NCBI RefSeq assembly: GCF_014174275.1
Contig: NZ_JABEQK010000002.1
Coordinates: forward strand, 372,001 to 436,000
Length of the DNA stretch: 64,000 nucleotides
Reading direction: 5' to 3'
Source of the DNA: Gluconacetobacter takamatsuzukensis
Lineage (GTDB): Bacteria; Pseudomonadota; Alphaproteobacteria; Acetobacterales; Acetobacteraceae
How positions within the stretch are numbered: the first letter of the stretch is position 1; each line of letters begins with the position of its first letter. The notes under the pieces are model-generated. The model saw nothing but the letters and a program-made list of their open reading frames with translations, made no database searches and was not told the origin of the DNA. Positions 1 through 64,000 of this stretch are shown here, piece by piece. Made by a program: the position numbers and the translations under genes.

Positions 1-552
1 GGAGGTCACGGGCACGACCTCGGCCCCCAGCAGACGCATGCGAAACACGTTGGGCTTCTGCCGCTCGACGTCGGTGGCACCCATGTAGATGGTGCATTTC
101 AGCCCGAACAGCGCGCAGACGGTGGCGGTGGCCACGCCATGCTGCCCGGCCCCGGTCTCGGCCACGATCCGGCTGCGTCCCATCCGCCGGGCCAGCAGGA
201 TCTGGCCCATGACGTTGTTGAGCTTGTGCGAGCCGGTATGGTTCAACTCCTCGCGCTTCATGTAGATGCGCGCGCCGCCCAGTTCCTCGGTCAGGCGCCG
301 GGCGAACCACAGCGGGCTGGGCCGGCCCACATAATCCTTCAGGTAATAATCCAGCTCGCTGCGAAAGGCCGGGTCGGCCTTGGCCGCGGCATAGGCCGCG
401 TCCAGTTCCAGGACCAGCGGCATCAGCGTCTCGGCCACGAACCGGCCGCCGAAGATGCCGAAGCGGCCGCGCGGGTCCGGCCCGGTCCGCAGGCTGTTGG
501 GCAGCGCTCCTGCCACGCCGCGTTCCGCTCCGCTGGTGTCTGCTGCGCTCAC
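1..552 (-). CDS. trpB: Tryptophan synthase beta chain, N-terminal part (runs off the window)
   Basis: This PLP enzyme condenses indole with serine to make tryptophan and works with TrpA in the cytoplasm. The visible 184 residues start at a GTG (complement of 550-552) and run off the left edge. They contain [15 protein letters not shown] at about residues 31-45 and the PLP-lysine motif HTGSHKLNN, with Lys about 110. The sequence [14 protein letters not shown], which shapes the active site, is also present. No ATG start precedes the conserved block, so GTG is chosen. It is transcribed away from corA, and trpA would be expected beyond the left edge. Roughly the first 45 percent of the protein is seen, without frameshift. 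Confidence 0.95.
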
Positions 553-714
553 GTCGTTCTCCGGACCCGATTAGATGCAGGATATCGGGTGTTCTGGACC
601 GCACGGCGAAAAATTACCAGCCTCGTCTCGCCGCCGCCCGGCCGGGGCCCCGGCCGATTTGACAGGCGCCGTAGGTCCCCCGATAGGAAGGGGAAGCGGA
701 GAAAGACAGCATCC

Positions 715-1689
715 ATGTTTGTTGCCCATTGTCCCGGTCAGCCCCCCCGGCCGATCGCCACCGAGGCCGACGCCACGGGCATCGCCTGGCTGGACCTGCT
801 GGACCCGACAGCCGACGAGCAGGCCCTGGCCGCCAGGATCACGGGCCAGCGCATCCCCACCCGCGCCGACCTCGAGGAAATCGAGAGTTCTTCGCGCCTG
901 TTCATGGAAGACGACGCCGTCTACCTCTCCACGCCGCTGGTGCGCCGCGTGCAGGACGATTTCTTCGTCTCGCCGGTCGGCTTCGTGCTGATGCGCGACC
1001 GGCTGCTGACCATCCGCTTCACCGAATTCTCCTCCTTCGACCTGATCGCCAAGCAGATCACCGGCACCAAGGAGAGCTACAGCGGCGACGAGGTCTCGGT
1101 CCTGCTGCTGGAAGCGGTGGTCGATCGCATGGCTGATATTCTGGAACATCTGGGCCAGTCGCTGGATACGCTGTCGCGCGACGTCTTCCAGGCCGACCAG
1201 CCGCGCCAGGCCGGCCGCGCCGACCAGATGCTGCGCACGCTGCTGCGCCGGGTCGGCCGCTCGGGCGACCTGGCTTCGTCGGTCCGCGACAGCCTGCTGG
1301 GCATGGAGCGGATCGCGATCTTCGTCAGCGAAAACAAGAAGCACGACCTGTCGGAAAAACTGCGCGACCGCATGAGCACGGTCGCGCGCGACATCGTGTC
1401 CCTGAACGATTTCGTGTCCCAGATCTCCAACAAGGTCCAGTTCCTGCTCGACGCTACGCTCGGCTTCATCAGCATCGAGCAGAATAACGGCATGAAGATC
1501 CTGACCGTGGTCAGCTTCATCGGCGTCGCACCGACGCTGGTCGCCGGCATCTACGGCATGAATTTCCACGATATTCCGGAACTGAACTGGAAATACGGCT
1601 ACTGGTATTCCCTGGCCCTGATGGCCGCGACGATCATCGTCCCCCTCCTGTGGTTCTGGCACCGAGGCTGGCTGGCCCGAGGCCGCTAA
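715..1689 (+). CDS. corA: CorA-family magnesium/cobalt transporter
   Basis: A 324-residue inner-membrane divalent-cation channel of the CorA family. The large cytoplasmic N-terminal domain is followed by two C-terminal membrane helices, and the signature GMN is at about residues 281-283 (IYGMNFHDIPELNW). The frame stays open upstream of 715, but that extension is low-complexity and unlike CorA. The ATG at 715 opens the family-like sequence and is preceded by a GGAGAAAG ribosome-binding site. It is divergent from trpB with a 162-bp gap. No partner gene is evident. Ion preference (Mg, Co or Zn) cannot be read from the sequence. Confidence 0.92.
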   Translation: MFVAHCPGQPPRPIATEADATGIAWLDLLDPTADEQALAARITGQRIPTRADLEEIESSSRLFMEDDAVYLSTPLVRRVQDDFFVSPVGFVLMRDRLLTIRFTEFSSFDLIAKQITGTKESYSGDEVSVLLLEAVVDRMADILEHLGQSLDTLSRDVFQADQPRQAGRADQMLRTLLRRVGRSGDLASSVRDSLLGMERIAIFVSENKKHDLSEKLRDRMSTVARDIVSLNDFVSQISNKVQFLLDATLGFISIEQNNGMKILTVVSFIGVAPTLVAGIYGMNFHDIPELNWKYGYWYSLALMAATIIVPLLWFWHRGWLARGR

Positions 1690-1734
1690 AAGGCAGCTTG
1701 CAAAGCCGCCCTGCCGGCGATCCGGCGCGCGGCC

Positions 1735-1763
1735 TTGACGATCGGCGCCGATTTCCTTATGAT
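1735..1763 (+). promoter_or_regulatory. Sigma-70-type promoter of rho
   Basis: TTGACG (1735-1740) and TATGAT (1758-1763) are separated by exactly 17 bases. Transcription would start near 1770, giving rho a leader of about 160 nucleotides that is pyrimidine-rich. Confidence 0.7.
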
Positions 1764-1930
1764 TTCGCTGTCTCTGGCGGGCTTTCGTCCGCCGGTTGCT
1801 CCCTCCGTATGGAACGTTGCTGGCCACTTTCCGGTTTATCCGGTTCTTTCTGGCAGGCGCACCTGATGCGCCGATGTCCAGGCCGATCGTTTCCCCCCCT
1901 TCTATGACCTGCCCATTCAAGGCAACCTGA

Positions 1931-3232
1931 ATGCATCTCGCCGAACTCAAGGCCAAAACCCCCGCGGACCTTCTGGCGTACGCCGAAAGCCTGCAGATCG
2001 AGAACGCATCGTCCCTGCGCAAGCAGGACATGATGTTCGCCATCCTCAAGACCCTCGCCGACAACGACCAGGCCATTCATGGCGAGGGAACGCTGGAAAT
2101 CCTGCCCGACGGGTTCGGTTTCCTGCGCTCGCCCGAGGCGAACTACCTGCCCGGGCCGGACGATATCTACATTTCCCCCAGCCAGGTGCGGCGTTTCGGG
2201 CTGCGGACGGGCGACACGGTCGAGGGGCAGATCCGCGCCCCGCGCGACGGTGAGCGCTATTTCGCGCTGCTGAAGGTCAACACCATCAATTTCGAGCCGC
2301 CCGAGGCGGTCCGTCATCGCATCAATTTCGACAATCTGACGCCGCTCTACCCCGAGCGCAGGCTGAAGATGGAAGTCGAGAGCAACGCGGTGGGCGGCGA
2401 GCCCGAAAAGGGCACCAAGGGCAGCAAGGGCCAGACCAAGGATTTCACCCCCCGGGTGATCGACCTGGTGTCGCCGATCGGCATGGGCCAGCGCGCGCTG
2501 ATCGTCGCCCCGCCGCGCACCGGCAAGACCGTGATGCTGCAAAGCATCGCCTCGTCCATCTCGGCCAACCATCCGGAAGTCTTCCTGATCGTGCTGCTGA
2601 TCGACGAGCGGCCCGAGGAAGTCACCGACATGGCGCGTTCGGTACGGGGCGAGGTCGTATCCTCGACCTTCGACGAACCCGCGACCCGGCACGTCCAGGT
2701 CACGGAAATGGTGCTGGAGAAGGCGAAACGGCTGGTCGAGCACAAGCGCGACGTGGTCATCCTGCTCGATTCCATCACCCGCCTGGCCCGCGCCTACAAC
2801 ACCGTGGTCCCGTCATCGGGCAAGGTGCTGACCGGCGGCGTGGACGCCAACGCCCTGCAGCGCCCCAAGCGCTTCTTCGGCGCGGCGCGCAACATCGAGG
2901 AAGGCGGCTCGCTGACCATCATCGCCACCGCGCTGATCGATACCGGCAGCCGCATGGACGAGGTGATTTTCGAGGAATTCAAGGGCACTGGCAACTCGGA
3001 GCTCATCCTCGACCGCAAGCTGGCCGACAAGCGCACCTTCCCGGCCATCGACATCACCAAGAGCGGCACCCGCAAGGAAGAATTGCTGGTCGAACGCTCG
3101 GAATTGTCGAAGATGTGGGTCCTGCGCCGCATCCTGGCGCCGATGGGCACCATGGACGCGATGGACTTCCTGCTGGACAAGCTGAAATACAGCAAGACCA
3201 ACAGGGATTTCTTCGACGCGATGAATACCTGA
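1931..3232 (+). CDS. rho: Transcription termination factor Rho
   Basis: A 433-residue hexameric RNA helicase that ends transcription at C-rich unstructured RNA. It shows the N-terminal Rho domain, the cold-shock-like primary RNA-binding fold (about 51-125, with [13 protein letters not shown]) and a RecA-type ATPase. Walker A is [10 protein letters not shown] at about 193-202 and Walker B is [10 protein letters not shown] at about 276-285. The Q-loop and R-loop region (about 320-400) is complete. Length is normal for the family. Rho adjacent to mnmE-mnmG-rsmG-parAB and hemE is the usual alphaproteobacterial origin neighbourhood. A strong promoter with a long leader lies upstream, and an intrinsic-type hairpin follows the stop. 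Confidence 0.98.
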
Positions 3233-3243
3233 AGACAATGGGG

Positions 3244-3284
3244 CAGGGGCCGGAGCGATCCGGCCCCTGTTTCCGTTCTTTTTT
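3244..3284 (+). terminator. Rho-independent terminator after rho
   Basis: Perfect 11-bp GC-rich stem (CAGGGGCCGGA at 3244-3254 with TCCGGCCCCTG at 3259-3269), a GCGA loop, then a T-rich run. It abuts a copy of the dispersed repeat beginning at 3275. Confidence 0.8.
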
Positions 3285-3405
3285 GAAAAAAAGAACCAAA
3301 AAACTTCTGATCTATTAGGTTTCGTCCCGAAACGAAGCCCTTCCCACCACACCGATCCAAAACGAATAAAAGTCTTTTGGCTTCTTTTTCGTAAGACAAA
3401 AGAAG
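3275..3405. repeat. Dispersed intergenic element, copy A (degenerate right hairpin)
   Basis: The left hairpin is GTTCTTTTTT-GA-AAAAAAGAAC (3275-3296). The right half matches AAAGTCTTTTTGCTTC of the other copies, but its hairpin (3381-3405) is imperfect. It lies between the convergent genes rho and the quinone oxidoreductase. Orientation is the same as copies G and H. Confidence 0.8.
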
Positions 3406-3409
3406 ATTT

Positions 3410-4381
3410 TCACGGCAACAGGATCGTGCTCCCTGTCGTCCCCCGAGACTCCAAAGCCGTCTGCGCCGCCCCAGCATCCGCCAGCGCAAACCGCTGCCCG
3501 ATGCGCACGCTCAGCACCCCCTGAATGATCAGGTCGAACAATTCCTTGGACCCGGCCAGCAGGGCCGAACGCTGGGCGAGATAAGTCGTCAACCCCGGCC
3601 GCGTCAGATACAGGCTGCCGCGCGTCGCCAGCATGCCCACCGAAACGCCCGTAACCTCGCCCGACGCATTGCCGTAGCTGACCATCAGCCCGCGCGGCGC
3701 AAGACAATCGAGGCTGGCGACGAATGTATCCTTGCCCACGCTGTCATAGACCACCGGCACCATGGCGCCGTCGGTCAGCTTGCGCACGCGCGCGGCCAGA
3801 TTGTCATGCCCGACCAGGATCTCGGCCGCGCCGTTCTGCCGCGCCAGTTCGCCCTTTTCCTCGGTCGAAACCACGCCGATCACACGCACGCCCAGATGCC
3901 GCGCCCACTGGCACAGCAGCAGCCCGACCCCACCGGCCGCCGCGTGGACCAGAATCGTCTCGCCGGCGCGCACCTCACGGACTTCGCGCAACAGCATGTG
4001 GGCCGTCAGGCCCCGCAACATGCAGCCGGCGGCGATATCGAAGGGAATATCCGGCGGCAGCGGCACAACCCGATCGGCCGCGATGGTGCGGCATTCGCCA
4101 TAGCCGCCCAGCGCCGTGGGATAGGCCACCCGATCCCCAGGCTCGAAATCGGTCACGCCCGCCCCGGCGGCCATGACCACGCCGGCCCCCTCCATCCCCA
4201 GGATGGCCGGCAGGGCGGGCACCTTGTACAGGCCGGTGCGGAAATAGATGTCGATGTAATTGACGCCGATCGCCTCCTGCCGGATCAGGATTTCACCCCG
4301 GCCGGGAACGGGCGTGGGCAGCGTCTCCAGTTGCAGAACCTCGGGGCCGCCATAGCCGTGGATGCGGATTGCCCTGTACAT
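3410..4381 (-). CDS. Zinc-free quinone oxidoreductase, MDR family (Qor-like)
   Basis: A 323-residue NADPH:quinone oxidoreductase of the medium-chain dehydrogenase/reductase superfamily. It has the N-terminal GroES-like domain ([14 protein letters not shown] at about 45-58) and a Rossmann domain with the [14 protein letters not shown] nucleotide-binding loop at about 147-160. The zinc-ligand cysteines of alcohol dehydrogenases are absent, as in Qor. The start at 4381 gives the family N-terminus ([16 protein letters not shown]). A further 54 in-frame codons upstream do not look coding. It converges on rho with repeat copy A between them. Physiological substrate unknown. Confidence 0.9.
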
Positions 4382-4416
4382 CGCCTGTATCCCTTTTCCT
4401 GTTCTGCCCGGCCGTA

Positions 4417-4890
4417 TCAGGCGTCCTGGTTCGCCAGCGCGGGGATCGGCGCCCGCTCCAGTTCCAGAAGATAGATCTTGTCCGTCAGCCCACCGTCCCC
4501 GGAATACCCGCCCAACCCCTGGGTCGAGACGACACGATGGCACGGAATCAGGATCGGAATCGGGTTGGCCCCGTTGGCCTGCCCGATGGACCGGGGCGAC
4601 CCGCCGACCTGCAGGGCCAGGTCGCGATAGGTCCGGGTCTCACCCAGCGGGATTCCGCGCAGCGCCTGCCACACTGCCTGCCGATAGGGCGTGCCGTACG
4701 GCGCCAGCGGCAGGTCCGCGAAATCGTCCGCTACCCCGTCGAAATAGGCGTCGAGCCGGTCGCAGGCCTGCCGCAGCAACGGCGTCTCGTCCTGATCGCG
4801 CCCCCAGCCCCAGTCCAGGGCGACGATCGCGCCGTCTTCCTCGGTCAGGGTCAGATCCCCGATGGGCGAGTGCATCGAAAGCTGCGGCAT
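4417..4890 (-). CDS. ogt: Methylated-DNA--[protein]-cysteine S-methyltransferase
   Basis: A 157-residue suicide repair protein that moves the methyl group of O6-methylguanine to its own cysteine. The active-site motif PCHRVV is at about residues 120-125, preceded by the HTH segment SPRSIGQANGANPIPILIP. The ATG at 4890 gives a compact N-terminal domain (MPQLSMHSPIGDLTLTEED). An open frame continues far upstream opposite mnmE/mnmG, but it is antisense shadow. The gene lies 35 bp upstream of the quinone oxidoreductase on the same strand and may be cotranscribed with it. It is divergent from mnmE. Confidence 0.93.
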   Translation of the reverse strand: MPQLSMHSPIGDLTLTEEDGAIVALDWGWGRDQDETPLLRQACDRLDAYFDGVADDFADLPLAPYGTPYRQAVWQALRGIPLGETRTYRDLALQVGGSPRSIGQANGANPIPILIPCHRVVSTQGLGGYSGDGGLTDKIYLLELERAPIPALANQDA

Positions 4891-5022
4891 ACCGGTCGTC
4901 CGTTCCCTTGATCCTGTATCCCGCACCATATCGGGACTGTCTGGTATTCTGTACCCTTCCGCCACAGGTTGCGACATGCAAGAGCGGCAAGCAGGCGCGA
5001 GATGACGACAGGACCCGACACG

Positions 5023-6330
5023 ATGCCCCCCGAACGGACCCAACCCGACGCACCGATCTTTGCCCTGGCCAGCGGGGCAGGGCGCGCGGCCATCGCGGTC
5101 ATGCGCCTGACCGGGGCGGGATGCGGCGCGATCCTCCGCCATCTGTGCGGCACGCTGCCGGCCCCGCGCCGGGCCACCCTGCGCGGATTGCGCCACGGGT
5201 CCATGCTGCTGGACCGCGCGCTGGTACTGTGGTTTCCCGGCCCCAACAGCTATACCGGCGAAGACAGCGCGGAACTCCACCTCCATGCCGGGCCTGCCGT
5301 CATCGCCGCCGTGGCCGACGCGCTGGTGGCCCTGGGCGCCCGCCCGGCCGAACCGGGCGAGTTCACCCGCCGCGCCTTCATGAACGGACGGCTGGACCTG
5401 ATCGAGGCCGAAGGCATCGCCGACCTGATCGACGCCGAAACCGAAGCCCAGCGCCGCCAGGCGCTGGAACAGGCCGACGGCAGCCTGAGCCACCTGTACG
5501 ACGGATGGGCCACACGCCTGCGCACCGTGCTGGCCCATCAGGAAGCCCTGATCGACTTCCCCGACGAAGACCTTCCACCCGCGATCGAACAGGCGCTGCT
5601 CGACGCACTGCGCACGCTGGCGGCCGAAATGCGCGCCCATCTCGACGATGGCGGCCGGGGCGAGCGCCTGCGCCGGGGCCTGCTGTTCGCCATCGTCGGC
5701 GCCCCCAATGTCGGCAAGTCCAGCCTGCTGAACCGGCTGGCCGACCGCGACGTGGCCATCGTCTCGCCCCGCGCCGGCACCACGCGCGACGCAATCGAGG
5801 TGCGGGTGGTGCTGGGCGACGTCCCCGTCACCCTGATCGACACCGCCGGCCTGCGCGAAACCGAGGACGAGATCGAGGCCGAGGGCGTCCGCCGCGCCCT
5901 GTTTCACGTGAAACAGGCCGACTGCGTCATCGGCATGTTCGACGGCGACACCCCGCCAGCCGATCTCCCCCAAAACGCCATCCTGGTCCGCAACAAGATC
6001 GACCTCGCACCCCCGGCAGACGGCCCCCCCGACACCATCGCCATCAGCGTCCAGCAGGGCACCGGCCTGCCAAGCCTGACCGAAGCGCTGGCCGACCGCG
6101 CCCGCGCCCTGACCGCCGCACAGGCCGGCCCGCCCCTGACGCGTGCACGCCATCGCGCCGCGATCGAAGAAAGCGCTGGCCATCTGGCCGCCGCACTCGA
6201 TATGCACTGGCCAGAGATGCGGGGCGAGGAGATGCGCCTGGCGATGCGCGCCCTGGGCCGGCTGACCGGCGCGGTCGGGGTCGAGGATCTGCTGGACACT
6301 GTCTTCGGCCAGTTCTGCATCGGCAAGTAA
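5023..6330 (+). CDS. mnmE: tRNA uridine-5-carboxymethylaminomethyl GTPase MnmE (TrmE)
   Basis: A 435-residue GTPase that, with MnmG, installs the cmnm5 group on wobble U34 of certain tRNAs. The order is an N-terminal tetrahydrofolate-binding domain ([10 protein letters not shown]), a helical domain, and a G domain with P-loop GAPNVGKS at about 226-233 and DTAGLRE. It ends in the invariant C-terminus FCIGK. The ATG at 5023 has an ACAGGA site at good spacing; 5002 is an alternative start. A parS palindrome lies inside the gene at 5900-5915 and encodes the peptide LFHVKQ. First gene of mnmE-mnmG-rsmG-parA-parB. Confidence 0.96.
5900..5915. promoter_or_regulatory. parS centromere site 1 (inside mnmE)
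   Basis: TGTTTCACGTGAAACA is a perfect 16-bp palindrome identical to the chromosomal parS recognised by ParB in many bacteria. It is read in frame as part of mnmE and lies about 3.7 kb from parB and 10 kb from the oriC candidate. Confidence 0.93.
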
Positions 6331-6345
6331 GGGGAGCGGACAAGC

Positions 6346-8208
6346 GTGGCTGGCGAATACGACGTCATCGTCATTGGCGGGGGGCATGCGGGGTGCGAGG
6401 CCGCGGCGGCATCGGCCCGGTGCGGCGCGCGCACGCTCCTGCTGACGCATCGTCGGGACACGATCGGCGCCATGTCCTGCAACCCGGCCATCGGCGGCAT
6501 CGGCAAGGGCCATCTGGTGCGCGAGATCGACGCGCTGGACGGGCTGATGGGCCGCGCCGCCGACCGGGCCGGAATTCACTTCAAGCTGCTGAACCGCTCC
6601 AAGGGCCCGGCCGTCCACGGCCCGCGCGCCCAGGCCGACCGCTCGCTCTACCGGCGCGCCATCCAGGACCTGCTGGCCGAAACCCCGAATCTGGACATTG
6701 CGGAAGGCGGGACAGGGGACCTGATCATCGATCCCGCCGGCCAGGTCGCCGGCGTGGTGTGCGAAGACGGGCGCCGCATCGCGGCGGGCGCCGTGGTGCT
6801 GACCGCCGGCACCTTCCTGCGCGGCGTGATCCATATCGGCCATGACAGCCACCCGGCCGGCCGGGTGGGCGAAGCCCCGGCCCAGGCACTGGGCGAGCGG
6901 TTGCAGGCGCTGGGCCTGCCAATGGCCCGCCTCAAGACCGGCACACCGGCCCGGCTGGACCGCACGACGATCGACTGGGACAATCTGGCCGAAGACAAAG
7001 GCGACGCCGAACCCGAACCCTTCAGCCGCCTGACCGCCACGCTCGACAATCCGCAACTCTCCTGCCGCATCACCGCCACCACGGCACGGACCCATGCGCT
7101 GATCCGCGAGCACCTGCATCTCTCCGCCGTCTATGGCGGCGCCATCGCCGGGCGCGGCCCGCGCTACTGCCCCTCGATCGAGGACAAGGTGGTCCGGTTC
7201 GCCGAACGCGACAGTCACCAGATCTTCCTCGAGCCCGAGGCCCTGCCGGGCAACGAGGGCGGCGACCTGGTCTACCCCAACGGCATCTCGACCAGCCTGC
7301 CGGCCGATATCCAGGAACGGATGATCCATTCCATCCCCGGCCTGGAACAATGCCGCATCGTGCGCCCCGGCTACGCGGTGGAATATGATTACGTCGATCC
7401 CCGCGCCCTCAGCCCGACGCTGGAACTGACAGCCCTCCCGCGCCTGTTCCTCGCCGGCCAGATCAACGGCACGACAGGCTACGAGGAAGCCGGCGCGCAA
7501 GGCCTCCTCGCCGGCCTCAACGCCGCCCGCCGCGCCGGGGGCGGGCAGGGGGTCAGCATCGATCGCGGCACCGCCTATCTGGGCGTGATGATCGACGACC
7601 TGACCACGCAGGGCGTGTCCGAACCCTATCGGATGTTCACTTCGCGCTCCGAATACCGGCTCAGCCTGCGGGCCGACAATGCCGATCTGCGCCTGACCGG
7701 CCTGGGCATCGACTGGGGCTGCATCGGCGCCGAACGCACCCGCCTGTTCACCGCCGACCGCACCGCCATCGACACGGCCATGCAACGTGCGGCCCAGGAG
7801 AACTTCCTGCCCGACAGCCTGCAACAGGCCGGCATCACGGTCTCCGCCGACGGGCGGCGCCGCACCCTGCTCGACGTCCTGGCCACCGCCGCCACGCCAG
7901 GGCAGGTGGCACAGATCGCCCCCTGGTTCGCCGACCTCGCACCCCGCATCCGCCGCCATGTCGAAACCGAAGCCCGCTATAGCGGCTATCTGGCCCGCCA
8001 AGCGCGCGAGATCCGGCAATTGGAGGCCGAAACCCGCATCGCCCTCCCGCCCGATCTCGACTACCGCCATATCGGCGGCCTGAGCAGCGAGATGCAGGAA
8101 CGCCTGGCCACGGCCCGCCCCGCCAGCTTCAGCGCCGCCCAACGCATCCCCGGCATCACCCCCTCGGCGCTGACGGCGCTGCTCGCCCACATCCGTCAGG
8201 TGGCCTGA
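6346..8208 (+). CDS. mnmG: tRNA uridine-5-carboxymethylaminomethyl modification enzyme MnmG (GidA)
   Basis: A 620-residue FAD- and NADH-dependent partner of MnmE in wobble-uridine modification. The FAD dinucleotide fold is at the N-terminus ([12 protein letters not shown] at about 9-20). Family signatures [22 protein letters not shown] and YCPSIEDK follow, and the helical tRNA-binding C-terminus ends near [15 protein letters not shown]. The GTG at 6346 follows mnmE by 15 bp with a GGGGAGCGG site. Its TGA stop overlaps the ATG of rsmG (TGATG), indicating translational coupling. Confidence 0.97.
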
Positions 8209-8828
8209 TGTTTCACGTGAAACCCGACACTCTCCCCGCCGATCTCGCCCAGCGCCTGGACCGCTTCGCCGAAATCCTTACCCGCTGGAACAGCCGCATC
8301 AACCTGGTCTCCCCCCGCGATCTCCCCCATCTATGGGACCGCCATATCGCGGACTCGCTGCAACTGGCCTCGCTGATCCCGCCCGGCATCCGCCTGGCCG
8401 ATCTCGGGTCGGGCGGCGGCTTCCCCGGCCTGATCATCGCCATCGCGACCGACGCCGACGTCACGCTGATCGAATCCGACCAGCGCAAGGCCGCCTTCCT
8501 GCGCGAGGCCGCGCGGGCCGCCGGCGCCCGCGTCACCGTGCTGGCGCGCAGGATCGAGGATGTCGACATCGCGCCGGTGCACATCGTCACCGCCCGCGCG
8601 CTGGCCGCCCTGCCGCAATTGCTGGAATGGAGCAGCCGCCTGCTGGCGCCCGACGGGTTCTGCCTGTTCCTGAAAGGCAGAAATGTCGACGATGAGTTGA
8701 CCTCGGCCGCCGCCGACTGGCACATGGCGGTATCCCGATTGCCTAGCCGCACCAATGCGGACGGTACCATTCTCAAACTGGGTGAAATCACGCGTGCCAG
8801 ACACTCAGAACGCGCAACGGGCCCCTGA
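8208..8828 (+). CDS. rsmG: 16S rRNA (guanine-527-N7)-methyltransferase RsmG (GidB)
   Basis: A 206-residue SAM-dependent methyltransferase that modifies G527 of 16S rRNA; in other species loss gives low-level streptomycin resistance. The SAM-binding loop is [13 protein letters not shown] at about 64-76. The ATG overlaps the mnmG stop. The first codons (MFHVKP) are themselves part of a parS-like palindrome at 8209-8224. Its 3' end overlaps the likely GTG start of parA. Length is typical. Confidence 0.95.
8209..8224. promoter_or_regulatory. parS centromere site 2 (start of rsmG)
   Basis: TGTTTCACGTGAAACC matches the parS palindrome at 15 of 16 positions. It overlaps the mnmG stop and codes for the first residues of RsmG, with its first base inside the ATG. 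Confidence 0.85.
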
Positions 8829-9636
8829 CGCCGCGCGCGCTTCCTGCATTCTCGCCCTCGCCAACCAGAAAGGCGGGGTGGGCAAGACAACGACGGCCAT
8901 CAACCTGGCCGCCGGACTGGCCGAACGCGGCCTGTCCGTCCTGCTGATCGACCTCGACCCGCAGGGCAACGCCTCGACTGGCCTGGGCATCGGCTACGAT
9001 GCAAGACGACAGGGCACCTACGCCCTGCTGATGGACGATGTCCCGATGGCCGACCTGGCCCAGGACACCGAAATTCCCGGCCTCAAGATCATCGCCGCCG
9101 ATACCGAACTGGCCGGCGCCGAGCTGGAACTGGTCATGACCGACCGGCGCGAATTCCGCCTGCGCGATGCCGTCACCCGTGCGGGCAGCCATTTCGACGT
9201 GGTCCTGATCGACTGCCCGCCCAGCCTGGGCCTGCTGACGCTGAACGCGCTGGTCGCGTCCGACGGCGTCATCGTGCCCCTGCAATGCGAATTTTTTGCG
9301 CTGGAGGGCATCAGCCAGTTGGTCCGCACCGTCGACCGGGTGCGCCGGGCCTTCAATTCCGACCTGCATGTGGCCGGCATCGTGCTGACGATGTACGACC
9401 GGCGCAACAACCTGTCTGAACTGGTTGCCGCCGACGCGCGCAGCTTCTTCGGCGAACAGGTGATGGAAACGCTGATTCCGCGCAATATCCGCATCTCCGA
9501 GGCCCAGAGCCATGGCCGCTCGGTCATGGCCTATGACGGCCGGTCCAGCGGTGCCATGGCCTACCAGGCCCTGGCGGACGAGGTCATCGCCCGGAGCGGC
9601 CTGAAGACACCCAGAAAGAAGAAGGCGCGGGCATGA
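8794..9636 (+). CDS. parA: Chromosome partitioning ATPase ParA (Soj)
   Basis: A 280-residue Walker-type ATPase that forms ATP-dependent dimers on nucleoid DNA and, with ParB-parS, moves newly replicated origins apart. The deviant Walker [13 protein letters not shown] is at about 24-35, and [18 protein letters not shown] gives the Walker B region. The GTG at 8794, inside the rsmG 3' end, yields a normal-length protein. GTG 8782 and ATG 8755 are alternatives. It overlaps parB by 4 bases (ATGA). It lacks the long N-terminal HTH of plasmid ParA, so it is the chromosomal type. Confidence 0.96.
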
Positions 9637-10526
9637 GCACGAAGAAAGAGCAGTCACGTCCCCGCCTCGGTCGCGGCCTCGCCGCCCTGCTGGGCGACCA
9701 GGCCCCCGCCGCCATCGCCCGCGTCTCGGGCCGGACAGAGCAGGACCGCACCGGCACGCTGGGCGTCGACCAGCTCGAACCCGGGCCGTTCCAGCCCCGC
9801 CAGGTGATGGAGCCCGAAGCCCTGTCCGAACTGGCCGATTCCATCCGCACGCGCGGCATCCTGCAACCGATCCTGGTCCGCCCGCATCCGGGGCGCGAAG
9901 GACATTACCAGATCATCGCCGGCGAACGCCGCTGGCGCGCGGCACAACTCGCCTCGTTGCACGAGGTCCCGGTCCATATCCGCGCCCTCGATGACGGCGA
10001 CGCCATGGCCGCCGCCCTGGTCGAAAACCTGCAACGCGCCGACCTCAACGCGGTCGAAGAGGCCGAGGGTCTGCAACGGCTGTTACAGGATTACGGCCTG
10101 ACGCAGGAGGAACTGGCCGGCGCATTGGGCAAGTCGCGCTCCCACGTCGCCAACATGGTGCGCCTTCTCAACCTGCCTCAACCGGTGCGCGCGGCCCTGC
10201 GCGACGGCCGGCTGACGGCCGGCCACGCCCGCGCGCTGCTGGCCCACCCCGACCCGGTCGCGGCCCTCAAGACGGTGCTGGAGCAGGGGCTGAACGTCCG
10301 CCAGACCGAAGCCCTGGTCCAGAAAGCCGTCCGCCAGCCCGCCAAGCCGGCCCCGGCCGAAGCCGCCGAACGCAAGAACCCCGAAATCCAGGTCCTGGAA
10401 CGCGACCTCACCGCCCGGCTGGGCCTGAAAGTCCAAATCTCGTTCGACGGGCGCGGCGGGGCCATCCGCATCCTCTATCAGTCGCTCGATCAGTTCGATA
10501 CCGTGCTTGCACGTCTGAACGGCTGA
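9633..10526 (+). CDS. parB: Chromosome partitioning CTPase/DNA-binding protein ParB (Spo0J)
   Basis: A 297-residue ParB that binds parS and spreads as a CTP-dependent clamp. The N-terminal basic segment [13 protein letters not shown] (ParA-contact region) is followed by the CTP-binding motifs [11 protein letters not shown] (about 92-102) and [16 protein letters not shown] (about 131-146). The HTH is [20 protein letters not shown] at about 154-173, and a C-terminal dimerisation domain ends the protein. It is translationally coupled to parA. Both likely target sites (5900 and 8209) lie upstream in the same operon. Confidence 0.97.
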
Positions 10527-10556
10527 GAATGCAGGACATTTTTTCGATAAAACCGC

Positions 10557-10584
10557 TTGCCCTCCTCACCCGACGCTGTTAGAA
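10557..10584 (+). promoter_or_regulatory. Promoter of tRNA-Lys
   Basis: TTGCCC (10557-10562) and TTAGAA (10579-10584) with a 16-base spacer, ending 27 bases before the mature tRNA. Confidence 0.5.
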
Positions 10585-10611
10585 GCGCGTCACCCGAGAG
10601 GGACACTCCAT

Positions 10612-10687
<76 letters not shown>

Positions 10688-10728
10688 TGGAGCCTTTCGG
10701 AAATTCCTCACAAGGCAAAGCGTCTTCC

Positions 10729-10848
10729 CTTCTTTTTCTGAAGAAAAAGAAGCAAAAAGACTTCCATCCGTTCAGGACCATCGCGTGTCCCCAGCACAAA
10801 GCTCCTGAACGAATCAGGGTTTTTTGGTGCTTTTTTGCAAAAAAGCAC
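10729..10848. repeat. Dispersed intergenic element, copy B (complete)
   Basis: The S hairpin CTTCTTTTTC-TGAA-GAAAAAGAAG is at 10729-10752. The core contains a perfect 9-bp inverted repeat (CGTTCAGGA ... TCCTGAACG), and the L hairpin GTGCTTTTTTGCAAAAAAGCAC is at 10827-10848. The L stem has compensating changes (GTGC/GCAC instead of GTTC/GAAC). It lies between tRNA-Lys and the convergent esterase gene, where it can act as a two-way terminator. Confidence 0.88.
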
Positions 10849-10857
10849 ACAACCCCC

Positions 10858-11544
10858 TCAAGGCCGACGCGCCAGCCGCTCCACCAACGGCACCATCCGC
10901 GCCACGATGACGGCGACCCCGGCAGGGTTGGGATGAATATGATCCGCCTGTTCCAGCTCCGGATGCGCCGCCACGCCGTCAAGGAAGAACGGATCCCATA
11001 AAATACCCGGCCGGTGCGACAGCCGCTCGAACACGGCGCGAAAGGCCTGGCCATAGCCCGCGCCCATATTGGGCGGCGCATACATGCCCGACAGCAGCAC
11101 CGGCAGATGCGCCTGCTGCAACCGGTCCAGGATCGCCGTCAGGTTCTGTTCCATCCGCGCCGGGTCCAGCCCGCGCAACCCGTCATTGCCGCCCAGTTCC
11201 ACGATCACCGCGTCCGGATTATCGCCCAGCGCCCAGTCCAGCCGCGCCAGCGCATCGATGCTGGTATCGCCCGACACGCCGCCATCCAGGATCGTGATCG
11301 CATCGCCGCGCGCATCCAGCGCGGCCTGAAGGCGCGGCACGAAACCGTCCGCATGTGCCAGCCCATATCCGGCGGTCAGGGAATCCCCCAGCGCCAGAAT
11401 CCGCACCGGCCGGTCGGCCGCATGGACCGACATGGCGAAACCCGCCCACACACAGGCGACCAGAAAGCCAAAAACCGTTCGGGCCCGGTGCAGGCGGCGT
11501 GTAGCGTGCAGGCAGGACCATACCCTGTGGGAAGGAAAACGCAT
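10858..11544 (-). CDS. tesA: GDSL-type esterase / TesA-like lysophospholipase, exported
   Basis: A 228-residue SGNH hydrolase resembling periplasmic TesA (thioesterase I/protease I). The catalytic blocks are LALGDSLTAGYG (nucleophile Ser), GGNDGLRG, and DHIHPNPAG with the Asp-His pair. A hydrophobic signal-like segment FGFLVACVWAGFAMSVHA precedes the mature domain. The start at 11544 would share two bases with the divergent ABC gene's ATG. An internal ATG near 11430 would remove the signal peptide. Pairing with the divergent YbbA/YbbP-type ABC genes copies the tesA-ybbA-ybbP arrangement of enterobacteria. Confidence 0.88.
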   Translation of the reverse strand: MRFPSHRVWSCLHATRRLHRARTVFGFLVACVWAGFAMSVHAADRPVRILALGDSLTAGYGLAHADGFVPRLQAALDARGDAITILDGGVSGDTSIDALARLDWALGDNPDAVIVELGGNDGLRGLDPARMEQNLTAILDRLQQAHLPVLLSGMYAPPNMGAGYGQAFRAVFERLSHRPGILWDPFFLDGVAAHPELEQADHIHPNPAGVAVIVARMVPLVERLARRP

Positions 11545-12301
11545 GGACGGCGACGGGCTCCCGAATGGACGGACGACGCTGGTCGAGGCACAGGATCTGT
11601 GGCTGACAGTGCCGACCCGTGCCGGCGCGGTCAATCCGCGCCGGGGCGATGCAGGGCAGGGGGCATTGACGATCCTGCACGATGTCGGCCTGCGCGTGGC
11701 CGAGGGCGAGGCATTGGGCATCGTCGGCCCCTCCGGCTCGGGCAAGACATCCCTGCTGATGCTGCTGGCGGGGCTGGAACGCCCGACCCGCGGCACGATC
11801 CGCATCGCCGGCACCACGCTGGGCGCGCTGGACGAAGACGCGCTGGCCCGTTTCCGGCGCCAGACGATGGGCATCGTCTTCCAGTCCTTCCAGCTGATCC
11901 CCACCATGACGGCGCTGGAAAACGTGCTGGTGCCGCTCGAACTGGCAGGCCGCCCCGACGGTGCCGCCGCCGCCCGCGCGGCGCTGGACGCGGTGGGGCT
12001 GGGCCACAGGCTGGATCACCTGCCGGGCGAGCTTTCGGGCGGCGAACAGCAGCGCGTGGCCCTGGCCCGCGCCTTCGTCACCCGGCCGCGCCTGCTGCTG
12101 GCCGACGAACCGACAGGCAATCTCGACAGCCGCACCGGCGCGGCGGTGATGGACCTGATGTTCAGCCTGCAACGGCAATACGGCACCACGCTCGTCCTCA
12201 TCACCCACGACCCCGCCCTGGCGGCCCGCTGCGACCGCCGCCTGCGGGTCGATGACGGCCGCGTGCTGGCCGACCACCCGGTGCGGGAGCCCGCATCGTG
12301 A
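11543..12301 (+). CDS. ABC transporter ATP-binding protein, YbbA/LolD type
   Basis: A 252-residue ATPase of the MacB/LolD class. It has Walker A GPSGSGKTSLLMLL at about 67-80, signature LSGGEQQRVALARA, and Walker B LLLADEPTGNLD. The ATG at 11543 is preceded by GGAAGGA at ideal spacing. It overlaps the permease start by 4 bases (GTGA). By homology to YbbA-YbbP it may energise handling of lipids or lipid-linked compounds next to a TesA-like esterase. The actual substrate is unknown. Confidence 0.92.
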   Translation: MDGDGLPNGRTTLVEAQDLWLTVPTRAGAVNPRRGDAGQGALTILHDVGLRVAEGEALGIVGPSGSGKTSLLMLLAGLERPTRGTIRIAGTTLGALDEDALARFRRQTMGIVFQSFQLIPTMTALENVLVPLELAGRPDGAAAARAALDAVGLGHRLDHLPGELSGGEQQRVALARAFVTRPRLLLADEPTGNLDSRTGAAVMDLMFSLQRQYGTTLVLITHDPALAARCDRRLRVDDGRVLADHPVREPAS

Positions 12302-14877
12302 GCCTGTGGCGCCTGGCCGCCCGCCTGGCCTGGCGCGACCTGCGCGGCGGAATCGGCGGCATGCGCATCGTGCTGGCCTGCCTGGCGCTGGGGGTGGCCA
12401 CCATCGGCGGGGTGGGCAGCCTGCGCGACATGATCCGCGACGGCATCGCGGGCGAGCAGCGGACCCTGCTGGGCGGCGACCTGTCGATCGAAAGCAGCGA
12501 CCCGCTCCCCGTCGACCTGGCCGATTTCGCCGCCGCGCACGGGGCCCGGGTATCGCAGGTGCTGCGCATGCGCTCGATGCTCTACGCCCCGCGCGGCACG
12601 GGCCAGGCAGATGCCCGGACAGATGCCCAGACCGATGCAAGAATGCTGGTCGAACTCTCGGCGGTCGATCACGCCTACCCGCTGGTCGGCACCATGGCCC
12701 TTACCCCCCAGGCGCCGCTCGACCGGGCCCTGGCGCCCGAGCACGGCCTGCCCGCCCTGCTGGCCGACCCGCTGGTCATCGACCGGCTGGGGCTCAAGGT
12801 GGGCACGACCGTGCGGATCGGCACCGCCCGCTTCCACGTCGCCGGCAGCCTCGACCGCGCGCCGGACGGCGCCGGCACGGTCACGCTGGCCCCCACGGTC
12901 ATGACCACCCTCCCGGCACTGGACGCAGCCGGTCTGATGCAGCCGGGCGCCCTGGTCACGCACATGATGCGCCTGGCACTGGGCGGCCCGGCGGCAGACC
13001 GTCCCGCCCGCGCCCATGCGCTGGCAATCGCGATCGCCGCCCGCTTCCCCGACCAGGGCTGGCGAATCCGCGGCGAAGCCGACGCCGCCCCCGCCCTGAC
13101 CCGCACCGTCGACCAGATGGCCCGCTTCCTGGCCCTGATCGGATTATGCGCCCTGCTTCTGGGCGGGCTGGGCGTCTCGACCGGCGTCACCTCGTGGCTG
13201 GAGGGGCGCGGCCGGACCATCGCCATCCTGCGCTGCCTCGGCGCCTCGGGGCCGCTGATCCGCCGCACCTTCGGCCTCCAGATCGCCGCCCTGTGCGGCA
13301 TCGGCATCGGCGCCGGCATGGTGCCCGCCCTGCTGCTGCCCCCGCTGGCCGCGCGGATGCTCGGCGGCCTGCTGCCCATCGAGACGACACCGATTCCCCC
13401 GCTGCTTCCGGTGCTGACGGCCGGCCTGTTCGGCGTGCTGGTCGCCCTCCTGTCGGTCATCCTGCCGCTGGCACGCGCCTGCACGACCAGCCCGGCCTCC
13501 CTGTTCCGCGACCAGACCCCACACGGCGCTGCCCGCGTGCGGTCCTGGCGCGTCGGCGCAGCCCTGGTCCTGTGCGCGATCCTGTCGGCCCTGCTCACGA
13601 TCCGGCTGGCCGACAGCCCCCTCTTCGCGGCCGGCTTCCTCGGCGTCGTCCTGTTCGCCGCCGGCATCCTGCTCCTGGCCGGCACGATGCTGCGCGGGGC
13701 CGTGTCCATGCTGCTGGCACGGCTCGATACGGCGCGCGGCGTGCCCAGGCTGGCCCTGGCCCTGTTCGCCCATCGCAATGCGGCGACCACGCGGATGGTC
13801 GTCGCGCTGGGTGCCGGACTGGCCGCCATGGCCGCCATCCTGCTGACCGAGGGCGCGATGATGGCCCAATTGCGCGACCAGATGCCGCAGAACGCCCCCG
13901 CCTTCTATTTCATCGACATCCAGCCCACGGACCTCGACCGGTTCGACAGCCTGGCCCGGGCCCAGCCCTCGGTCCGCGCGGTCCAGCAACTGCCCTCCAT
14001 GCGCACCCGCGTCGTCGCGGTCGACGGCGTGCCGGCCGAACGGGTCAAGGCGACGCCGCAGACAAGCTGGGCCCTGCGCGGCGATCACGGGCTGACGGTG
14101 GCGGCCACACCGCCGCCCGGCACCAGGCTGGCCGAGGGCACATGGTGGCCGGCCGATTATGCCGGGTCGCCCCTGCTGTCGCTGGATGCCGGGCTGGCCG
14201 AAGGGTGGGGCGTGCATGTCGGCTCGACCATCCGGCTGAACGTGCTGGGCCGCGCGATCGATGTCCGGGTGGCCAGCCTGCGCACCGTCGCGTGGCGGTC
14301 GCTCCAGCTCAATTTCGCCTTCGTCGTGTCACCGGGGCTGCTGTCGCACGCCCCCCACACCTTCGTCGCCACGCTGGCCACCGACGGCCGAGCCGATCAG
14401 GATGCCGCCACGCTCGCCGCCATCACCGACGCCCTGCCGGGCGTCACCGGCATCCGGGTCGCCGACGTACTGGCCCGCCTGACCGCGCTAGCCGGCCAGA
14501 TCGCCACGGCACTCGGCGTCGCGGCCTCCATCATCATGGCCTCGGGTGCGCTGGTCCTGGCGGCCACCCTGGCCGCCGGCTGGCGCCAGCGGGTCGCCAA
14601 CGCCGCCATCCTGCAGGCGGTGGGCGCCGGCCCGCGCCAGATCCGCACGATCTGGCTGATCGAATTCACGCTGCTGGGGCTCACGGCCGGTCTATCGGCC
14701 ATCCTGCTGGGCGCATCGGCCGCATGGCTGGTCATGCGCCAGTTCCTGCACCTGCCCTGGACGGCGGACTGGCCGGCGGTGGGCGGCATGATGGCCGGCA
14801 CGCTGGCGGCCACGACCCTGTGCGCCATGCTGGTCTGGCATCGCGCCCTGCGCCCGCTACGGGGCAGGACACGATAA
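12298..14877 (+). CDS. ABC transporter permease, YbbP family (FtsX-like)
   Basis: An 859-residue inner-membrane permease with two FtsX domains. A transmembrane anchor near 25-45 is followed by a large periplasmic region, then a helix cluster at about 275-465. A second periplasmic part follows, and three helices lie near the C-terminus (around AASIIMASGALVLAATLAAG and TIWLIEFTLLGLTAG). Start GTG, coupled to the ATPase gene. Length fits YbbP. The pair probably forms a type VII (mechanotransmission) ABC system, which is inference from the family. Confidence 0.9.
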   Translation: MSLWRLAARLAWRDLRGGIGGMRIVLACLALGVATIGGVGSLRDMIRDGIAGEQRTLLGGDLSIESSDPLPVDLADFAAAHGARVSQVLRMRSMLYAPRGTGQADARTDAQTDARMLVELSAVDHAYPLVGTMALTPQAPLDRALAPEHGLPALLADPLVIDRLGLKVGTTVRIGTARFHVAGSLDRAPDGAGTVTLAPTVMTTLPALDAAGLMQPGALVTHMMRLALGGPAADRPARAHALAIAIAARFPDQGWRIRGEADAAPALTRTVDQMARFLALIGLCALLLGGLGVSTGVTSWLEGRGRTIAILRCLGASGPLIRRTFGLQIAALCGIGIGAGMVPALLLPPLAARMLGGLLPIETTPIPPLLPVLTAGLFGVLVALLSVILPLARACTTSPASLFRDQTPHGAARVRSWRVGAALVLCAILSALLTIRLADSPLFAAGFLGVVLFAAGILLLAGTMLRGAVSMLLARLDTARGVPRLALALFAHRNAATTRMVVALGAGLAAMAAILLTEGAMMAQLRDQMPQNAPAFYFIDIQPTDLDRFDSLARAQPSVRAVQQLPSMRTRVVAVDGVPAERVKATPQTSWALRGDHGLTVAATPPPGTRLAEGTWWPADYAGSPLLSLDAGLAEGWGVHVGSTIRLNVLGRAIDVRVASLRTVAWRSLQLNFAFVVSPGLLSHAPHTFVATLATDGRADQDAATLAAITDALPGVTGIRVADVLARLTALAGQIATALGVAASIIMASGALVLAATLAAGWRQRVANAAILQAVGAGPRQIRTIWLIEFTLLGLTAGLSAILLGASAAWLVMRQFLHLPWTADWPAVGGMMAGTLAATTLCAMLVWHRALRPLRGRTR

Positions 14878-14951
14878 GGGGCAAGGAAAACACAGTGTTT
14901 TCCCAGCCCGGCGGCCATTCGAATTGTCTGGAAAAAAGGGGCCGGAAGGAT

Positions 14952-15027
14952 TGGTGGAGCCAATCGGAATCGAACCGACGACCTCCTGAATGCCATTCAG
15001 GCGCTCTCCCAACTGAGCTATGGCCCC
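14952..15027 (-). tRNA. tRNA-Ala (anticodon GGC)
   Basis: A 76-nt cloverleaf on the minus strand from 15027, starting GGGGCCATAGCTCAGTTGGG and ending GGCTCCACCA. The anticodon loop is ATGGCAT, anticodon GGC, reading GCC. CCA is encoded. Confidence 0.97.
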
Positions 15028-15071
15028 GTCCAACCGGCCCGCGCCGTCAGTGATGACGTGCGGGTGGGCGG

Positions 15072-15100
15072 GGTATAGCCGTGCCCTGTTTCCTTGGCAA
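15072..15100 (-). promoter_or_regulatory. Promoter of tRNA-Ala(GGC)
   Basis: On the minus strand TTGCCA (15100-15095), a 17-base spacer, and TATACC (15077-15072), about 45 bases before the mature tRNA. Confidence 0.65.
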
Positions 15101-15148
15101 GCCCGTCCCTCGATATTTTTTCCGCCCCGCATGGCGAAAGGGAAGTCC

Positions 15149-15268
15149 CTTCTTTTTCTGAAGAAAAAGAAGCAAAAAGACTTTCGATCCGTTCAGGACA
15201 ATCGCGTGCCCCAGCACAAGGCTCCCGACCGAATCAAGGTTTTTTGGTTCTTTTTTTCAAAAAAGAAC
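15149..15268. repeat. Dispersed intergenic element, copy C (complete)
   Basis: S hairpin at 15149-15172 and L hairpin GTTCTTTTTTTCAAAAAAGAAC at 15247-15268, with the conserved core CGTTCAGGACAATCGCGTGC between. Same orientation as copies B and E. It lies between the 3' end of maf and the upstream side of the tRNA-Ala promoter, both on the minus strand. Confidence 0.88.
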
Positions 15269-15276
15269 ATCCTTCC

Positions 15277-15915
15277 CTACGCAAGAACCACCCCATGCTG
15301 GCGCAAAAACCCCAGCAGCGGCAGCAAGGGCAGCCCCAGAATGGCCGCATGCTCGCCCACCACCCGCTCGAACAGATGAATCCCCACCCCCTCCAGCCGA
15401 TAGGCCCCGACCGAGGACAGGACGGCATCCCCTTCCAGATCCAGATAGGCATCGAGGAAGGATTCCGAAAACCGGCGCATGGTCAGTTCCGGCCGGGCGA
15501 CATGCTGCCAGATCACCTGTCCGTCGCGCATCACCACCACCGCGCTGTGCAGCACATGGGCCCGCCCGCGCAGTTCCAGCAACTGGGCACGCGCCGCCGC
15601 CCGGTCGGCGGGCTTCTCGAACCACACGCCGTCGCATTCCAGGATCTGGTCGGCGCCGATCACCACGCAATCGGGCTCCTGGATGCGCCGCGCCTTCAGC
15701 TCGGCCAGCATCAGCGCGCAATCGCCGGCCGACAGGCCCTCGGCATGCGCCGACTCCCGCACGGCGGCCTCGTCGATGCGCGCAGGGCGCGTTTCGGGGC
15801 GGATTCCCGCCTGTTCCAGCAGGTTGCGCCGGGTGACGGACTGGCTGGCCAGTACTATCCGGGGCGACTCGGCCTGTAGAAGAGTCGCGATTAGTACTAA
15901 TGACGAGTCGCTCAT
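15277..15915 (-). CDS. maf: Maf-family nucleoside triphosphate pyrophosphatase
   Basis: A 212-residue Maf/HAM1-like phosphatase that hydrolyses non-canonical or excess NTPs. The N-terminal motif LASQSVTRRNLLEQAGI (about 21-37) is a variant of the usual LASxSPRRxxLL. GADQILECDGVWFEKP contains the catalytic Asp region, and the C-terminal block SSVGAYRLEGVGIHLFE is well conserved. The start at 15915 has a GGAGAG site; earlier in-frame sequence is not coding-like. Maf facing hemE across the origin is a conserved alphaproteobacterial arrangement. Repeat copy C follows the stop. Confidence 0.9.
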   Translation of the reverse strand: MSDSSLVLIATLLQAESPRIVLASQSVTRRNLLEQAGIRPETRPARIDEAAVRESAHAEGLSAGDCALMLAELKARRIQEPDCVVIGADQILECDGVWFEKPADRAAARAQLLELRGRAHVLHSAVVVMRDGQVIWQHVARPELTMRRFSESFLDAYLDLEGDAVLSSVGAYRLEGVGIHLFERVVGEHAAILGLPLLPLLGFLRQHGVVLA

Positions 15916-16346
15916 GCGCAGGCTCTCCGTACTGAAAAAAAGAAACCCTGTGATCGGGCCGAACGAGTACTGGGGTACATGGGGATAGTACTCCACACGC
16001 TTCTTGATCGTACCGAGTACCGTGGACAACCCTCACAGCCGCCGACACGGTGGGTTGTACACAGCCCCATGTCGGCACATTCGGGATAACTCATCTAACC
16101 TTATGAATCCCCGTGTGAATGGAACTGTACACCTTGTGGGAAAGACGGGGTACGTTTTTGGAAATGCGGGTACCCCGTCATCCACAGGCCCTATCTACCT
16201 CCTCAGCGTTTCTTTCTTCTTATTTCATGTTTAGAGGTTGGTCCGGAAATCTGGTGACGACGTACCGCACCTTCCCTCGCGGTCCTGTCATCCCCGGAAA
16301 AAGTACGGGATAGTCCCGTGATGAACGATGTGACGGCGGACAGGCG
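15852..16346. other. Candidate chromosomal replication origin (oriC)
   Basis: The 430-bp gap between divergent maf and hemE, plus the first codons of maf. It holds DnaA-box-like nonamers: TCATCCACA (16178-16186, 8/9 to TTATCCACA), TTGTACACA (16055), CGTGGACAA (16021, reverse), TGTGGGAAA (16135, reverse) and TCGGGATAA (16081, reverse). An A/T- and pyrimidine-rich tract (about 16200-16233) could be the unwinding element. Fourteen GTAC sites lie at 15852-16306, and four GANTC sites are present. In Caulobacter and Rickettsia oriC also adjoins hemE, and parAB/parS lie 6-10 kb away here. Function is inferred. Confidence 0.78.
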
Positions 16347-17414
16347 ATGACGGATACAACCAAACCCCTTCTGCGGGTCCTGCAGGGCGAGGCCGTCTGG
16401 CCGCCGCCGCTCTGGCTGATGCGCCAGGCCGGGCGCTACCTGCCGGAATTCCGCGCCCTGCGCGACCAGGCGGATTTCATCACCCGCTGCATGACGCCCG
16501 ACCTGGCGACCGAGATCACCCTGCAACCGATCCGGCGCTACGCCATGGACGGGGCGATCCTGTTTTCCGACATCCTGATCCTGCCGTGGGCGATGGGCCA
16601 GTCGCTGGAATTCGTGCACGGCACCGGCCCGGTGCTGGGGCCGATCCGCAGCCAGGCCGATCTCGACCGGCTGGACCCGAAGCGGGTGCCCGACGCCACG
16701 GCTCCGGTGATGGAAACCCTGACCCGCCTGCGCGCCATCCTCGACGGCCCGGATCCGATCGGCGCGGCCCAGGGCGGCCGCACCACCCTGCTGGGCTTCG
16801 CCGGCGCCCCCTTCACGGTGGCGTGCTATATGGTCGAAGGCCACGGCTCGCGGGAATTCGATGCCACGCGCGGCATGGCCTATGCCGACCCGCTGCTGTT
16901 CGACCGGCTGATGGCCCGCCTGACCCAGGCCACGGCCGACATGCTGGTGGCGCAGATCGATGCGGGGGCCGAGGCGGTGATGCTGTTCGACAGCTGGTCC
17001 GGCCTGCTGCCCCCCAGCCAGTTCCGCCGCCACGTCATCGCCCCCACCCGCGCCATCGTGCAGGAAATCCATGCCCGCCGGCCGGGCGTTCCGGTCATCG
17101 GCTTCCCGCGCCTGGCCGGGGTGATGGCCACCGAATATGCGCGCGAAACCGGGGTCCGCGTCCTCGCGCTCGACACCGGCGCGGACATGACGGCGATGCA
17201 GCGCCTGCTGCCCGGCGACATCGCGCTCCAGGGCAATCTCGACCCGCTGCTGCTGCTGGCGGGCGGCGAGGCGATGACGCGGGAAGCCCAGGCGATCCGC
17301 GATGCGATGAAAGGCCGGCCGCACGTCTTCAATCTCGGCCACGGCGTGGTTCCGGCCACACCGCCCGAACATGTGGGCGAACTGGTGCGCGCGGTCCGGG
17401 ACATCGGGCCATGA
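16347..17414 (+). CDS. hemE: Uroporphyrinogen decarboxylase
   Basis: A 355-residue cytosolic enzyme that converts uroporphyrinogen III to coproporphyrinogen III in heme synthesis. The signature PPLWLMRQAGRYLPEFR is at about 19-35 with catalytic Arg. YAMDGAILFSDILILP carries the substrate-binding Asp, and GFAGAPFTVACYMVEG is also present. The C-terminal NLGHGVVPATPPEHV is typical. The ATG at 16347 gives the usual length. The stop overlaps the next ATG (ATGA). It is the right flank of the origin candidate. Confidence 0.97.
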   Translation: MTDTTKPLLRVLQGEAVWPPPLWLMRQAGRYLPEFRALRDQADFITRCMTPDLATEITLQPIRRYAMDGAILFSDILILPWAMGQSLEFVHGTGPVLGPIRSQADLDRLDPKRVPDATAPVMETLTRLRAILDGPDPIGAAQGGRTTLLGFAGAPFTVACYMVEGHGSREFDATRGMAYADPLLFDRLMARLTQATADMLVAQIDAGAEAVMLFDSWSGLLPPSQFRRHVIAPTRAIVQEIHARRPGVPVIGFPRLAGVMATEYARETGVRVLALDTGADMTAMQRLLPGDIALQGNLDPLLLLAGGEAMTREAQAIRDAMKGRPHVFNLGHGVVPATPPEHVGELVRAVRDIGP

Positions 17415-18130
17415 CCGCCCCCGCGCTGCCCAGGGCCGTCCGTCCCGACGGCCAGCTCCGGCTGGTGATCTTCGATTGCGACGGCGTGCTGATCGACAGC
17501 GAGGGCCCGTCCTGCCGGCTGGTGGCGCAGGAACTGCGCCAGATCGGCGTGGAATATGACGACGAGGAAGCGGTGCGTCGCCTGGCCGGACGCGCCCTGA
17601 CCCGCATCAAGGTCGAGGCCGAGGCGGAAACCGGCCGCAAGCTGCCCGACGACTGGGCAACGGTGGTACAATACAAGCTGGTCGACCTGATGCGCGCCGA
17701 AGCCCGCGTCATCGACGGTGCGCACGACATGCTCACGGCCGTCATTGGGCTCGACCTGCCGGTCCGGGTCGGCTCCAATTCCTCGATCGCCGAAATGGAC
17801 GTCAAATTCGCCCGCACCGGCCTCGACCGGTTCGTGGCCGACCGCGTCCACTCGGCGCGCGACATGGGCAAGCCCAAGCCCGATCCGGCCGTCTACCTGC
17901 ACGCCGCCCAGACCGAAGGCGTGCCGGCCGAGGAATGTGTGGTGCTGGAAGATACCGATACCGGCGCCAGCGCCGCACGGGCCGCCGGCATGGCCTGCGT
18001 GCTGCTGCGCCCGCTCGACCTGCCGGCACCCGACTGGCCGGGCCTGTTCCGCATCGGCCATCTGTCGGAATTCGCCCCGTTCCTGGAGCGGATCCAGGCG
18101 GCCCAGTCAGCCCATGGAGCCCGGTCGTGA
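17411..18130 (+). CDS. HAD-superfamily phosphatase (Gph/PGMB-like)
   Basis: A 239-residue haloacid-dehalogenase hydrolase. Motif I is VIFDCDGVLIDSEG (nucleophile Asp at about residue 20). Motif II is RVGSNSS, motif III is the Lys of MGKPKPDPAVYL, and motif IV is VLEDTDTGASAARAAGM. The cap inserted after motif I is the small helical type of phosphoglycolate or beta-phosphoglucomutase-like enzymes. It is translationally coupled on both sides (ATGA with hemE, GTGA with hemJ). Substrate unknown; the coupling suggests housekeeping rather than heme chemistry. Confidence 0.88.
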   Translation: MTAPALPRAVRPDGQLRLVIFDCDGVLIDSEGPSCRLVAQELRQIGVEYDDEEAVRRLAGRALTRIKVEAEAETGRKLPDDWATVVQYKLVDLMRAEARVIDGAHDMLTAVIGLDLPVRVGSNSSIAEMDVKFARTGLDRFVADRVHSARDMGKPKPDPAVYLHAAQTEGVPAEECVVLEDTDTGASAARAAGMACVLLRPLDLPAPDWPGLFRIGHLSEFAPFLERIQAAQSAHGARS

Positions 18131-18576
18131 TCCTGGGTTTCCTGCCCTGGCTGGCATGGTTCAAGGCGCTGCACGTCATGTCGCTGATCGCGTGGATGTC
18201 GGGCATGTTCTACCTGCCGCGCCTGTTCGTCTATCATTGCCAGACGACACCCGGCTCGGCCGAAAGCGCGCGCTTCAAGGTGATGGAGCGCAAATTGCTG
18301 CGCCAGATCATGAACCCGGCCATGATCTGCACCTTCCTGTTCGGCACCCTGCTGGTGCTGACCCCCGGCACCGTCGATTGGCATGCCGGCTGGTGGTATC
18401 TCAAGATTGCGGCAGTGCTGGGCCTGGCCGGCTTCCACGGTGCCTGCGCCCGCTGGCGCCGCGCCTTCGCCGAGGACCGAAACACCCGGCCGGAAAATTT
18501 CTATCGTGCAGCAAACGAAATTCCGACCATCCTGATGGCTGTCGTGGTGATCATGGTGATCGTCCGCCCGTTCTGA
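18127..18576 (+). CDS. hemJ: Protoporphyrinogen IX oxidase HemJ (UPF0093)
   Basis: A 149-residue membrane protein that oxidises protoporphyrinogen IX to protoporphyrin IX in bacteria lacking HemG or HemY. It has four hydrophobic segments. The invariant His is in WFKALHVMSLIAWMSGMFY (about residue 15), with PRLFVYH and a conserved Arg/Lys-rich KVMERKLLRQIMNP loop. The GTG at 18127 overlaps the preceding stop. Cotranscription with hemE supports the assignment. Confidence 0.93.
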   Translation: MILGFLPWLAWFKALHVMSLIAWMSGMFYLPRLFVYHCQTTPGSAESARFKVMERKLLRQIMNPAMICTFLFGTLLVLTPGTVDWHAGWWYLKIAAVLGLAGFHGACARWRRAFAEDRNTRPENFYRAANEIPTILMAVVVIMVIVRPF

Positions 18577-18627
18577 CCAGAAACCGTTCTGATCAGAAAA
18601 ACGGGCCGGTATACGGAGGACATGCGA

Positions 18628-19512
18628 ATGACGGATCACGTCTTCGGTTCGGGCCGGATCAAGGCCCGCGTCGCCGCACAGGGCGCGGAATTGCAGTCGC
18701 TGGCCGACGGGGCAGGGCAAGATCGCCTGTGGGCGGGCCTGCCGGCCTGGCCCCGGCGCTCCCCGGTCCTGTTTCCCATCGTCGGCCGCCTGCCCGACGA
18801 CACGGCCCGCATCGACGGCCAGCCTTTCCACATAACCCAGCACGGTTTCGCCCGGGACCGCGCCTTCGCATGGCACGACCGCCGCCCCGACGGCTGCACC
18901 CTCACCCTGACCGACGATGCGGACTCCCACACGATTTTTCCGTACCGCTTCGCCCTGACGCTCGATTACCAGGCCGAGGGCGATACGCTGCACGTGCGCT
19001 ACCGCCTGCACAATCCCGACCCGGCGCGCACCCTGCCGGCCTCGCTGGGCGCCCATCCCGCCTTTGCGTGGCCGCAGCAGCAAGGTTCCGCAAAGACCGA
19101 CCATGTGCTGACATTCGAACGGCCCGAACCCGCCCCCATCCGCCGGGTCGCCGGCGGCCTGCTCCAGCCCGAATCCTTTCCCACCCCGATCGAGGGGCGC
19201 ACGCTGGCCTTGTCCGACGCCTTGTTCGTCGACGATGCCATCATCATGGACGCTCCCGCCAGCCGCAGCGTCCGCTTTCACGCCCCGGACGGCACAGGTG
19301 TCACGGTGGCGTGGGAAGGATTCCGCGAACTGGGCCTCTGGACCAAGCCGGGGGCCGATTTCCTGTGCATCGAACCCTGGTACGGTTTCGCAACCCCCCA
19401 GGGTTTCTCGGGCGAATTCACAAACAAGCCCGGCCTGCTGCATCTCGCCCCGGGCGAGGAATGGCACGCCTCCTGGTCGGTCACGGTCGACTCTCCCGCC
19501 ATACCCGCCTGA
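18628..19512 (+). CDS. Aldose 1-epimerase family protein (LacX-like)
   Basis: A 294-residue beta-sandwich mutarotase-like protein. Conserved parts are RRSPVLFPIVGRLPDD near the N-terminus, HGFARDRAF with the general-acid His, SLGAHPAFAWP with the second His, and LCIEPWYGF with the Glu base. The ATG at 18628 is chosen because GGAGGA ends seven bases upstream; ATG 18622 is too close to that site. It may act on a free sugar anomer or a hexose phosphate. Substrate not determinable. Confidence 0.85.
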   Translation: MTDHVFGSGRIKARVAAQGAELQSLADGAGQDRLWAGLPAWPRRSPVLFPIVGRLPDDTARIDGQPFHITQHGFARDRAFAWHDRRPDGCTLTLTDDADSHTIFPYRFALTLDYQAEGDTLHVRYRLHNPDPARTLPASLGAHPAFAWPQQQGSAKTDHVLTFERPEPAPIRRVAGGLLQPESFPTPIEGRTLALSDALFVDDAIIMDAPASRSVRFHAPDGTGVTVAWEGFRELGLWTKPGADFLCIEPWYGFATPQGFSGEFTNKPGLLHLAPGEEWHASWSVTVDSPAIPA

Positions 19513-19516
19513 CCCC

Positions 19517-20182
19517 ATGTGCGGGCGCTTCGCCAACACCCTGTCGCTGGAACAGATGCGCCAGGCTTTCCATATCGCCGCCGGCCCCACGCCCGACTGG
19601 ATGCCCTCATGGAACATCGCACCCCGCCAGCCGACGGCGGTGGTGCGCCGCCACCCGGTCAGTCACGATCTCCGGCTGGACCTGCTGTTATGGGGGCTGG
19701 TGCCCAACTGGGCCCACGATATGGGCCGCCAGCCGATCAACGCCCGGGCGGAAACCGTCGCCACCTCCGGCATGTTCCGCGCCGCCTTTCGCTCCCGCCG
19801 CTGCCTGGTGCCCGCAACCGCCTATTACGAATGGCAGGCCGGCCCCCCACCCCGCCAGCCCTGGGCCTTCGCCCGGCAGGACGGCCAGCCGCTGGCACTG
19901 GCCGCAATCTGGGAATCCTGGGAATATGAAGGCGATATCCTGCGCAGCTTCGCCATCGTGACCACCCAGGCCAACGCCGCCACCCGCGCCATTCACGACC
20001 GGATGCCCGTCCTCATCGCCGACCAGGACCGCGACATCTGGTTCAACGCCCCACCCGCCATCGCGGAACAATTGCTGGCCCCGGCGCCCGTCGACATGCT
20101 TCGCGCATGGCGTGTCGGGACACGGGTCAACAAGGTGGGGCATGACGGGCCGGATCTGCTGGTGCCGGTGGACGAGGCGTAG
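19517..20182 (+). CDS. yedK: SOS-response-associated peptidase family protein (YedK/HMCES)
   Basis: A 221-residue SRAP-domain protein that covalently traps abasic sites in single-stranded DNA. Cys2 immediately follows the initiator Met (MCGRFANTLS), as required for the thiazolidine crosslink. NARAETVATSGMFRAAF supplies the catalytic Glu, and IHDRMPVLI the conserved His. The start at 19517 is fixed by Cys2. The frame ends just before repeat copy D. Family members are often SOS-induced, but no LexA box was recognised here. Confidence 0.94.
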   Translation: MCGRFANTLSLEQMRQAFHIAAGPTPDWMPSWNIAPRQPTAVVRRHPVSHDLRLDLLLWGLVPNWAHDMGRQPINARAETVATSGMFRAAFRSRRCLVPATAYYEWQAGPPPRQPWAFARQDGQPLALAAIWESWEYEGDILRSFAIVTTQANAATRAIHDRMPVLIADQDRDIWFNAPPAIAEQLLAPAPVDMLRAWRVGTRVNKVGHDGPDLLVPVDEA

Positions 20183-20187
20183 AAGAC

Positions 20188-20250
20188 GTTCTTTTTTGAA
20201 AAAAAGAACAAAAAAACCTTGATTCGTTCAGGGCTTTTTGCTGGGGCAGC
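20188..20250. repeat. Dispersed intergenic element, copy D (half copy)
   Basis: The L hairpin GTTCTTTTTTGAAAAAAAGAAC (20188-20209) is followed by part of the core (CTTGATTCGTTCAGGGCTTT). The S hairpin is missing. It lies between the convergent SRAP gene and the small exported protein. Confidence 0.8.
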
Positions 20251-20258
20251 TCAGTGCG

Positions 20259-20591
20259 TCAGTGGCCCGTGAAGAAGTCGCCGGTTTCCTTTGCGGCGCT
20301 CGATCCCCAGTTGCCGACCTTGTGGCCGGTCTTCTTCGTCCATTGTCCGGTGGCGTGGGCCGCATCCACCGTGCCGTTGCGCACCGTGTGCCAGCTATTC
20401 CTGCTCCACCGCGCCGTGTCATGGGCCGCGCCGACCGTCCCGTTCCGCACCGTCCGCCAGTCTTTCGCAGCCGCCTGACAGGTCCCCGACCGGCACGACG
20501 ACGAATCCGCCGCCATCGCCCCCGACATCCCTACCGCCAGCACACCCGCAATCACGAACGCACTGACCCCGCTGAAAAATCCACGTCTCAC
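20259..20591 (-). CDS. Small exported protein with an internal tandem repeat
   Basis: 110 residues, not recognised. A Sec signal peptide (FFSGVSAFVIAGVLAVGMSGAMA, about 5-27) is followed by a Ser/Cys-rich turn. Two imperfect copies of W-x-TVRNGTV-x-AAH-x-T-x-x-W follow (about residues 45-64 and 68-87), and a third degenerate unit KVGNWGSSAAKETGDFF ends the chain. The regular Trp spacing and Thr/Gly/Ala content suggest a repetitive periplasmic or envelope protein. No catalytic motif is seen. Convergent with the SRAP gene. Confidence 0.7.
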   Translation of the reverse strand: MRRGFFSGVSAFVIAGVLAVGMSGAMAADSSSCRSGTCQAAAKDWRTVRNGTVGAAHDTARWSRNSWHTVRNGTVDAAHATGQWTKKTGHKVGNWGSSAAKETGDFFTGH

Positions 20592-20726
20592 CCTAACGGC
20601 TCCCTGTGTGTTTCAGTCCCATTTTCCATGCCACCCGATCGCGTCGATAATGGGGCAGGGGGCAGGAAAGCGGCTATACTGCTTGGCGCCGCACCGGGCC
20701 GCCGAGCAAACCGGCTATCTCCGGCC

Positions 20727-20870
20727 TCAGTTGCACGTCTGGAAAACGGCCTTGGCGCCCGTACGATCGGCGCTCTGGTTCGGAATATCGTTCGGGCAAC
20801 TGCTATGCGTCATCCCGTTACACCCAGCGAGCAGAATGGCCAGTGCCGCAGACAGGAAACCTATTCTCAC
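20727..20870 (-). CDS. Possible small lipoprotein (about 47 residues)
   Basis: From a GTG at 20870 (or 20873) the frame encodes VRIGFLSAALAILLAGC, a short signal sequence ending in a good lipobox (LAGC). About 29 polar residues follow, with two further cysteines (SSCPNDIP and FQTCN). The frame is open further upstream, but that portion looks non-coding. The only support is the lipobox and position, 135 bp upstream of the small exported repeat protein on the same strand. It could be chance. Confidence 0.35.
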   Translation of the reverse strand: MRIGFLSAALAILLAGCNGMTHSSCPNDIPNQSADRTGAKAVFQTCN

Positions 20871-21104
20871 CACCCAACCCTTTCCCGTTCGTCGCAATCG
20901 GCCGGCCCCATTCCGGTCCGCCCTATACCGCATCAGGAAAATAGGCCGGCGCGCCCGATTAGGGAAATCCCTCTTCCCCTCGGCCCGACATCTCGACGAT
21001 GAACACCATCCGGGCATGCTTCGGGGGGCCGGCAAGTCGATCCTCGATCGTGCCGACGGCAGGAAGCCAACATACTGATTTTTATCTTGAAATATCGAGG
21101 CAAG

Positions 21105-21180
21105 TGGTGGAGCTGAGGGGAATCGAACCCCTGACCTCCTCATTGCGAACGAGGCGCTCTCCCAACTGAGCTACAGCCCC
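21105..21180 (-). tRNA. tRNA-Ala (anticodon CGC)
   Basis: 76 nt from 21180 on the minus strand: starts GGGGCTGTAGCTCAGTTGGG, anticodon loop TTCGCAA (anticodon CGC, reading GCG), T-arm GGTTCGATTCC, encoded CCA. Confidence 0.95.
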
Positions 21181-21198
21181 ACTGCCTGACGGGGTGGA

Positions 21199-21226
21199 TA
21201 AATAGCGGGTGCAGGATGTTTGTCAA
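21199..21226 (-). promoter_or_regulatory. Promoter of tRNA-Ala(CGC)
   Basis: Minus-strand TTGACA (21226-21221) and TATTTA (21204-21199), 16-base spacer, about 19 bases before the tRNA. Confidence 0.65.
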
Positions 21227-21307
21227 GCGCGATTGGCCCCTGCCGGTGTTGTATGCGCTGGTAGGCTTCGATAGACTCCCCGCCCGTCCAATGCAGGGAT
21301 CAACACG

Positions 21308-21616
21308 TTGCTCACGCTTATCTTCGGCCTGCTGCTCAATCTCATCAGGCTCTATACCTGGGTGGTCATCATCTCCTGCGTGTTCAGCTTCCTGTACGCA
21401 TTCGGCGTCCTGGATACCCGCAGCCAGATGGTCTGGTCGATCGGCCGGTTCCTCGATCGGCTGACCGAGCCCGCATTGCGGCCGATCCGCCGCATCCTCC
21501 CCGCCACCGGCAACATGGATTTCAGCCCGCTGGTGCTGCTGCTGGCCATCCAGTACCTGCTCACGCCGCTGGTCCGCCAGCTTTACTACACGATGGCCTT
21601 CAATCCGGGGTTCTGA
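21308..21616 (+). CDS. YggT-family integral membrane protein
   Basis: 102 residues with two hydrophobic blocks (LTLIFGLLLNLIRLYTWVVI and LVLLLAIQYLLTPLVR) and the family motif EPALRPIRRILP between them. YggT proteins lie in the inner membrane and are linked to osmotic or potassium homeostasis and to cell division or thylakoid organisation in different groups. The mechanism is unclear. TTG at 21308 is the start, with AGGGA upstream. Confidence 0.85.
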   Translation: MLTLIFGLLLNLIRLYTWVVIISCVFSFLYAFGVLDTRSQMVWSIGRFLDRLTEPALRPIRRILPATGNMDFSPLVLLLAIQYLLTPLVRQLYYTMAFNPGF

Positions 21617-21720
21617 ACCGGCCGGTCGGATTTTATTCGCCTGCCACGACGTCGTTATTCATATTCTGGCCATATGGACAGGTTATGATCGTCGGACCGC
21701 CAGACATAAGGATGTGATGC

Positions 21721-22152
21721 ATGAACCGTCATTTCGTTCCCTTGTCGTTTGCGGCCGTCATGGCGGCCGTATCGCTCTCCGGCGCCCGCCCGGCGCATGC
21801 CCAGATGCCGTCGATGCCCGGCATGTCGGACATGGGGCAGGGCATGATGGGGTCGATGGGCCTGCCGTCGGTTTCCTCCGCCGGGTCCAGCAACCTGGTC
21901 GGGCTGCTCGGCTATTGCGTGCAGAACAATTACCTGGGCGCCAGCACCGCCTCGCCGGTCATGAGCGCCCTGGGCCAGAAGGCCGGCATCAGCGGCCAGG
22001 GCGACAGCGCCTACCAGGCCGGCCAGCGCGGCCTGCTGGATACCGGAAACGGCAAGAGCTTCTCGCTGGCGTCGGCCGGGCAGGGCGTCAAGCAGCAGAT
22101 GACGCAGAAAGTCTGCAACATGGTGCTCAGCCGGTCGCAGTCCTTGCTGTGA
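21721..22152 (+). CDS. DUF2501 family exported protein
   Basis: 143 residues with a signal peptide (LSFAAVMAAVSLSGARPAHA), then a Met/Gly/Ser-rich stretch (MPSMPGMSDMGQGMMGSMG). The conserved DUF2501 core is VGLLGYCVQNNYLG, with VCNMVLSRSQSLL at the end. Two cysteines (about 66 and 133) may form a disulfide in the periplasm. Function unknown in the family (E. coli YjjA). It stands alone, and the next gene begins 55 bp downstream. Confidence 0.82.
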   Translation: MNRHFVPLSFAAVMAAVSLSGARPAHAQMPSMPGMSDMGQGMMGSMGLPSVSSAGSSNLVGLLGYCVQNNYLGASTASPVMSALGQKAGISGQGDSAYQAGQRGLLDTGNGKSFSLASAGQGVKQQMTQKVCNMVLSRSQSLL

Positions 22153-22207
22153 CCGGCCCCGATCACCAGCGCCGGGCCCGTTCCGGCCACCGGGCGGCCC
22201 GGCCGTA

Positions 22208-22963
22208 ATGGCCTCCGTCGAACGGACGGCCCAGGCCTTCCTCCGGGTCCGCGCCGGGGCCCCGCCGCTGCAAAACCTCCCCGATCACGACCATGTCGCA
22301 TCGCCGGACGAAGCCTATCGCATCCAGCATGCCACGCTCCGCGCGCTGGGCGGCCGGATCGCCGGGTGGAAGGTCGGGGCCCGCTCGCCGGATTCCGAAC
22401 CGGCGACCGCCCCGATCCTGGACGCGACCCTGTTCGACACGGCGACAATCCTGCCGCGCGGCCTGTGCCGCCTGATCGGGGTGGAGGCCGAGATCGCCTA
22501 TCGTTTCGGCCGCGCTTTGCCGCCGCGCGAAACGCCGTACACGGCGGACGATGTGCGTGACGCGATCGCCTCCGTACATCCGGCCATCGAAATCCTCGAC
22601 ACCCGTTTCGCCACCCCCGGCAGCCAGCCCCCGTTCGACCATCTGGCCGACCAGCAGAGCCACGGCGCCCTGTTCGTCGGCCCGGCCCTTACCGACTGGC
22701 ACGCCCTGGTACCGACGCAGGAGCGCGTGACCCTCACCATCGACGGCCGCGTGGCGGTCGACCATGTCGGCGGCAACTCGGCCGGCGACCCCATCCGCAT
22801 GCTGGTGTGGCTGGCGGCGCACGCCGCCCGTCACGCCGGGGGCCTGGCCGCCGGCACCGTCGTCACGACAGGGTCGACATCGGGGACGATCTTCGTCGAA
22901 CCCGGCACCCGGGTCCGTGCCGCATTCACTCATCTGGGTTCGCTCTCACTGACCTGTGACTGA
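22208..22963 (+). CDS. 2-keto-4-pentenoate hydratase / fumarylacetoacetase-fold protein
   Basis: 251 residues of the MhpD/HpcG hydratase family, metal-dependent enzymes on 2-keto acids. Recognisable blocks are RIAGWKVGARS (about 49-59), GVEAEIAYRFGRALP with the metal-ligand Glu residues, IEILDTRF and AGTVVTTGSTSGT near the C-terminus. No aromatic-degradation genes adjoin it, so the true substrate is open. Confidence 0.82.
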   Translation: MASVERTAQAFLRVRAGAPPLQNLPDHDHVASPDEAYRIQHATLRALGGRIAGWKVGARSPDSEPATAPILDATLFDTATILPRGLCRLIGVEAEIAYRFGRALPPRETPYTADDVRDAIASVHPAIEILDTRFATPGSQPPFDHLADQQSHGALFVGPALTDWHALVPTQERVTLTIDGRVAVDHVGGNSAGDPIRMLVWLAAHAARHAGGLAAGTVVTTGSTSGTIFVEPGTRVRAAFTHLGSLSLTCD

Positions 22964-23108
22964 AATCTGAAACAGGGCGGGCCGGAAGCCGGACTGCGAC
23001 CGGGGCGTTGTCCTGTCGCCCCGCGTGCCGGCGCCGCGCACGATGTGTAATATGGCGCCGTCCATGGCTCCCGAGGCGGGAGCAGACCGGGGCAGTAAAG
23101 GGGGGTCA

Positions 23109-23621
23109 GTGCATCCATTACCCGACAACCCACCGCATGCGGGCGGGCCGGCCGGCTCCACGGTGCTGGCGCGCGTGGTGCTCGAAGACGTCGAGAATGC
23201 GCTGACAACCAGCCGGGCGCGGCAGAACGACGTCAACCAGGCCATCGCCGACCTGCAACAGACGGCCCGCTTCCTGCCCGAGGGGCTGGTCGGCCCCTTC
23301 ATCCTGCACCTGTCGGTCCAGACCAACGGGCTGGTCTTCGACGTGCGCGACGCGCGCGACCAGCCGCTGCGCATCTACCGCATTTCGCTGACGCCCTTCC
23401 GCCGCCTGATCAAGGATTACGTCCTGCTGGTCGACAGTTTCGACGAGGCCGTGCGCGAGGGAAACACGATGCGCGTCCGCGCCATCGATATGGGCCGCCG
23501 CGGCCTGCATAATGACGGCGCGGCGCTGATGGTCGAGCGCCTGCGCGGCAAGATCGACATGGATGACGAAACCGCCCGCCGCCTGTTCACGCTGGCCAGC
23601 ATCCTCCAGCAACGGCGCTGA
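23109..23621 (+). CDS. UPF0262 family protein
   Basis: 170 residues of a conserved alphaproteobacterial family of unknown function. The core is ARFLPEGLVGPFILHLSVQT-like text with FDVRDARDQPLRIYRISLTP and YVLLVDSFDEAVREG. The GTG at 23109 is chosen because GGGGGG lies just upstream and conservation begins soon after. Upstream in-frame ATGs at 23043 and 23064 are possible. The C-terminal TLASILQQRR is family-typical. It converges on the RidA-like gene. Confidence 0.85.
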   Translation: MHPLPDNPPHAGGPAGSTVLARVVLEDVENALTTSRARQNDVNQAIADLQQTARFLPEGLVGPFILHLSVQTNGLVFDVRDARDQPLRIYRISLTPFRRLIKDYVLLVDSFDEAVREGNTMRVRAIDMGRRGLHNDGAALMVERLRGKIDMDDETARRLFTLASILQQRR

Positions 23622-23665
23622 CACGGTTCAGGACCTGCCGAACGGGTATCTTGCCAGGCAGGATC

Positions 23666-23989
23666 TCAGAATTGCGCGGGGCCGACCACCAGCTCGATCT
23701 CGATCCGCGTGCCGGGCGTGTCGAATCCCGGGACCAGCCGCAGCGTGGTACCGGGCCGCCCCGCGCCGAACGCATCGCGCAACAGCGGAAAGCAGGATGG
23801 AAAACCATCCGTGTCACGCATCAGGAAGACAATGCGCGTCACATCCTCCAGCCGGTATCCGTCGCGGGCCAGGGCCAGGGCCCCCCGGTCCAGGGCCACG
23901 CGGCACTGTTCCATCAGGCCGGGCGGCTTTCCCTCGGTTCGCGGATCGATTCCGGTCAGGTGTCGCACATGGATCTCCCGGTCCGTCAT
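23666..23989 (-). CDS. RidA/YjgF-family protein
   Basis: 107 residues matching the YjgF/YER057c/UK114 fold: an N-terminal strand with HLTGIDPRTEGKP, then GYRLEDVTRIVFLMRDTDGF, FPLLRDAFGAGRPGTTLRLV and RIEIELVVG at the end. Archetypal RidA deaminates reactive enamines. The key Arg equivalent is probably in TTLRLVPG, where canonical RidA has RSTV or similar, so this is a divergent member. ATG at 23989. Confidence 0.75.
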   Translation of the reverse strand: MTDREIHVRHLTGIDPRTEGKPPGLMEQCRVALDRGALALARDGYRLEDVTRIVFLMRDTDGFPSCFPLLRDAFGAGRPGTTLRLVPGFDTPGTRIEIELVVGPAQF

Positions 23990-24082
23990 GCCGTGCGTGA
24001 TCTCCCACCTCGGACATTGATAACGAAAACGTCATATTCAGTTCAGGGTGAATTTCAACCCTGGGGGGGCATTTTACCGGAT

Positions 24083-24535
24083 ATGGAACAATTACGCTCG
24101 CCAAAGGTTCAGGTTCACGCAAGCTGTGCCGCGCGCGACGGGCAGGGCGTGCTGCTGCTGGGCCCATCGGGCATCGGCAAGTCGGACCTGCTGCTGCGCC
24201 TGCTCGATGCCGGCTACGACCTGGTGGCCGACGACCGCGTGGTGCTGGAGGGCGGCCGCGCCTCGGCGCCCCCGGCGCTTGCGGGGTTGATCGAGGTCCG
24301 GGGCATGGGTCTGGCGCGCCTGCCCTTCCTGGCCGATGCGCGGGCGGTGCTGGCGGTGCGGCTGGTCCGGCCGCAGGACAGGCCCGACCGGCTGCCCGCC
24401 TCGGCGCAGGATTCCCTGACCGGCCTGCCGGAAATCCGGCTGGACCCGGCATTGCCCTCGGCCGTGGCACGGATCAACCTGGCCCTTGACGGGTTGGCCG
24501 GTCGTTGCAAGATTTTAACCTTCGAGCAATTGTAA
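24083..24535 (+). CDS. hprK: HPr kinase/phosphorylase, short alphaproteobacterial form
   Basis: 150 residues representing only the kinase domain of HprK. Walker A is GPSGIGKSDLLLRLLD at about 27-42, DLVADDRVVLEG holds the metal/catalytic Asp pair, and LIEVRGMGLARLP is the HprK signature. Firmicute HprK is about 310 residues; this group lacks the N-terminal domain. It probably phosphorylates HPr on its Ser. It opens the cluster hprK-rapZ-EIIA-HPr-EI. Confidence 0.9.
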   Translation: MEQLRSPKVQVHASCAARDGQGVLLLGPSGIGKSDLLLRLLDAGYDLVADDRVVLEGGRASAPPALAGLIEVRGMGLARLPFLADARAVLAVRLVRPQDRPDRLPASAQDSLTGLPEIRLDPALPSAVARINLALDGLAGRCKILTFEQL

Positions 24536-24668
24536 TCCATACGCCTCTTCCCATGTCGGTTCTTTCGGTGTCCCATGCGTGGGGGACGCGGTGTCGGAAG
24601 CCCCGCCTGACAGGCAGGCCGCTCCGAGGCCCGAAGGTGTCCGGCCCTTTGTTCAGCCAGGATTTCCC

Positions 24669-25724
24669 GTGACGGATTCTTCACTCGACGGAGCACCGGC
24701 GCCACGCCGCATCCTGCTGGTCACCGGCCTGTCGGGCGCGGGAAAATCGTCGATCCTGCGCATCCTGGAAGATCTGGGGTACGAGGTCATCGATAATCCC
24801 CCCCTGGGCATGCTGGACGAAATCGTGACCCGCGCCGAACAGCCGGTGGCCATCGGCGTGGACTCCCGCACCAGGGGGTTCGACGCGGCGGCGGTCCTGG
24901 CGGCGGTGGGCCGCCTGCGCGTCAACCCCGCCCTCCAGGCCGAACTCATCTACGCGACGGCCGAGGAAAGCGTGCTGCTGCGCCGCTACACCGCCACCCG
25001 CCGCCGCCACCCGCTGGCGATGCGCGGCGCGGTCAAGGACGGGATCGAGGCGGAAATCGAACTTACGGCCCGCCTGCGCGCGGCGGCCGACATGGTGATC
25101 GACACGTCCGACCTCCCGCCGCCCGAATTGCGGCAGGTCATCGAAACCCGCTTCGCCCCCCGCAGCGACCATCGGGGCGGCGGGCTGACGGTGGCGCTGA
25201 TGTCCTTCGCCTTTCCCGCCGGTCTCCCGCGCGAGGCCGACATGGTGTTCGACGCCCGGTTCCTCCGTAACCCCTATTACGTCCCCGAACTGGCGGCCAT
25301 GACCGGCCTCGACCCCGAGGTCGCCGATTACGTGGCCGCCGACCCGGACTATCCGCGCTTCCTGGACCAGATCGACGGCATGCTGGGGCTGGTGCTGCCC
25401 CGCTTCGTGCGCGAGGGCAAGAAATACGCCACCATCGCCATCGGCTGCTCCGGCGGCCGCCACCGCTCGGTCACGATCGTCGAGGCCCTGGCCGAACGGC
25501 TTGCGGAATGCGCGGGAACATGCGACAGGCCGGGAAAGGCGCCTCGTATTGACATTGGTGCGGTGCCGTCCGATCTCCCCTCATCAGGGACGGACGAACA
25601 GGGTGCATGGTCGGTCATCGTCATGCATCGCGAACTGGCGCGGCAGGGCAGATATCGTTGGCGATGGGCCAGCCGGCCGAAGGAGCCTGTGACGGACGTC
25701 GTGGAAGGGCGATATTCTTCATGA
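24669..25724 (+). CDS. rapZ: RNase adapter / nucleotide-binding protein RapZ (YvcJ)
   Basis: 351 residues with P-loop VTGLSGAGKSSILRILEDLG near the N-terminus, Walker B-like NPPLGMLDEI, and the C-terminal-domain motif IAIGCSGGRHRSV. In E. coli RapZ links glucosamine-6-phosphate sensing to RNase E decay of GlmZ. The GTG at 24669 has a CAGGA site; 24579 is an alternative. The C-terminus carries an insertion of about 36 residues (about 279-314) before VIVMHREL, so it is longer than E. coli RapZ (284). Stop overlaps the EIIA start. Confidence 0.9.
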   Translation: MTDSSLDGAPAPRRILLVTGLSGAGKSSILRILEDLGYEVIDNPPLGMLDEIVTRAEQPVAIGVDSRTRGFDAAAVLAAVGRLRVNPALQAELIYATAEESVLLRRYTATRRRHPLAMRGAVKDGIEAEIELTARLRAAADMVIDTSDLPPPELRQVIETRFAPRSDHRGGGLTVALMSFAFPAGLPREADMVFDARFLRNPYYVPELAAMTGLDPEVADYVAADPDYPRFLDQIDGMLGLVLPRFVREGKKYATIAIGCSGGRHRSVTIVEALAERLAECAGTCDRPGKAPRIDIGAVPSDLPSSGTDEQGAWSVIVMHRELARQGRYRWRWASRPKEPVTDVVEGRYSS

Positions 25725-26176
25725 TCGGTATGGTCCTCGTTACCCACGGCGCGCTGGGCGAAACACTCAGGCGCGCGATGGAACATGTGGTCGGACCGCA
25801 GGAACAGCTCGCAACGCTGAATGTCGAAGCCGGGGACGACCCGGTCCTGCGCCGCGTGGATCTGCAAAAGATGATTGCCGGCGTCGACACGGGCGACGGC
25901 GTCCTGCTGCTGACCGACATGTTCGGCAGCACCCCCTCCAACCTGGCCATTTCCATGATGGAAAACGCGCGGGTCGAGGTCCTGGCCGGCGTCAACGTGC
26001 CCATGCTGGTCAAGCTGGCGCAGATCCGCAACGCCCACACGCTGGAAGAATGCGCCGACCTGGCCGAGGGCGCGGGCCGCAAATATATCTCCACCGCCTC
26101 GCACCTGCCGCCGCAATGCCTGGGCGGCGCCCGCAGCTGCCTGCTGGGCGAGCAGCGGGCGGCTGCGGTCGGCTGA
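25721..26176 (+). CDS. PTS EIIA component, mannose (Man) family
   Basis: 151 residues of the EIIA-Man fold. The phosphorylatable His is in LVTHGALGETL (about residue 9), and LLTDMFGSTPSNLA is conserved. A C-terminal tail of about 20 residues beyond the core is Cys/Arg-rich. No EIIB or EIIC is nearby, so it probably acts as the terminal, signalling member of a regulatory phosphorelay. Starts within the rapZ stop (ATGA). Confidence 0.9.
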   Translation: MIGMVLVTHGALGETLRRAMEHVVGPQEQLATLNVEAGDDPVLRRVDLQKMIAGVDTGDGVLLLTDMFGSTPSNLAISMMENARVEVLAGVNVPMLVKLAQIRNAHTLEECADLAEGAGRKYISTASHLPPQCLGGARSCLLGEQRAAAVG

Positions 26177-26182
26177 GGCCGC

Positions 26183-26500
26183 ATGTCCGGCACCGACACG
26201 TCCCCCGGGCTCGACCCGCAGGACCCCGACGTCCTGTCCGTGACCGCGACCATGGTCAATCGCCGGGGCCTGCACGCCCGCGCGGCGGCCCGGCTGGTGA
26301 CGGTGGCCGAACAGTTCGATGCGAATGTCGAGGTCCGGCGCGGCGACCAGACGGTCTCGGCGCGCTCGATCATGGGGCTGATGATGCTGGGGGCCGGTCG
26401 CGGTGAATCCGTCACCCTGATGGCCACCGGGTGGGATGCCCATGCGGCGATCGAGGCCCTGGTGGCCCTGATCGAGGCCGGCTTCCATGAAGACGACTGA
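26183..26500 (+). CDS. ptsH: Phosphocarrier protein HPr
   Basis: 105 residues. The active His is in NRRGLHARAAARLV (about residue 31), and the regulatory serine is within VSARSIMGLMML (about 62), the expected HprK target. It has an N-terminal extension of about 15 residues compared with E. coli HPr. It overlaps the EI start by 14 bases. Confidence 0.94.
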   Translation: MSGTDTSPGLDPQDPDVLSVTATMVNRRGLHARAAARLVTVAEQFDANVEVRRGDQTVSARSIMGLMMLGAGRGESVTLMATGWDAHAAIEALVALIEAGFHEDD

Positions 26501-28346
26501 CAGCCCCGACCAGGCTCCCCCCCGCCGCCGGCGCCGCCCGCGCGCCACGGCCGCGGCAGCGGCCCCGGCCGAAATCCGCCTGGCCGGCGATGCCACGGTC
26601 CGGGGCGTCGCCATCGGCCCGGCAATGCTGGTGCTGGAAAGCCCGGCCCCGGATATCGACGCCACGGCCCGCACCGACGACCCCGATCACGAACTGGCGC
26701 GCCTGGCCGAGGCGATCGAACGCTCGGTGCGGCAGATCGAACGGCTGCGCGACCGGCTGGCCATCCTGCCCGAAGACGGGCAGATCGAAATCGGCTCGCT
26801 GCTCGAAGTCTATCGCCGCATGCTCGGCCCCTCCCGCCTGCAACGCGGCATTCACGACCGCATCGTCCGCGACGGCCGCACGGCCGAACTGGCGGTGCGC
26901 GAGGAAACCGAGAGCCTGGCCCAGGCCCTGCTCAGCGACGGCGCCGCATCGGGTGGCGAGGACGCGGCCGCCGCCCAGCGCCGCGCCGGCGAATTCCGCG
27001 AAATCGGCCAGCGCCTGGTGCGCAATCTGGGCCGCACCCCCTTCCGTTCCTTCAGCGCGGTGCCCCCGGGCACGGTGCTGGTGGCCGAACAACTCCGCCC
27101 GGCCGATGCGGCACTGATCGACCCGTCGCGCATCGTCGCGGTCGCGACCGAGGAAGGCGGCTCGACCGACCATACCGCCATCATGCTCCGCGCGCTGGGC
27201 ATTCCCACGGTGCTGGCCGCCCACGGTCTGACCGCCCGCGCGCGCGACGGCGCGACCATGGTGGTGGACGGCACGACCGGCCAGGTCGTGATCGACCCGG
27301 GCGAGGAGACACTGGCCATCGCCCGACGCGGCGTGGCCGAACATGCGCGCGAACGCCAGGCCCTGGGCCGCCTGCGCCGCCTGCCCGCCCGCCTGACCAG
27401 CGGCGAGAAGCTGCAATTGCAGGCCAATCTCGAACTCCCGGCCGAACTGCCGCTGGTCGCCCAGTCCGGGGCCTCGGGCATCGGCCTGCTGCGCACCGAA
27501 TTCCTGTTCATGAACGCCGAAACCATGCCGGACGAAGACCGGCAGGCGGCAATCTATGCCGAAATCATCGGCACCATGGCGGGCGACACCACCACGATCC
27601 GCGTCGTGGACTGGGGCGGCGAAAAGCATAGCGAGGCCCTGGAGCGCGCCGGCCTGCACCAGGAAGGCGACACCATCAATCCGGCGCTGGGCATGCGCGG
27701 CTTGCGCCTGCTGCTGCGCTATCCGGCAGTGCTGGAAACCCAGTTCGCCGCCATCCTCAAGGCCTCTGTCGCCGGCCCGGTGCGGGTCATGCTGCCGATG
27801 GTCACGGTGGTGCACGAACTGCGCGAGGCGCGAGAGATCTATCACCGCGTCGCCCGCAGGCTGCGCCGCAAGGGGCTGCCGCTGGGCGACAGCCTGCCCC
27901 CGCTGGGCATCATGGTCGAAACCCCGGCCGCCGCCCTCATGGGCGACGCCCTGGCGCAGGAGGCCGAATTCCTGGCCATCGGCACCAACGACCTGACGAT
28001 GTACACCCTGGCGGTCGACCGGGCCTCCGCCGACGTGGCATCGCTCTACCATCCGCTCCACCCGGCCGTGCTGCGCCTGATCCAGGCGGTGACCGAGGCC
28101 GCGCTGCGCCAGTACCGCCCCATCTCCCTCTGCGGCGAAATCGCGGGCGACCCGCGCGTGGTACCCCTGCTGGTCGGGCTGGGCCTGCGCTCCTTCTCCA
28201 TGACCGCCTCGGCCGTGCCCCGGGTCAAGAAGGTGGTGCGCGCCCTGTCCTTCGAGGATTGCCGACGTCTGGCCCACCGGGTGATGGAAGCCTCGGACGT
28301 GGCCGAAGTGACCAGCCTGATCGACGATTTCGCCACCGGGAGCTGA
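26487..28346 (+). CDS. ptsI: PTS enzyme I (phosphoenolpyruvate-protein phosphotransferase)
   Basis: 619 residues. After an Arg/Ala-rich N-terminal extension (about 1-30) come the HPr-binding helical domain, the swivelling phosphohistidine domain with GGSTDHTAIMLRALGIP, and the PEP-binding TIM barrel. The barrel has GLLRTEFLFM, ETPAAALMGDALAQ, GTNDLTMYTLAVDR and LCGEIAGDP. It takes phosphate from PEP to HPr and then EIIA. A GAF/NifA domain as in EI-Ntr is absent. The whole set is a non-transporting PTS. Confidence 0.94.
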   Translation: MKTTDSPDQAPPRRRRRPRATAAAAAPAEIRLAGDATVRGVAIGPAMLVLESPAPDIDATARTDDPDHELARLAEAIERSVRQIERLRDRLAILPEDGQIEIGSLLEVYRRMLGPSRLQRGIHDRIVRDGRTAELAVREETESLAQALLSDGAASGGEDAAAAQRRAGEFREIGQRLVRNLGRTPFRSFSAVPPGTVLVAEQLRPADAALIDPSRIVAVATEEGGSTDHTAIMLRALGIPTVLAAHGLTARARDGATMVVDGTTGQVVIDPGEETLAIARRGVAEHARERQALGRLRRLPARLTSGEKLQLQANLELPAELPLVAQSGASGIGLLRTEFLFMNAETMPDEDRQAAIYAEIIGTMAGDTTTIRVVDWGGEKHSEALERAGLHQEGDTINPALGMRGLRLLLRYPAVLETQFAAILKASVAGPVRVMLPMVTVVHELREAREIYHRVARRLRRKGLPLGDSLPPLGIMVETPAAALMGDALAQEAEFLAIGTNDLTMYTLAVDRASADVASLYHPLHPAVLRLIQAVTEAALRQYRPISLCGEIAGDPRVVPLLVGLGLRSFSMTASAVPRVKKVVRALSFEDCRRLAHRVMEASDVAEVTSLIDDFATGS

Positions 28347-28352
28347 GGAGCG

Positions 28353-29747
28353 ATGGACCGGCCAGCCGGCACAGTCCGGACCATGGGCCTGCCGTGGCGG
28401 GACCCGGACGACCTGCTGTGGGCATGGCGCGACGAACCCTGGCTGGCCTGCCTGGACAGCGGCGGCCCCCCCGGCCCCCGCGCGCGCTGGACCATCCTGT
28501 GCCGCCGCCCCGCCCATGTGCTGGACTGGCGCGGCGGTACCTGCCGGCAAGACGGCGCACCCATCCCCGGCACCGATCCGCTGGCGGCCCTGCGCGCCCT
28601 GCTGGCCCTGGCCCCGACCGCCGATGCCGGGCCATGGCCCTTCGCCGGCGGGGTCATCGGCTTCGCAGGCTACGGCGTGGGCCAGTGGGCCGAGGCCATT
28701 CCAACCCGCCATCCGGCCGACCCCACCCGGCCCGACCTGTCGGCGGCGCTCTACGACCACGCGCTCCTGTTCGACCGCACGCGCCGGCAGGTCCACCTGG
28801 CCACGATACGTCCGGACGCGGACCCGCTGTTCGCCGCCTTCCACGCCGAATGGGCCACCCTCCCGCATGCCCCCCCGCCGGCGGCGCTGCCGCGCGCGGC
28901 GTTCGTGCCCGACCGCACGCCGGGCGACTATGCCGCCGCCGTGGCGGCGGCGGTGGCCCGCATCGCGGACGGCGAGATCTTCCAGGTCAACATCACCGGC
29001 CGCCATGTCGCCCGCCGCCCGGCAGGCCTGGCCGATATCGACCTCTACCGGGCGCTGCGCCGGGCCTCCCCGGCGCCGTTCGGTGCCTGGCTGGCCTGCG
29101 GGGGCACCTTCAGCCTGCTATCGGCCTCGCCCGAGCGGTTCGTGCATCTGGGCCGCGACCGGGTGGCCCGCACCCGGCCGATCAAGGGCACCCGCCCCCG
29201 GGGCGCCACGCCGGAACAGGATGCGATCCAGCGCGCGGAACTGGCCGCCGACGACAAGGAACGGGCGGAAAACCTGATGATCGTGGACCTGATGCGCAAC
29301 GATCTGGGCCGCGTGGCGCGGATCGGCAGCGTCGGCGTGCCCGAGCTGCTGTCGGTCGAAACCTTCGCCCACCTCCATCACCTGGTGTCCGAGGTCGCGG
29401 CCACGCTGGCCCCGGGGCAGGACGCGATCGACCTGCTGCGCGCCTCCCTGCCGCCCGGATCGGTGACAGGCGCACCGAAACACCAGGCCATGCGCCTGAT
29501 CGACGATCTGGAGGCCTCGGCGCGCGGCCCCTATTGCGGGATCGTGTTCCGGATCGGAACCGACGGTGCCATGGACAGTTCAGTCATCATCCGCGCCCTG
29601 GCCACGACCCCCGATACGATCGTGGCGGCGGCAGGCGGCGGGATCACGATCCTGTCGGATCCCCAGCGGGAATACGCGGAAATGTGCCTCAAGATCGCCC
29701 CCCTGCTGGCCCTGTTCGGCGACCGACCGGCCGGGGCGGCGCCATGA
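28353..29747 (+). CDS. pabB: Aminodeoxychorismate synthase component I
   Basis: 464 residues of the chorismate-binding family. PIKGTRPRG carries the Lys typical of PabB rather than the Ala of TrpE; ERAENLMIVDLMRNDLGRV and PPGSVTGAPKHQAM are the catalytic blocks. With a glutamine amidotransferase it makes 4-amino-4-deoxychorismate for folate. The amidotransferase PabA is not here and may be shared with TrpG. Its stop overlaps pabC (ATGA), supporting the assignment over TrpE. Confidence 0.93.
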   Translation: MDRPAGTVRTMGLPWRDPDDLLWAWRDEPWLACLDSGGPPGPRARWTILCRRPAHVLDWRGGTCRQDGAPIPGTDPLAALRALLALAPTADAGPWPFAGGVIGFAGYGVGQWAEAIPTRHPADPTRPDLSAALYDHALLFDRTRRQVHLATIRPDADPLFAAFHAEWATLPHAPPPAALPRAAFVPDRTPGDYAAAVAAAVARIADGEIFQVNITGRHVARRPAGLADIDLYRALRRASPAPFGAWLACGGTFSLLSASPERFVHLGRDRVARTRPIKGTRPRGATPEQDAIQRAELAADDKERAENLMIVDLMRNDLGRVARIGSVGVPELLSVETFAHLHHLVSEVAATLAPGQDAIDLLRASLPPGSVTGAPKHQAMRLIDDLEASARGPYCGIVFRIGTDGAMDSSVIIRALATTPDTIVAAAGGGITILSDPQREYAEMCLKIAPLLALFGDRPAGAAP

Positions 29748-30541
29748 ATATCCTGTGGCTGGACGACAGGCTGGTCCCCAGGGAACAGGCAAGGATCGAT
29801 CCCACCGATCGCGGCTTCACCCTGGGCGACGGGCTGTTCGAGACCATGCGCGTCGCGGGCGGCCGCGTCGCCCACCTGCCGCGCCATCTCGACCGGCTGC
29901 GATGCGGCGCCGACACCCTGCTGTTTCCCCCGCCCGACCTGGACGTGATCGAGGGCGCGCTGGACCAGGTGATCCGCCGCAACGCGCTGGCGGAAGGCGC
30001 GCTGCGCCTGACGCTGACACGTGGCACGGGCCCGCGCGGCCTGCTCCCGCCCCACCGCCCGCACCCCACCCTTCTGGTCGCACCCTTTCCGGCCGCCCCC
30101 GCGCCGGGCCCCGCAAGACTGGTCATCAGCACCCGCATCCGGCGCGACGCGGATTCCCCCCTGTCGCGGATCAAGAGCCTGAATTACCTGCCCAATATCC
30201 TGGCGAGGCTGGAGGCCGAGCAGCGCGGCGCCGATGACGCCCTGCTGCTGAACGGCGCCGGCCGGGTGGCCGAAAGCACCGCCAGCACGGTACTGGCCGT
30301 GCGCGAAGGGCGGCTGCTGACCCCTCCGGTCAGCGACGGCGCGCTGCCCGGCATCGCCCGCGCCGTCCTGCTGGCGGCGGGGATGGTGGAAGAAGCCCCC
30401 CTGACCCCAGCCGACCTGTCCGGCGGCATGATCCTGGTCAACAGCCTGTCGGTGCGGCCGGTGGTCGGCCTGGAGGATGCGCCCTTGGCCATGGCGCTGG
30501 ACAGGGTCGCCGCGGTGCGGGAGTGCGTCTTCTTTTTCTGA
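29744..30541 (+). CDS. pabC: Aminodeoxychorismate lyase (class IV aminotransferase fold)
   Basis: 265 residues of the PLP fold-type IV family. DRGFTLGDGLFETMRV is at the N-terminus, and the PLP Lys is in SRIKSLNYLPNILA. NGAGRVAESTASTVLAV and LLTPPVSDGALPGIARA follow. It releases pyruvate from ADC to give p-aminobenzoate; D-amino-acid or branched-chain aminotransferase activity is less likely given pabB coupling. The last residues (ECVFFF) and the TGA stop lie inside repeat copy E, so the C-terminus appears to have been set by repeat insertion. Confidence 0.9.
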   Translation: MNILWLDDRLVPREQARIDPTDRGFTLGDGLFETMRVAGGRVAHLPRHLDRLRCGADTLLFPPPDLDVIEGALDQVIRRNALAEGALRLTLTRGTGPRGLLPPHRPHPTLLVAPFPAAPAPGPARLVISTRIRRDADSPLSRIKSLNYLPNILARLEAEQRGADDALLLNGAGRVAESTASTVLAVREGRLLTPPVSDGALPGIARAVLLAAGMVEEAPLTPADLSGGMILVNSLSVRPVVGLEDAPLAMALDRVAAVRECVFFF

Positions 30542-30647
30542 AGAAAAAGAAGCAAAAAGACTTTCACTCGTCTGGCATCCCGACGACGCCCGCAGGCTTT
30601 CCCTTAAAAAATCAAAAGTTTTTTGGTTCTTTTTTTCAAAAAAGAAC
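30529..30647. repeat. Dispersed intergenic element, copy E (complete; overlaps pabC stop)
   Basis: S hairpin at 30529-30552 and L hairpin GTTCTTTTTTTCAAAAAAGAAC at 30626-30647. The core between is the most diverged of the full copies. Lies between two genes on the same strand (pabC and purH). Confidence 0.85.
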
Positions 30648-30765
30648 AGAAGAGCTCCCCCGGCGACCCGACACCCGGCCCCACACATCTGTTGCCCCCC
30701 CACCCCAGGTTGGACTAAGGAGCCGAGCTTTCCTGCCCGCCCAATCGTGAAAGGTCGCCCCCGCG

Positions 30766-32343
30766 ATGACCCAGACGCCAGTGCCGGTCCGCCGCGCCCT
30801 GATTTCCGTTTCCGACAAGACGGGGTTGCTCGACCTCGCCCGCGCCCTGGCGGCGCATGGGGCCGAGATCCTCTCGACCGGCGGGTCGGCCCGTACCCTG
30901 CGTGAGGCCGGGATCGCGGTGACGGAAGTGTCGGACCATACCGGCTTCCCGGAAATCCTCGACGGCCGGGTCAAGACGCTGGTGCCGCAGATCCATGGCG
31001 GCATCCTGGGCCGGCGCGACCTGCCGGCGCATGTCGCGCAGATGGAACAGCACGGCATCGCGCCGATCGACCTGGTGGCGGTGAACCTCTACCCGTTCGA
31101 GGCCACGGTGGCCTCCGGCGCCGGCGCCGAGGACTGCATCGAGAATATCGATATCGGCGGCCCGGCCCTGATCCGCGCGGCGTCCAAGAACCACGACCAT
31201 GTCGTGGTGCTGACCGACCCGGCGCAATACGGCGCCATCATCGCGGCGCTGGCGGAAGGCGGCACCACGCTGGAGGCCCGGCGCGCGCTGGCCGGCGCGG
31301 CCTATGCCCGCACCGCCGCCTATGACGCCGCGATCGCTGCCTGGTTCGCGGGCCAGCGCGGCGACGTCCTGCCCGAGCGCCTGACGGTGGCCGGCCAGCG
31401 TCGCGAGAGCCTGCGCTACGGCGAAAACCCGCACCAGCAGGCGGCCTTCTATGCCGACGGCAGCCAGCGCCCGGGCGTCGCCACCGCGCGGCAGATCCAG
31501 GGCAAGTCCCTGTCCTACAATAATCTCAACGACACCGACGCGGCGTTCGAGGCGGTGGCGGAATTCGACGCACCGGCGGTGGTCATCGTCAAGCACGCCA
31601 ATCCGTGCGGCATCGCGACGGCCGACAGCCTGTCGGCGGCATGGGACCTGGCGCTGCGCTGCGACCCGGTCTCGGCCTTCGGCGGCATCGTCGCCCTCAA
31701 CCGGACGCTGGACGCCGAGGCAGCGGCCCGCATCGCCGCGATCTTCACCGAGGTGATCGTGGCGCCCGACGCCACGGAAGAAGCGCGCGAGATCCTGGCC
31801 CGCAAGAAGAACCTCCGCCTGCTGCTGACCGGCGCGCTGCCCGACCCGGCCCAGGGCGGGGTCGTCATCCGCTCGGTCGCCGGGGGCTTCCTGGCCCAGA
31901 CGCGTGATAACGGCCGCATCGTCCCGGCCGACCTCAAGGTGGTGACGCAGCGCAAGCCGACCGAGGCCGAGATGGCGGACCTCATCTTCGCCTTCCGCGT
32001 CTGCAAGCACGTCAAGTCCAACGCCATCATCTACGCCAAGGGCCAGGCCACGGTCGGGATCGGCGCGGGGCAGATGAGCCGCGTGGACTCCGCGCGCATC
32101 GCCGCGATCAAGGGGGCGGAAGCCTCGCACGCGGCGGGGCTGGACAAGCCGCTGACGGCCGGCAGCGTGGTGGCGTCCGATGCGTTCTTCCCGTTCGCCG
32201 ACGGGCTGGAGGCCGCGATCGCGGCCGGCGCCACGGCGGTGATCCAGCCCGGCGGCTCGATCCGCGATGACGAGGTGATCGCCGCCGCCGACCGCGCCGG
32301 CATCGCCATGGTGTTCACAGGTATGCGCCACTTCCGGCACTGA
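30766..32343 (+). CDS. purH: Bifunctional AICAR formyltransferase / IMP cyclohydrolase
   Basis: 525 residues, the last two steps of purine synthesis. The N-terminal cyclohydrolase (MGS-like) domain has [15 protein letters not shown] and [16 protein letters not shown]. The formyltransferase domain has [39 protein letters not shown] and [13 protein letters not shown]. It ends with the canonical GMRHFRH. Full length. Purine synthesis connects to purU at 41 kb through formyl-tetrahydrofolate. Confidence 0.98.
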
Positions 32344-32367
32344 TCCTCTTCCCGGGGGGATTGTCGC

Positions 32368-32401
32368 GCCGGGCGGGATCGCTTTCACTATCTCGCCCGG
32401 C
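32368..32401 (+). terminator. Hairpin after purH, terminator-like
   Basis: A 12-bp stem with one mismatch, GCCGGGCGGGAT (32368-32379) and ATCTCGCCCGGC (32390-32401), without a following T run. It may stop transcription only weakly or protect the mRNA 3' end. Confidence 0.5.
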
Positions 32402-32455
32402 AAACCCGTTCCGGGACGATTGATAAAGACGATCAGGCAGATGACGAGAGCAGGC

Positions 32456-33172
32456 ATGGCGAGTTTGCGGCATTCCCACCTTCTTCCGGCGGTGGCCGGC
32501 CTGTCAGCCCTGATCGCCGGACCGGCGATGGCGGCCAGCCAGCCGTCCTCGGCCTACGATTTTTCGCCCCTCCCGGTCACGACCGGCACGGTGGCGCATT
32601 ACCTGCCGACCCCGGGCGGCGATATCGACGGGCTGATCCTCACCGACGGCACCGAAATCCTGTGCTCGCACGAGCTGGGGCTGGCGGTGGCCGGCCTGGT
32701 CAAGCCGGGCGAGCGGATCTCGGCCCGCGGCCTGCGCGGCCGCGACCTGCCCATCGTTCGCGCCTATGAAATCGAGGACCAGCGCGGCCGCGCCGTCGAG
32801 GATGCCGAGACGATCTCGGCCCGCCTGCCGGTCACGACCTCCGGCCCCGACATCGTGGTCGACGGCACCGTCCGCGCGCCGCTCTACAGTCTGCACGGCC
32901 GGCTGGTGGGCGCGGTGATGCAGGATTACAGCGTGATCCACCTCGCCCCGGCGGAGGCCACGCGCCTGGCGGCGTGGCTCAAATCGGGCCAGACCCTGCA
33001 CGCGGTCGGCAATGGCAGCACCGGTGCGCTGGGCACCGCGATCGACGCCCGCGAGATCGGCCCGTCGATGGGCCAGACGGTCCATGTCGCCCCGGCAGCC
33101 GCGCCGCTGGCCGGCCCCTTCCCGGGCAGCGCGGCCTATGACGAAATCCCGGGCGGCAGCACGCATCCGTAA
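32456..33172 (+). CDS. Exported protein of unknown function, possible OB-fold repeats
   Basis: 238 residues. A signal peptide (LLPAVAGLSALIAGPAMAAS) is followed by two similar segments: TGTVAHYLPTPGGDIDGLIL with LCSHELG, and VDGTVRAPLYSLHGRLVGAV with IHLAPAEA. Each is a beta-rich block ending in polar residues at a place where metal or ligand binding is common, which suggests a duplicated small beta-barrel. Start chosen at 32456 with a GAGAG site; 32441 and TTG 32420 are alternatives. Not recognised beyond this. It stands alone upstream of the atp promoter. Confidence 0.7.
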   Translation: MASLRHSHLLPAVAGLSALIAGPAMAASQPSSAYDFSPLPVTTGTVAHYLPTPGGDIDGLILTDGTEILCSHELGLAVAGLVKPGERISARGLRGRDLPIVRAYEIEDQRGRAVEDAETISARLPVTTSGPDIVVDGTVRAPLYSLHGRLVGAVMQDYSVIHLAPAEATRLAAWLKSGQTLHAVGNGSTGALGTAIDAREIGPSMGQTVHVAPAAAPLAGPFPGSAAYDEIPGGSTHP

Positions 33173-33347
33173 CAGGCAGCCGCCCATACCCGTTTTTATG
33201 CAATAAAGTCATGACAGGCATTCTGATATCGCATATGTGCGGTACCATCCGGGTGCTTCGGGGCGGCCGTGCCGGGAACTGTCGGCCATTCCGCGCGTGA
33301 CAGGGCAGGGGCGGCTCTTTTCCGTGTCCCGAAACAAAAGCGTTTGC

Positions 33348-33376
33348 TTGACAGGTTTCTGCCGCGTCGTTAGCTA
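33348..33376 (+). promoter_or_regulatory. Promoter of the F0 ATP synthase operon
   Basis: TTGACA (33348-33353), 17-base spacer, TAGCTA (33371-33376), 30 bases before the atpI start. The consensus -35 suggests strong expression. Confidence 0.65.
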
Positions 33377-33405
33377 GCGCCTGCACCCGCCTGGAGGTGT
33401 AAAAA

Positions 33406-33747
33406 TTGGGTAAGGAAACGGACAGCTCCCGTCACGCCTTCGACAGGCGCCTGAAGCAGGCCATGGATCGGAACAATCCGGACCGGGCAGCCCAGGCCTC
33501 CGCGCAAGGCAGCGATATCACCACCGTGGGCACCGTTCTGCGGGCCGGCACCGAAATGGTGGCGGGCCTGGTGGTCGGGGTCGCGATGGGATGGGGGCTC
33601 GACCGGTGGCTGGGCAGTCGCCCGGTCTTCCTGATCCTGTTTTCACTGATGGGCGGGGCCGCGGGCGTACTGAATGTCTGGCGTCTGGTCAGGCCGCAGG
33701 ACGCCCTGGAAGACAAGCCGGACCCAAGCGCGGGGCCGGAGCGGTAG
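33406..33747 (+). CDS. atpI: F0F1 ATP synthase assembly protein I
   Basis: 113 residues with two helices (VLRAGTEMVAGLVVGVAMGW and PVFLILFSLMGGAAGVLNVW), the AtpI/AtpQ pattern. It assists c-ring assembly and may conduct Mg2+. TTG start at 33406 with GGAGG upstream. The N-terminal 35 residues are polar. Confidence 0.88.
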   Translation: MGKETDSSRHAFDRRLKQAMDRNNPDRAAQASAQGSDITTVGTVLRAGTEMVAGLVVGVAMGWGLDRWLGSRPVFLILFSLMGGAAGVLNVWRLVRPQDALEDKPDPSAGPER

Positions 33748-33760
33748 AGGGAAGACGAAG

Positions 33761-34510
33761 TTGGCGGCCGGATCCACCATCGACGCATTGGGTCAGTTCG
33801 AGCTCCATCCCGTTCTGGGTGGCCTGGGCGAGGCGCTGCGTTTCAGTCAGTCGCCCCTCATGATGATCGTGGCGTCGGTCGCGGTGCTGGCGTTCCTCTA
33901 TATCGGCATGCGCCCCAGGGCCGTCGTGCCGGGCCGCCTGCAGGCGGCCGCCGAAATCTGCTACGATTTCATCCACAACATGGCCGTGGACACGATCGGT
34001 CCGGAAGGGCGCGCGTTCTTCCCGTTCGTCTTCACGCTGTTCTTCTTCATCCTGGCCGGCAACTATCTGGGCCTGCTGCCCTTTTCCTTCGCCTTCACCA
34101 GCCATGTCGCCGTCACCGTCGCGCTGGCGCTGATGGTGTTCGTGCTGTCGGTGATCGTCTCGCTGAAGGCGCAGGGCGCGAAATTCTTCGCGCATTTCAT
34201 GCCCGCCGGCGCGCCGGTCGCGCTGGCGCCGCTGCTGGTGCCGATCGAAATCCTTTCGTTCCTGTCCCGTCCCGTGAGCCTGTCGATCCGTCTGTTCGCC
34301 AACATGGTGGCCGGTCACGTGATGCTGGAAATGTTCGCCGCCTTCACGATCATGCTGGCCGGGCTCGGACTGATCGGCGATGCGCTCGCCGTCGGTCCCG
34401 TGGTCATCAATGTCGCGCTGATGGCGCTCGAATTGCTGGTGGGTGCGTTGCAAGCCTATGTCTTCGCGATCCTCACCTGCATCTATCTGCGGGAGGCGGT
34501 CGCGCACTGA
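33761..34510 (+). CDS. atpB: ATP synthase F0 subunit a
   Basis: 249 residues. It begins MAAGSTIDALGQFELHP from a TTG at 33761 (GAGGGAAG upstream). It carries the essential Arg in SLSIRLFANMVAGH and the ELLVGALQAYVFAILTCIYL C-terminal helix that lines the proton half-channels. Five to six membrane helices. In operon atpI-B-E-F'-F; the F1 genes are not in the window, as in most alphaproteobacteria. Confidence 0.97.
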   Translation: MAAGSTIDALGQFELHPVLGGLGEALRFSQSPLMMIVASVAVLAFLYIGMRPRAVVPGRLQAAAEICYDFIHNMAVDTIGPEGRAFFPFVFTLFFFILAGNYLGLLPFSFAFTSHVAVTVALALMVFVLSVIVSLKAQGAKFFAHFMPAGAPVALAPLLVPIEILSFLSRPVSLSIRLFANMVAGHVMLEMFAAFTIMLAGLGLIGDALAVGPVVINVALMALELLVGALQAYVFAILTCIYLREAVAH

Positions 34511-34566
34511 CCGCGACGCCGCCCCAGCCCTCTTGAACGCCTGAACCAAACAAGGAAAGCCTCGCT

Positions 34567-34791
34567 ATGGACATCGCAGCAGCCCGGGAAATTGGTGCCG
34601 GTATCGCCGTTATCGCCCTCGCCGGCGTCGGCATCGGCCTGGGTAACATCTTCTCCACGCTGGTCAGCAGCATCGCCCGCAACCCCGCCGCGCGTCCGCA
34701 CGTGTTCGGCCTGGGCATGCTGGGCTTCGCCCTGACGGAAGCCGTGGCCCTGTATGCCCTGCTGATCGCCTTCCTGATCCTGTTCGTCTGA
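34567..34791 (+). CDS. atpE: ATP synthase F0 subunit c
   Basis: 74 residues, two-helix hairpin. Helix 1 has the GxGxGxG-type packing motif ([11 protein letters not shown]), the polar loop is ARNPAARP, and the proton-carrying Glu is in [12 protein letters not shown] (about residue 60). A purely proton-type site is expected; no obvious Na+ ligand set. Confidence 0.97.
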
Positions 34792-34805
34792 GACCGGAGA
34801 CCAAC

Positions 34806-35417
34806 GTGGCACGTTCCGCGGCCTCAAGCATCCGCCGGGTGGCGTCTCTCGCGACGCCGCTTGCGCTGGCCTTGCCCGTGATGGTGATGGCTGCGCCGGG
34901 CGCGCGGGCCGTGGGCATGCCGCAGCTGGATTTCGCCAACCCCCTCGTCATCGGTCAGGTGGTCTGGGGCGCGGTGATCTTCCTGGTGCTGTACCTGCTG
35001 CTCAGCCGGTCGGCCCTGCCGAAGGTCGAAGCGGTGCTGACCAGCCGCCGCCAGACCATCGACAACGACCTGGACATCGCCCGTCACGCCAAGGCCGAGG
35101 CCGACAGCGCGGTGGACGAGCTGCACCAGGCCCGTCGCACCGCGATGGCCGAGGCCCAGGCGAATGTCGACAAGGTGATCGAGGACGCGCGCCTCGCCGC
35201 CCTGCGGCAGACGCAGGAAATGAACGCCCGCCTGGCTACCGAGATTCACGAGGCGGAAGCCCGCGTCGCGTCCGCCCGCTCGGCCGCCCTCGGGTCCCTG
35301 CGCCAGATCGCGGACGACACGGCGCAGGTTCTGGTGCGCCAGATCACCGGTACCTCGGTGCCCGCCGATGTGGTGGCCCGGACGGTCGATCACGCCGCCA
35401 CGGCGCGCGGCCTCTGA
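34806..35417 (+). CDS. ATP synthase F0 subunit b' (atpG/atpF2)
   Basis: 203 residues. A membrane anchor (VIGQVVWGAVIFLVLYLLLS at about 40-59) is followed by a long charged coiled coil and RQITGTSVPADVVARTVDHA at the end. The N-terminal 35 residues look like a cleavable presequence (ATPLALALPVMVMAAPGARA), also seen in other alphaproteobacterial b' subunits. GTG start at 34806. Pairs with b to form the peripheral stalk. Confidence 0.92.
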   Translation: MARSAASSIRRVASLATPLALALPVMVMAAPGARAVGMPQLDFANPLVIGQVVWGAVIFLVLYLLLSRSALPKVEAVLTSRRQTIDNDLDIARHAKAEADSAVDELHQARRTAMAEAQANVDKVIEDARLAALRQTQEMNARLATEIHEAEARVASARSAALGSLRQIADDTAQVLVRQITGTSVPADVVARTVDHAATARGL

Positions 35418-35448
35418 TCGCGACACAGTAAGGAACAGGTTCAACACC

Positions 35449-35943
35449 ATGCTGCACGAACCCCGTTTCTGGACGGCCGTCGCCTTCTTCCTCTTCTTCA
35501 TCCTGTTCGGCAGGAAGATCTGGGCACCGCTGGCCACGGCCCTCGATGCGCGGGCCGAGCGCATCCGCGCCGACCTCGACGAGGCCGCGCGCCTGCGCCG
35601 CGAAGCCGAGCAGATGCTCGAGGACGCCACGCGTGAGCGTGAGACGGCCCTGGCCGAGGCCCGCGCCCTGGTCGAGCATTCGCTGGCCGAAGCCAGCCGG
35701 ATCGCCGAAGACGCGAAGCGCGAGGCCGAAGCCGTCGCCGCCCGGCGCGAGCAGATGGCCCGCGACCGCATCGCAGCCTCCGAGCGCAGCGCGGTGCGCG
35801 AGGTCCGCCAGGTCGCGATCGACGTGGCGGTCCAGGCCACGCGCGACGCCCTGGCCCTGGCCCTCCCCGCCGAGACGGGGCAGCAGATCGTCGACCGCTC
35901 GATCGCCGACCTGCCGTCGGCCCTGTCGCATCGCGCCGCCTGA
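35449..35943 (+). CDS. atpF: ATP synthase F0 subunit b
   Basis: 164 residues: one N-terminal helix (FWTAVAFFLFFILFGRKIW), then a right-handed coiled coil (LDEAARLRREAEQMLEDATR) and a C-terminal part binding delta. ATG at 35449 with AAGGAACAGG upstream. Last gene of the F0 operon. Confidence 0.95.
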   Translation: MLHEPRFWTAVAFFLFFILFGRKIWAPLATALDARAERIRADLDEAARLRREAEQMLEDATRERETALAEARALVEHSLAEASRIAEDAKREAEAVAARREQMARDRIAASERSAVREVRQVAIDVAVQATRDALALALPAETGQQIVDRSIADLPSALSHRAA

Positions 35944-36005
35944 GCGGGACAGGTTTACTGGCCAGCCCCGCCAATCCCGATCGTTCCGAACCGCTCCTGT
36001 CCATC

Positions 36006-36713
36006 GTGGCGGCGGTTCTGAACGAGGTGGACAATGTCCGCCCGGTCTGCGTGGAACTGGCCGAGGCGGCGCGCGCGCTGCCCCCCTGCGAAATCATCTT
36101 CGTCGATGACGGCAGCACCGACGGCACGGTCGACGCCCTGCTCGCCGCCCGCGCTGAAGGAATCCTGCCCGAACTGCGTATCCTCAGCCACGACCGCCGC
36201 CTCGGCAAGTCCGCGGCGGTCCGCACGGGGGTCGAGGCCGCGCGCGGCCAATGGGTCGCCACCCTCGATGGCGACGGCCAGGACGACCCCATGGAAATCG
36301 TCCGGATGCTGGACCTGGCGCTCCAGGCCCAGGGGCCGGCCCCGCTGGTCGTCGGCGTCCGCCTCCGCCGGCAGGACACGCTGTCCCGCCGCCTGGCAAC
36401 CCGCTTCGCCAACGGTCTGCGCCGCCGCCTGCTGCGCGACGGCTGCCCCGACACCGGTGCACCGCTGAAACTCTTCCGCCGCGCCGATTTCATGCGCCTG
36501 CCGCAATTCGAGGGCGTGCACCGCTTCCTGCCGGCGCTGTTCGGCCATTACGGCACGCCGCTGCTCTGCCAGCCGGTCCGCCACCGAAACCGGCTGCACG
36601 GCGCGTCCAAATACACCAACCTCAATCGCGCGCTGGTCGGAATCCGGGATCTGCTCGGCGTGATGTGGCTGATCAACCGCACACGGTTGCCGCGCCGGGT
36701 CACCGAACGGTAA
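36006..36713 (+). CDS. Family 2 glycosyltransferase, DPM1/ArnC-like
   Basis: At least 235 residues of a GT-A glycosyltransferase. EIIFVDDGSTDGT and the DGDGQDDP (DXD) block are present, plus FRRADFMRLPQFEGVHRFLP and NRLHGASKYTN. It likely transfers a sugar to undecaprenyl phosphate. GTG 36006 is the only canonical start after atpF, yet the first beta strand (LLSIVAAVLNEVDN) starts upstream of it. An earlier non-canonical start, or one inside atpF, is therefore likely. The adjacent ArnT-like gene is the expected partner. Confidence 0.85.
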   Translation: MAAVLNEVDNVRPVCVELAEAARALPPCEIIFVDDGSTDGTVDALLAARAEGILPELRILSHDRRLGKSAAVRTGVEAARGQWVATLDGDGQDDPMEIVRMLDLALQAQGPAPLVVGVRLRRQDTLSRRLATRFANGLRRRLLRDGCPDTGAPLKLFRRADFMRLPQFEGVHRFLPALFGHYGTPLLCQPVRHRNRLHGASKYTNLNRALVGIRDLLGVMWLINRTRLPRRVTER

Positions 36714-36844
36714 GCGCTGTTTCCACCCCCCGCCGGTAGCGGTCCGACCCCGGCTTTCCGCGCCTCGATCCCCGGAAAGCCTCCCGGACACCCCGCTTCC
36801 ACCCACCAGCGGGCGTCCCGATCCTTCCCGAGGAGACGTGCCGG

Positions 36845-38503
36845 ATGACACGGCTGACCGTGCGCCATTATCTTCTGCTCGCGCTGGGCACCTTCATGCT
36901 CCTGCTTCCCGGCCGGGCCAGCCTGCCCCCCCTGGACCGCGACGAACCCCGCTACATGGAAGCCAGCGCGCAGATGCTGCGCAGCGGCGATTTCATCGAC
37001 GTCCGCTTCCAGGACAAGCCCCGCTACCTGCAACCCGCTGGAATCTATTGGCTCGAGGCCGCCGCGGTCGCCGCCACCGGCACGCTGGACCGCCGCGCGG
37101 TGTGGGCCTACCGCATCCCCACCCTCCTGGCAGCCACGGCTTCGGTGGTGCTGACGGCCTGGATCGGCGCCACCCTGTTCGGCCCCGCCAGCGGCCTGCT
37201 GGCAGCCTCCCTGCTGGCAGTCTCGGTGCTGATGACGGCCGAAGGCCGCATGGCCACCATCGACAGCACCCTCCTGCTCACGATCTTCCTGGCCGAAACC
37301 GCCCTCCTCCGCGCCTATCTGGACCGCGAAAAGGACCGCCAAACTCCCGTTTCAGCCGCCCTCCTCTACTGGGCAGCCCTGGGCGCGGGCCTGATGCTGA
37401 AGGGCCCCGTGGTCCTGATCCCCGGATTCGGCACACCTCTGGCTCTGGCGCTGGTGGAACGGCGCATCGACTGGTGGCACCGGCTGCGGCCCGCCTGGGG
37501 GTGGCTGGTGACGCTGGCGATCGTCCTGCCCTGGTGCATCGCGATCGGCGTCGTCAGCCATGGCGATTTCTTCTCTCGCGCCGTCGGCACCAATTTCCTC
37601 GGCAAGGTCGCCAGCGGGCAACAGGCCCACGGCCTGCCGCCGGGCTATCATCTGGCGGTCTTCGGGCTGGCCTTCTGGCCCGGCTCGCTCTTCGCGGTGA
37701 TGGCGCTCCCCTTCGTCTGGGCCCGCCGCCACAGCCCTCCGGTACGGTTCCTGCTGTGCTGGATCGTGCCGCACTGGCTGGTGTTCGAGGCCATTGCAAC
37801 AAAGCTACCGCATTACGTCCTGCCGACCTACCCGGCGATCGCCCTGCTGACGGCGGCAGCGATCATGACCACGCCCGACCGCTGGCGCTGGCCCGCGTCG
37901 CGCCTCGGCCGCGCGGGACTGGTACTATATGGCGCGCTGTGGCTGGCAGTCGGCGTCGCCCTGTCCCTCGCCGGACCGGTGCTGCTCTGGCGGCTGGAAC
38001 ATACCATCGTCCCGGCCGCGCTGCTGGTGCCTCTCGGTGCCCTGCCGCTGCTGGCGATCGCCGGCTGGTTTCTGTTCCATCGCCGGGTCTTGCAGGCGGC
38101 GATGTCGGTGGTGGCGGCAGCCATCATCATTCATGTCGGTTTGTTCCTGACCGTGATTCCCGCCCTGAAGACGATCTGGCTCAGCCCGCGCCTGGCCGAT
38201 CTGGTCGACGATTACCGGCCATGCCCCGATACGCTGGTCGTCTCGCCTTCCTTCTCCGAACCCAGCCTGGTCTTCCTCGTGGGCCAGAATACCGTCCTGG
38301 TCGGCCCGAGAGAGGCAGCCGATGTGCTGCGCGACAACCGCGCCTGCGGCCTGGCGCTGGTGGACCGGAAGGATGAACCGGCATTCCGCGACCGGCTTCA
38401 CGCCGATGGTCTGGATGTGATCGAATTCGGCCGGGTTTCCGGGTTGAATTATTCGACCGGAAAGCATCTGGATATCGGCCTGTTCGGCCCGACGCCCCCG
38501 TGA
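36845..38503 (+). CDS. ArnT-like lipid-linked sugar glycosyltransferase (PMT/GT83 family)
   Basis: 552 residues, about 12 membrane helices. The catalytic N-terminal loop LDRDEPRYMEASAQML carries the conserved Asp/Glu, and DKPRYLQPAGIYWLEA and RIDW/HRLRPAWGW loops follow. The family moves a sugar from undecaprenyl phosphate to lipid A or another envelope acceptor. Together with the preceding DPM1/ArnC-like gene it suggests envelope glycan or lipid A decoration; the sugar cannot be told. The final codons precede repeat copy F. Confidence 0.88.
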   Translation: MTRLTVRHYLLLALGTFMLLLPGRASLPPLDRDEPRYMEASAQMLRSGDFIDVRFQDKPRYLQPAGIYWLEAAAVAATGTLDRRAVWAYRIPTLLAATASVVLTAWIGATLFGPASGLLAASLLAVSVLMTAEGRMATIDSTLLLTIFLAETALLRAYLDREKDRQTPVSAALLYWAALGAGLMLKGPVVLIPGFGTPLALALVERRIDWWHRLRPAWGWLVTLAIVLPWCIAIGVVSHGDFFSRAVGTNFLGKVASGQQAHGLPPGYHLAVFGLAFWPGSLFAVMALPFVWARRHSPPVRFLLCWIVPHWLVFEAIATKLPHYVLPTYPAIALLTAAAIMTTPDRWRWPASRLGRAGLVLYGALWLAVGVALSLAGPVLLWRLEHTIVPAALLVPLGALPLLAIAGWFLFHRRVLQAAMSVVAAAIIIHVGLFLTVIPALKTIWLSPRLADLVDDYRPCPDTLVVSPSFSEPSLVFLVGQNTVLVGPREAADVLRDNRACGLALVDRKDEPAFRDRLHADGLDVIEFGRVSGLNYSTGKHLDIGLFGPTPP

Positions 38504-38515
38504 GGGAGTGTTTCT

Positions 38516-38537
38516 GTTCTTTTTTGAAAAAAGAAGA
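38516..38537. repeat. Dispersed intergenic element, copy F (single hairpin)
   Basis: Only the L-type hairpin, GTTCTTTTTTGAAAAAAGAAG, just after the ArnT-like stop and before the NMT1 gene on the same strand. Confidence 0.6.
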
Positions 38538-38571
38538 AAGAGAAAACGACCCTACAAAAGGACCACCCACC

Positions 38572-39528
38572 ATGATCACGCTGCCGCGCCTGCTGATGAT
38601 GCTGCCCTTTCTGTTCCTCAGCCTGCCGACAGCCCGGGCCGACGCGCCCGAAACGGTAACGGTGATCCTCGACTGGTTCCTCAATGCCGATCATGCCGCA
38701 CTACTGGCGGCCGATTACAGCGGCGCCTTCCGCCGGCACGGGTTGCAGGTGCACCTGATTGCACCGTCCGACCCGGGTTCCCCGGCGCGGCTGGTGGCGG
38801 CGGGGCAGGCTGACCTCGCAGTGTCCTACGAAACCCAGCTCGGCATGCTGGCCGACCAGGGCATCCCGTTGGTGCGGGTCGGCACGCTGATCGACACGCC
38901 GCTGGACACGCTGATCGCGGCCCCGGGCTTGAAATCGCTGAAGGACCTGAAGGGCAAGACGATCGGGATCTCGATGGCGGGGGTCGATGACGCGGTGCTG
39001 GCGGCGATGCTGGGCTCGGCCGGCCTGTCGCTGTCCGACGTCCATCAGGTCAACGTCAATTTTCAGCTTGAACAGGCCCTGATGTCGCATTCGGTCGACG
39101 CGGTGATCGGCGCTACCCGCACCTACGAACTGATCGACCTGCAACAGAAGGGCTTCGACCCGGTCGCCTTCTACCCCGAGGAACACGGCGTTCCGCTGAA
39201 TGACGAGCTGATTTTCCTGGCGCCCCGAGACCATGCCCATGACGCCAAGATCATCCGGTTCATGCAGGCGCTGGAGGAAGGCACCAACACCCTGCTGAAC
39301 CACCCGGACGCGATCCTGGCGCAGGCGGTGCACGACCACCCGGAACTGGACACCCCCCTGAACCGCGCCGCGTGGACGGCGACACTTCCGCGCGTCTGCA
39401 AGCAGCCGGCGTTGCTCGATAGCCGGCGCTATCGGAATTTCATGGATTTCCTGCGGGCCCAGGGCGTGGTGCATCGCACGCTGGACCTGTCCACCTACGC
39501 CGTCGGCCCGACCGACAGCACGCCATAG
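38572..39528 (+). CDS. NMT1/ThiY-like periplasmic substrate-binding protein
   Basis: 318 residues. Signal peptide LLMMLPFLFLSLPTARA is followed by ETVTVILDWFLNADHAALLA, the opening of ThiY/NMT1-like pyrimidine-binding proteins. GLQVHLIAPSDPGSPARLVAAG, SLKDLKGKTIGISMAG and a two-lobe SBP fold follow. The best guess is a thiamine-precursor (HMP/formyl-aminopyrimidine) binding protein, but no ATPase or permease adjoins it, so its transporter must be elsewhere. ATG at 38572 with AAAGGA. Confidence 0.85.
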   Translation: MITLPRLLMMLPFLFLSLPTARADAPETVTVILDWFLNADHAALLAADYSGAFRRHGLQVHLIAPSDPGSPARLVAAGQADLAVSYETQLGMLADQGIPLVRVGTLIDTPLDTLIAAPGLKSLKDLKGKTIGISMAGVDDAVLAAMLGSAGLSLSDVHQVNVNFQLEQALMSHSVDAVIGATRTYELIDLQQKGFDPVAFYPEEHGVPLNDELIFLAPRDHAHDAKIIRFMQALEEGTNTLLNHPDAILAQAVHDHPELDTPLNRAAWTATLPRVCKQPALLDSRRYRNFMDFLRAQGVVHRTLDLSTYAVGPTDSTP

Positions 39529-39777
39529 CAACGCCGGCTGGGTAAATCCGGAGGGTGCGCGGAGATTCTCATGTCAGGGAACGGCCCGCCCCAAGGACAG
39601 AGCCAGCCGGTTAGTCCGGGCCGGTCATCCAGGGCTGGGCGTGGTTCGGCGCCCAAGAGGGGCGCAGGATGGACAGACGACCATCCTGATCCGACGCAGG
39701 CCGGATCATATGCCCGCCATCAGGCAGGCATGCGGGCCACGATGCAGGTCGCAAGGACCGGCCGCGTGGCCGCCGCA

Positions 39778-39909
39778 TCAAGCGATGCGGTCGGCGACGG
39801 CGGTGGCAACCATCAGCGTGGCAACGACGGGCAGAAACGCGACGAGCGGAAGGAACGACGCGACGTCCATCGAGCTGGCAACAAGGTTACCAATTTCCTG
39901 AATAAACAT
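39778..39909 (-). CDS. Possible small single-helix membrane peptide (43 residues)
   Basis: From an ATG at 39909 the frame encodes MFIQEIGNLVASSMDVASFL and a helix LPLVAFLPVVATLMVATAVA before the stop. AGGA lies about ten bases upstream. Hydrophobic length (about 20) fits one inner-membrane span. Not recognised; unsupported by homology. Confidence 0.4.
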   Translation of the reverse strand: MFIQEIGNLVASSMDVASFLPLVAFLPVVATLMVATAVADRIA

Positions 39910-40149
39910 TATCCGAAATCCTATGGGTTGGTGTTGGGAGCGGAACCAACACCTAAATTCGGTCTCTCGCAATACAAAAGAACATGAGACCAGATGGTCA
40001 AAAAACGCATAGTAACTGCGGCATTAATATTCTGTTCACTCCGTAAACAGCGCACTGTTTATTTCAGGGCGCCAGAAAACCGAAGTGGGTCATTTTGGTG
40101 AAATTTTGTGCTGAGCACAGCGCGGCGGTTGTAGCGCCCGACCAATAGG

Positions 40150-40182
40150 GCTACAAAATAGGCATATTGCCCATTTTGTAGC
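40150..40182. repeat. Inverted repeat GCTACAAAAT ... ATTTTGTAGC
   Basis: Perfect 10-bp arms (40150-40159, 40173-40182) with an inner GGC/GCC pair and outer TAGG/CCTA pairing. The T-rich run TATCGTATTTTT follows on the plus strand. It may be a terminator or an operator; no plus-strand gene directly precedes it. Confidence 0.6.
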
Positions 40183-40228
40183 CTATCGTATTTTTAATGA
40201 GGGAACAGGGCGCTTTCGGTCCCCTCGC

Positions 40229-40717
40229 TTAGTCCTTGGGACGGACCGATCGTGCCCAGGATGTGGTCATGCGCAGGCCATGCCACGCCAGCAGGCTGTC
40301 GCACAGGAAGGAAGCCAGCGCCCCGACGGTACAGACAAGCGCCATGCCGAACATCACCACCAGCCACGATGCCACCGAGGAATCCCGCAGGCTGCCCAGA
40401 AACAGCACGAAGGCAGCGCCGCAGGTCGCGGCACCGCCGACGGCCCCCAGCAGGATCGATGCATCCAGAAGCAGGGTGCGCCGGTGCAGATGCCGGATAT
40501 GCTGGCGCAGATGGCGGCGCCCGGTCGGCGCCTTCGTCCCCTCCAGCGCCTCGTTGGCCTTTTCGATATGGTCCGACACCCGGGCCAGCCGGGTATTGAA
40601 CAGGTTCAGCAGCGTTCCGATCCCCGACAGCATGAAGATCGGCGTCAGCGCGGTCTGGATCAGATGGGCGACACTGTCGATCGGTTCGTCGGGCAGGATA
40701 CCGGGGAAGGGGGACAC
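40229..40717 (-). CDS. DUF2721 membrane protein
   Basis: 162 residues with three hydrophobic segments (LIQTALTPIFMLSGIGTLLN, LLLDASILLGAVGGAATCGA, SWLVVMFGMALVCTVGALAS) and the family's conserved NLFNTRLARVSDHIE. Inner-membrane protein of unknown function. GTG start at 40717. Divergent from the 87-residue gene. Confidence 0.82.
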   Translation of the reverse strand: MSPFPGILPDEPIDSVAHLIQTALTPIFMLSGIGTLLNLFNTRLARVSDHIEKANEALEGTKAPTGRRHLRQHIRHLHRRTLLLDASILLGAVGGAATCGAAFVLFLGSLRDSSVASWLVVMFGMALVCTVGALASFLCDSLLAWHGLRMTTSWARSVRPKD

Positions 40718-40853
40718 GGACGCTCCTTGTTCTGCTGCGGTACGGATGGTCGGGAATCATGCGTGTTGAAACCGGTCAGGGTGCCGGATGCAACCGAAAC
40801 CGCTTGCCCCGGGCTTCGGGACGGGCAAGCCTTCATGACAGGAGAAAAGGCCG

Positions 40854-41117
40854 ATGTCGCATAATTACGCAACGCCCATGACGCCGGAACGGCGCCTGGC
40901 CCGCCTGCTGGCGCGCATTCCCGAGGACCGGATCGTGCGCCTCGAGCGCGTGGCCGGCGCCCCGGGCACCCCCCGCTGGCGGGCTGCGATCGGCGATGCG
41001 GGCGCCGCGGACTGCCCGGCCGGGCGATGGAGCCCGCCCTTCGACACGATGGTCGACGCGCTCGAAGCCGCATGGAAGGCGGTGCGCCCTCCGGCGGACC
41101 CCAGCCGGGGGGCTTGA
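40854..41117 (+). CDS. Hypothetical 87-residue protein
   Basis: Not recognised. Basic N-terminal half ([20 protein letters not shown]) and a C-terminal helix ([15 protein letters not shown]). A strong AGGAGAAAAGG site precedes the ATG. Lies 70 bp before purU on the same strand. Confidence 0.6.
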
Positions 41118-41187
41118 GTTCCCACAGGCGGCGCCTATTGTATCCGCCGCAAGGGTTTTCGGAGCGGTTGTTCGTGGATTGTCGGGC

Positions 41188-42069
41188 ATGACGGATCATG
41201 GGGAACGGGGCCCGGCAACCTGGACATTGACCCTGTCCTGCCCCAACCGTCCGGGCATCGTGGCGGCGATCGCCACCACATTGTACGAGGCCGACGGCAA
41301 TATCATCGAGGCCCAGCAGTTCGACGATACCGAAAGCGGCGTGTTCTTCATGCGTGTCGTCTTCACCGGCCGCGCCGATGCCGAACGCACCGAATGGCTG
41401 CGGGCCCGGCTCGATGCGGTGGCATCGCGATTCCGCATGAACTGGACGCTGCATGACCGCGCCGTCCGCCGCCGGGTCCTGCTGATGGTCTCGAAATTCG
41501 ATCATTGCCTTGTCGACCTGCTCTATCGCTGGCGGATCGGCGAACTGCCGATGAATCCGACCGCGATCGTCGCGAACCACCCGCGCGAGACCTACGCCCA
41601 TATCGACATGGGGGATATTCCCTTCCACTATCTGCCGGTCACGCGCGACAACAAGGCGGAACAGGAAGAGCAATTATGGGGCCTGGTGCAGCAGACCAAT
41701 TCGGAACTGGTCGTGCTGGCCCGCTACATGCAGGTGCTGTCGGATTCGCTGTCCGCGCGGCTGTCGGGGCAATGCATCAATATCCACCATTCCTTCCTGC
41801 CGGGCTTCAAGGGCGCACGCCCCTATCATCAGGCCCATGCGCGGGGGGTGAAACTGATCGGGGCGACCGCGCATTATGTCACGGCGGACCTCGATGAAGG
41901 TCCGATCATCGAGCAGGATGTGGAACGTGTCAGCCACAGCGACACCCCCGATGACCTCGTGCGCAAGGGGCGGGATATCGAACGGCGCGTCCTCTCCCGC
42001 GCCGTGCGCTGCCACCTCGACGACCGGGTGATCCTGAATGGCAACAAGACGGTCGTCTTTGGGGATTGA
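41188..42069 (+). CDS. purU: Formyltetrahydrofolate deformylase
   Basis: 293 residues: an N-terminal ACT domain ([20 protein letters not shown]) followed by a formyltransferase-like domain with [20 protein letters not shown] and the catalytic Asn-His-Asp set (ANH in VANHPRET region, [20 protein letters not shown]). It returns formyl groups as formate, balancing one-carbon pools used by PurH. ATG at 41188. Full length (E. coli 280). Confidence 0.97.
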
Positions 42070-42276
42070 TCGTGTTTCCACCACGGGTCGCGGGGTGACG
42101 GGTATGTTTTGTTAATACTTTTTTGGTGTTGTTTCCGGGGTTCGATTGCCGTGGCAGAGTGCGGAAGGCATTGGGACATGCACATAAGATCTGGGTTTTA
42201 TAATTGTTTTTCGACAGAGATCTGAATCGGGTGAGCCGCGGTGACCGCGCGGCCCCAGGCCTAGGGGTGCGCCCGC

Positions 42277-44238
42277 GTGTCTGACCATTTCATGTGCCTT
42301 CTCGACCCGGCAGAACGCGTCACGGCCTGGAGCCGGGAGGCCGAGCAGCTGACCGGTCGTGCCGCCAACGACGTGATCGGCAGCCCCTTCGCCGATCTGT
42401 TCCTTGTTTCCCCCCCCGCTGCGGTCGCGGGCCTGCATGCGCCCGGCGGGCATGCGGGCGTGTTTGTCCGTCAGGACGGCCTGCATCTGTGTGTGCGCGT
42501 CCGCCGCCATGCCCTGTCCGGCACAGGGACCAATGCCGATATGCCCGTGACGGTCGCGATCTCGCGGGACGAGCCGGATGCGGTAACGCAGGTGGGGCCG
42601 GAATTGCGCGGGGCACTGGATTCGCTGCCGGACGGGATCGCCCTGTTCGACGCCGACCAGGGCCTGTTGCATCAGAATGCGCGCTTCGACGCGTTGGCCG
42701 GCCTGGCAGACGATATCCTGAAGCAGGGCGGGGCCGCCCGAACGATTCTGGCCGCGCTGACCCGCGGGGAATGGACCATGGGGGAGGCTGCGCGGCTCGT
42801 CGTGCCCGATGGCTGGTCGAGCGAAATCCTGCGGTTGGGTCGCACGCTGGCCCTCTCCTGGATCGGCCTGGAAGACGGCCGGTTCCTGCTGCTGTGCCGC
42901 GATATCACCGACCTGCGGCGCCTGGAAAATCGCGCGCGCTTTCTCGAACAGCATGACGATCTGACCGGCCTGGCCAATCTCCAGGGGCTGCGCCTGCAAC
43001 TGGGCACCCTGTGCGAACGGACATCGGAGCCGTTTGCGATGCTCTATTTCGACCTGTTCGGCTTCAAGCGGGTCAATGATTCGATGGGCCACGCGGCGGG
43101 TGACGAATTGCTGCGGATCGCCGCGTTGCGGGTGCGGCGTGCGGTCGGGATGGGGGATATCGCCGCCCATATCCGGGGCAACAAGTTCGCGCTGATCCTG
43201 CGTTCGGAACAGGGGGACCAGGCGATCCGCCGGTTTGCGCGGATGCTGCGTGGCGTCCTGTCCCGGCCGATGTCGGTCCTCAAGCATGAAGTGACGGTGG
43301 GCGTCGCAATCGGGGTCGTACGCTTCACGACCGATGGCGACGATCGCGACACGCTGATGGCAAAAGCCGACGTCGCGCTCCACTGCGCCAAGGGCGGCAG
43401 CGATGACGGGATCTGCTTCTACGACCCCGAACTCGACACCCTGCGCCAGCGGCGCATGGACCTGGAACGCGACCTGCATCATGCGCTGGCCAGGGAAGAA
43501 TTCACCCTGTTCTACCAGCCGTTCCTGAATGTCAGCAGCGGCCGCATCGTGGGTGTCGAAGCCCTGATCCGCTGGCGGCATCCGCAGCAGGGCCTGATCC
43601 CCCCCGGCGAATTCATACCGGTGGCCGAACGGATGGGCCTGATGCACGAAATCGGCGCCTGGACGCTGGAGACGGCGTGCCGGCAGGCGATGGACTGGCC
43701 GGACACCATCATGGTTTCGGTCAATGTCTCGGCGGCGCAGTTCCGTCACGACGGGCTGGTCGACAATGTGGAAACGGCCCTGCAACGCGCGGGCTGCCCA
43801 CCCACGCGCCTGGAACTGGAAATCACCGAAACCGCGATGATCGACGATGTGCCGCGGGCTGCCTGCGTCCTCAAGCGCCTGCGCGCGCAGGGGGTACAGA
43901 TCGCGCTCGACGATTTCGGAACCGGCTATTCGTCACTCAGCTTCCTGCACAGCCTGCCGTTTACGCGGATCAAGATCGACCGCAGCTTCGTCAACGACCT
44001 GCATGCAGGCGACGGCGACGGGGCTGCGATCGTCCGGGCGATCACCAGCCTGTGCGGCAGCCTGAATGTCGTCGCCACTGCCGAGGGCGTGGAGACACAG
44101 GAACAGTTCGATTACCTCAAGGGCGTCAATTGTTCTGAAATCCAGGGTTTCCTGATCAGCCGCCCCTGTCCGGCCGAGGACATCGGGCCGTTCCTCGAAA
44201 AATTCAACCAGCCCAAGCCACCCGGCCCACTGCACTGA
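42277..44238 (+). CDS. PAS-GGDEF-EAL protein, probable c-di-GMP phosphodiesterase
   Basis: 653 residues: PAS-like sensor region (1-215), a GGDEF domain (about 222-385) and an EAL domain (about 400-645). The GGDEF signature is replaced by RGNKF (300-304), so cyclase activity is not expected. The EAL site is complete: EALIRW (428-433), VNVSAAQF, LEITETAMI, LDDFGTGYSS, IKIDRSF and TAEGVETQEQ. It probably hydrolyses c-di-GMP, perhaps gated by GTP bound to the degenerate domain. In acetic acid bacteria such proteins tune cellulose synthesis. GTG start. Confidence 0.92.
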   Translation: MSDHFMCLLDPAERVTAWSREAEQLTGRAANDVIGSPFADLFLVSPPAAVAGLHAPGGHAGVFVRQDGLHLCVRVRRHALSGTGTNADMPVTVAISRDEPDAVTQVGPELRGALDSLPDGIALFDADQGLLHQNARFDALAGLADDILKQGGAARTILAALTRGEWTMGEAARLVVPDGWSSEILRLGRTLALSWIGLEDGRFLLLCRDITDLRRLENRARFLEQHDDLTGLANLQGLRLQLGTLCERTSEPFAMLYFDLFGFKRVNDSMGHAAGDELLRIAALRVRRAVGMGDIAAHIRGNKFALILRSEQGDQAIRRFARMLRGVLSRPMSVLKHEVTVGVAIGVVRFTTDGDDRDTLMAKADVALHCAKGGSDDGICFYDPELDTLRQRRMDLERDLHHALAREEFTLFYQPFLNVSSGRIVGVEALIRWRHPQQGLIPPGEFIPVAERMGLMHEIGAWTLETACRQAMDWPDTIMVSVNVSAAQFRHDGLVDNVETALQRAGCPPTRLELEITETAMIDDVPRAACVLKRLRAQGVQIALDDFGTGYSSLSFLHSLPFTRIKIDRSFVNDLHAGDGDGAAIVRAITSLCGSLNVVATAEGVETQEQFDYLKGVNCSEIQGFLISRPCPAEDIGPFLEKFNQPKPPGPLH

Positions 44239-44277
44239 TTGCCCGCCGCGCGCCTTTCCCGGCGCGCTCCCGCACGC

Positions 44278-45189
44278 TCACCCCGCGGAATCTCCGGCGG
44301 GTTCCGGCCGCAGCCCGCAATGGCGCAGGTAATCGCTGGGCGTCAGCCCGGTCAGCGCGCGGAAACGGGATGTCAGGTGGCTGTGGCTGCTGAATCCGCA
44401 CAAGGCGGCAAGCCGCGCCGGCGGTGTGCCCTGGCGCAGCAATTGCCGGGCGCGTTCGATACGCAGGCGGGTCAGGAAATGGTGCGGCGTTTCCCCATGC
44501 GTCTGGCGGAAAGCCCGCGCGAAGTGAAAGCTGCTGAGCCCCGCCGCGCCTGCCAGATCGTCCAGGCACAGCGGCAGGTCCATATGCGCATCGATCAGGG
44601 CCCGGACCCGGCGGGACGCCGCCTGCGACAACCCGCCCCGGCGGGGCATGTCGGGCCTGCGATCGGTCATGTGCGCCAGCAGATAGGCCATCAGCTCCGC
44701 CCCGGCCTCCGTGACGGCCACCCTGTCGGCCGGCTGGGTCCAGTGTCGCGGCAGGATCGTGGCGCGCACCCGCGCCTCGATCCGGGGATCGCGGAAATAG
44801 GCGTCCTCCCGCAGCGTGAGGCGGGCGGGGTCCATGCCGAACAGCTCGACCGTCGCACGATCGAAGGCCTGCGGGGCGATATAGAGATGGAACATCCGGA
44901 TCGGTCCGGACACATCCCAGTCGCTGGTCGACCGGGCGGGCATCAGGCACAGATCGCCCGCGCCGTTGCTGCATTTCCAGCTATTGCCCAGACGTTTGCG
45001 AAACCCTTCGCCATGTTCCAGATACAGGCTCAGCGTATGGTGGTTGGGCGTGTCGTATCGGGTCTGGGCGATCTCGTCGCGATCCCATACCGCCACGGCC
45101 AGTCCCTGGCCGACATCGGCCGCCGAACGCAGGGTGGCGCCGGTCGCGTGCAGGGTGCGGACAATCGTCAGGTCGGCCAGGGCGGTCAT
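44278..45189 (-). CDS. AraC-family transcriptional regulator
   Basis: 303 residues. A divergent N-terminal ligand/cupin-like part carries YLEHGEGFRKRLG and FHLYIAPQAFD. The C-terminal double HTH holds LDDLAGAAGLSSFHFARAFR and PPARLAALCGFSSHSHLTSR. Start at 45189. It is divergent from a DMT exporter with a 190-bp gap, so that gene is its likely target. The inducer is unknown. Confidence 0.88.
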   Translation of the reverse strand: MTALADLTIVRTLHATGATLRSAADVGQGLAVAVWDRDEIAQTRYDTPNHHTLSLYLEHGEGFRKRLGNSWKCSNGAGDLCLMPARSTSDWDVSGPIRMFHLYIAPQAFDRATVELFGMDPARLTLREDAYFRDPRIEARVRATILPRHWTQPADRVAVTEAGAELMAYLLAHMTDRRPDMPRRGGLSQAASRRVRALIDAHMDLPLCLDDLAGAAGLSSFHFARAFRQTHGETPHHFLTRLRIERARQLLRQGTPPARLAALCGFSSHSHLTSRFRALTGLTPSDYLRHCGLRPEPAGDSAG

Positions 45190-45379
45190 GATGGATCGGG
45201 CAGGGCAGGTGGCGAAGGGGGCGTGAATCGGACGGCCAAGGCCGCCCTCCCGACTATAGACCGCGACCGAGGGCCGCGCGCCACGCCGCGATGCAGGAAA
45301 GCGCAGGATTCTGACAGCCGCCCCCGCGCGGCAATGGTGGTGGCCCGATAGGATGGCGGTCTTTCGGAGAGGGAACCGC

Positions 45380-46276
45380 ATGCTGGGCCTGCTGTTTTTG
45401 TGTGTCGTGCTGATCTGGGGCACCACATGGTTCGCCATCCACGTGCAGGTCGGCATTACCGTGCCGGGCACGGCGATCTTCTGGCGGTTCATGATCGCGT
45501 CGGCGGCGATGGGCGCATGGCTCTGCCTGTCCCGCCGGCTGCGCCCGGTCGCGTGGCGGACGCATCTGTGGCTGGCCCCGATGGGGGCATGCATGTTCTC
45601 GTGCAATTTCCTGGCGATCTACGGGTCCGAGGCCACGCTGGCCAGCGGCACCGTCTCGGTGATCTTCAGCGTGGCGACCCTGTTCAACACGCTCAACCAG
45701 TGGCTGTTCTTCCGCCTGCGCCCCAGCATGCGCAGCATCGCCGGCGGCTGTATCGCCATCGGAGGCGTGGCATGCCTGACCGGGCTGGGCGGCGTGGGCG
45801 GCATTTCGCATATCGGCGTGGCCCTGGCGCTGACGGGCACTTTCCTGTTCTCCTGCGGCAATATCCTGTCGCGCCGGGTGGCGATGGCGGGGGTGGACCT
45901 GCCCAACGCGGTCTTTCGCGGCATGCTGTGGGGCTGCGCGGTGCTGGGGGTCTGGCAGACGGCCCACGGCCAATCGCTGGCGGGCTCGGCCGACCCGGCC
46001 TGGATTGCCGCCCTGCTCTATCTCGCATTGCCCGGATCGGTGGTCGCCTTCCTGGCCTATCTGCATCTGGTGCACCGCATCGGTGCCGACCGCGCGGCCT
46101 ATACCACCATCCTGTCCCCGGTCGTGGCTTTGCTGATCTCGATCCTGTTCGAGGGCACGCAGTGGACGTCGGGCATGACGCTGGGGGTCGGGCTGGTGCT
46201 GCTGGGCAATCTCGTCACCTTTGCCCGGTGGGACAGCATTCGTCCTTTTTTGCAAAAAAGAACCAAAAAACCCTGA
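45380..46276 (+). CDS. DMT-superfamily (EamA/RhaT) exporter
   Basis: 298 residues, ten predicted helices as two EamA repeats (LGLLFLCVVLIWGTTWFAI at the start, VGLVLLGNLVTFARW at the end). ATG at 45380 with GAGAGGG upstream; TTG or other upstream starts would add non-conserved residues. Its last ten codons (FLQKRTKKP, stop TGA) are read from repeat copy G. It probably exports an amino acid or drug under control of the divergent AraC protein. Confidence 0.87.
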   Translation: MLGLLFLCVVLIWGTTWFAIHVQVGITVPGTAIFWRFMIASAAMGAWLCLSRRLRPVAWRTHLWLAPMGACMFSCNFLAIYGSEATLASGTVSVIFSVATLFNTLNQWLFFRLRPSMRSIAGGCIAIGGVACLTGLGGVGGISHIGVALALTGTFLFSCGNILSRRVAMAGVDLPNAVFRGMLWGCAVLGVWQTAHGQSLAGSADPAWIAALLYLALPGSVVAFLAYLHLVHRIGADRAAYTTILSPVVALLISILFEGTQWTSGMTLGVGLVLLGNLVTFARWDSIRPFLQKRTKKP

Positions 46277-46361
46277 TTCGTTCAGAAGCTTTGTGCCGGG
46301 GACATGCGATGTCCCTGAACGAACAAAAGTCTTTTTGCTTCTTTTTCTTCAGAAAAAGAAG
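46242..46361. repeat. Dispersed intergenic element, copy G (complete; encodes end of DMT gene)
   Basis: L hairpin at 46242-46263 (one end mismatched), core with CGTTCA/TGAACG inverted repeat, S hairpin CTTCTTTTTCTTCAGAAAAAGAAG at 46338-46361. Reverse orientation to B, C and E. Between convergent genes. Confidence 0.87.
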
Positions 46362-46367
46362 AGCCCT

Positions 46368-46967
46368 TCACTCTACCAAGCGCGGCACCGACTGCCCCCG
46401 CGTCAAATCGGCAATCCGCCCCACCACGTCATCCACATCGCCTTCGGGCACCGCAATCACCAGCCGCGCCCCCGCCGCGTCGAACGCCTCATCCTCCACC
46501 ACCGCATCCAGCGACGGCAGGCGCGCCTGCAAAAGGGCGAGATCACTGAAACCGCAATGAAAGACCAGGCGCGTCCGGCGCACGATCGGCACGCGCGGCG
46601 CCAGGCGCAGGCATTCCGCCGCCGTGCCGCCATAGGCACGCACCAGCCCGCCCGCACCCAGCTTGATGCCGCCGAACCAGCGGGTGACCACCACCACGAT
46701 ATTGTCGAAACCCTGCCCGTCGATCACCTGCAGGATCGGCCGGCCGGCCGTGCCGCCGGGCTCGCCGTCATCGTCGCTGCGATAATCCTGCCCGATGCGA
46801 TAGGCCCAGCAATTATGGGTGGCATCCAGGTCCGACACGGCGCGGACAAAGGCCAGGGCTTCGGCCGGCGTCGTCACCGGCGCGGCCTGCGCCAGGAACA
46901 CGCTCTTGCGCACGTCCCGTTCCAGTCGGGCGGGTTCGGCCAGCATCACCAGGCCGTCGGCGCTCAT
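46368..46967 (-). CDS. yigZ: YigZ/IMPACT family protein (UPF0029)
   Basis: 199 residues. The N-terminal domain has the family motif DDGEPGGTAGRPILQ with TRWFGGIKLGAGGLVRAYG, and the C-terminal domain is a short alpha/beta fold. Eukaryotic IMPACT binds GCN1; the bacterial role is unclear. It starts four bases inside the radA stop region (46964-46967), so it is coupled to radA. Confidence 0.88.
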   Translation of the reverse strand: MSADGLVMLAEPARLERDVRKSVFLAQAAPVTTPAEALAFVRAVSDLDATHNCWAYRIGQDYRSDDDGEPGGTAGRPILQVIDGQGFDNIVVVVTRWFGGIKLGAGGLVRAYGGTAAECLRLAPRVPIVRRTRLVFHCGFSDLALLQARLPSLDAVVEDEAFDAAGARLVIAVPEGDVDDVVGRIADLTRGQSVPRLVE

Positions 46968-48367
46968 GCTTCCTCGCCGTCCGTACCGCCGAACAACGCT
47001 ACCAGGTCGCCCAGATGGCCGATCTCATTCAGGTGTAGCCCCTCGGGCGCCACCAGTCTGGTGGTGCCGCGCGCAATGCGCCGGGGCAGGAAGGCGGCAT
47101 CGAAACCCAGTTTCTGGGCCTCCTTCAACCGGGCATCGACCTGCGCCACCTGCCGGATCTCGCCGGACAGGCCGATCTCGCCGAAATAGACGGCACCGGC
47201 ATGGGTCGGCTTGCCGGTGGCGGCCGAAACCAGCGCCGCGGCCACCGCCAGGTCCGCCGCCGGCTCCAGCACGCGCAGCCCACCCGCGATGTTCAGGTGC
47301 ACGTCCATGCCGTGCAGCTTCAGCCCGCACCGTGCTTCCAGCACCGCCAGCAGCATGTTCAGGCGCGACGTGTCCCAGCCCACCACGGCCCGGCGCGGCG
47401 CGGAATCGCCCGATTTGGGCGACAGCAGCGCCTGCACCTCCAGCAGCACCGGCCGCGTGCCCTCGATCCCCGCAAACACCGCCGAGCCGGCGATATTCCC
47501 CCGCCGCTCGGCCAGGAACAGCGCGGAGGGGTTCGGCACCTCGACCAGCCCTTGGTCGGTCATGGCAAAGACACCGATTTCGTCGGTCGCGCCGAACCGG
47601 TTCTTGGCGGCCCGCAGGATGCGGAACTGATGCCCGCGATCCCCCTCGAAATACATCACGGCGTCGACCATGTGCTCCAGCACGCGCGGACCGGCCAGTG
47701 CGCCTTCCTTGGTCACATGCCCGACCAGGATCAGACTGAACCCCCGCTGCTTGGCCAGCCGGATCAGTTCGAAGGCGGTCGCGCGCACCTGGCTGACGGT
47801 ACCGGGCGCGCTTTCCACAGATTCCAGCCACATGGTCTGGATCGAGTCGATGACGACCAGCGCCACATCGGGCTCGTTCTCCAGCGTGCCGGCAATGTCG
47901 GTCACGTTGATCGCGGCGGCAATCTCCAGCCCCGGCGCATCCAGCCCCAGCCGGCGCGCGCGCAGGCGGATCTGGTCCACCGCCTCTTCGCCCGAGATAT
48001 ATTTCACCCGCCGCCCGGCAGCCGCCAGCGCGCAGGCGGCCTGCAACAGCAGGGTCGATTTGCCGATGCCCGGATCACCGCCTACCAGCACCACCGACGC
48101 CGGCACCAGCCCCCCGCCCAGCACGCGGTCCAGCTCGGCCATCCGCGTGCCGATGCGCGGCGGCGGCTCGGCCGTGCCCGCCAGGCTGACGAACGCGACT
48201 TTGGCCCCCCGGGCGCGGCGCGGCGCGGCGCCTCCGGTGGCGGTGGGCTCCACCGCTTCCTCGACAATGCTGTTCCACGCGCCGCAGCTTTCGCACCGCC
48301 CGGCCCATTTGGGAAAGACGGCGCCGCAGGACTGGCAGACATAATGGGCGGAGGGACGGCGGGCCAC
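46964..48367 (-). CDS. radA: DNA repair protein RadA
   Basis: 467 residues. The N-terminal zinc finger has two CxxC pairs (CQSCGAVFPKWAGRCESCG), followed by a RecA-like ATPase with Walker A GGDPGIGKSTLLLQ at about 95-108. The RadA motif KNRFG and a Lon-like C-terminal domain (GGLRVLEPAADLAVAAAL) complete it. It drives branch migration in recombination. Start GTG at 48367. Repeat copy H lies upstream of it, between radA and mlaF. Confidence 0.96.
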   Translation of the reverse strand: MARRPSAHYVCQSCGAVFPKWAGRCESCGAWNSIVEEAVEPTATGGAAPRRARGAKVAFVSLAGTAEPPPRIGTRMAELDRVLGGGLVPASVVLVGGDPGIGKSTLLLQAACALAAAGRRVKYISGEEAVDQIRLRARRLGLDAPGLEIAAAINVTDIAGTLENEPDVALVVIDSIQTMWLESVESAPGTVSQVRATAFELIRLAKQRGFSLILVGHVTKEGALAGPRVLEHMVDAVMYFEGDRGHQFRILRAAKNRFGATDEIGVFAMTDQGLVEVPNPSALFLAERRGNIAGSAVFAGIEGTRPVLLEVQALLSPKSGDSAPRRAVVGWDTSRLNMLLAVLEARCGLKLHGMDVHLNIAGGLRVLEPAADLAVAAALVSAATGKPTHAGAVYFGEIGLSGEIRQVAQVDARLKEAQKLGFDAAFLPRRIARGTTRLVAPEGLHLNEIGHLGDLVALFGGTDGEEA

Positions 48368-48396
48368 GAGGGGAGACTCCGGAAAGGAAGGCAGTT

Positions 48397-48517
48397 GTTC
48401 TTTTTTGCAAAAAAAGAACCAAAAAACCCTGATTCGTTCAGGAGCCTTATGCTGGGGATATGCGAGGACCCAAAACGAATAAAAGTCTTTTTGCTTCTTT
48501 TTCTTCAGAAAAAGAAG
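48397..48517. repeat. Dispersed intergenic element, copy H (complete)
   Basis: L hairpin GTTCTTTTTTGCAAAAAAAGAAC (48397-48419), core with CTGATTCGTTCAGGAGCC, S hairpin at 48494-48517. Same orientation as G. Between two minus-strand genes, at the 3' end of mlaF. Confidence 0.88.
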
Positions 48518-48523
48518 AACCCT

Positions 48524-49315
48524 TCACCGCCGCAACTCCATGCTGATCGGCCCCTCGCGCCGCCCATGCGTAAACTGGTCGACCATGGGGTTACCGCTAT
48601 CCAGCAGCGACGATGCCGCCCCCTGCCAGATCAGCTTGCCCTTGTACAGCATGGCCGCCTGGTCGCCGATGCGCTGGGCAGAGGCCATGTCGTGCGTGAT
48701 CGCGATCGCGGTCGATCCCAGCTTGCGCACGCAATCGACGATCAGCCCGTCGATCACCGCCCCCATGATCGGGTCCAGCCCGGTGGTGGGCTCGTCGAAG
48801 AACAGGATATCGGGCTGGCCGGCAATGGCCCGGGCCAGTCCCACGCGCTTCTGCATGCCGCCCGACAGTTCCGATGGCGACAGCGCGCCGACCGACGGGT
48901 CCAGCCCCACCTGCTCCAGCACCCGGCCGGCCGTGGCGCGGGCCTCGGCCCGGCTGGGGCGCTTGCCGCGCCGCCGCCCGGCGGCCAGCAGGCCGAAGGC
49001 GACATTTTCCCAGACGCTGAGACTGTCGAACAGCGCCCCGTTCTGGAACAGCATGCCGATCGTCTCGATCACTTCCTCCCGCCGCCGCGTGGGCAGCGAC
49101 AGCACATCGACACCATCGATCTCGATCGTGCCGGCATCGGCCGGGATCAGCCCCAGGATGCAGCGCAGCAGGACAGACTTGCCGCTGCCCGACCCGCCGA
49201 TGATGACCATCGAGGTCCCGGGCATCACGTCGAGGTCGATCCCGTCCAGCACGACCTTGGGCCCGAACGCCTTGCACAGGCCGCGAATGCGGATCTTGGG
49301 CACGGTCTGGGTCAT
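48524..49315 (-). CDS. mlaF: MlaF-type ABC transporter ATP-binding protein
   Basis: 263 residues. Walker A is IGGSGSGKSVLLRCILG at about 37-53, the signature is ELSGGMQKRVGLARAI, and Walker B is ILFFDEPTTGLDPIMG. The sequence matches MlaF/Ttg2A. With MlaE it drives phospholipid movement between inner and outer membrane. Its start overlaps the mlaE stop (ATGA). MlaD, MlaC and MlaB are absent from this locus. Confidence 0.92.
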   Translation of the reverse strand: MTQTVPKIRIRGLCKAFGPKVVLDGIDLDVMPGTSMVIIGGSGSGKSVLLRCILGLIPADAGTIEIDGVDVLSLPTRRREEVIETIGMLFQNGALFDSLSVWENVAFGLLAAGRRRGKRPSRAEARATAGRVLEQVGLDPSVGALSPSELSGGMQKRVGLARAIAGQPDILFFDEPTTGLDPIMGAVIDGLIVDCVRKLGSTAIAITHDMASAQRIGDQAAMLYKGKLIWQGAASSLLDSGNPMVDQFTHGRREGPISMELRR

Positions 49316-50097
49316 TGCGAGAAGAACACATCGGTCAGGAGATAATCGGACGCCAGCAGCAGGATCGACGCCGCCACCACGGCCGCCGTGGTGGCCGATC
49401 CCACGCCCTGGGCGCCCCCACGGCTGGTATAGCCATGGTAGCAGCCCATGAGCGTGATCAGGAAGCCGAACACCGCCGCCTTGGCCAGCCCGACGGTCAC
49501 GTCGATCGTCTTCACCGCCGAAAAGGTCGCGGCGATATAGGCCGGCGCCGAGAAATCGAGCTTCACGACCGACACCACAAAACCGCCCAGCACGCCCAGG
49601 ATGTCGGCCACCAGCACTAGGCAGGGCAGGGCGATCGTGCCGGCCAGCAGGCGGGGCGTGACCAGATATTTCATCGGGTTGGTCGACAGGGTGGTCAGGG
49701 CGTCGATCTGGTCGGTCACGCGCATGGTGCCGATTTCGGCGGCCATCGCGGCCCCCACCCGCCCGGCCACCATCAGCCCGGCCAGCACCGGCCCCAGTTC
49801 ACGGGTCACGGCCAGCACCACGATGCCGGCAATCGCTCCCTGGGCATGATACTGGGCAAAGCCGGTATAGGATTGCAGCGCGATCACCCCGCCCGAGAAC
49901 AGGGCCGTCAGCGCCACCACCGGCAGCGAGAAGAAGCCGATCTCGATCAGCGCGCCGAAGAAGATCCGCCAGTAGAAGGGCGGCCGCACCAGATGCGACA
50001 GGGCGGTCAGGGCGAACATGGTCAGGGCGCCGGCGGTCCGGACCAGATTCAAGGCGGCGCGCCCCAGCGCGGCGATGAAATCGAGCACGGCGTTCAC
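49312..50097 (-). CDS. mlaE: MlaE-type ABC transporter permease
   Basis: 261 residues of the MlaE/TrnI permease family. Helices run from FFGALIEIGFFSLPVVALTA onward, with the EFG-like conserved AAEIGTMRVTDQIDALTTLS cytosolic loop and PRLLAGTIALPCLVL. The GTG at 50097 gives family length; longer versions from 50172 lack conservation. Possibly driven from beyond the candidate sRNA region. Confidence 0.9.
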   Translation of the reverse strand: MNAVLDFIAALGRAALNLVRTAGALTMFALTALSHLVRPPFYWRIFFGALIEIGFFSLPVVALTALFSGGVIALQSYTGFAQYHAQGAIAGIVVLAVTRELGPVLAGLMVAGRVGAAMAAEIGTMRVTDQIDALTTLSTNPMKYLVTPRLLAGTIALPCLVLVADILGVLGGFVVSVVKLDFSAPAYIAATFSAVKTIDVTVGLAKAAVFGFLITLMGCYHGYTSRGGAQGVGSATTAAVVAASILLLASDYLLTDVFFSQ

Positions 50098-50210
50098 GCG
50101 TGGCGCAACCGGCTGCGTGGCCGGACAATATCGGCGGATCGATCCATCATGCCTTCTGCCGTAGCGCGGCATGGCCGGCGCGTCAAAGGAAGGGAAAGGC
50201 AGGGGGCGCC

Positions 50211-50238
50211 AAAAAAAACGGCGCACCGAAGCGCGCCG
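50211..50238 (-). terminator. Rho-independent terminator, minus strand
   Basis: 8-bp stem with TTCG tetraloop (50219-50238) followed by T8 on the minus strand (complement of 50211-50218). Confidence 0.85.
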
Positions 50239-50290
50239 CCGTAGTTTAGGGAGGAAACGTCCATGAAGCGCGTATCGGTGCTGCTTCGAC
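50211..50290 (-). ncRNA. Candidate small RNA with anti-Shine-Dalgarno motif
   Basis: Minus strand. CTTGAC (50325-50320) and a weak -10 near 50300 are followed by about 80 nt. These contain an unpaired CCTCCCTAAA (complement of 50245-50254), then the intrinsic terminator hairpin CGGCGCGC-TTCG-GTGCGCCG and eight T. The CCUCC motif plus stable terminator resembles alphaproteobacterial sRNAs that occlude ribosome-binding sites. It could instead be the far 3' end of the MFS transcript. Confidence 0.5.
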
Positions 50291-50318
50291 TCTATCTCAT
50301 GATCGTGAGGGCGGCCCG

Positions 50319-50325
50319 AGTCAAG
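50319..50325 (-). promoter_or_regulatory. -35 element CTTGACT upstream of the sRNA candidate
   Basis: Minus-strand CTTGACT; the best -10 in range (CATGAG or TCATGA) is poor, so the promoter is tentative. Confidence 0.4.
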
Positions 50326-50410
50326 GAAATTGTGCGATGCAATATATCGTCGCAATCCACTACCTTGCCGGCCCCGTGGCAACAGCCCTCGCCGGCTTCG
50401 AACCAGCCGG

Positions 50411-51658
50411 TCACTCGGCGGCGGCATGCCGCCGGTGCCACAGCATGCAGGCCAGCATGCCGGCGATCCCGCCCGCCATCGTGGCCGCCACCGGTACGGC
50501 GCTCTCCAGCGGCAGATAGCCCAGCAGCACGCCGCTGAGCGATCCGATGGTGAATTGCAGGGTTCCCAGCAGGGCCGAGGCACTGCCGGCATGGTGTCCG
50601 TGCCGGGTAAAGGCCAGCACGGTGGCATTCGGGTTGACGAAGCCCAGCGACCCGGTGATCAGACCGATCATGGCGCAGACCAGCAGCGGGTGGGCCGGCC
50701 CGGCAATGCCGGCGGTGGACAGGATCAGGAACAGCCCGGCCGACAGCGTGATCGCCACCACCCCGCGCTGCATCAGCACATGCGGCGCGATCCGATGGAC
50801 CAGCCGGCCGTTGATCTGCGCCCCGGCGATGAACAGCGCGGCATTCATGCCGAAGAACAGCCCGAACTGCTGCGGCGTAAAGGACAGGATCTGCTCGAAC
50901 AGGGTCGGCGCACTGCCCAGATACGCGAACATCACAAAGGCCGAAAATCCCAGCAGCAGGGCCGCGGACAGGAACATCGGCTCCCGTGCGATGCCGACAT
51001 AGCGCCACAGCACGGTAGAGACCGACAGCGCGATGCGCCGCTCGCGCGGCAGCGTGTCCGGCAGGGTCCAGGCAATCGCCACCACCCCCAGCACGCCGTA
51101 GAGCGTGGCAAACCAGAAGATCCAGCGCCAATGCCCCACCGACAGGACCAGGCTGCCCAGGCTGGGGGCCAGGATCGGCATCAGGCCGAACACCAGGGTC
51201 AGCTGCGCCATGATCCGCGCCCCCTGGGCGCCGGTCGCGATATCGCGCACGATGGCGCGCGGCACCACGACGCTGGCCGACCCGCCCAGCGCCGCCAGAA
51301 AGCGCCAGACGCAGAACATGTGATAATCGGCCGACAGCGCGCAGCCGGCCGAGGCGATGCTGAACAGCGACAGCCCGCCCAGCAGCGGCACCCGCCGCCC
51401 CAGCCGGTCCGACAGCGGCCCCTGCGAGAACTGCCCGATCGCCAGTCCGGCAAACCATGCGGCCAGCGTGATCTGCGCCGATCCGGGCCCGCCGCCCAGC
51501 TCGCGGTCCACCGCCGGAAAGGCCGGCAGGTACATGTCGGTCGCCAGCGGCCCGATCGCCGTCACCAGCCCCAGCAGAATCACCAGCCACGCGGGCAGCG
51601 AACCCACGGGAATGCGATGACGATAGGCGAGCGTGGAGGTGGAACTGGAAGACGACAT
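50411..51658 (-). CDS. Bcr/CflA-family multidrug MFS exporter
   Basis: 415 residues, 12 helices. The motif ATDMYLPAFPAVDREL near the N-terminus and GPLSDRLGRRVPLLGG (motif A) identify the Bcr/CflA drug:H+ antiporter group, with GVVAIAWTLPDTLPRERR between halves. ATG at 51658. No regulator is next to it. The substrate may be bicyclomycin, chloramphenicol or a metabolite. Confidence 0.92.
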   Translation of the reverse strand: MSSSSSTSTLAYRHRIPVGSLPAWLVILLGLVTAIGPLATDMYLPAFPAVDRELGGGPGSAQITLAAWFAGLAIGQFSQGPLSDRLGRRVPLLGGLSLFSIASAGCALSADYHMFCVWRFLAALGGSASVVVPRAIVRDIATGAQGARIMAQLTLVFGLMPILAPSLGSLVLSVGHWRWIFWFATLYGVLGVVAIAWTLPDTLPRERRIALSVSTVLWRYVGIAREPMFLSAALLLGFSAFVMFAYLGSAPTLFEQILSFTPQQFGLFFGMNAALFIAGAQINGRLVHRIAPHVLMQRGVVAITLSAGLFLILSTAGIAGPAHPLLVCAMIGLITGSLGFVNPNATVLAFTRHGHHAGSASALLGTLQFTIGSLSGVLLGYLPLESAVPVAATMAGGIAGMLACMLWHRRHAAAE

Positions 51659-51744
51659 GGAATCGCGCCGTGAACCCGAATGACAGGGGGCATCGTATGT
51701 CACGGTTTCCGCGTCGCATGTCCATTGCATTCGGCAGGCGTGGC

Positions 51745-51773
51745 GTCGCGGGGGCACATGGCTGCCCCGCGAC
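51745..51773 (-). terminator. Terminator-like hairpin after the TonB receptor
   Basis: Stem GTCGCGGGGGCA (51745-51756) with TGCCCCGCGAC (51763-51773), no T run. Confidence 0.45.
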
Positions 51774-51793
51774 CGCCCGTGCCCCCTTGCCGG

Positions 51794-54184
51794 TCAGAGC
51801 GTGAATTTCGCGGAGACGAAAATGGTACGGGGGTCCGCGAACTGGGCCGATTCATAGATCGGGACCCCGCCGCCCTGCACAAAGGTCTCGCTTTGCAGGT
51901 AGCGGCGATCCAGCAGGTTCCGCGCCGTCGCCTGCACCACCACGCGCCGGTCCGGGCTGGTCCAGCTCGCCATCGCGTTGACATAGGTCTGGGGCGGCAG
52001 CCGCGTCTGCGGATTGGCGGCCGAACTGGTATAAAGCGTCGACTGGAACGACACATCCACCCCGACCTGGAACGACCCCGGCACGCGCACGGGCACACGA
52101 TAGGTCAGCGATCCCATGGTCTGGAAACGGGGGGCATAGGACAGGGGCGCGCCGACATAGGGCGTGTTGTTGTACACCTGCCCGCTGGCCAGCACCGTGC
52201 GGCTGACGGTTCCCGAGAATTTGTCGAGCACCGCATAGAGATAGGACGCGGTGTAATGAAGGTCGAGATCCCGCGTCAGCTTGGCGGAAGTCTCGATCTC
52301 CGCCCCCACCGAATGCCCCCGACCGGCATTGAACCGGTGAGAAAGGCCGTTGGTCGGATCGGTGGTGGTCAGCTGGATATCGTCGAACTGGTTCCAGAAC
52401 AGCGCGCCGTTGAAGTGGACGCGTCCCGGCAACGGGTCGCTCTTCACCCCGATCTCGTACGTCGTCACGATCTCGGGGTTGTAGGCGATCGAGGCCTGCT
52501 GGCTGCCGCTCGCGGTCGGGGTCTGGGCGCGGAAATCGTAGCCGGCCGATTTGCCGCCCTGCGAGACACTCACATACCCCATCAGGTTCGGCAGCGCCTG
52601 CCAGCTCAGTGACCCCTTGGGCAGAAGCTGCACCCAGCTCTGGCGGGCCGAAACCTGCCAGGCCAAGTCGGTCGGCGCACCCCAGAGAATATATTGCAGG
52701 TTGTTCGCGGGGGTCGACAGATGCGACGGCCCAGGGGCGAGGTAGGAGAGGGATTCGGCGTTCGAATGGTTCTCCCAGTTGAAGCGCAGCCCGGCGGTAA
52801 ACACCAGCTTGGGCGTGATGTGATACGATGCGTCGCCATAGACCGCCCAGTTGCGGTTCAACTGGTCGATGACGGCAAAGACAGGCATCGTCCGGATCAG
52901 CGCGGGGTTGTTCGTCGCGGTGCCCGCGCTGTTATTGGCCCAGCGCTGCGTAAACCAGTCCTCGTACAGAAAATATGCTCCGACATTGAAGTCCACCCGC
53001 CCGTAATCGCCATGCAGGCGAATCTCCTGCGAGTACATGCGTTCCTTGTAATAGAGCGGCTGCGATGTGCGGGAATAATAATCGCCGCTGTTATCGTACA
53101 CTCCCTTGTCGTCGTAACCGCGAATGCCGCTGATCGAAAGCAGGGTCAGGTGCGGCGACAGGGTATAGCGGATATTTCCGGTAAAACCGGCCTCGCTGTA
53201 ATTGTTCTTGGGGTAAAGCCGGTTGTAGTTGCCATAGATATAGGGGTTGAGCAGGTTGCCCACGCCCTTGTTGGTGCTGCCGTCCACGGTCCCGTCGAAC
53301 GCCAGCGAAATGTCCAGGTCGTCGGTCGGGGTAAAGCGCAGCTTGCCCCGGGCCTGAGTGTAGTCGATGTTGTTCGTGTCCTTGCCGACCGTATAATTAT
53401 GGTCGATCCCGCCTCTGGCATGGCGGCCGAAGGCCAGGCTGGCATAGACCTTGTCGCGCACCAGCGCGCCGCTGGCCGCAAGGCCCAGCTGATATTCGTT
53501 GTAGGTGCCGTAGCCGGTCTGCGCCACGAAACGCCGCTGGTTCGTCGGCACGACGGTATTGATGCGCACCGCCCCGCCTTCGGACTGGTGGCCCGAGAAG
53601 ACGACCGGCCCCCGATCGATCTCCATGTCCGAAATATCCATCAGTTCCTGCATGTTGCCCATGTTGCGCGGCAGGTACACGCCATCGATATAGGTGCCGA
53701 CCGAAGGCTCGCCCTGCGGATCGATCTCGCCGATCCCGCGAATGAAGTAATTCGTCACCGCATAGCCGGGCATGTTGTTGGGGATATACAGGTTCGGCGT
53801 CAGCCGCCCGATCTGTCGGGTGTTCTGCACCCCCAGCCGTTCCAGGCGCTCCGCCGTCAGCAGGCTGGCCGAGGCCGGGGTCTTCTGCAATTCCGCCGCG
53901 CGCCGCGCATTGCGCGACAGGCCTTGCACCGAAAGGCTCTCTCCATCCTGCGGGCGTGCCTGCACACCTGCGGGCGCATGGCGGGGGGCGGCTCCCGTCT
54001 TGCGTGCGGGTGCCTGCGCCGCCGCCGGCCGGGCGGCCGCCGCGTGCCGCGGCGTGCGGCTGCCATGGTGGGGCGCGTCGGCCCCGCGTGCCTCGCCGGC
54101 CGCAAGCACCAGCACAGCGGCATAGCATGTGGTTCTCCAGAGCAGCATGTCCGAAGAAGCCCAGGCCCTGCGATATCGGGCCAT
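51794..54184 (-). CDS. TonB-dependent outer-membrane receptor
   Basis: About 796 residues. The signal sequence (LLWRTTCYAAVLVLAAGEARG) is followed by a Pro/Ala/Arg-rich linker and a TonB-box-like ESLSVQG. The plug domain (LLTAERLERLGVQNTRQIGR to EGGAVRINTVVP) comes next, then the 22-strand barrel ending FVSAKFTL with terminal aromatic/Leu. The start could be 54208, 54184 or 54148. Barrel similarity is to catecholate-siderophore or carotenoid/other receptors; the ligand cannot be set. No Fur or sigma/anti-sigma genes adjoin. Confidence 0.9.
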   Translation of the reverse strand: MARYRRAWASSDMLLWRTTCYAAVLVLAAGEARGADAPHHGSRTPRHAAAARPAAAQAPARKTGAAPRHAPAGVQARPQDGESLSVQGLSRNARRAAELQKTPASASLLTAERLERLGVQNTRQIGRLTPNLYIPNNMPGYAVTNYFIRGIGEIDPQGEPSVGTYIDGVYLPRNMGNMQELMDISDMEIDRGPVVFSGHQSEGGAVRINTVVPTNQRRFVAQTGYGTYNEYQLGLAASGALVRDKVYASLAFGRHARGGIDHNYTVGKDTNNIDYTQARGKLRFTPTDDLDISLAFDGTVDGSTNKGVGNLLNPYIYGNYNRLYPKNNYSEAGFTGNIRYTLSPHLTLLSISGIRGYDDKGVYDNSGDYYSRTSQPLYYKERMYSQEIRLHGDYGRVDFNVGAYFLYEDWFTQRWANNSAGTATNNPALIRTMPVFAVIDQLNRNWAVYGDASYHITPKLVFTAGLRFNWENHSNAESLSYLAPGPSHLSTPANNLQYILWGAPTDLAWQVSARQSWVQLLPKGSLSWQALPNLMGYVSVSQGGKSAGYDFRAQTPTASGSQQASIAYNPEIVTTYEIGVKSDPLPGRVHFNGALFWNQFDDIQLTTTDPTNGLSHRFNAGRGHSVGAEIETSAKLTRDLDLHYTASYLYAVLDKFSGTVSRTVLASGQVYNNTPYVGAPLSYAPRFQTMGSLTYRVPVRVPGSFQVGVDVSFQSTLYTSSAANPQTRLPPQTYVNAMASWTSPDRRVVVQATARNLLDRRYLQSETFVQGGGVPIYESAQFADPRTIFVSAKFTL

Positions 54185-54547
54185 CTCATTTCCACCATGA
54201 AGGCGCATGTGCTGAATCTCACCACGACGATGAAAGAGGCGGGACGCGCATGAAGACGCGATCGCGTAGTGAAAACACGGTAATTGTCCTATTCTTTAAT
54301 TGAAACAGTCCAGTTTTAAATAATATATACTTGATGAATTAAAAATATTAACATTTAATTTTTTCACATCAGAGATTTTGTTTTATGAACGATCGGACTG
54401 CGCGGGGCAGGAGGGCGCGGCTTCGGTGGCCGCACCGGGGGCGCCCTCCTGTCCGCCATGCCGGGCAGTTGGATTGGCGGCCGGGACCCGCTATGTCACC
54501 ACCCGCTGTCTCAGCGCTTCCTGAACGTCCCAGCAAAGGTCCATCCG
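54185..54547. other. AT-rich divergent intergenic region
   Basis: 363 bp between the TonB receptor and DUF3297. Bases about 54285-54395 are strongly A/T-rich, with possible promoter TTGAAA-17-ATATAT on the plus strand. A 13- to 14-bp inverted repeat (GGCAGGAGGGCGC at 54406, GCGCCCTCCTGTCC at 54441-54454) lies downstream. No gene seen. Confidence 0.6.
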
Positions 54548-54790
54548 ATGAGTGACACGCCCCCCGATCGCCTGTGCGCCAACGCCGAAAGCCCGTTCCA
54601 CAATGCCGCCCTGCTGGAACGCGGGATCGGCGTGCGCTTCAAGGGCGTCGAGAAGACGAATGTCGAGGAATATTGCATCAGCGAGGGCTGGGTGCGGCTG
54701 GCCGTTGGCCGGACGACGGACCGGCGCGGCAACCCGATGACGATCAAGCTCCAGGGCCCGGTCGAGGTCTGGTTCAAGGACGCCGAGTAA
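54548..54790 (+). CDS. DUF3297 family protein
   Basis: 80 residues of a small family common in proteobacteria, sometimes annotated as glutathione-peroxidase-associated. Core GIGVRFKGVEKTNVEEYCIS and EGWVRLAVGRTTDRRGNPMT with VWFKDAE at the end. One Cys (about 43). ATG at 54548. Function unknown. It lies 98 bp before the SQR gene. Confidence 0.8.
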   Translation: MSDTPPDRLCANAESPFHNAALLERGIGVRFKGVEKTNVEEYCISEGWVRLAVGRTTDRRGNPMTIKLQGPVEVWFKDAE

Positions 54791-54888
54791 CCCCCACCGC
54801 CCGGCAGACCTCCGAAATTCGCCTACGAATTTCGCAGTCAGGGGACTAGGATCGGCCTCCGTACGGATACAAGCGTAAGGAGACACCC

Positions 54889-56145
54889 ATGGCCCCGACC
54901 CAGACGGATATTCCCGACAGTGACCGCTTCACCGTCGTCATTGTCGGCGGCGGGGCGGCGGGCCTGACGGTCGCCGCACGCCTGCGGCGCGCGCGGCCCA
55001 ACCTGTCGATCGCGGTCATCGACCCCGCCACCACCCATGCCTACCAGCCGGGGTGGACGCTGGTGGGGGCCGGCGTCATGGCCCTCAAGGACACGCTGCG
55101 GCAGGAAGGCGGGCTGATCCCCAAGGGCGTGCGCTGGCTGCGCGCCGCTGTCGCGTCCTTCACGCCGGAAGAAAATGCCGTCACCCTGGCCGACGGCCGG
55201 CGCATCTCCTATCGCCGCCTCGTGGTCTGCCCCGGTCTGCAACTGGACTGGGGCAAGATCGACGGCCTGGCGGACACGCTGGGCCGCAACGGCGTATGCA
55301 GCAATTATTCGCGCGACACGGTCGAATATACCTGGGCCTGCATCCAGTCGCTCAAGGGCGGCACGGCGCTGTTCACCCAGCCGCCGATGCCCATCAAATG
55401 CGCCGGCGCCCCGCAGAAGATCGCCTATCTCGCCTCCGATCACTGGCGGCGCGAGGGCGTGCTCAGCCGCATGAAGGTCGAATTCGACGTGGCGGGCGAT
55501 GCGCTGTTCGGCGTGAAATATTTCGTGCCCCCGCTTCAGGACGCGATCGATTATTACGGCATCGACCTGCATCTCAAGCATAATCTGGTCGCGGTCGACG
55601 GGCCGAAGCGCCAGGCCACCTTCGCCGTCACCGCGCCCGACGGCAGCAGCAGCATGGTCACGCGCGGCTTCGACATGCTGCATGTCACCCCGCCCCAGAG
55701 CGCGCCCGATTTCATCAAGTCCAGTCCGCTGGTCAACGCCGCCGGCTGGCTGGATGTCGATGCCACGACCCTGCGCCATGTGCGCTTCGACACCGTGTTC
55801 GGCCTGGGCGACGTCATCGGCACCAGCAATGCCAAGACGGCCGCCGCCGCCCGCGCGCAGGCGCCGGTGGTGGTCGAAAACCTGCTGGCATCGCTCGACG
55901 GCCGTCCCCTGGCCGGCGCGTATGACGGCTATGGCGCCTGTCCGCTGACCGTGTCCTACGGGCGGGTGGTGCTGGCCGAATTCCTCTATGGCGGCGTGCC
56001 GGCCCCCAGCTTCCATTACGACCAGCGCAAGCCCAGCCGCTTCGCCTGGATCCTCAAGACCAAGGTGTTCCCGCAGCTTTACTGGAACATGATGCTGACC
56101 GGCCGCGACGTGCACCTGCCGCACAAGCCCGTCCAGGGCGCCTGA
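54889..56145 (+). CDS. sqr: Sulfide:quinone oxidoreductase, type II
   Basis: 418 residues. The FAD-binding VVIVGGGAAGLTVAARL is at about 16-32. Active-site cysteines are at 171 (MPIKCAGAP) and 351 (YGACPLTVSYG), the pair found in type II SQR. HVTPPQSAPDF and FGLGDVIGTSNAKTAAAARA are conserved. The C-terminal amphipathic helix (WILKTKVFPQLYWNMMLTG) fits monotopic membrane binding. It oxidises sulfide to sulfane sulfur and feeds quinones. A GGAGACACC site precedes the ATG. Confidence 0.92.
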   Translation: MAPTQTDIPDSDRFTVVIVGGGAAGLTVAARLRRARPNLSIAVIDPATTHAYQPGWTLVGAGVMALKDTLRQEGGLIPKGVRWLRAAVASFTPEENAVTLADGRRISYRRLVVCPGLQLDWGKIDGLADTLGRNGVCSNYSRDTVEYTWACIQSLKGGTALFTQPPMPIKCAGAPQKIAYLASDHWRREGVLSRMKVEFDVAGDALFGVKYFVPPLQDAIDYYGIDLHLKHNLVAVDGPKRQATFAVTAPDGSSSMVTRGFDMLHVTPPQSAPDFIKSSPLVNAAGWLDVDATTLRHVRFDTVFGLGDVIGTSNAKTAAAARAQAPVVVENLLASLDGRPLAGAYDGYGACPLTVSYGRVVLAEFLYGGVPAPSFHYDQRKPSRFAWILKTKVFPQLYWNMMLTGRDVHLPHKPVQGA

Positions 56146-56154
56146 GCCTGACGA

Positions 56155-56189
56155 AAAACGCGCGCCGGTGGTGATCCGGCGCGCGTTTT
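56155..56189. terminator. Bidirectional intrinsic terminator between sqr and hpnN
   Basis: Perfect 14-bp inverted repeat AAAACGCGCGCCGG (56155-56168) and CCGGCGCGCGTTTT (56176-56189) between convergent genes, with T tails in both directions. Confidence 0.9.
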
Positions 56190-56223
56190 CCCCGGGCCAG
56201 CCGGGCCCCGCAGGGGCCGCCTT

Positions 56224-58818
56224 TTACCGCTCGTCGATCGCCCGCTTGGGCAGCAGCGCGGGCACGAAGATCAGCGTGGCCAGCAGGGTGCAGGCCAGCG
56301 ACAGCAGCAGCAGCCGGCCCATGCTGGCGGTCCCGGGATGGTGCGATGCCGCCAGCGAGCCGAAGGCGGTGCTCGTCGTCAGGGCCGAGAACAGCACCGC
56401 CCGCGCCGTGGGGCTGGACAGCGGCGCCCGCACCCCCGCCCGCCAGTTCATGACGAAATAGATGTTGAACGACACCCCCACGCCCAGCAGCAGCGGCAGG
56501 GCGATGATGTTCGCGAAGTTCAGCTGTTCCGGCACCATGATGATCAGGATCACCGTCATCAGCGCCGAAAGCAGCAGCGGCGCCAGCACCAGGGCCATGT
56601 CCAGCACGCGGCGCAGTGCCACCAGCAGGATCACCGCAATCATGCCGATGGCCGACAGCGCGGCGAAGACGAAGGCGCGGACCATGGTGGCCGCACTTTC
56701 CACCACCTCGATCGCCGGCCCGCCGGCATCGGGCGCCACGCTGGTAATCTCGGTGACGTAGCGGCGCAGCTCGGCATTGCTGTCCATCCCTGCCTTGGGA
56801 TGGACCGAGACGATGGCACGGCCATCGGGCAGCAGATAATCGCGCCGGATCGACGGCGGCACGTCATCCTGGGTCACGGCATGCGCCCCCAGCATCTGGC
56901 GCAACTGGTCCAGCTGCCCGGGCAGGAAGCGCACCAGCGCGGTATTCGCCGCCATCAGCCGCTCGTCCGGCGCGTGCGACAGCCGGTCCAGCGCGGCCTG
57001 GATCCGGCGCAGCGGGTCGTGCGGGTCCAGCCGGTCCAGCACGGCGCCCAGATCATGCGCCGACTTGGCGGCCGAGGCACGCAGCGCGGCGGCATCCGGC
57101 GCCGGGCGCGGGTTGGGCACCACCAGCGTCGACAGCAGGATCGATGCCGCATCCTGGATCATCGCCAGCTTGGGCGTCTGGTCTGCGGGCACCAGCGTGC
57201 CCAGCCACATCGCATCGTCCACCATCGGCAGGTGCGACAGGCGGTCGGCCAGGTCCTGCGCCTGCTTCAGGTCGGGGACCAGAATCTCCGCGCCATAGGG
57301 CGAGGATTGCGGGTCCTTCATCAGCAGCTTCAGCGTGCGCATCCCTTCCGAATGCGGGTCCTTGGTATGCAGCGGATCGGCATCGAAGGTCAGCACCGGA
57401 ATCAGCGCCGCCCCCAGCACCGCCAGAAAGGTGAAGACGCTCAGGATCTGGGTGCGATAGACGCGCACCGCGCGGTCCGCCGGCCGGGCGAAGGCAAAGC
57501 CCGCCACCTGCTGGTCGAGCGGCGGATGAAACAGCAGCAGCAATGCCGGCAGCAGCGTGACGGTGCAGATAAAGGCGATCAGCATGCCGAAGCCGGCGAT
57601 CAGCCCCAATTGCGCCACGCCGACAAAGGCGGTGGGCGTAAAGGCCAGGAAGCCGGCCATCGTCGCCATGGCCGCAACCAGGATCTGGTGGCCGGTTTCC
57701 TCACCCGTATGCTCCAGCGCCGTCCGGATCGGCGGAATCTGCCCCGAGGGCAGGCGCTGGGCGCGAAAGCGCACCGAGAACTGGATCGCGAAATCGACCG
57801 CGATCCCCACGAACAGCACGGCGAAGGCGACCGAAATCAGGTTCAGCGTCCCGACCGCCAGGGCGGCGAACCCCGTCGTCAGCACCAGCCCCACCACCAG
57901 CGTCACGACGATGGGCACGATGATCCGCCAGCTGCGCACCGCCAGGAACAGCCACAGCGTGACCAGCACCAGCGATCCCACCAGCCCCGCCACCATGCCC
58001 TGGGCAACGGTGGCGAATTCCTCGTCGCTGATCTGCACGTCGCCGGTCAGGTTGACCCGCGCATGGCCCGAGCGCACGAATTCCAGCCCGGCGATCGCCT
58101 TGTGCATCGCGTCGCTGGCCTCGCCCCCCGGCTGGAACGACCCGTAATCCAGGCGCGGCCGGGTCACGACGAAGACATATTTGCCGGCCAGGTCGGCCAG
58201 GCTGCCGGCCAACATCCGCTCCCACGACAAAGGCTGGGGGGTGCCGTCGGCCGCCTGTTCCAGCGTGTTGGCAAAGGCATTCAACGCCGGCTGGAAAGTC
58301 TTCAGGTCCGCCTGCCCCTGCGACACGCCCAGCGCGATCAGCGACAGCGCGTCGAACAGGCCGCGCCCCGACGGGTCGGCCGCCAGCCCGCCCAGGAAGG
58401 GCTGCGCCGTCACGGTCGTATCCAGCACCGACGCCAGGCTCTTCTGGTCCAGGAACAGCAGCCCGTTATGCACCAGGTATGGGTCGTCCTGCGGAATGGT
58501 CACCGACAGGAAATGGGTGGTGTCATGGCGCAGCCGCTCGGCCAGCTCGCGCGCCGTGACCAGGGCCTCTTCGGGCAGGTCGGCATCGATGACGGCCACC
58601 ATCTGATCCTGGTTCTGCGGGAACAGGCGCGCCAGCTCGTCCGACCGCTGCTTCCACGGCAGGGTGGACGAGAACATCGTCCCGGTGTCGGTCGTGACCC
58701 CCAGCCGTTCCATGCTGGAAAAGACGGCCCCTCCGACCAACAGCGCAAACAGCACCAGTGTGAGCACGGCATGGCGGGCACAGACCGCCACAAGGCGACC
58801 GATCGGAATGGACGGCAT
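56224..58818 (-). CDS. hpnN: Hopanoid RND transporter HpnN
   Basis: 864 residues of the RND superfamily with two SSD-like blocks. Helix 1 is LTLVLFALLVGGAVF, the first large periplasmic loop follows, and VDFAIQFSVRFRAQR is in the first SSD. The second SSD has LPLLLGVGVSFNIYFVMNW. It exports hopanoids to the outer membrane in Rhodopseudomonas and Burkholderia. ATG at 58818. It follows hpnL on the same strand after 257 bp. The rest of the hopanoid cluster (shc, hpnC-E) is elsewhere. Confidence 0.93.
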   Translation of the reverse strand: MPSIPIGRLVAVCARHAVLTLVLFALLVGGAVFSSMERLGVTTDTGTMFSSTLPWKQRSDELARLFPQNQDQMVAVIDADLPEEALVTARELAERLRHDTTHFLSVTIPQDDPYLVHNGLLFLDQKSLASVLDTTVTAQPFLGGLAADPSGRGLFDALSLIALGVSQGQADLKTFQPALNAFANTLEQAADGTPQPLSWERMLAGSLADLAGKYVFVVTRPRLDYGSFQPGGEASDAMHKAIAGLEFVRSGHARVNLTGDVQISDEEFATVAQGMVAGLVGSLVLVTLWLFLAVRSWRIIVPIVVTLVVGLVLTTGFAALAVGTLNLISVAFAVLFVGIAVDFAIQFSVRFRAQRLPSGQIPPIRTALEHTGEETGHQILVAAMATMAGFLAFTPTAFVGVAQLGLIAGFGMLIAFICTVTLLPALLLLFHPPLDQQVAGFAFARPADRAVRVYRTQILSVFTFLAVLGAALIPVLTFDADPLHTKDPHSEGMRTLKLLMKDPQSSPYGAEILVPDLKQAQDLADRLSHLPMVDDAMWLGTLVPADQTPKLAMIQDAASILLSTLVVPNPRPAPDAAALRASAAKSAHDLGAVLDRLDPHDPLRRIQAALDRLSHAPDERLMAANTALVRFLPGQLDQLRQMLGAHAVTQDDVPPSIRRDYLLPDGRAIVSVHPKAGMDSNAELRRYVTEITSVAPDAGGPAIEVVESAATMVRAFVFAALSAIGMIAVILLVALRRVLDMALVLAPLLLSALMTVILIIMVPEQLNFANIIALPLLLGVGVSFNIYFVMNWRAGVRAPLSSPTARAVLFSALTTSTAFGSLAASHHPGTASMGRLLLLSLACTLLATLIFVPALLPKRAIDER

Positions 58819-59075
58819 GATTCGTAATTCAGCCCTTGAGGTACGGACGGCGCGGCTGCAACGAAGGCGATGCCACGCGATGGGGGATCGTTTGACCCAT
58901 GATGATAACCGGATGCAAGGCGCATGTTCGGCATGCTGCCTTGCCTGTCAACGTGGCAGACATCGTTGCGCGATACGCCAGGGCCGCCGGGCAGAAGAAA
59001 AACAGCAGGTTAAGCCGCAATATGGCCCGCCGTCCCCGTCAGGAGCACATTCCAGGGACATATCCCATGGACCCA

Positions 59076-60080
59076 TCAATGGCCCGGCAGGCCGACACCG
59101 TGATCCAGCTTGCGGCTGGGCCCTTGCCAGTGCGTTTCCATCCACTGCCAGCCGGCCAGTGCCGGCAGTCCCCAGGCGATCTCGCGCAGCCGCTTGATCA
59201 GCGACAACCCGATGGAAACCGCCGGCGGCAGGCCGCACAGGCTGCCGATCAGGATGAACCCTCCTTCGGACACACCCAGCGCGCCCGGTACGGCAAACCC
59301 GACCGACTTGGCCGCCTGTCCCACGCTTTCGATCACGAAACCATGGGCAAGCGACCGGTCATGGCCCATGAAATGCAGGATCAGGCACACCTCGACCGCC
59401 CCCAGCGACCAGGCGAGCAGCTGGCAGAACCCCGCCCGCAGCGCATGGCCCGGCGCGGTGTACAGCCCCATGATCTCGCCATGCAGGCCACGGATGCTCT
59501 CCACCCCCGTCCAGCCCAGATGGGCGGCGATGCGCACCAGCAGCCGCTCGACGACCGAGACCGCGCCCAGGCACTGGCTGCCCAGGAACACCGCCCCCAG
59601 CAGCAGCGCCAGGCCCGCGCTTTCCACCAGCTCGTCGGTCACCGACGACCGCTTGACCAGGCACAGCAGCAGCGCCAGCCCCAGCAGGGTAAAGATCACC
59701 TGGCTCAGCAACTCGATCGTCAGGTCGCAGATCGTCGCCGCCGCCGCCCGCCGCAGGCCGGGCCCGCGCCGGGCCAGCAACCGGGCCGAGATCACTTCGC
59801 CCCCCACCTGGGCCACCGGCAGCAGGTTGTTCACGCCCTCGCGCACGCAGCGCAGTGACACATAGTCCCGCAGCTTCAGTTCCGGTTCGGCGCGTCCGGC
59901 GATGATCTGCCACGACCGGGCGGAAAGCAGGACCTGGATGGCATGGAACAGGATCGCGGCCAGGATTCCCCAGCCCCCGACCATGACCAGATGCAGAATG
60001 GCATGCACGCCGAAGCGGGACAGCAACCAGAGCGTGAGCGCCATGCCGAACAATCCGGCGGCCAAAGTCACCAGCTTCAT
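59076..60080 (-). CDS. hpnL: HpnL / LPG-synthase-TM-like membrane protein
   Basis: 334 residues, about 7-8 helices of the UPF0104/AglD-LPG-synthase transmembrane family; HpnL is the hopanoid-associated branch. LRCVREGVNNLLPVAQVGGE (about 77-96) and VIESVGQAAKSVGFAVPGALGVSEGG are conserved. ATG at 60080, 54 bases inside a longer frame. It lies between ribH and hpnN, so hopanoid association is by neighbour and family. Confidence 0.88.
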   Translation of the reverse strand: MKLVTLAAGLFGMALTLWLLSRFGVHAILHLVMVGGWGILAAILFHAIQVLLSARSWQIIAGRAEPELKLRDYVSLRCVREGVNNLLPVAQVGGEVISARLLARRGPGLRRAAAATICDLTIELLSQVIFTLLGLALLLCLVKRSSVTDELVESAGLALLLGAVFLGSQCLGAVSVVERLLVRIAAHLGWTGVESIRGLHGEIMGLYTAPGHALRAGFCQLLAWSLGAVEVCLILHFMGHDRSLAHGFVIESVGQAAKSVGFAVPGALGVSEGGFILIGSLCGLPPAVSIGLSLIKRLREIAWGLPALAGWQWMETHWQGPSRKLDHGVGLPGH

Positions 60081-60148
60081 TCCATGCCCCCGCGTTCCGG
60101 CCCAGCCAGACCCAGCGCCGGCATTCGCCGGCATGCGGGGGCAGCGTA

Positions 60149-60631
60149 TCAGCCCTTGATTTTGCGTATCAAGGCCAGACTTTCCACACAGGCCGCCGCG
60201 GCCTCGCGTCCCTTGTTATGTTCGTCGTCGCGCGAGCGCAGAAAAGCCTGCTCGTCGGTGTAGGTGGTCAGCACGCCGAAGGCCACCGGTACCTCGGTCG
60301 CCAGCGACGCCTGCATCAGCCCCACCGCCGCGCCCAGGCTGATGAATTCGAAATGGGCGGTATCGCCCTTCACCACGCAGCCCAGGCAGATCACGCCCTC
60401 GTAGCGGCCGGTACGGGCCAGGGTCTGGGCCAGCAGCGGCAGTTCGTAGGCGCCGGGGGCGTACAGCAGGTCCTCGTCCGCAACGGTGATGCCGTGCTCG
60501 CCCAGCCATTCCAGGGCGCCGTTGCGCAGGCCGTGGGTCACGGTCTCGTTGAAGCGGCTGACCACGATCGCCAGGCGCGGCGGCCGGGCGAAGCTGAGGT
60601 CGGGCGAGGTCGAGGGCTTGTTGGTGCTCAT
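60149..60631 (-). CDS. ribH: 6,7-dimethyl-8-ribityllumazine synthase
   Basis: 160 residues. LAIVVSRFNETVTHGLRNGA carries the substrate Phe/Asn, YAPGAYELPLLAQTLA and GVICLGCVVKGDTAHFEFIS the phosphate and catalytic His. It condenses ArP with DHBP to lumazine. ATG at 60631. Fourth rib gene in the run ribD-ribE-ribBA-ribH; nusB, usually next in alphaproteobacteria, is replaced here by hpnL. Confidence 0.96.
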   Translation of the reverse strand: MSTNKPSTSPDLSFARPPRLAIVVSRFNETVTHGLRNGALEWLGEHGITVADEDLLYAPGAYELPLLAQTLARTGRYEGVICLGCVVKGDTAHFEFISLGAAVGLMQASLATEVPVAFGVLTTYTDEQAFLRSRDDEHNKGREAAAACVESLALIRKIKG

Positions 60632-60641
60632 GGTCCGTATT

Positions 60642-61907
60642 TCACTCCGCCGCGGCGTCGATCGCGGCAAACAGCTGGTGCCCCATGCGGGTGCGCTTGG
60701 CATCCAGATAGGCGCGGTTGAAGGGATTGGGCGCGATTTCCAGCGGCACGCGCTCGCGCACGGCAAAGCCATGCTGCTCCATCGCCGCGACCTTGGCCGG
60801 ATTGTTGGTCATCAGGTCCAGCGTCCGCACGCCCAGCGAGCGCAGGATCGCCCCGGCCGCCGTCCAGTCGCGCGCGTCGGTCTCGAATCCCAGCCGATGG
60901 TTGGCGTCCACCGTGTCCAGCCCGCGATCCTGCAAGGCATAGGCGCGGATCTTGTTGGCCAGTCCGATCCCCCGTCCCTCATGCCCGCGCAGGTACAGCA
61001 GCACCCCGCTCTCGGCCGCCCCGATCCGCGCCAGCGCGCCCTGAAGCTGGGCGCCGCAATCGCAGCGCATCGACCCCAGCGCATCGCCGGTAACGCATTC
61101 CGAATGCAGCCGCACCAGCGGCACCGCGCCCTGCCGGGCGGGGTCGCCCTTCACCAGGGCGACATGCTCGGTCCCGTCGGCGGCCCGAAAGGCATGGATC
61201 ACCAGATCCTCGCCGCCATAGATGCTGGGCAGCGCGGCCTGGGCGATCTTCTCGATCCGCGGCTCGGGCGTGGCGGCGGCAACGGCATCGCGGTCCCGCA
61301 GCCACGCCACCAGTTCCGCGATCGACAGGATCGGCAGCTTGTGGCGCTCGGCGTAGGGGCGCAGCTCCGCCATCCGCGCCATCGACCCGTCTTCGTTCAT
61401 GATCTCGCAGATCACGGCGGCGGGTGTCCTTCCCGCCAGGCGTGCCAGCTCGATCGAGGCCTCGGTGTGGCCGTTGCGGGCCAGCACCCCGCCGGGCACC
61501 GCGCGCAGCGGAAAGATATGGCCGGGCGAGACCAGGTCGGCCGGCCCGGCATCCGGCGCCACCGCCACCTGGATGGTACGGGCGCGGTCGGCGGCGGAAA
61601 TGCCGGTATCCACGCCCTCGCGCGCCTCGATCGAGACCGTGAAGGCAGTCTCGCGCGGGCAGGTATTCACCCGCGTCATCATCGGCAGACCCAGCCGTTC
61701 GACCAGTCCGGCCTCCAGCGGCAGGCAGACCAGGCCGCGCGCATGCGTGACCATGAAATTGATCGCGGCGGGCGTGACCAGGTCGGCGGCCATCACCAGG
61801 TCGCCCTCGTTTTCCCGATCCTCGTCATCGACCAGGATCACCATGCCGCCCGCGCGGATCGCCTCGATCGCGGTCCGCAGGCGCGGGCCCATTACCGGTA
61901 CTGACAT
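60642..61907 (-). CDS. ribBA: Bifunctional DHBP synthase / GTP cyclohydrolase II
   Basis: 421 residues. The N-terminal DHBP synthase (VILVDDEDRENEGDLVMAAD; RTGHTEASIELARLAG-like block) makes the four-carbon unit. The C-terminal cyclohydrolase II has the zinc Cys cluster HSECVTGDALGSMRCDCGAQ and RGHEGRGIGLANKIRAY. ATG at 61907, 16 bases inside the ribE end. Both domains keep the catalytic residues that can be checked by eye. Confidence 0.96.
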   Translation of the reverse strand: MSVPVMGPRLRTAIEAIRAGGMVILVDDEDRENEGDLVMAADLVTPAAINFMVTHARGLVCLPLEAGLVERLGLPMMTRVNTCPRETAFTVSIEAREGVDTGISAADRARTIQVAVAPDAGPADLVSPGHIFPLRAVPGGVLARNGHTEASIELARLAGRTPAAVICEIMNEDGSMARMAELRPYAERHKLPILSIAELVAWLRDRDAVAAATPEPRIEKIAQAALPSIYGGEDLVIHAFRAADGTEHVALVKGDPARQGAVPLVRLHSECVTGDALGSMRCDCGAQLQGALARIGAAESGVLLYLRGHEGRGIGLANKIRAYALQDRGLDTVDANHRLGFETDARDWTAAGAILRSLGVRTLDLMTNNPAKVAAMEQHGFAVRERVPLEIAPNPFNRAYLDAKRTRMGHQLFAAIDAAAE

Positions 61908-62509
61908 AGTGTCTCCACATATTTCGCAATCACATCCACCTCGACATTCACCGCGTCGCCGGGGGCAAGCGTGCCCAGGCTGGTATGGGTCCAGGTGTGC
62001 GGGATGATCATCAGGGCCACGGGGAATTCGTCCGGCCCGGCGCCCGCCGTGCCGGGCGCGCCAATCTCGTTCAGCGTCAGGCTGATGCCGTCCAGGGTGA
62101 TCGATCCCTTTTCGACCAGGTAGCGGCGCAGCGCGGCGGGAATGGCAAAGACCACCCGCCGCGCCTCGCCGGCCGGTTCGACCGCCAGCAGGCGCCCGGT
62201 ACCGTCCACATGCCCCTGCACGATATGGCCCGACAGCCGGGTGGCCGGGGTCACGGCGCGCTCCAGGTTCACCCGTCCGCCTTCGGCCAAGCGGCCCAGG
62301 CTGGTCCGGTCCAGCGTCTCGATGCTGATGAAGAAGGACGCGTTGCCCGCCGCGTCGAATTCGGTAACGGTCAGGCACACGCCGTTGACGGCGATGCTCT
62401 CGCCCATCGACAGGTCGCCGATACCGGTGGCAATCGCGACATGCAGCGCGCGGTCGCCGCGCCGGGCCTGCGTGACGGTGCCCAGATGCTCTATGATGCC
62501 GGAAAACAT
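61892..62509 (-). CDS. ribE: Riboflavin synthase alpha chain
   Basis: 205 residues with two similar lumazine-binding barrels: MFSGIIEHLGTVTQARRG / INGVCLTV-type block and GHIVQGHVDGTGRLLA / ITLDGISLTLNEIG. It dismutates two lumazines to riboflavin. The start overlaps the ribD end by 19 bases and the end overlaps ribBA, so the genes are tightly coupled. Confidence 0.97.
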   Translation of the reverse strand: MFSGIIEHLGTVTQARRGDRALHVAIATGIGDLSMGESIAVNGVCLTVTEFDAAGNASFFISIETLDRTSLGRLAEGGRVNLERAVTPATRLSGHIVQGHVDGTGRLLAVEPAGEARRVVFAIPAALRRYLVEKGSITLDGISLTLNEIGAPGTAGAGPDEFPVALMIIPHTWTHTSLGTLAPGDAVNVEVDVIAKYVETLCQYR

Positions 62510-63612
62510 GCTTCCCCTTCAGGCGCCGTCAGCGACGCCCCCAGTTCCGGGAACAGGCGCAGCGGCGTATCCGTCCCCGTGCGAACGGCCACATCCAGCC
62601 GTTCGGTCCCATCCGGGCCGACCCCGATGGTCAGCCAGTCATCCCACAGCCCCGCCGCGCGCAGCGCCGCCAGCAGGCCGGGCCCGGCCTCGACCAGGGC
62701 CCACAGCACGCCGGCCGCGCCCAGCAGCGCGGGCAGGCGGGCAATATCGTCGCAGGTGCGTACGTCGAACCCGCGTGCGACCGCATCCGCGCGCCAGTCC
62801 GCCGGCACCCGGCCCCGGCGGTCGCAGACGGCCAGCAGCCGGGGCGCGCGGCCCGCATGATCGGCGACCCGGCGCACATCCAGCCCCGGCCGGTCGGCCA
62901 GCACCGTGCCGCTGCCGGTCACGATCGCGTCGGTCGCCCGGCGCAGCCGGTGCGCCAGCGTCAGCGCGGCATCCGAGGTAAAGGTGGTCCGCCCGGCGGG
63001 CGGGATCATGGAGCCGGCGCCATCCACCGCCTGCTTGACCGTCAGCCACGCCCGTCCGGTCCGCGACCAGTGGGCAAACGGCGTAATCAGTGCCCGGCAC
63101 GCGGCGGCCGCTTCCCCATCCGGGCCCAGCACATGCACGGCACAGCCCGCGGCGCGCAGGCGGTCGATGCCGCCGCCGGCGACGCGCGGATTGGGGTCGG
63201 CCACCCCCACCCACACGGTACGGATCGGCGAGGCCAGGATGGCTTCCGAGCACGGGCCGGTGCGGCCGGTATGGTTGCAGGGTTCCAGCGTCACGACCGC
63301 GACGGCGGCGCGCGCCATCAGTCCCAGGTCGGCGCATTGGCGCAGCGCCCGGGCCTCGGCATGCGCGGTCCCGGCACGATGATGGGCGGCAACGGTCAGG
63401 ATGTCGCCATGCCGGTCCAGGATGGCGCAGCCGACAGGGGGGTTGGGGGCGGTCGCCCCCACGAAGCGCGCGGCCTCGTCGACGGCGGCGCGAAAGGCCC
63501 GCGCGACCAGGGGCCAGGGAAGGGCCACGGACGCGGTTCCACTGGTCGGGGCATGCCCCGTTCCGCCGGATTCCGCATTGACCGCAGACATAGCCAAAAC
63601 CAATGGTCCCAT
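62491..63612 (-). CDS. ribD: Bifunctional pyrimidine deaminase/reductase RibD
   Basis: About 373 residues. The deaminase domain has the zinc site HAEARAL and TLEPCNHTGRTGPCSEAIL, followed by the reductase domain (GRAWLTVKQAVDGAG; VTGSGTVLADRPGLDVR). The start may be 63612 or 63591 (MSAVNAESGG); neither has a strong ribosome site, as expected for a gene whose site is masked by the FMN riboswitch upstream. Confidence 0.95.
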   Translation of the reverse strand: MGPLVLAMSAVNAESGGTGHAPTSGTASVALPWPLVARAFRAAVDEAARFVGATAPNPPVGCAILDRHGDILTVAAHHRAGTAHAEARALRQCADLGLMARAAVAVVTLEPCNHTGRTGPCSEAILASPIRTVWVGVADPNPRVAGGGIDRLRAAGCAVHVLGPDGEAAAACRALITPFAHWSRTGRAWLTVKQAVDGAGSMIPPAGRTTFTSDAALTLAHRLRRATDAIVTGSGTVLADRPGLDVRRVADHAGRAPRLLAVCDRRGRVPADWRADAVARGFDVRTCDDIARLPALLGAAGVLWALVEAGPGLLAALRAAGLWDDWLTIGVGPDGTERLDVAVRTGTDTPLRLFPELGASLTAPEGEACFPAS

Positions 63613-63680
63613 CCCAATGGACGGACCCGGGGCGCGTCAGCCCGACGACGCGCCACGAAATGGCGCGCCTTGCGGACATC

Positions 63681-63842
63681 GTTCTCTCTCATCCGGACTA
63701 TGACCGTCGGCCCCGGAATCACACCGGGTCTGCTGACCCCACCCGACACAAGGCCAAGTGGGCGCTCGCGGGCTTATGCGCGGCCGGCACGCTGGCCGGG
63801 CGCAATTACCGCCGGTGGGGATTTTCACCCCGCCCCGAGAAC
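63681..63842 (-). promoter_or_regulatory. FMN riboswitch (RFN element)
   Basis: Minus strand from 63842: 5' helix GTTCTCGGGGCGGGGTGAAA, the conserved TTCCCCACCGGCGGT-like stretch, an extended variable arm, and CAGACCCGGTGTGATTCCGG with GGATGAGAGAGAAC closing the helix. It binds FMN and shuts off the downstream rib genes, ending about 70 bases before ribD. Confidence 0.93.
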
Positions 63843-63902
63843 GTCAGTTCAGCCGGCTACAGCAGCCGGCATATCAGCAATATTGGGCAAGGGCCGGCGG
63901 GA

Positions 63903-64000
63903 ATGCAAGAGGCACCCCACCGGCCACAGGTGCGGGCCGGTTATCGCGGCGATGCGTTGGTCGAGCGGGTGATGGCATTCTGCGACGCATTGGCCCCCCG
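63903..64000 (+). CDS. Start of an unidentified gene (runs off the right edge)
   Basis: An ATG at 63903 opens a frame to the window end (MQEAPHRPQVRAGYRGDALV then ERVMAFCDALAP). GGCGGGA precedes it. Only 32 residues are seen, too few to identify. Confidence 0.4.
   Translation, partial: MQEAPHRPQVRAGYRGDALVERVMAFCDALAP

What the first reader, a model, noticed from the sequence alone, without database searches (positions are those of the whole stretch)
3275..48517. Dispersed S-core-L element of about 120 bp at eight intergenic sites
Copies at 3275, 10729, 15149, 20188 (half), 30529, 38516 (half), 46242 and 48397. Each full copy has hairpin S (CTTCTTTTTC stem), a core with CGTTCA...TGAACG and hairpin L (GTTCTTTTTT stem), in either orientation. 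All adjoin a gene 3' end. A/T stems are odd in this GC-rich genome. L of copy B keeps pairing through paired changes (GTGC/GCAC), which argues for selected structure.
Basis: partly seen in the sequence, partly recalled or inferred. Interest (0 to 1): 0.8.

Follow-up and report, generated by a model that had tools for sequence, protein, structure and literature searches.

The report
Dispersed two-way terminator-like gene-end element
A 120-base palindromic repeat sits just after the stop codons of dozens of genes in this acetic-acid bacterium, and relatives carry it too; it probably stops transcription from both sides, with ends that hardly change around a middle hairpin that varies widely.

Summary
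The observation largely holds. In the window six full copies (A, B, C, E, G, H) and one half copy (D) are supported; site F is only a short palindrome. The element is not local: 68 sites in the stretches fetched from this Gluconacetobacter genome, and its S-end motif in 49 of 200 family genomes, 30 of 102 genera, with no reversed-control hits.

Anatomy: S palindrome, A-rich linker, core hairpin, T-rich linker, L palindrome. Cores differ between genera yet tend to fold (mean z -3.2, 24 of 40 parsed). In this genome 40 of 50 full copies lie within 20 nt of a stop codon, 2 of 50 within 20 nt of a start. At orthologous intact copies the ends differ by 5-8%, core 19-23%, coding 13-14%, flanks 32-41%.

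Most likely it is a dispersed bidirectional intrinsic terminator, kept by selection and partly homogenised by gene conversion. Termination is inferred; no RNA data were available. It is not a REP by the tests run (no GTAG/CGTC tag; no PF01797 transposase in 6 Gluconacetobacter genomes). How it spreads is unresolved.

The parts
3275..3405 (-). Full copy A, between rho (1931-3232, +) and a zinc alcohol dehydrogenase gene (3410-4381, -); a GC-rich hairpin 3240-3273 runs into its L T-tract
10729..10848 (+). Full copy B, after parB and a tRNA, about 10 nt from the stop codon of a GDSL lipase gene (10858-11634, -); L arms GTGC/GCAC
15149..15268 (+). Full copy C, 8 nt from the stop codon of a maf gene (15277-16029, -)
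20188..20249 (-). Half copy D (L end and part of the core), 5 nt after the stop codon of a SRAP peptidase gene (19517-20182, +)
30529..30647 (+). Full copy E; the aminotransferase gene 29744-30541 (+) ends inside its S palindrome; an AICARFT/IMPCHase (purH-type) gene follows at 30766
46242..46361 (-). Full copy G, 6 nt from the stop codon of a UPF0029 gene (46368-46967, -)
48397..48517 (-). Full copy H, 6 nt from the stop codon of an ABC-transporter ATPase gene (48524-49315, -)
10729..10752 (+). S palindrome of copy B: CTTCTTTTTC TGAA GAAAAAGAAG
   Evidence: sequence
10753..10763 (+). A-rich linker of copy B (T-tract for the opposite strand)
   Evidence: sequence
10769..10811 (+). Core hairpin of copy B, closed by CGTTCAGG / CCTGAACG
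   Evidence: sequence
10820..10826 (+). T-rich linker of copy B (TTTTTTG)
   Evidence: sequence
10827..10848 (+). L palindrome of copy B: GTGCTTTTTT / AAAAAAGCAC
   Evidence: sequence
38516..38537 (.).

Best explanation
The element is a dispersed bidirectional intrinsic (Rho-independent) terminator. Read from either side, the transcript passes a stop codon, then an end palindrome (S or L, about 20-24 nt), then an A-rich linker, then the core hairpin; the T-rich linker and the T-rich arm of the far palindrome then supply the U-tract where RNA polymerase would be released. The near palindrome also acts as a spacer that moves the core hairpin out of the footprint of the terminating ribosome, and may cap the mRNA 3' end. 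Copies were spread through the genome before this species and its two sisters G002 and G005 split. They are held by selection on the ends and on the core stem, and are partly homogenised by gene conversion between copies. Shown: sequence, dispersal, position, conservation, foldability. Inferred: termination, the role of the near palindrome, gene conversion.
For: Position: 40 of 50 full copies at most 20 nt from a stop (overlaps counted), 11 of 50 on both sides, 2 of 50 at most 20 nt from a start. Random placement inside the same gaps gives a mean of 21.4 and a maximum of 30 in 5000 trials against 35 of 45 observed; 20 of 23 tandem copies are nearer the stop. Congeners: 35 of 43 within 20 nt of a stop, 6 of 43 within 20 nt of a start. 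Other genera: 19 of 30 (my count). Two annotated plasmid copies in Pseudoroseomonas start 4 and 6 nt after a CDS end. Anatomy: the core hairpin lies between an A-tract and a T-tract on both strands; in the window 24 of 30 hairpins with tail score at least 5 lie in the seven copies (my count). Conservation at orthologous copies intact in both species: ends 5-8%, core 19-23%, coding 13-14%, flanks 32-41% divergence (12 and 8 sites). Cores of other genera fold (mean z -3.24, 24 of 40 parsed), although in four of five of those genomes cores are hardly more alike within a genome than between genomes. Conversion: the S loop form differs between G000 and G002 at 5 of 13 typed sites, and between G000 and G005 at 1 of 11 (my counts).
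Against: No RNA ends were available. Within the genus, pair covariation is not clearly above shuffling, and a single long hairpin (-41.4) and three hairpins (-39.5 kcal/mol) are nearly equal. The end-divergence figures use only copies intact in both species, which favours low values; 6 of the 26 copies found in G002 and G005 are truncated and one more site keeps only a core. Sites that lack the element do not in general carry another strong hairpin (mean z -0.47 over 54 sites), so termination there is dispensable or done by Rho. Hairpins alone do not discriminate: 129 window sites passed the looser tail cut, many inside genes. Terminator function does not by itself explain why the outer arms are fixed in sequence. 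Tandem copies show no consistent orientation: S-first to L-first 17:6 in this genome, 12:21 in congeners.
Confidence: 0.6

Rival explanations
1. A MITE-like non-autonomous transposon without host function. The two ends are 48-bp imperfect inverted repeats recognised by a transposase; copies survive at gene 3' ends because insertion elsewhere is harmful.
For: Dispersed, both orientations, inverted-repeat ends, a shared core in this genome (identity 0.82 among its 12 best-scoring copies against 0.51-0.56 to other genera), copy numbers that differ widely between species, tandem arrays in two viral-collection contigs.
Against: No target duplication seen and no clean empty site: 26 of 30 G002/G005 sites examined are occupied, in the same orientation, and none of 50 sites of five other species (my counts; orthology rests on BLAST of the gene end). 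Ends of intact copies are more conserved than coding DNA at fixed sites. In tandem gaps copies sit by the stop, not at random. No transposase linked to the ends was found, but only PF01797 was searched for.
Confidence: 0.17
2. A REP-like mRNA 3'-end element: the near hairpin blocks 3' exonucleases or slows ribosomes at the stop codon, and termination happens elsewhere.
For: Distance to stop codons (median 8 nt in own tandem copies) falls in the under-16-nt range in which E. coli REPs act on translation (PMC12306157, passages). The outer hairpins are among the best conserved parts.
Against: Would not need T-tracts on the far side or a second palindrome; the end stems are A/T-rich.
Confidence: 0.12
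3. A DNA-level signal: the A/T palindromes bind a nucleoid or segregation protein, or serve as DNA uptake signals.
For: End sequences are conserved beyond pairing needs (157 of 219 S-like arms identical). Copies in three complete genomes cluster around parS (KS p 1.6e-5, 0.02, 2e-4). Uptake signals form terminators in Neisseria and Pasteurellaceae (PMC1852404, passages).
Against: Position is tied to stop codons and the core tends to keep a stem, which a binding site does not need. Several G003 and G012 sites look like the same loci, so the clustering is not three independent cases. Own genome has 59 S sites, far below the roughly 1,000 or more given for uptake signals in PMC1852404.
Confidence: 0.08

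Closest known systems
Bidirectional intrinsic terminators with A-tract and T-tract (common in low-GC Firmicutes; PMC1590033, passages)
   Same: Hairpin with A-run before and T-run after, near stop codons, favoured between convergent genes.
   Different: Here a sequence-related repeat family with conserved end palindromes in a 67.7% GC alphaproteobacterium; [quoted passage not shown]
REP/BIME elements of enterobacteria and pseudomonads (PMC2817692, PMC12306157, PMC1525189; passages)
   Same: Dispersed palindromes at gene 3' ends, often between convergent genes, some close to stop codons, paired units in inverted order.
   Different: No GTAG/CGTC tag, A/T-rich end stems, no PF01797 match in 6 Gluconacetobacter genomes; core hairpin changes sequence between genera.
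DNA uptake signal pairs used as terminators in Neisseria and Pasteurellaceae (PMC1852404, passages)
   Same: One repeated sequence family supplies terminator hairpins, enriched tail-to-tail.
   Different: 120 bp rather than about 9-11 nt, far fewer copies, no known uptake role.
ERIC/RU-type MITEs (PMC2759123 and PMC10969869, search listings with start of abstract only)
   Same: Small mobile-type repeats (127, 168 and 103 bp in the listing) in many intergenic sites; that ERIC is an imperfect palindrome is recalled.
   Different: No target duplication or empty site shown here; S motif shared by 30 of 102 sampled genera.

Membership tests
Intrinsic terminator | Stable hairpin | tested here: met
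   Core mean z -3.04 (43 of 50 own), -2.70 (54 of 59 congener copies), -3.24 (24 of 40 other genera); about 62-70% of parsed cores have z below -2
Intrinsic terminator | T-tract directly after the hairpin | tested here: met
   24 of 30 window hairpins with tail score at least 5 lie in the seven copies, both strands (my count)
Intrinsic terminator | Location downstream of genes | tested here: met
Intrinsic terminator | Releases RNA polymerase | not testable with these tools
   needs RNA 3'-end data or an in vitro assay
REP (GTAG/CGTC super-families) | GTAG or CGTC tag at the palindrome end | tested here: not met
   Aligned ends are CTTC...GAAG and GTTC...GAAC; PMC3733652 also reports no CGTC repeats in Acetobacteraceae (passage)
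REP | RAYT (PF01797) gene flanked by the repeats | tested here: not met
   0 of 6 Gluconacetobacter genomes; 3 of 14 other family genomes have a PF01797 match; in the 3.2-3.3 kb around each, no flanking S-L pair, one with a single L-like match
MITE | Terminal inverted repeats | tested here: met
   48-bp imperfect repeats; many copies match the model on both strands
MITE | Target-site duplication and clean empty sites | tested here: inconclusive
   No duplication evident by eye in 50 own copies; flanks of 54 element-free sites too diverged
MITE | Autonomous relative with the same ends | not tested
   Only PF01797 was searched for
DNA uptake signal | Around 1,000 or more copies per genome | tested here: not met
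   59 S sites in own genome; highest total seen 498 with a loose pattern
Known Rfam RNA family | Match above gathering score | tested here: not met
   None at gathering score over a copy; around copy B only a sub-threshold hit, RF04343, 17.4 against 55.8 bits, E 0.97

The most novel reading that the evidence does not exclude
A family-wide modular terminator system: conserved S and L end cassettes (S motif seen in 30 of 102 sampled genera; whole S-core-L read in about ten) frame an exchangeable core hairpin. The ends are read by a trans-acting factor (a recombinase or conversion route, or a termination or RNA-end protein) that places, swaps or renews cores at stop codons. Dozens to perhaps hundreds of gene ends per genome would then share one mobile, replaceable two-way terminator.
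Probability: 0.18. Interest if true: 0.75.

Novelty: new variant of a known kind. Interest (0 to 1): 0.55.

Why it matters
Terminators are usually seen as independently evolved sequences. Here one repeat family appears to supply them at dozens of gene ends per genome in many members of a bacterial family. It is a ready test case for whether terminators can spread and be homogenised as dispersed elements, and a possible source of compact two-way terminators for acetic-acid bacteria. It also explains unannotated A/T-rich repeats in these GC-rich genomes.

Tried and rejected
Structure by covariation inside the genus: rejected as evidence; observed scores not clearly above shuffles.

Terminus clustering: rejected. 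Copies of three complete genomes looked terminus-centred until parS was located; the bias is towards the parS side. By eye the 79 sites of G098 show no such clustering.

Orientation bias as proof of one-way termination: rejected; 17:6 in own genome, 12:21 in congeners.

General replacement of the element by other terminators in species that lack it: not supported; mean z is -0.47 over 54 sites. Four of the 54 clearly carry another repeat (30-mer within 1 mismatch), 8 of 54 with a loose pattern.

Copy-number ceiling: the 498 and 190 places counted in G155 and G139 with the 20-mer fall to 128 and 2 with one more base required, so most of those are another variant that I did not resolve; G079 keeps 158 of 160. 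I lowered the novel-case probability from 0.20 to 0.18 after this check, also because only S, not L, was searched across the 200 genomes.

First gene finder was trained partly on antisense ORFs and discarded; the second was used.

Outer flank mini-stem GAAG..CTTC: enriched (56% against 27% of shuffles on the S side, 35% against 22% on the L side) but not general, so not made part of the claim.

Phage or plasmid carriage: no phage match to a full copy; the 44-nt S end gave only weak phage rows, best listed E 0.06. Two genuine plasmid records, both Pseudoroseomonas. The 20 viral-collection stretches were not tested for being provirus edges.

Papers: none found that describes the element, in searches (five sequence strings), 77, 96, 97 and 103; the library is open-licence only. 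Of the papers cited I saw passages only, or the search listing where said.

Counts and drops: 19 of 30 and 17 of 30, 24 of 30, 26 of 30 and 50 of 50, 5 of 13 and 1 of 11 were counted by me from printed rows. Of the rows listed I carried 81 forward (weaker ones left out) and fetched 80 of those 81 regions. Core folding left out copies whose linkers my pattern could not parse (7 of 50, 5 of 59, 16 of 40). Control gaps include the gaps that hold the element. The 12 own cores are the best-scoring ones. L ends found by script have no chance control. Gene contexts rest on my own hexamer gene finder except.
Full report
What was checked. Six are full copies of about 120 bp, one (D) is a half copy, and F is a 22-nt palindrome without support. 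The hairpin pattern gives 23 matches in the window and none in 100 shuffles.

Genome-wide. A DNA search with copy B finds about 40 good copies (which scored 40 of 69 candidates). The S-end pattern has 59 places and none for the reversed control; the L-end pattern has 35. Covariance model R1 gives 107 matches, many of them the same site on both strands (which scored 150 of 690 candidates). In the 46 stretches that I fetched and the window, nhmmer gives 68 distinct sites, of which 50 are near full length.

Anatomy. Read S to L: CTTCTTTTTC-TGAA-GAAAAAGAAG, then CAAAAAGACTT, then a core closed by CGTTCAGG/CCTGAACG, then GTTTTTTGG, then GTTCTTTTTT-TC-AAAAAAGAAC. The whole is also one imperfect palindrome, and the core is inverted in some copies (for example L030). 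As RNA, one long hairpin (-41.4 kcal/mol) and three separate hairpins (-39.5) are nearly equal for the consensus.

Is structure selected? Inside the genus the arms are almost fixed, so covariation says little: 108 sequences, score reached by 66 and 107 of 500 shuffles for the two folds. Other genera say more. In G014 and in G098, G155, G079, G092, G117 and G139 the loci were chosen on the S end or on BLAST to copy B, yet an L-like end follows in the 10 G014 loci as I read them and in 17 of 30 other loci by script. Their cores differ, yet mostly fold: mean z -3.24 in 24 of 40 parsed copies, for example -9.8, -8.3 and -6.8; four of the 24 have z above -1. Compensated arms occur: GTTCTTTCTT/AAGAAAGAAC in G014 and G092, GCGACTTTTTT/AAAAAAGTCGC in L227, CTTCTTTTTG/CAAAAAGAAG (3 of 219 S-like arms).

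Distribution. The S motif with at most one mismatch is in 49 of 200 family genomes, 30 of 102 genera, with 0 reversed-control hits. The highest totals there, 498 in G155 and 190 in G139, drop to 128 and 2 when one more base is required; G079 has 158 by the stricter pattern. Named carriers are six Gluconacetobacter species, Nguyenibacter vanlangensis and a Rhodospirillales MAG; Pseudoroseomonas cervicalis plasmids carry full copies. The phage collection gave no match to a full copy.

Position. Of 50 full own copies, 40 lie at most 20 nt beyond a stop codon on at least one side (overlaps counted), 11 on both sides, and 2 lie at most 20 nt from a start. By context 25 are convergent, 23 tandem, 3 divergent (51 copies); gaps of at least 30 nt in the same stretches, element gaps included, were 55 convergent, 143 tandem, 60 divergent. 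Placing copies at random inside their own gaps gives a mean of 21.4 and a maximum of 30 in 5000 trials, against 35 of 45 observed; of 23 tandem copies 20 are nearer the stop, median 8 nt against 97 nt to the start. In congeners 35 of 43 lie within 20 nt of a stop and 6 within 20 nt of a start. In other genera 19 of 30 lie within 20 nt of a stop. RefSeq-annotated plasmid genes end 4 and 6 nt before S.

History. For 17 own sites I searched the adjoining gene end in seven congeners and read 80 regions. G002 has the element at 13 of 16 sites and G005 at 13 of 14, in the same orientation as G000 at every shared site; 6 of these 26 are truncated. G001, G003, G008, G009 and G011 have it at none of 50. 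At sites intact in both species the ends differ by 5.0-7.5% (G002) and 4.8-5.9% (G005), the core by 19-23%, the last 150 nt of the gene by 13-14%, the 25-nt flanks by 32-41% (12 and 8 sites). Restricting to intact copies favours low end values. So these copies are old and the ends of surviving copies are held. Some copies have decayed to the core stem (G005 at C7:137455, G002 at C8:89463).

Exchange between copies. S comes in two main loop forms, TGAA and GTCTTCC/GTCTTAC, which differ by a block. G000 and G002 disagree at 5 of 13 typed sites, G000 and G005 at 1 of 11. Repeated point mutation is unlikely to do that; gene conversion between copies is the simpler reading (inference). Core identity is 0.82 among the 12 best own copies against 0.51-0.56 to other genera; G098 shows the same more weakly (0.68), while in G155, G079, G092 and G014 cores are hardly more alike within the genome (0.56-0.58) than between (0.50-0.57) (5 to 10 copies each). 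Conserved ends around changing cores were thus seen in four of the five other genomes compared.

Likely function. A stem between an A-tract and a T-tract, on both strands, right after stop codons and often between convergent genes, is the layout of a bidirectional intrinsic terminator (general knowledge; PMC1852404 and PMC1590033, passages read). In the window, 24 of the 30 hairpins with a tail score of at least 5 lie in the seven copies (my count), though this partly follows from their T-richness and 129 sites pass the looser cut. Termination itself is inferred. [quoted passage not shown] this family would be an exception.

Against. No RNA data. Sites without the element are not in general replaced by strong hairpins. 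The function does not by itself demand such strict conservation of the outer arms, so a binding factor remains possible. Tandem copies show no consistent orientation.

Comparison. REP membership fails on tag and on RAYT (0 of 6 Gluconacetobacter genomes; 3 of 14 other genomes have PF01797, none flanked by an S-L pair in the stretch read). MITE membership is open. Rfam has no match at gathering score over a copy. Searches found no description in the held open-licence library.

Origin-side clustering. In three complete genomes copies lie closer to parS, taken as a marker of the origin side, than expected (KS p 1.6e-5, 0.02 and 2e-4). G003 and G012 share several sites and are not independent. The window itself holds parA, parB and two parS-like sites.

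Noticed in passing
L147, L152, L156, L157 (G001, G008, G009 at the sites matching C2:124613 and C2:193312): A different dispersed repeat, GAATGGGATGCAAGGGCCGAGGCCCTTGCC with flanking hairpins, sits at the same gene ends in species that lack this element.
   Followed up: partly
L104 3987-4188 and 6368-6562: Longer variants of about 200 nt with the same L and S ends but another core that shares AAAGACTATGGATTTTT.GGAATAC.
   Followed up: no
L253 3960-4320 and L254 3800-4070: Head-to-tail arrays with a unit of about 148 nt; what looks like the same locus has two full units and part of a third in one contig and two units in the other.
   Followed up: partly
window 5900-5915 and 8209-8224: Two parS-like sites, in mnmE and at the start of rsmG, beside parA and parB: the window covers a chromosome segregation region.
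   Followed up: partly
window 1931-3405: The gene for Rho itself is followed by a GC-rich hairpin whose T-tract is the L arm of copy A.
   Followed up: no
window 63677-63846 and 50204-50278: FMN riboswitch and an mmgR (suhB-type) small RNA by Rfam.
   Followed up: no
L138 (G003, site matching C13:70615): Where sister species have the element, G. diazotrophicus has TTCCTTTTCCTCGGAAAAGGAA, another pyrimidine-purine palindrome after the gene.
   Followed up: no
G155 and G139: Hundreds of near-matches to the S motif vanish when one more base is required, so a related but different repeat is abundant there.
   Followed up: no
G098 contig C1, 2.99-3.44 Mb: A stretch of about 446 kb without any listed S site in a genome that has 79 in all.
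   Followed up: no
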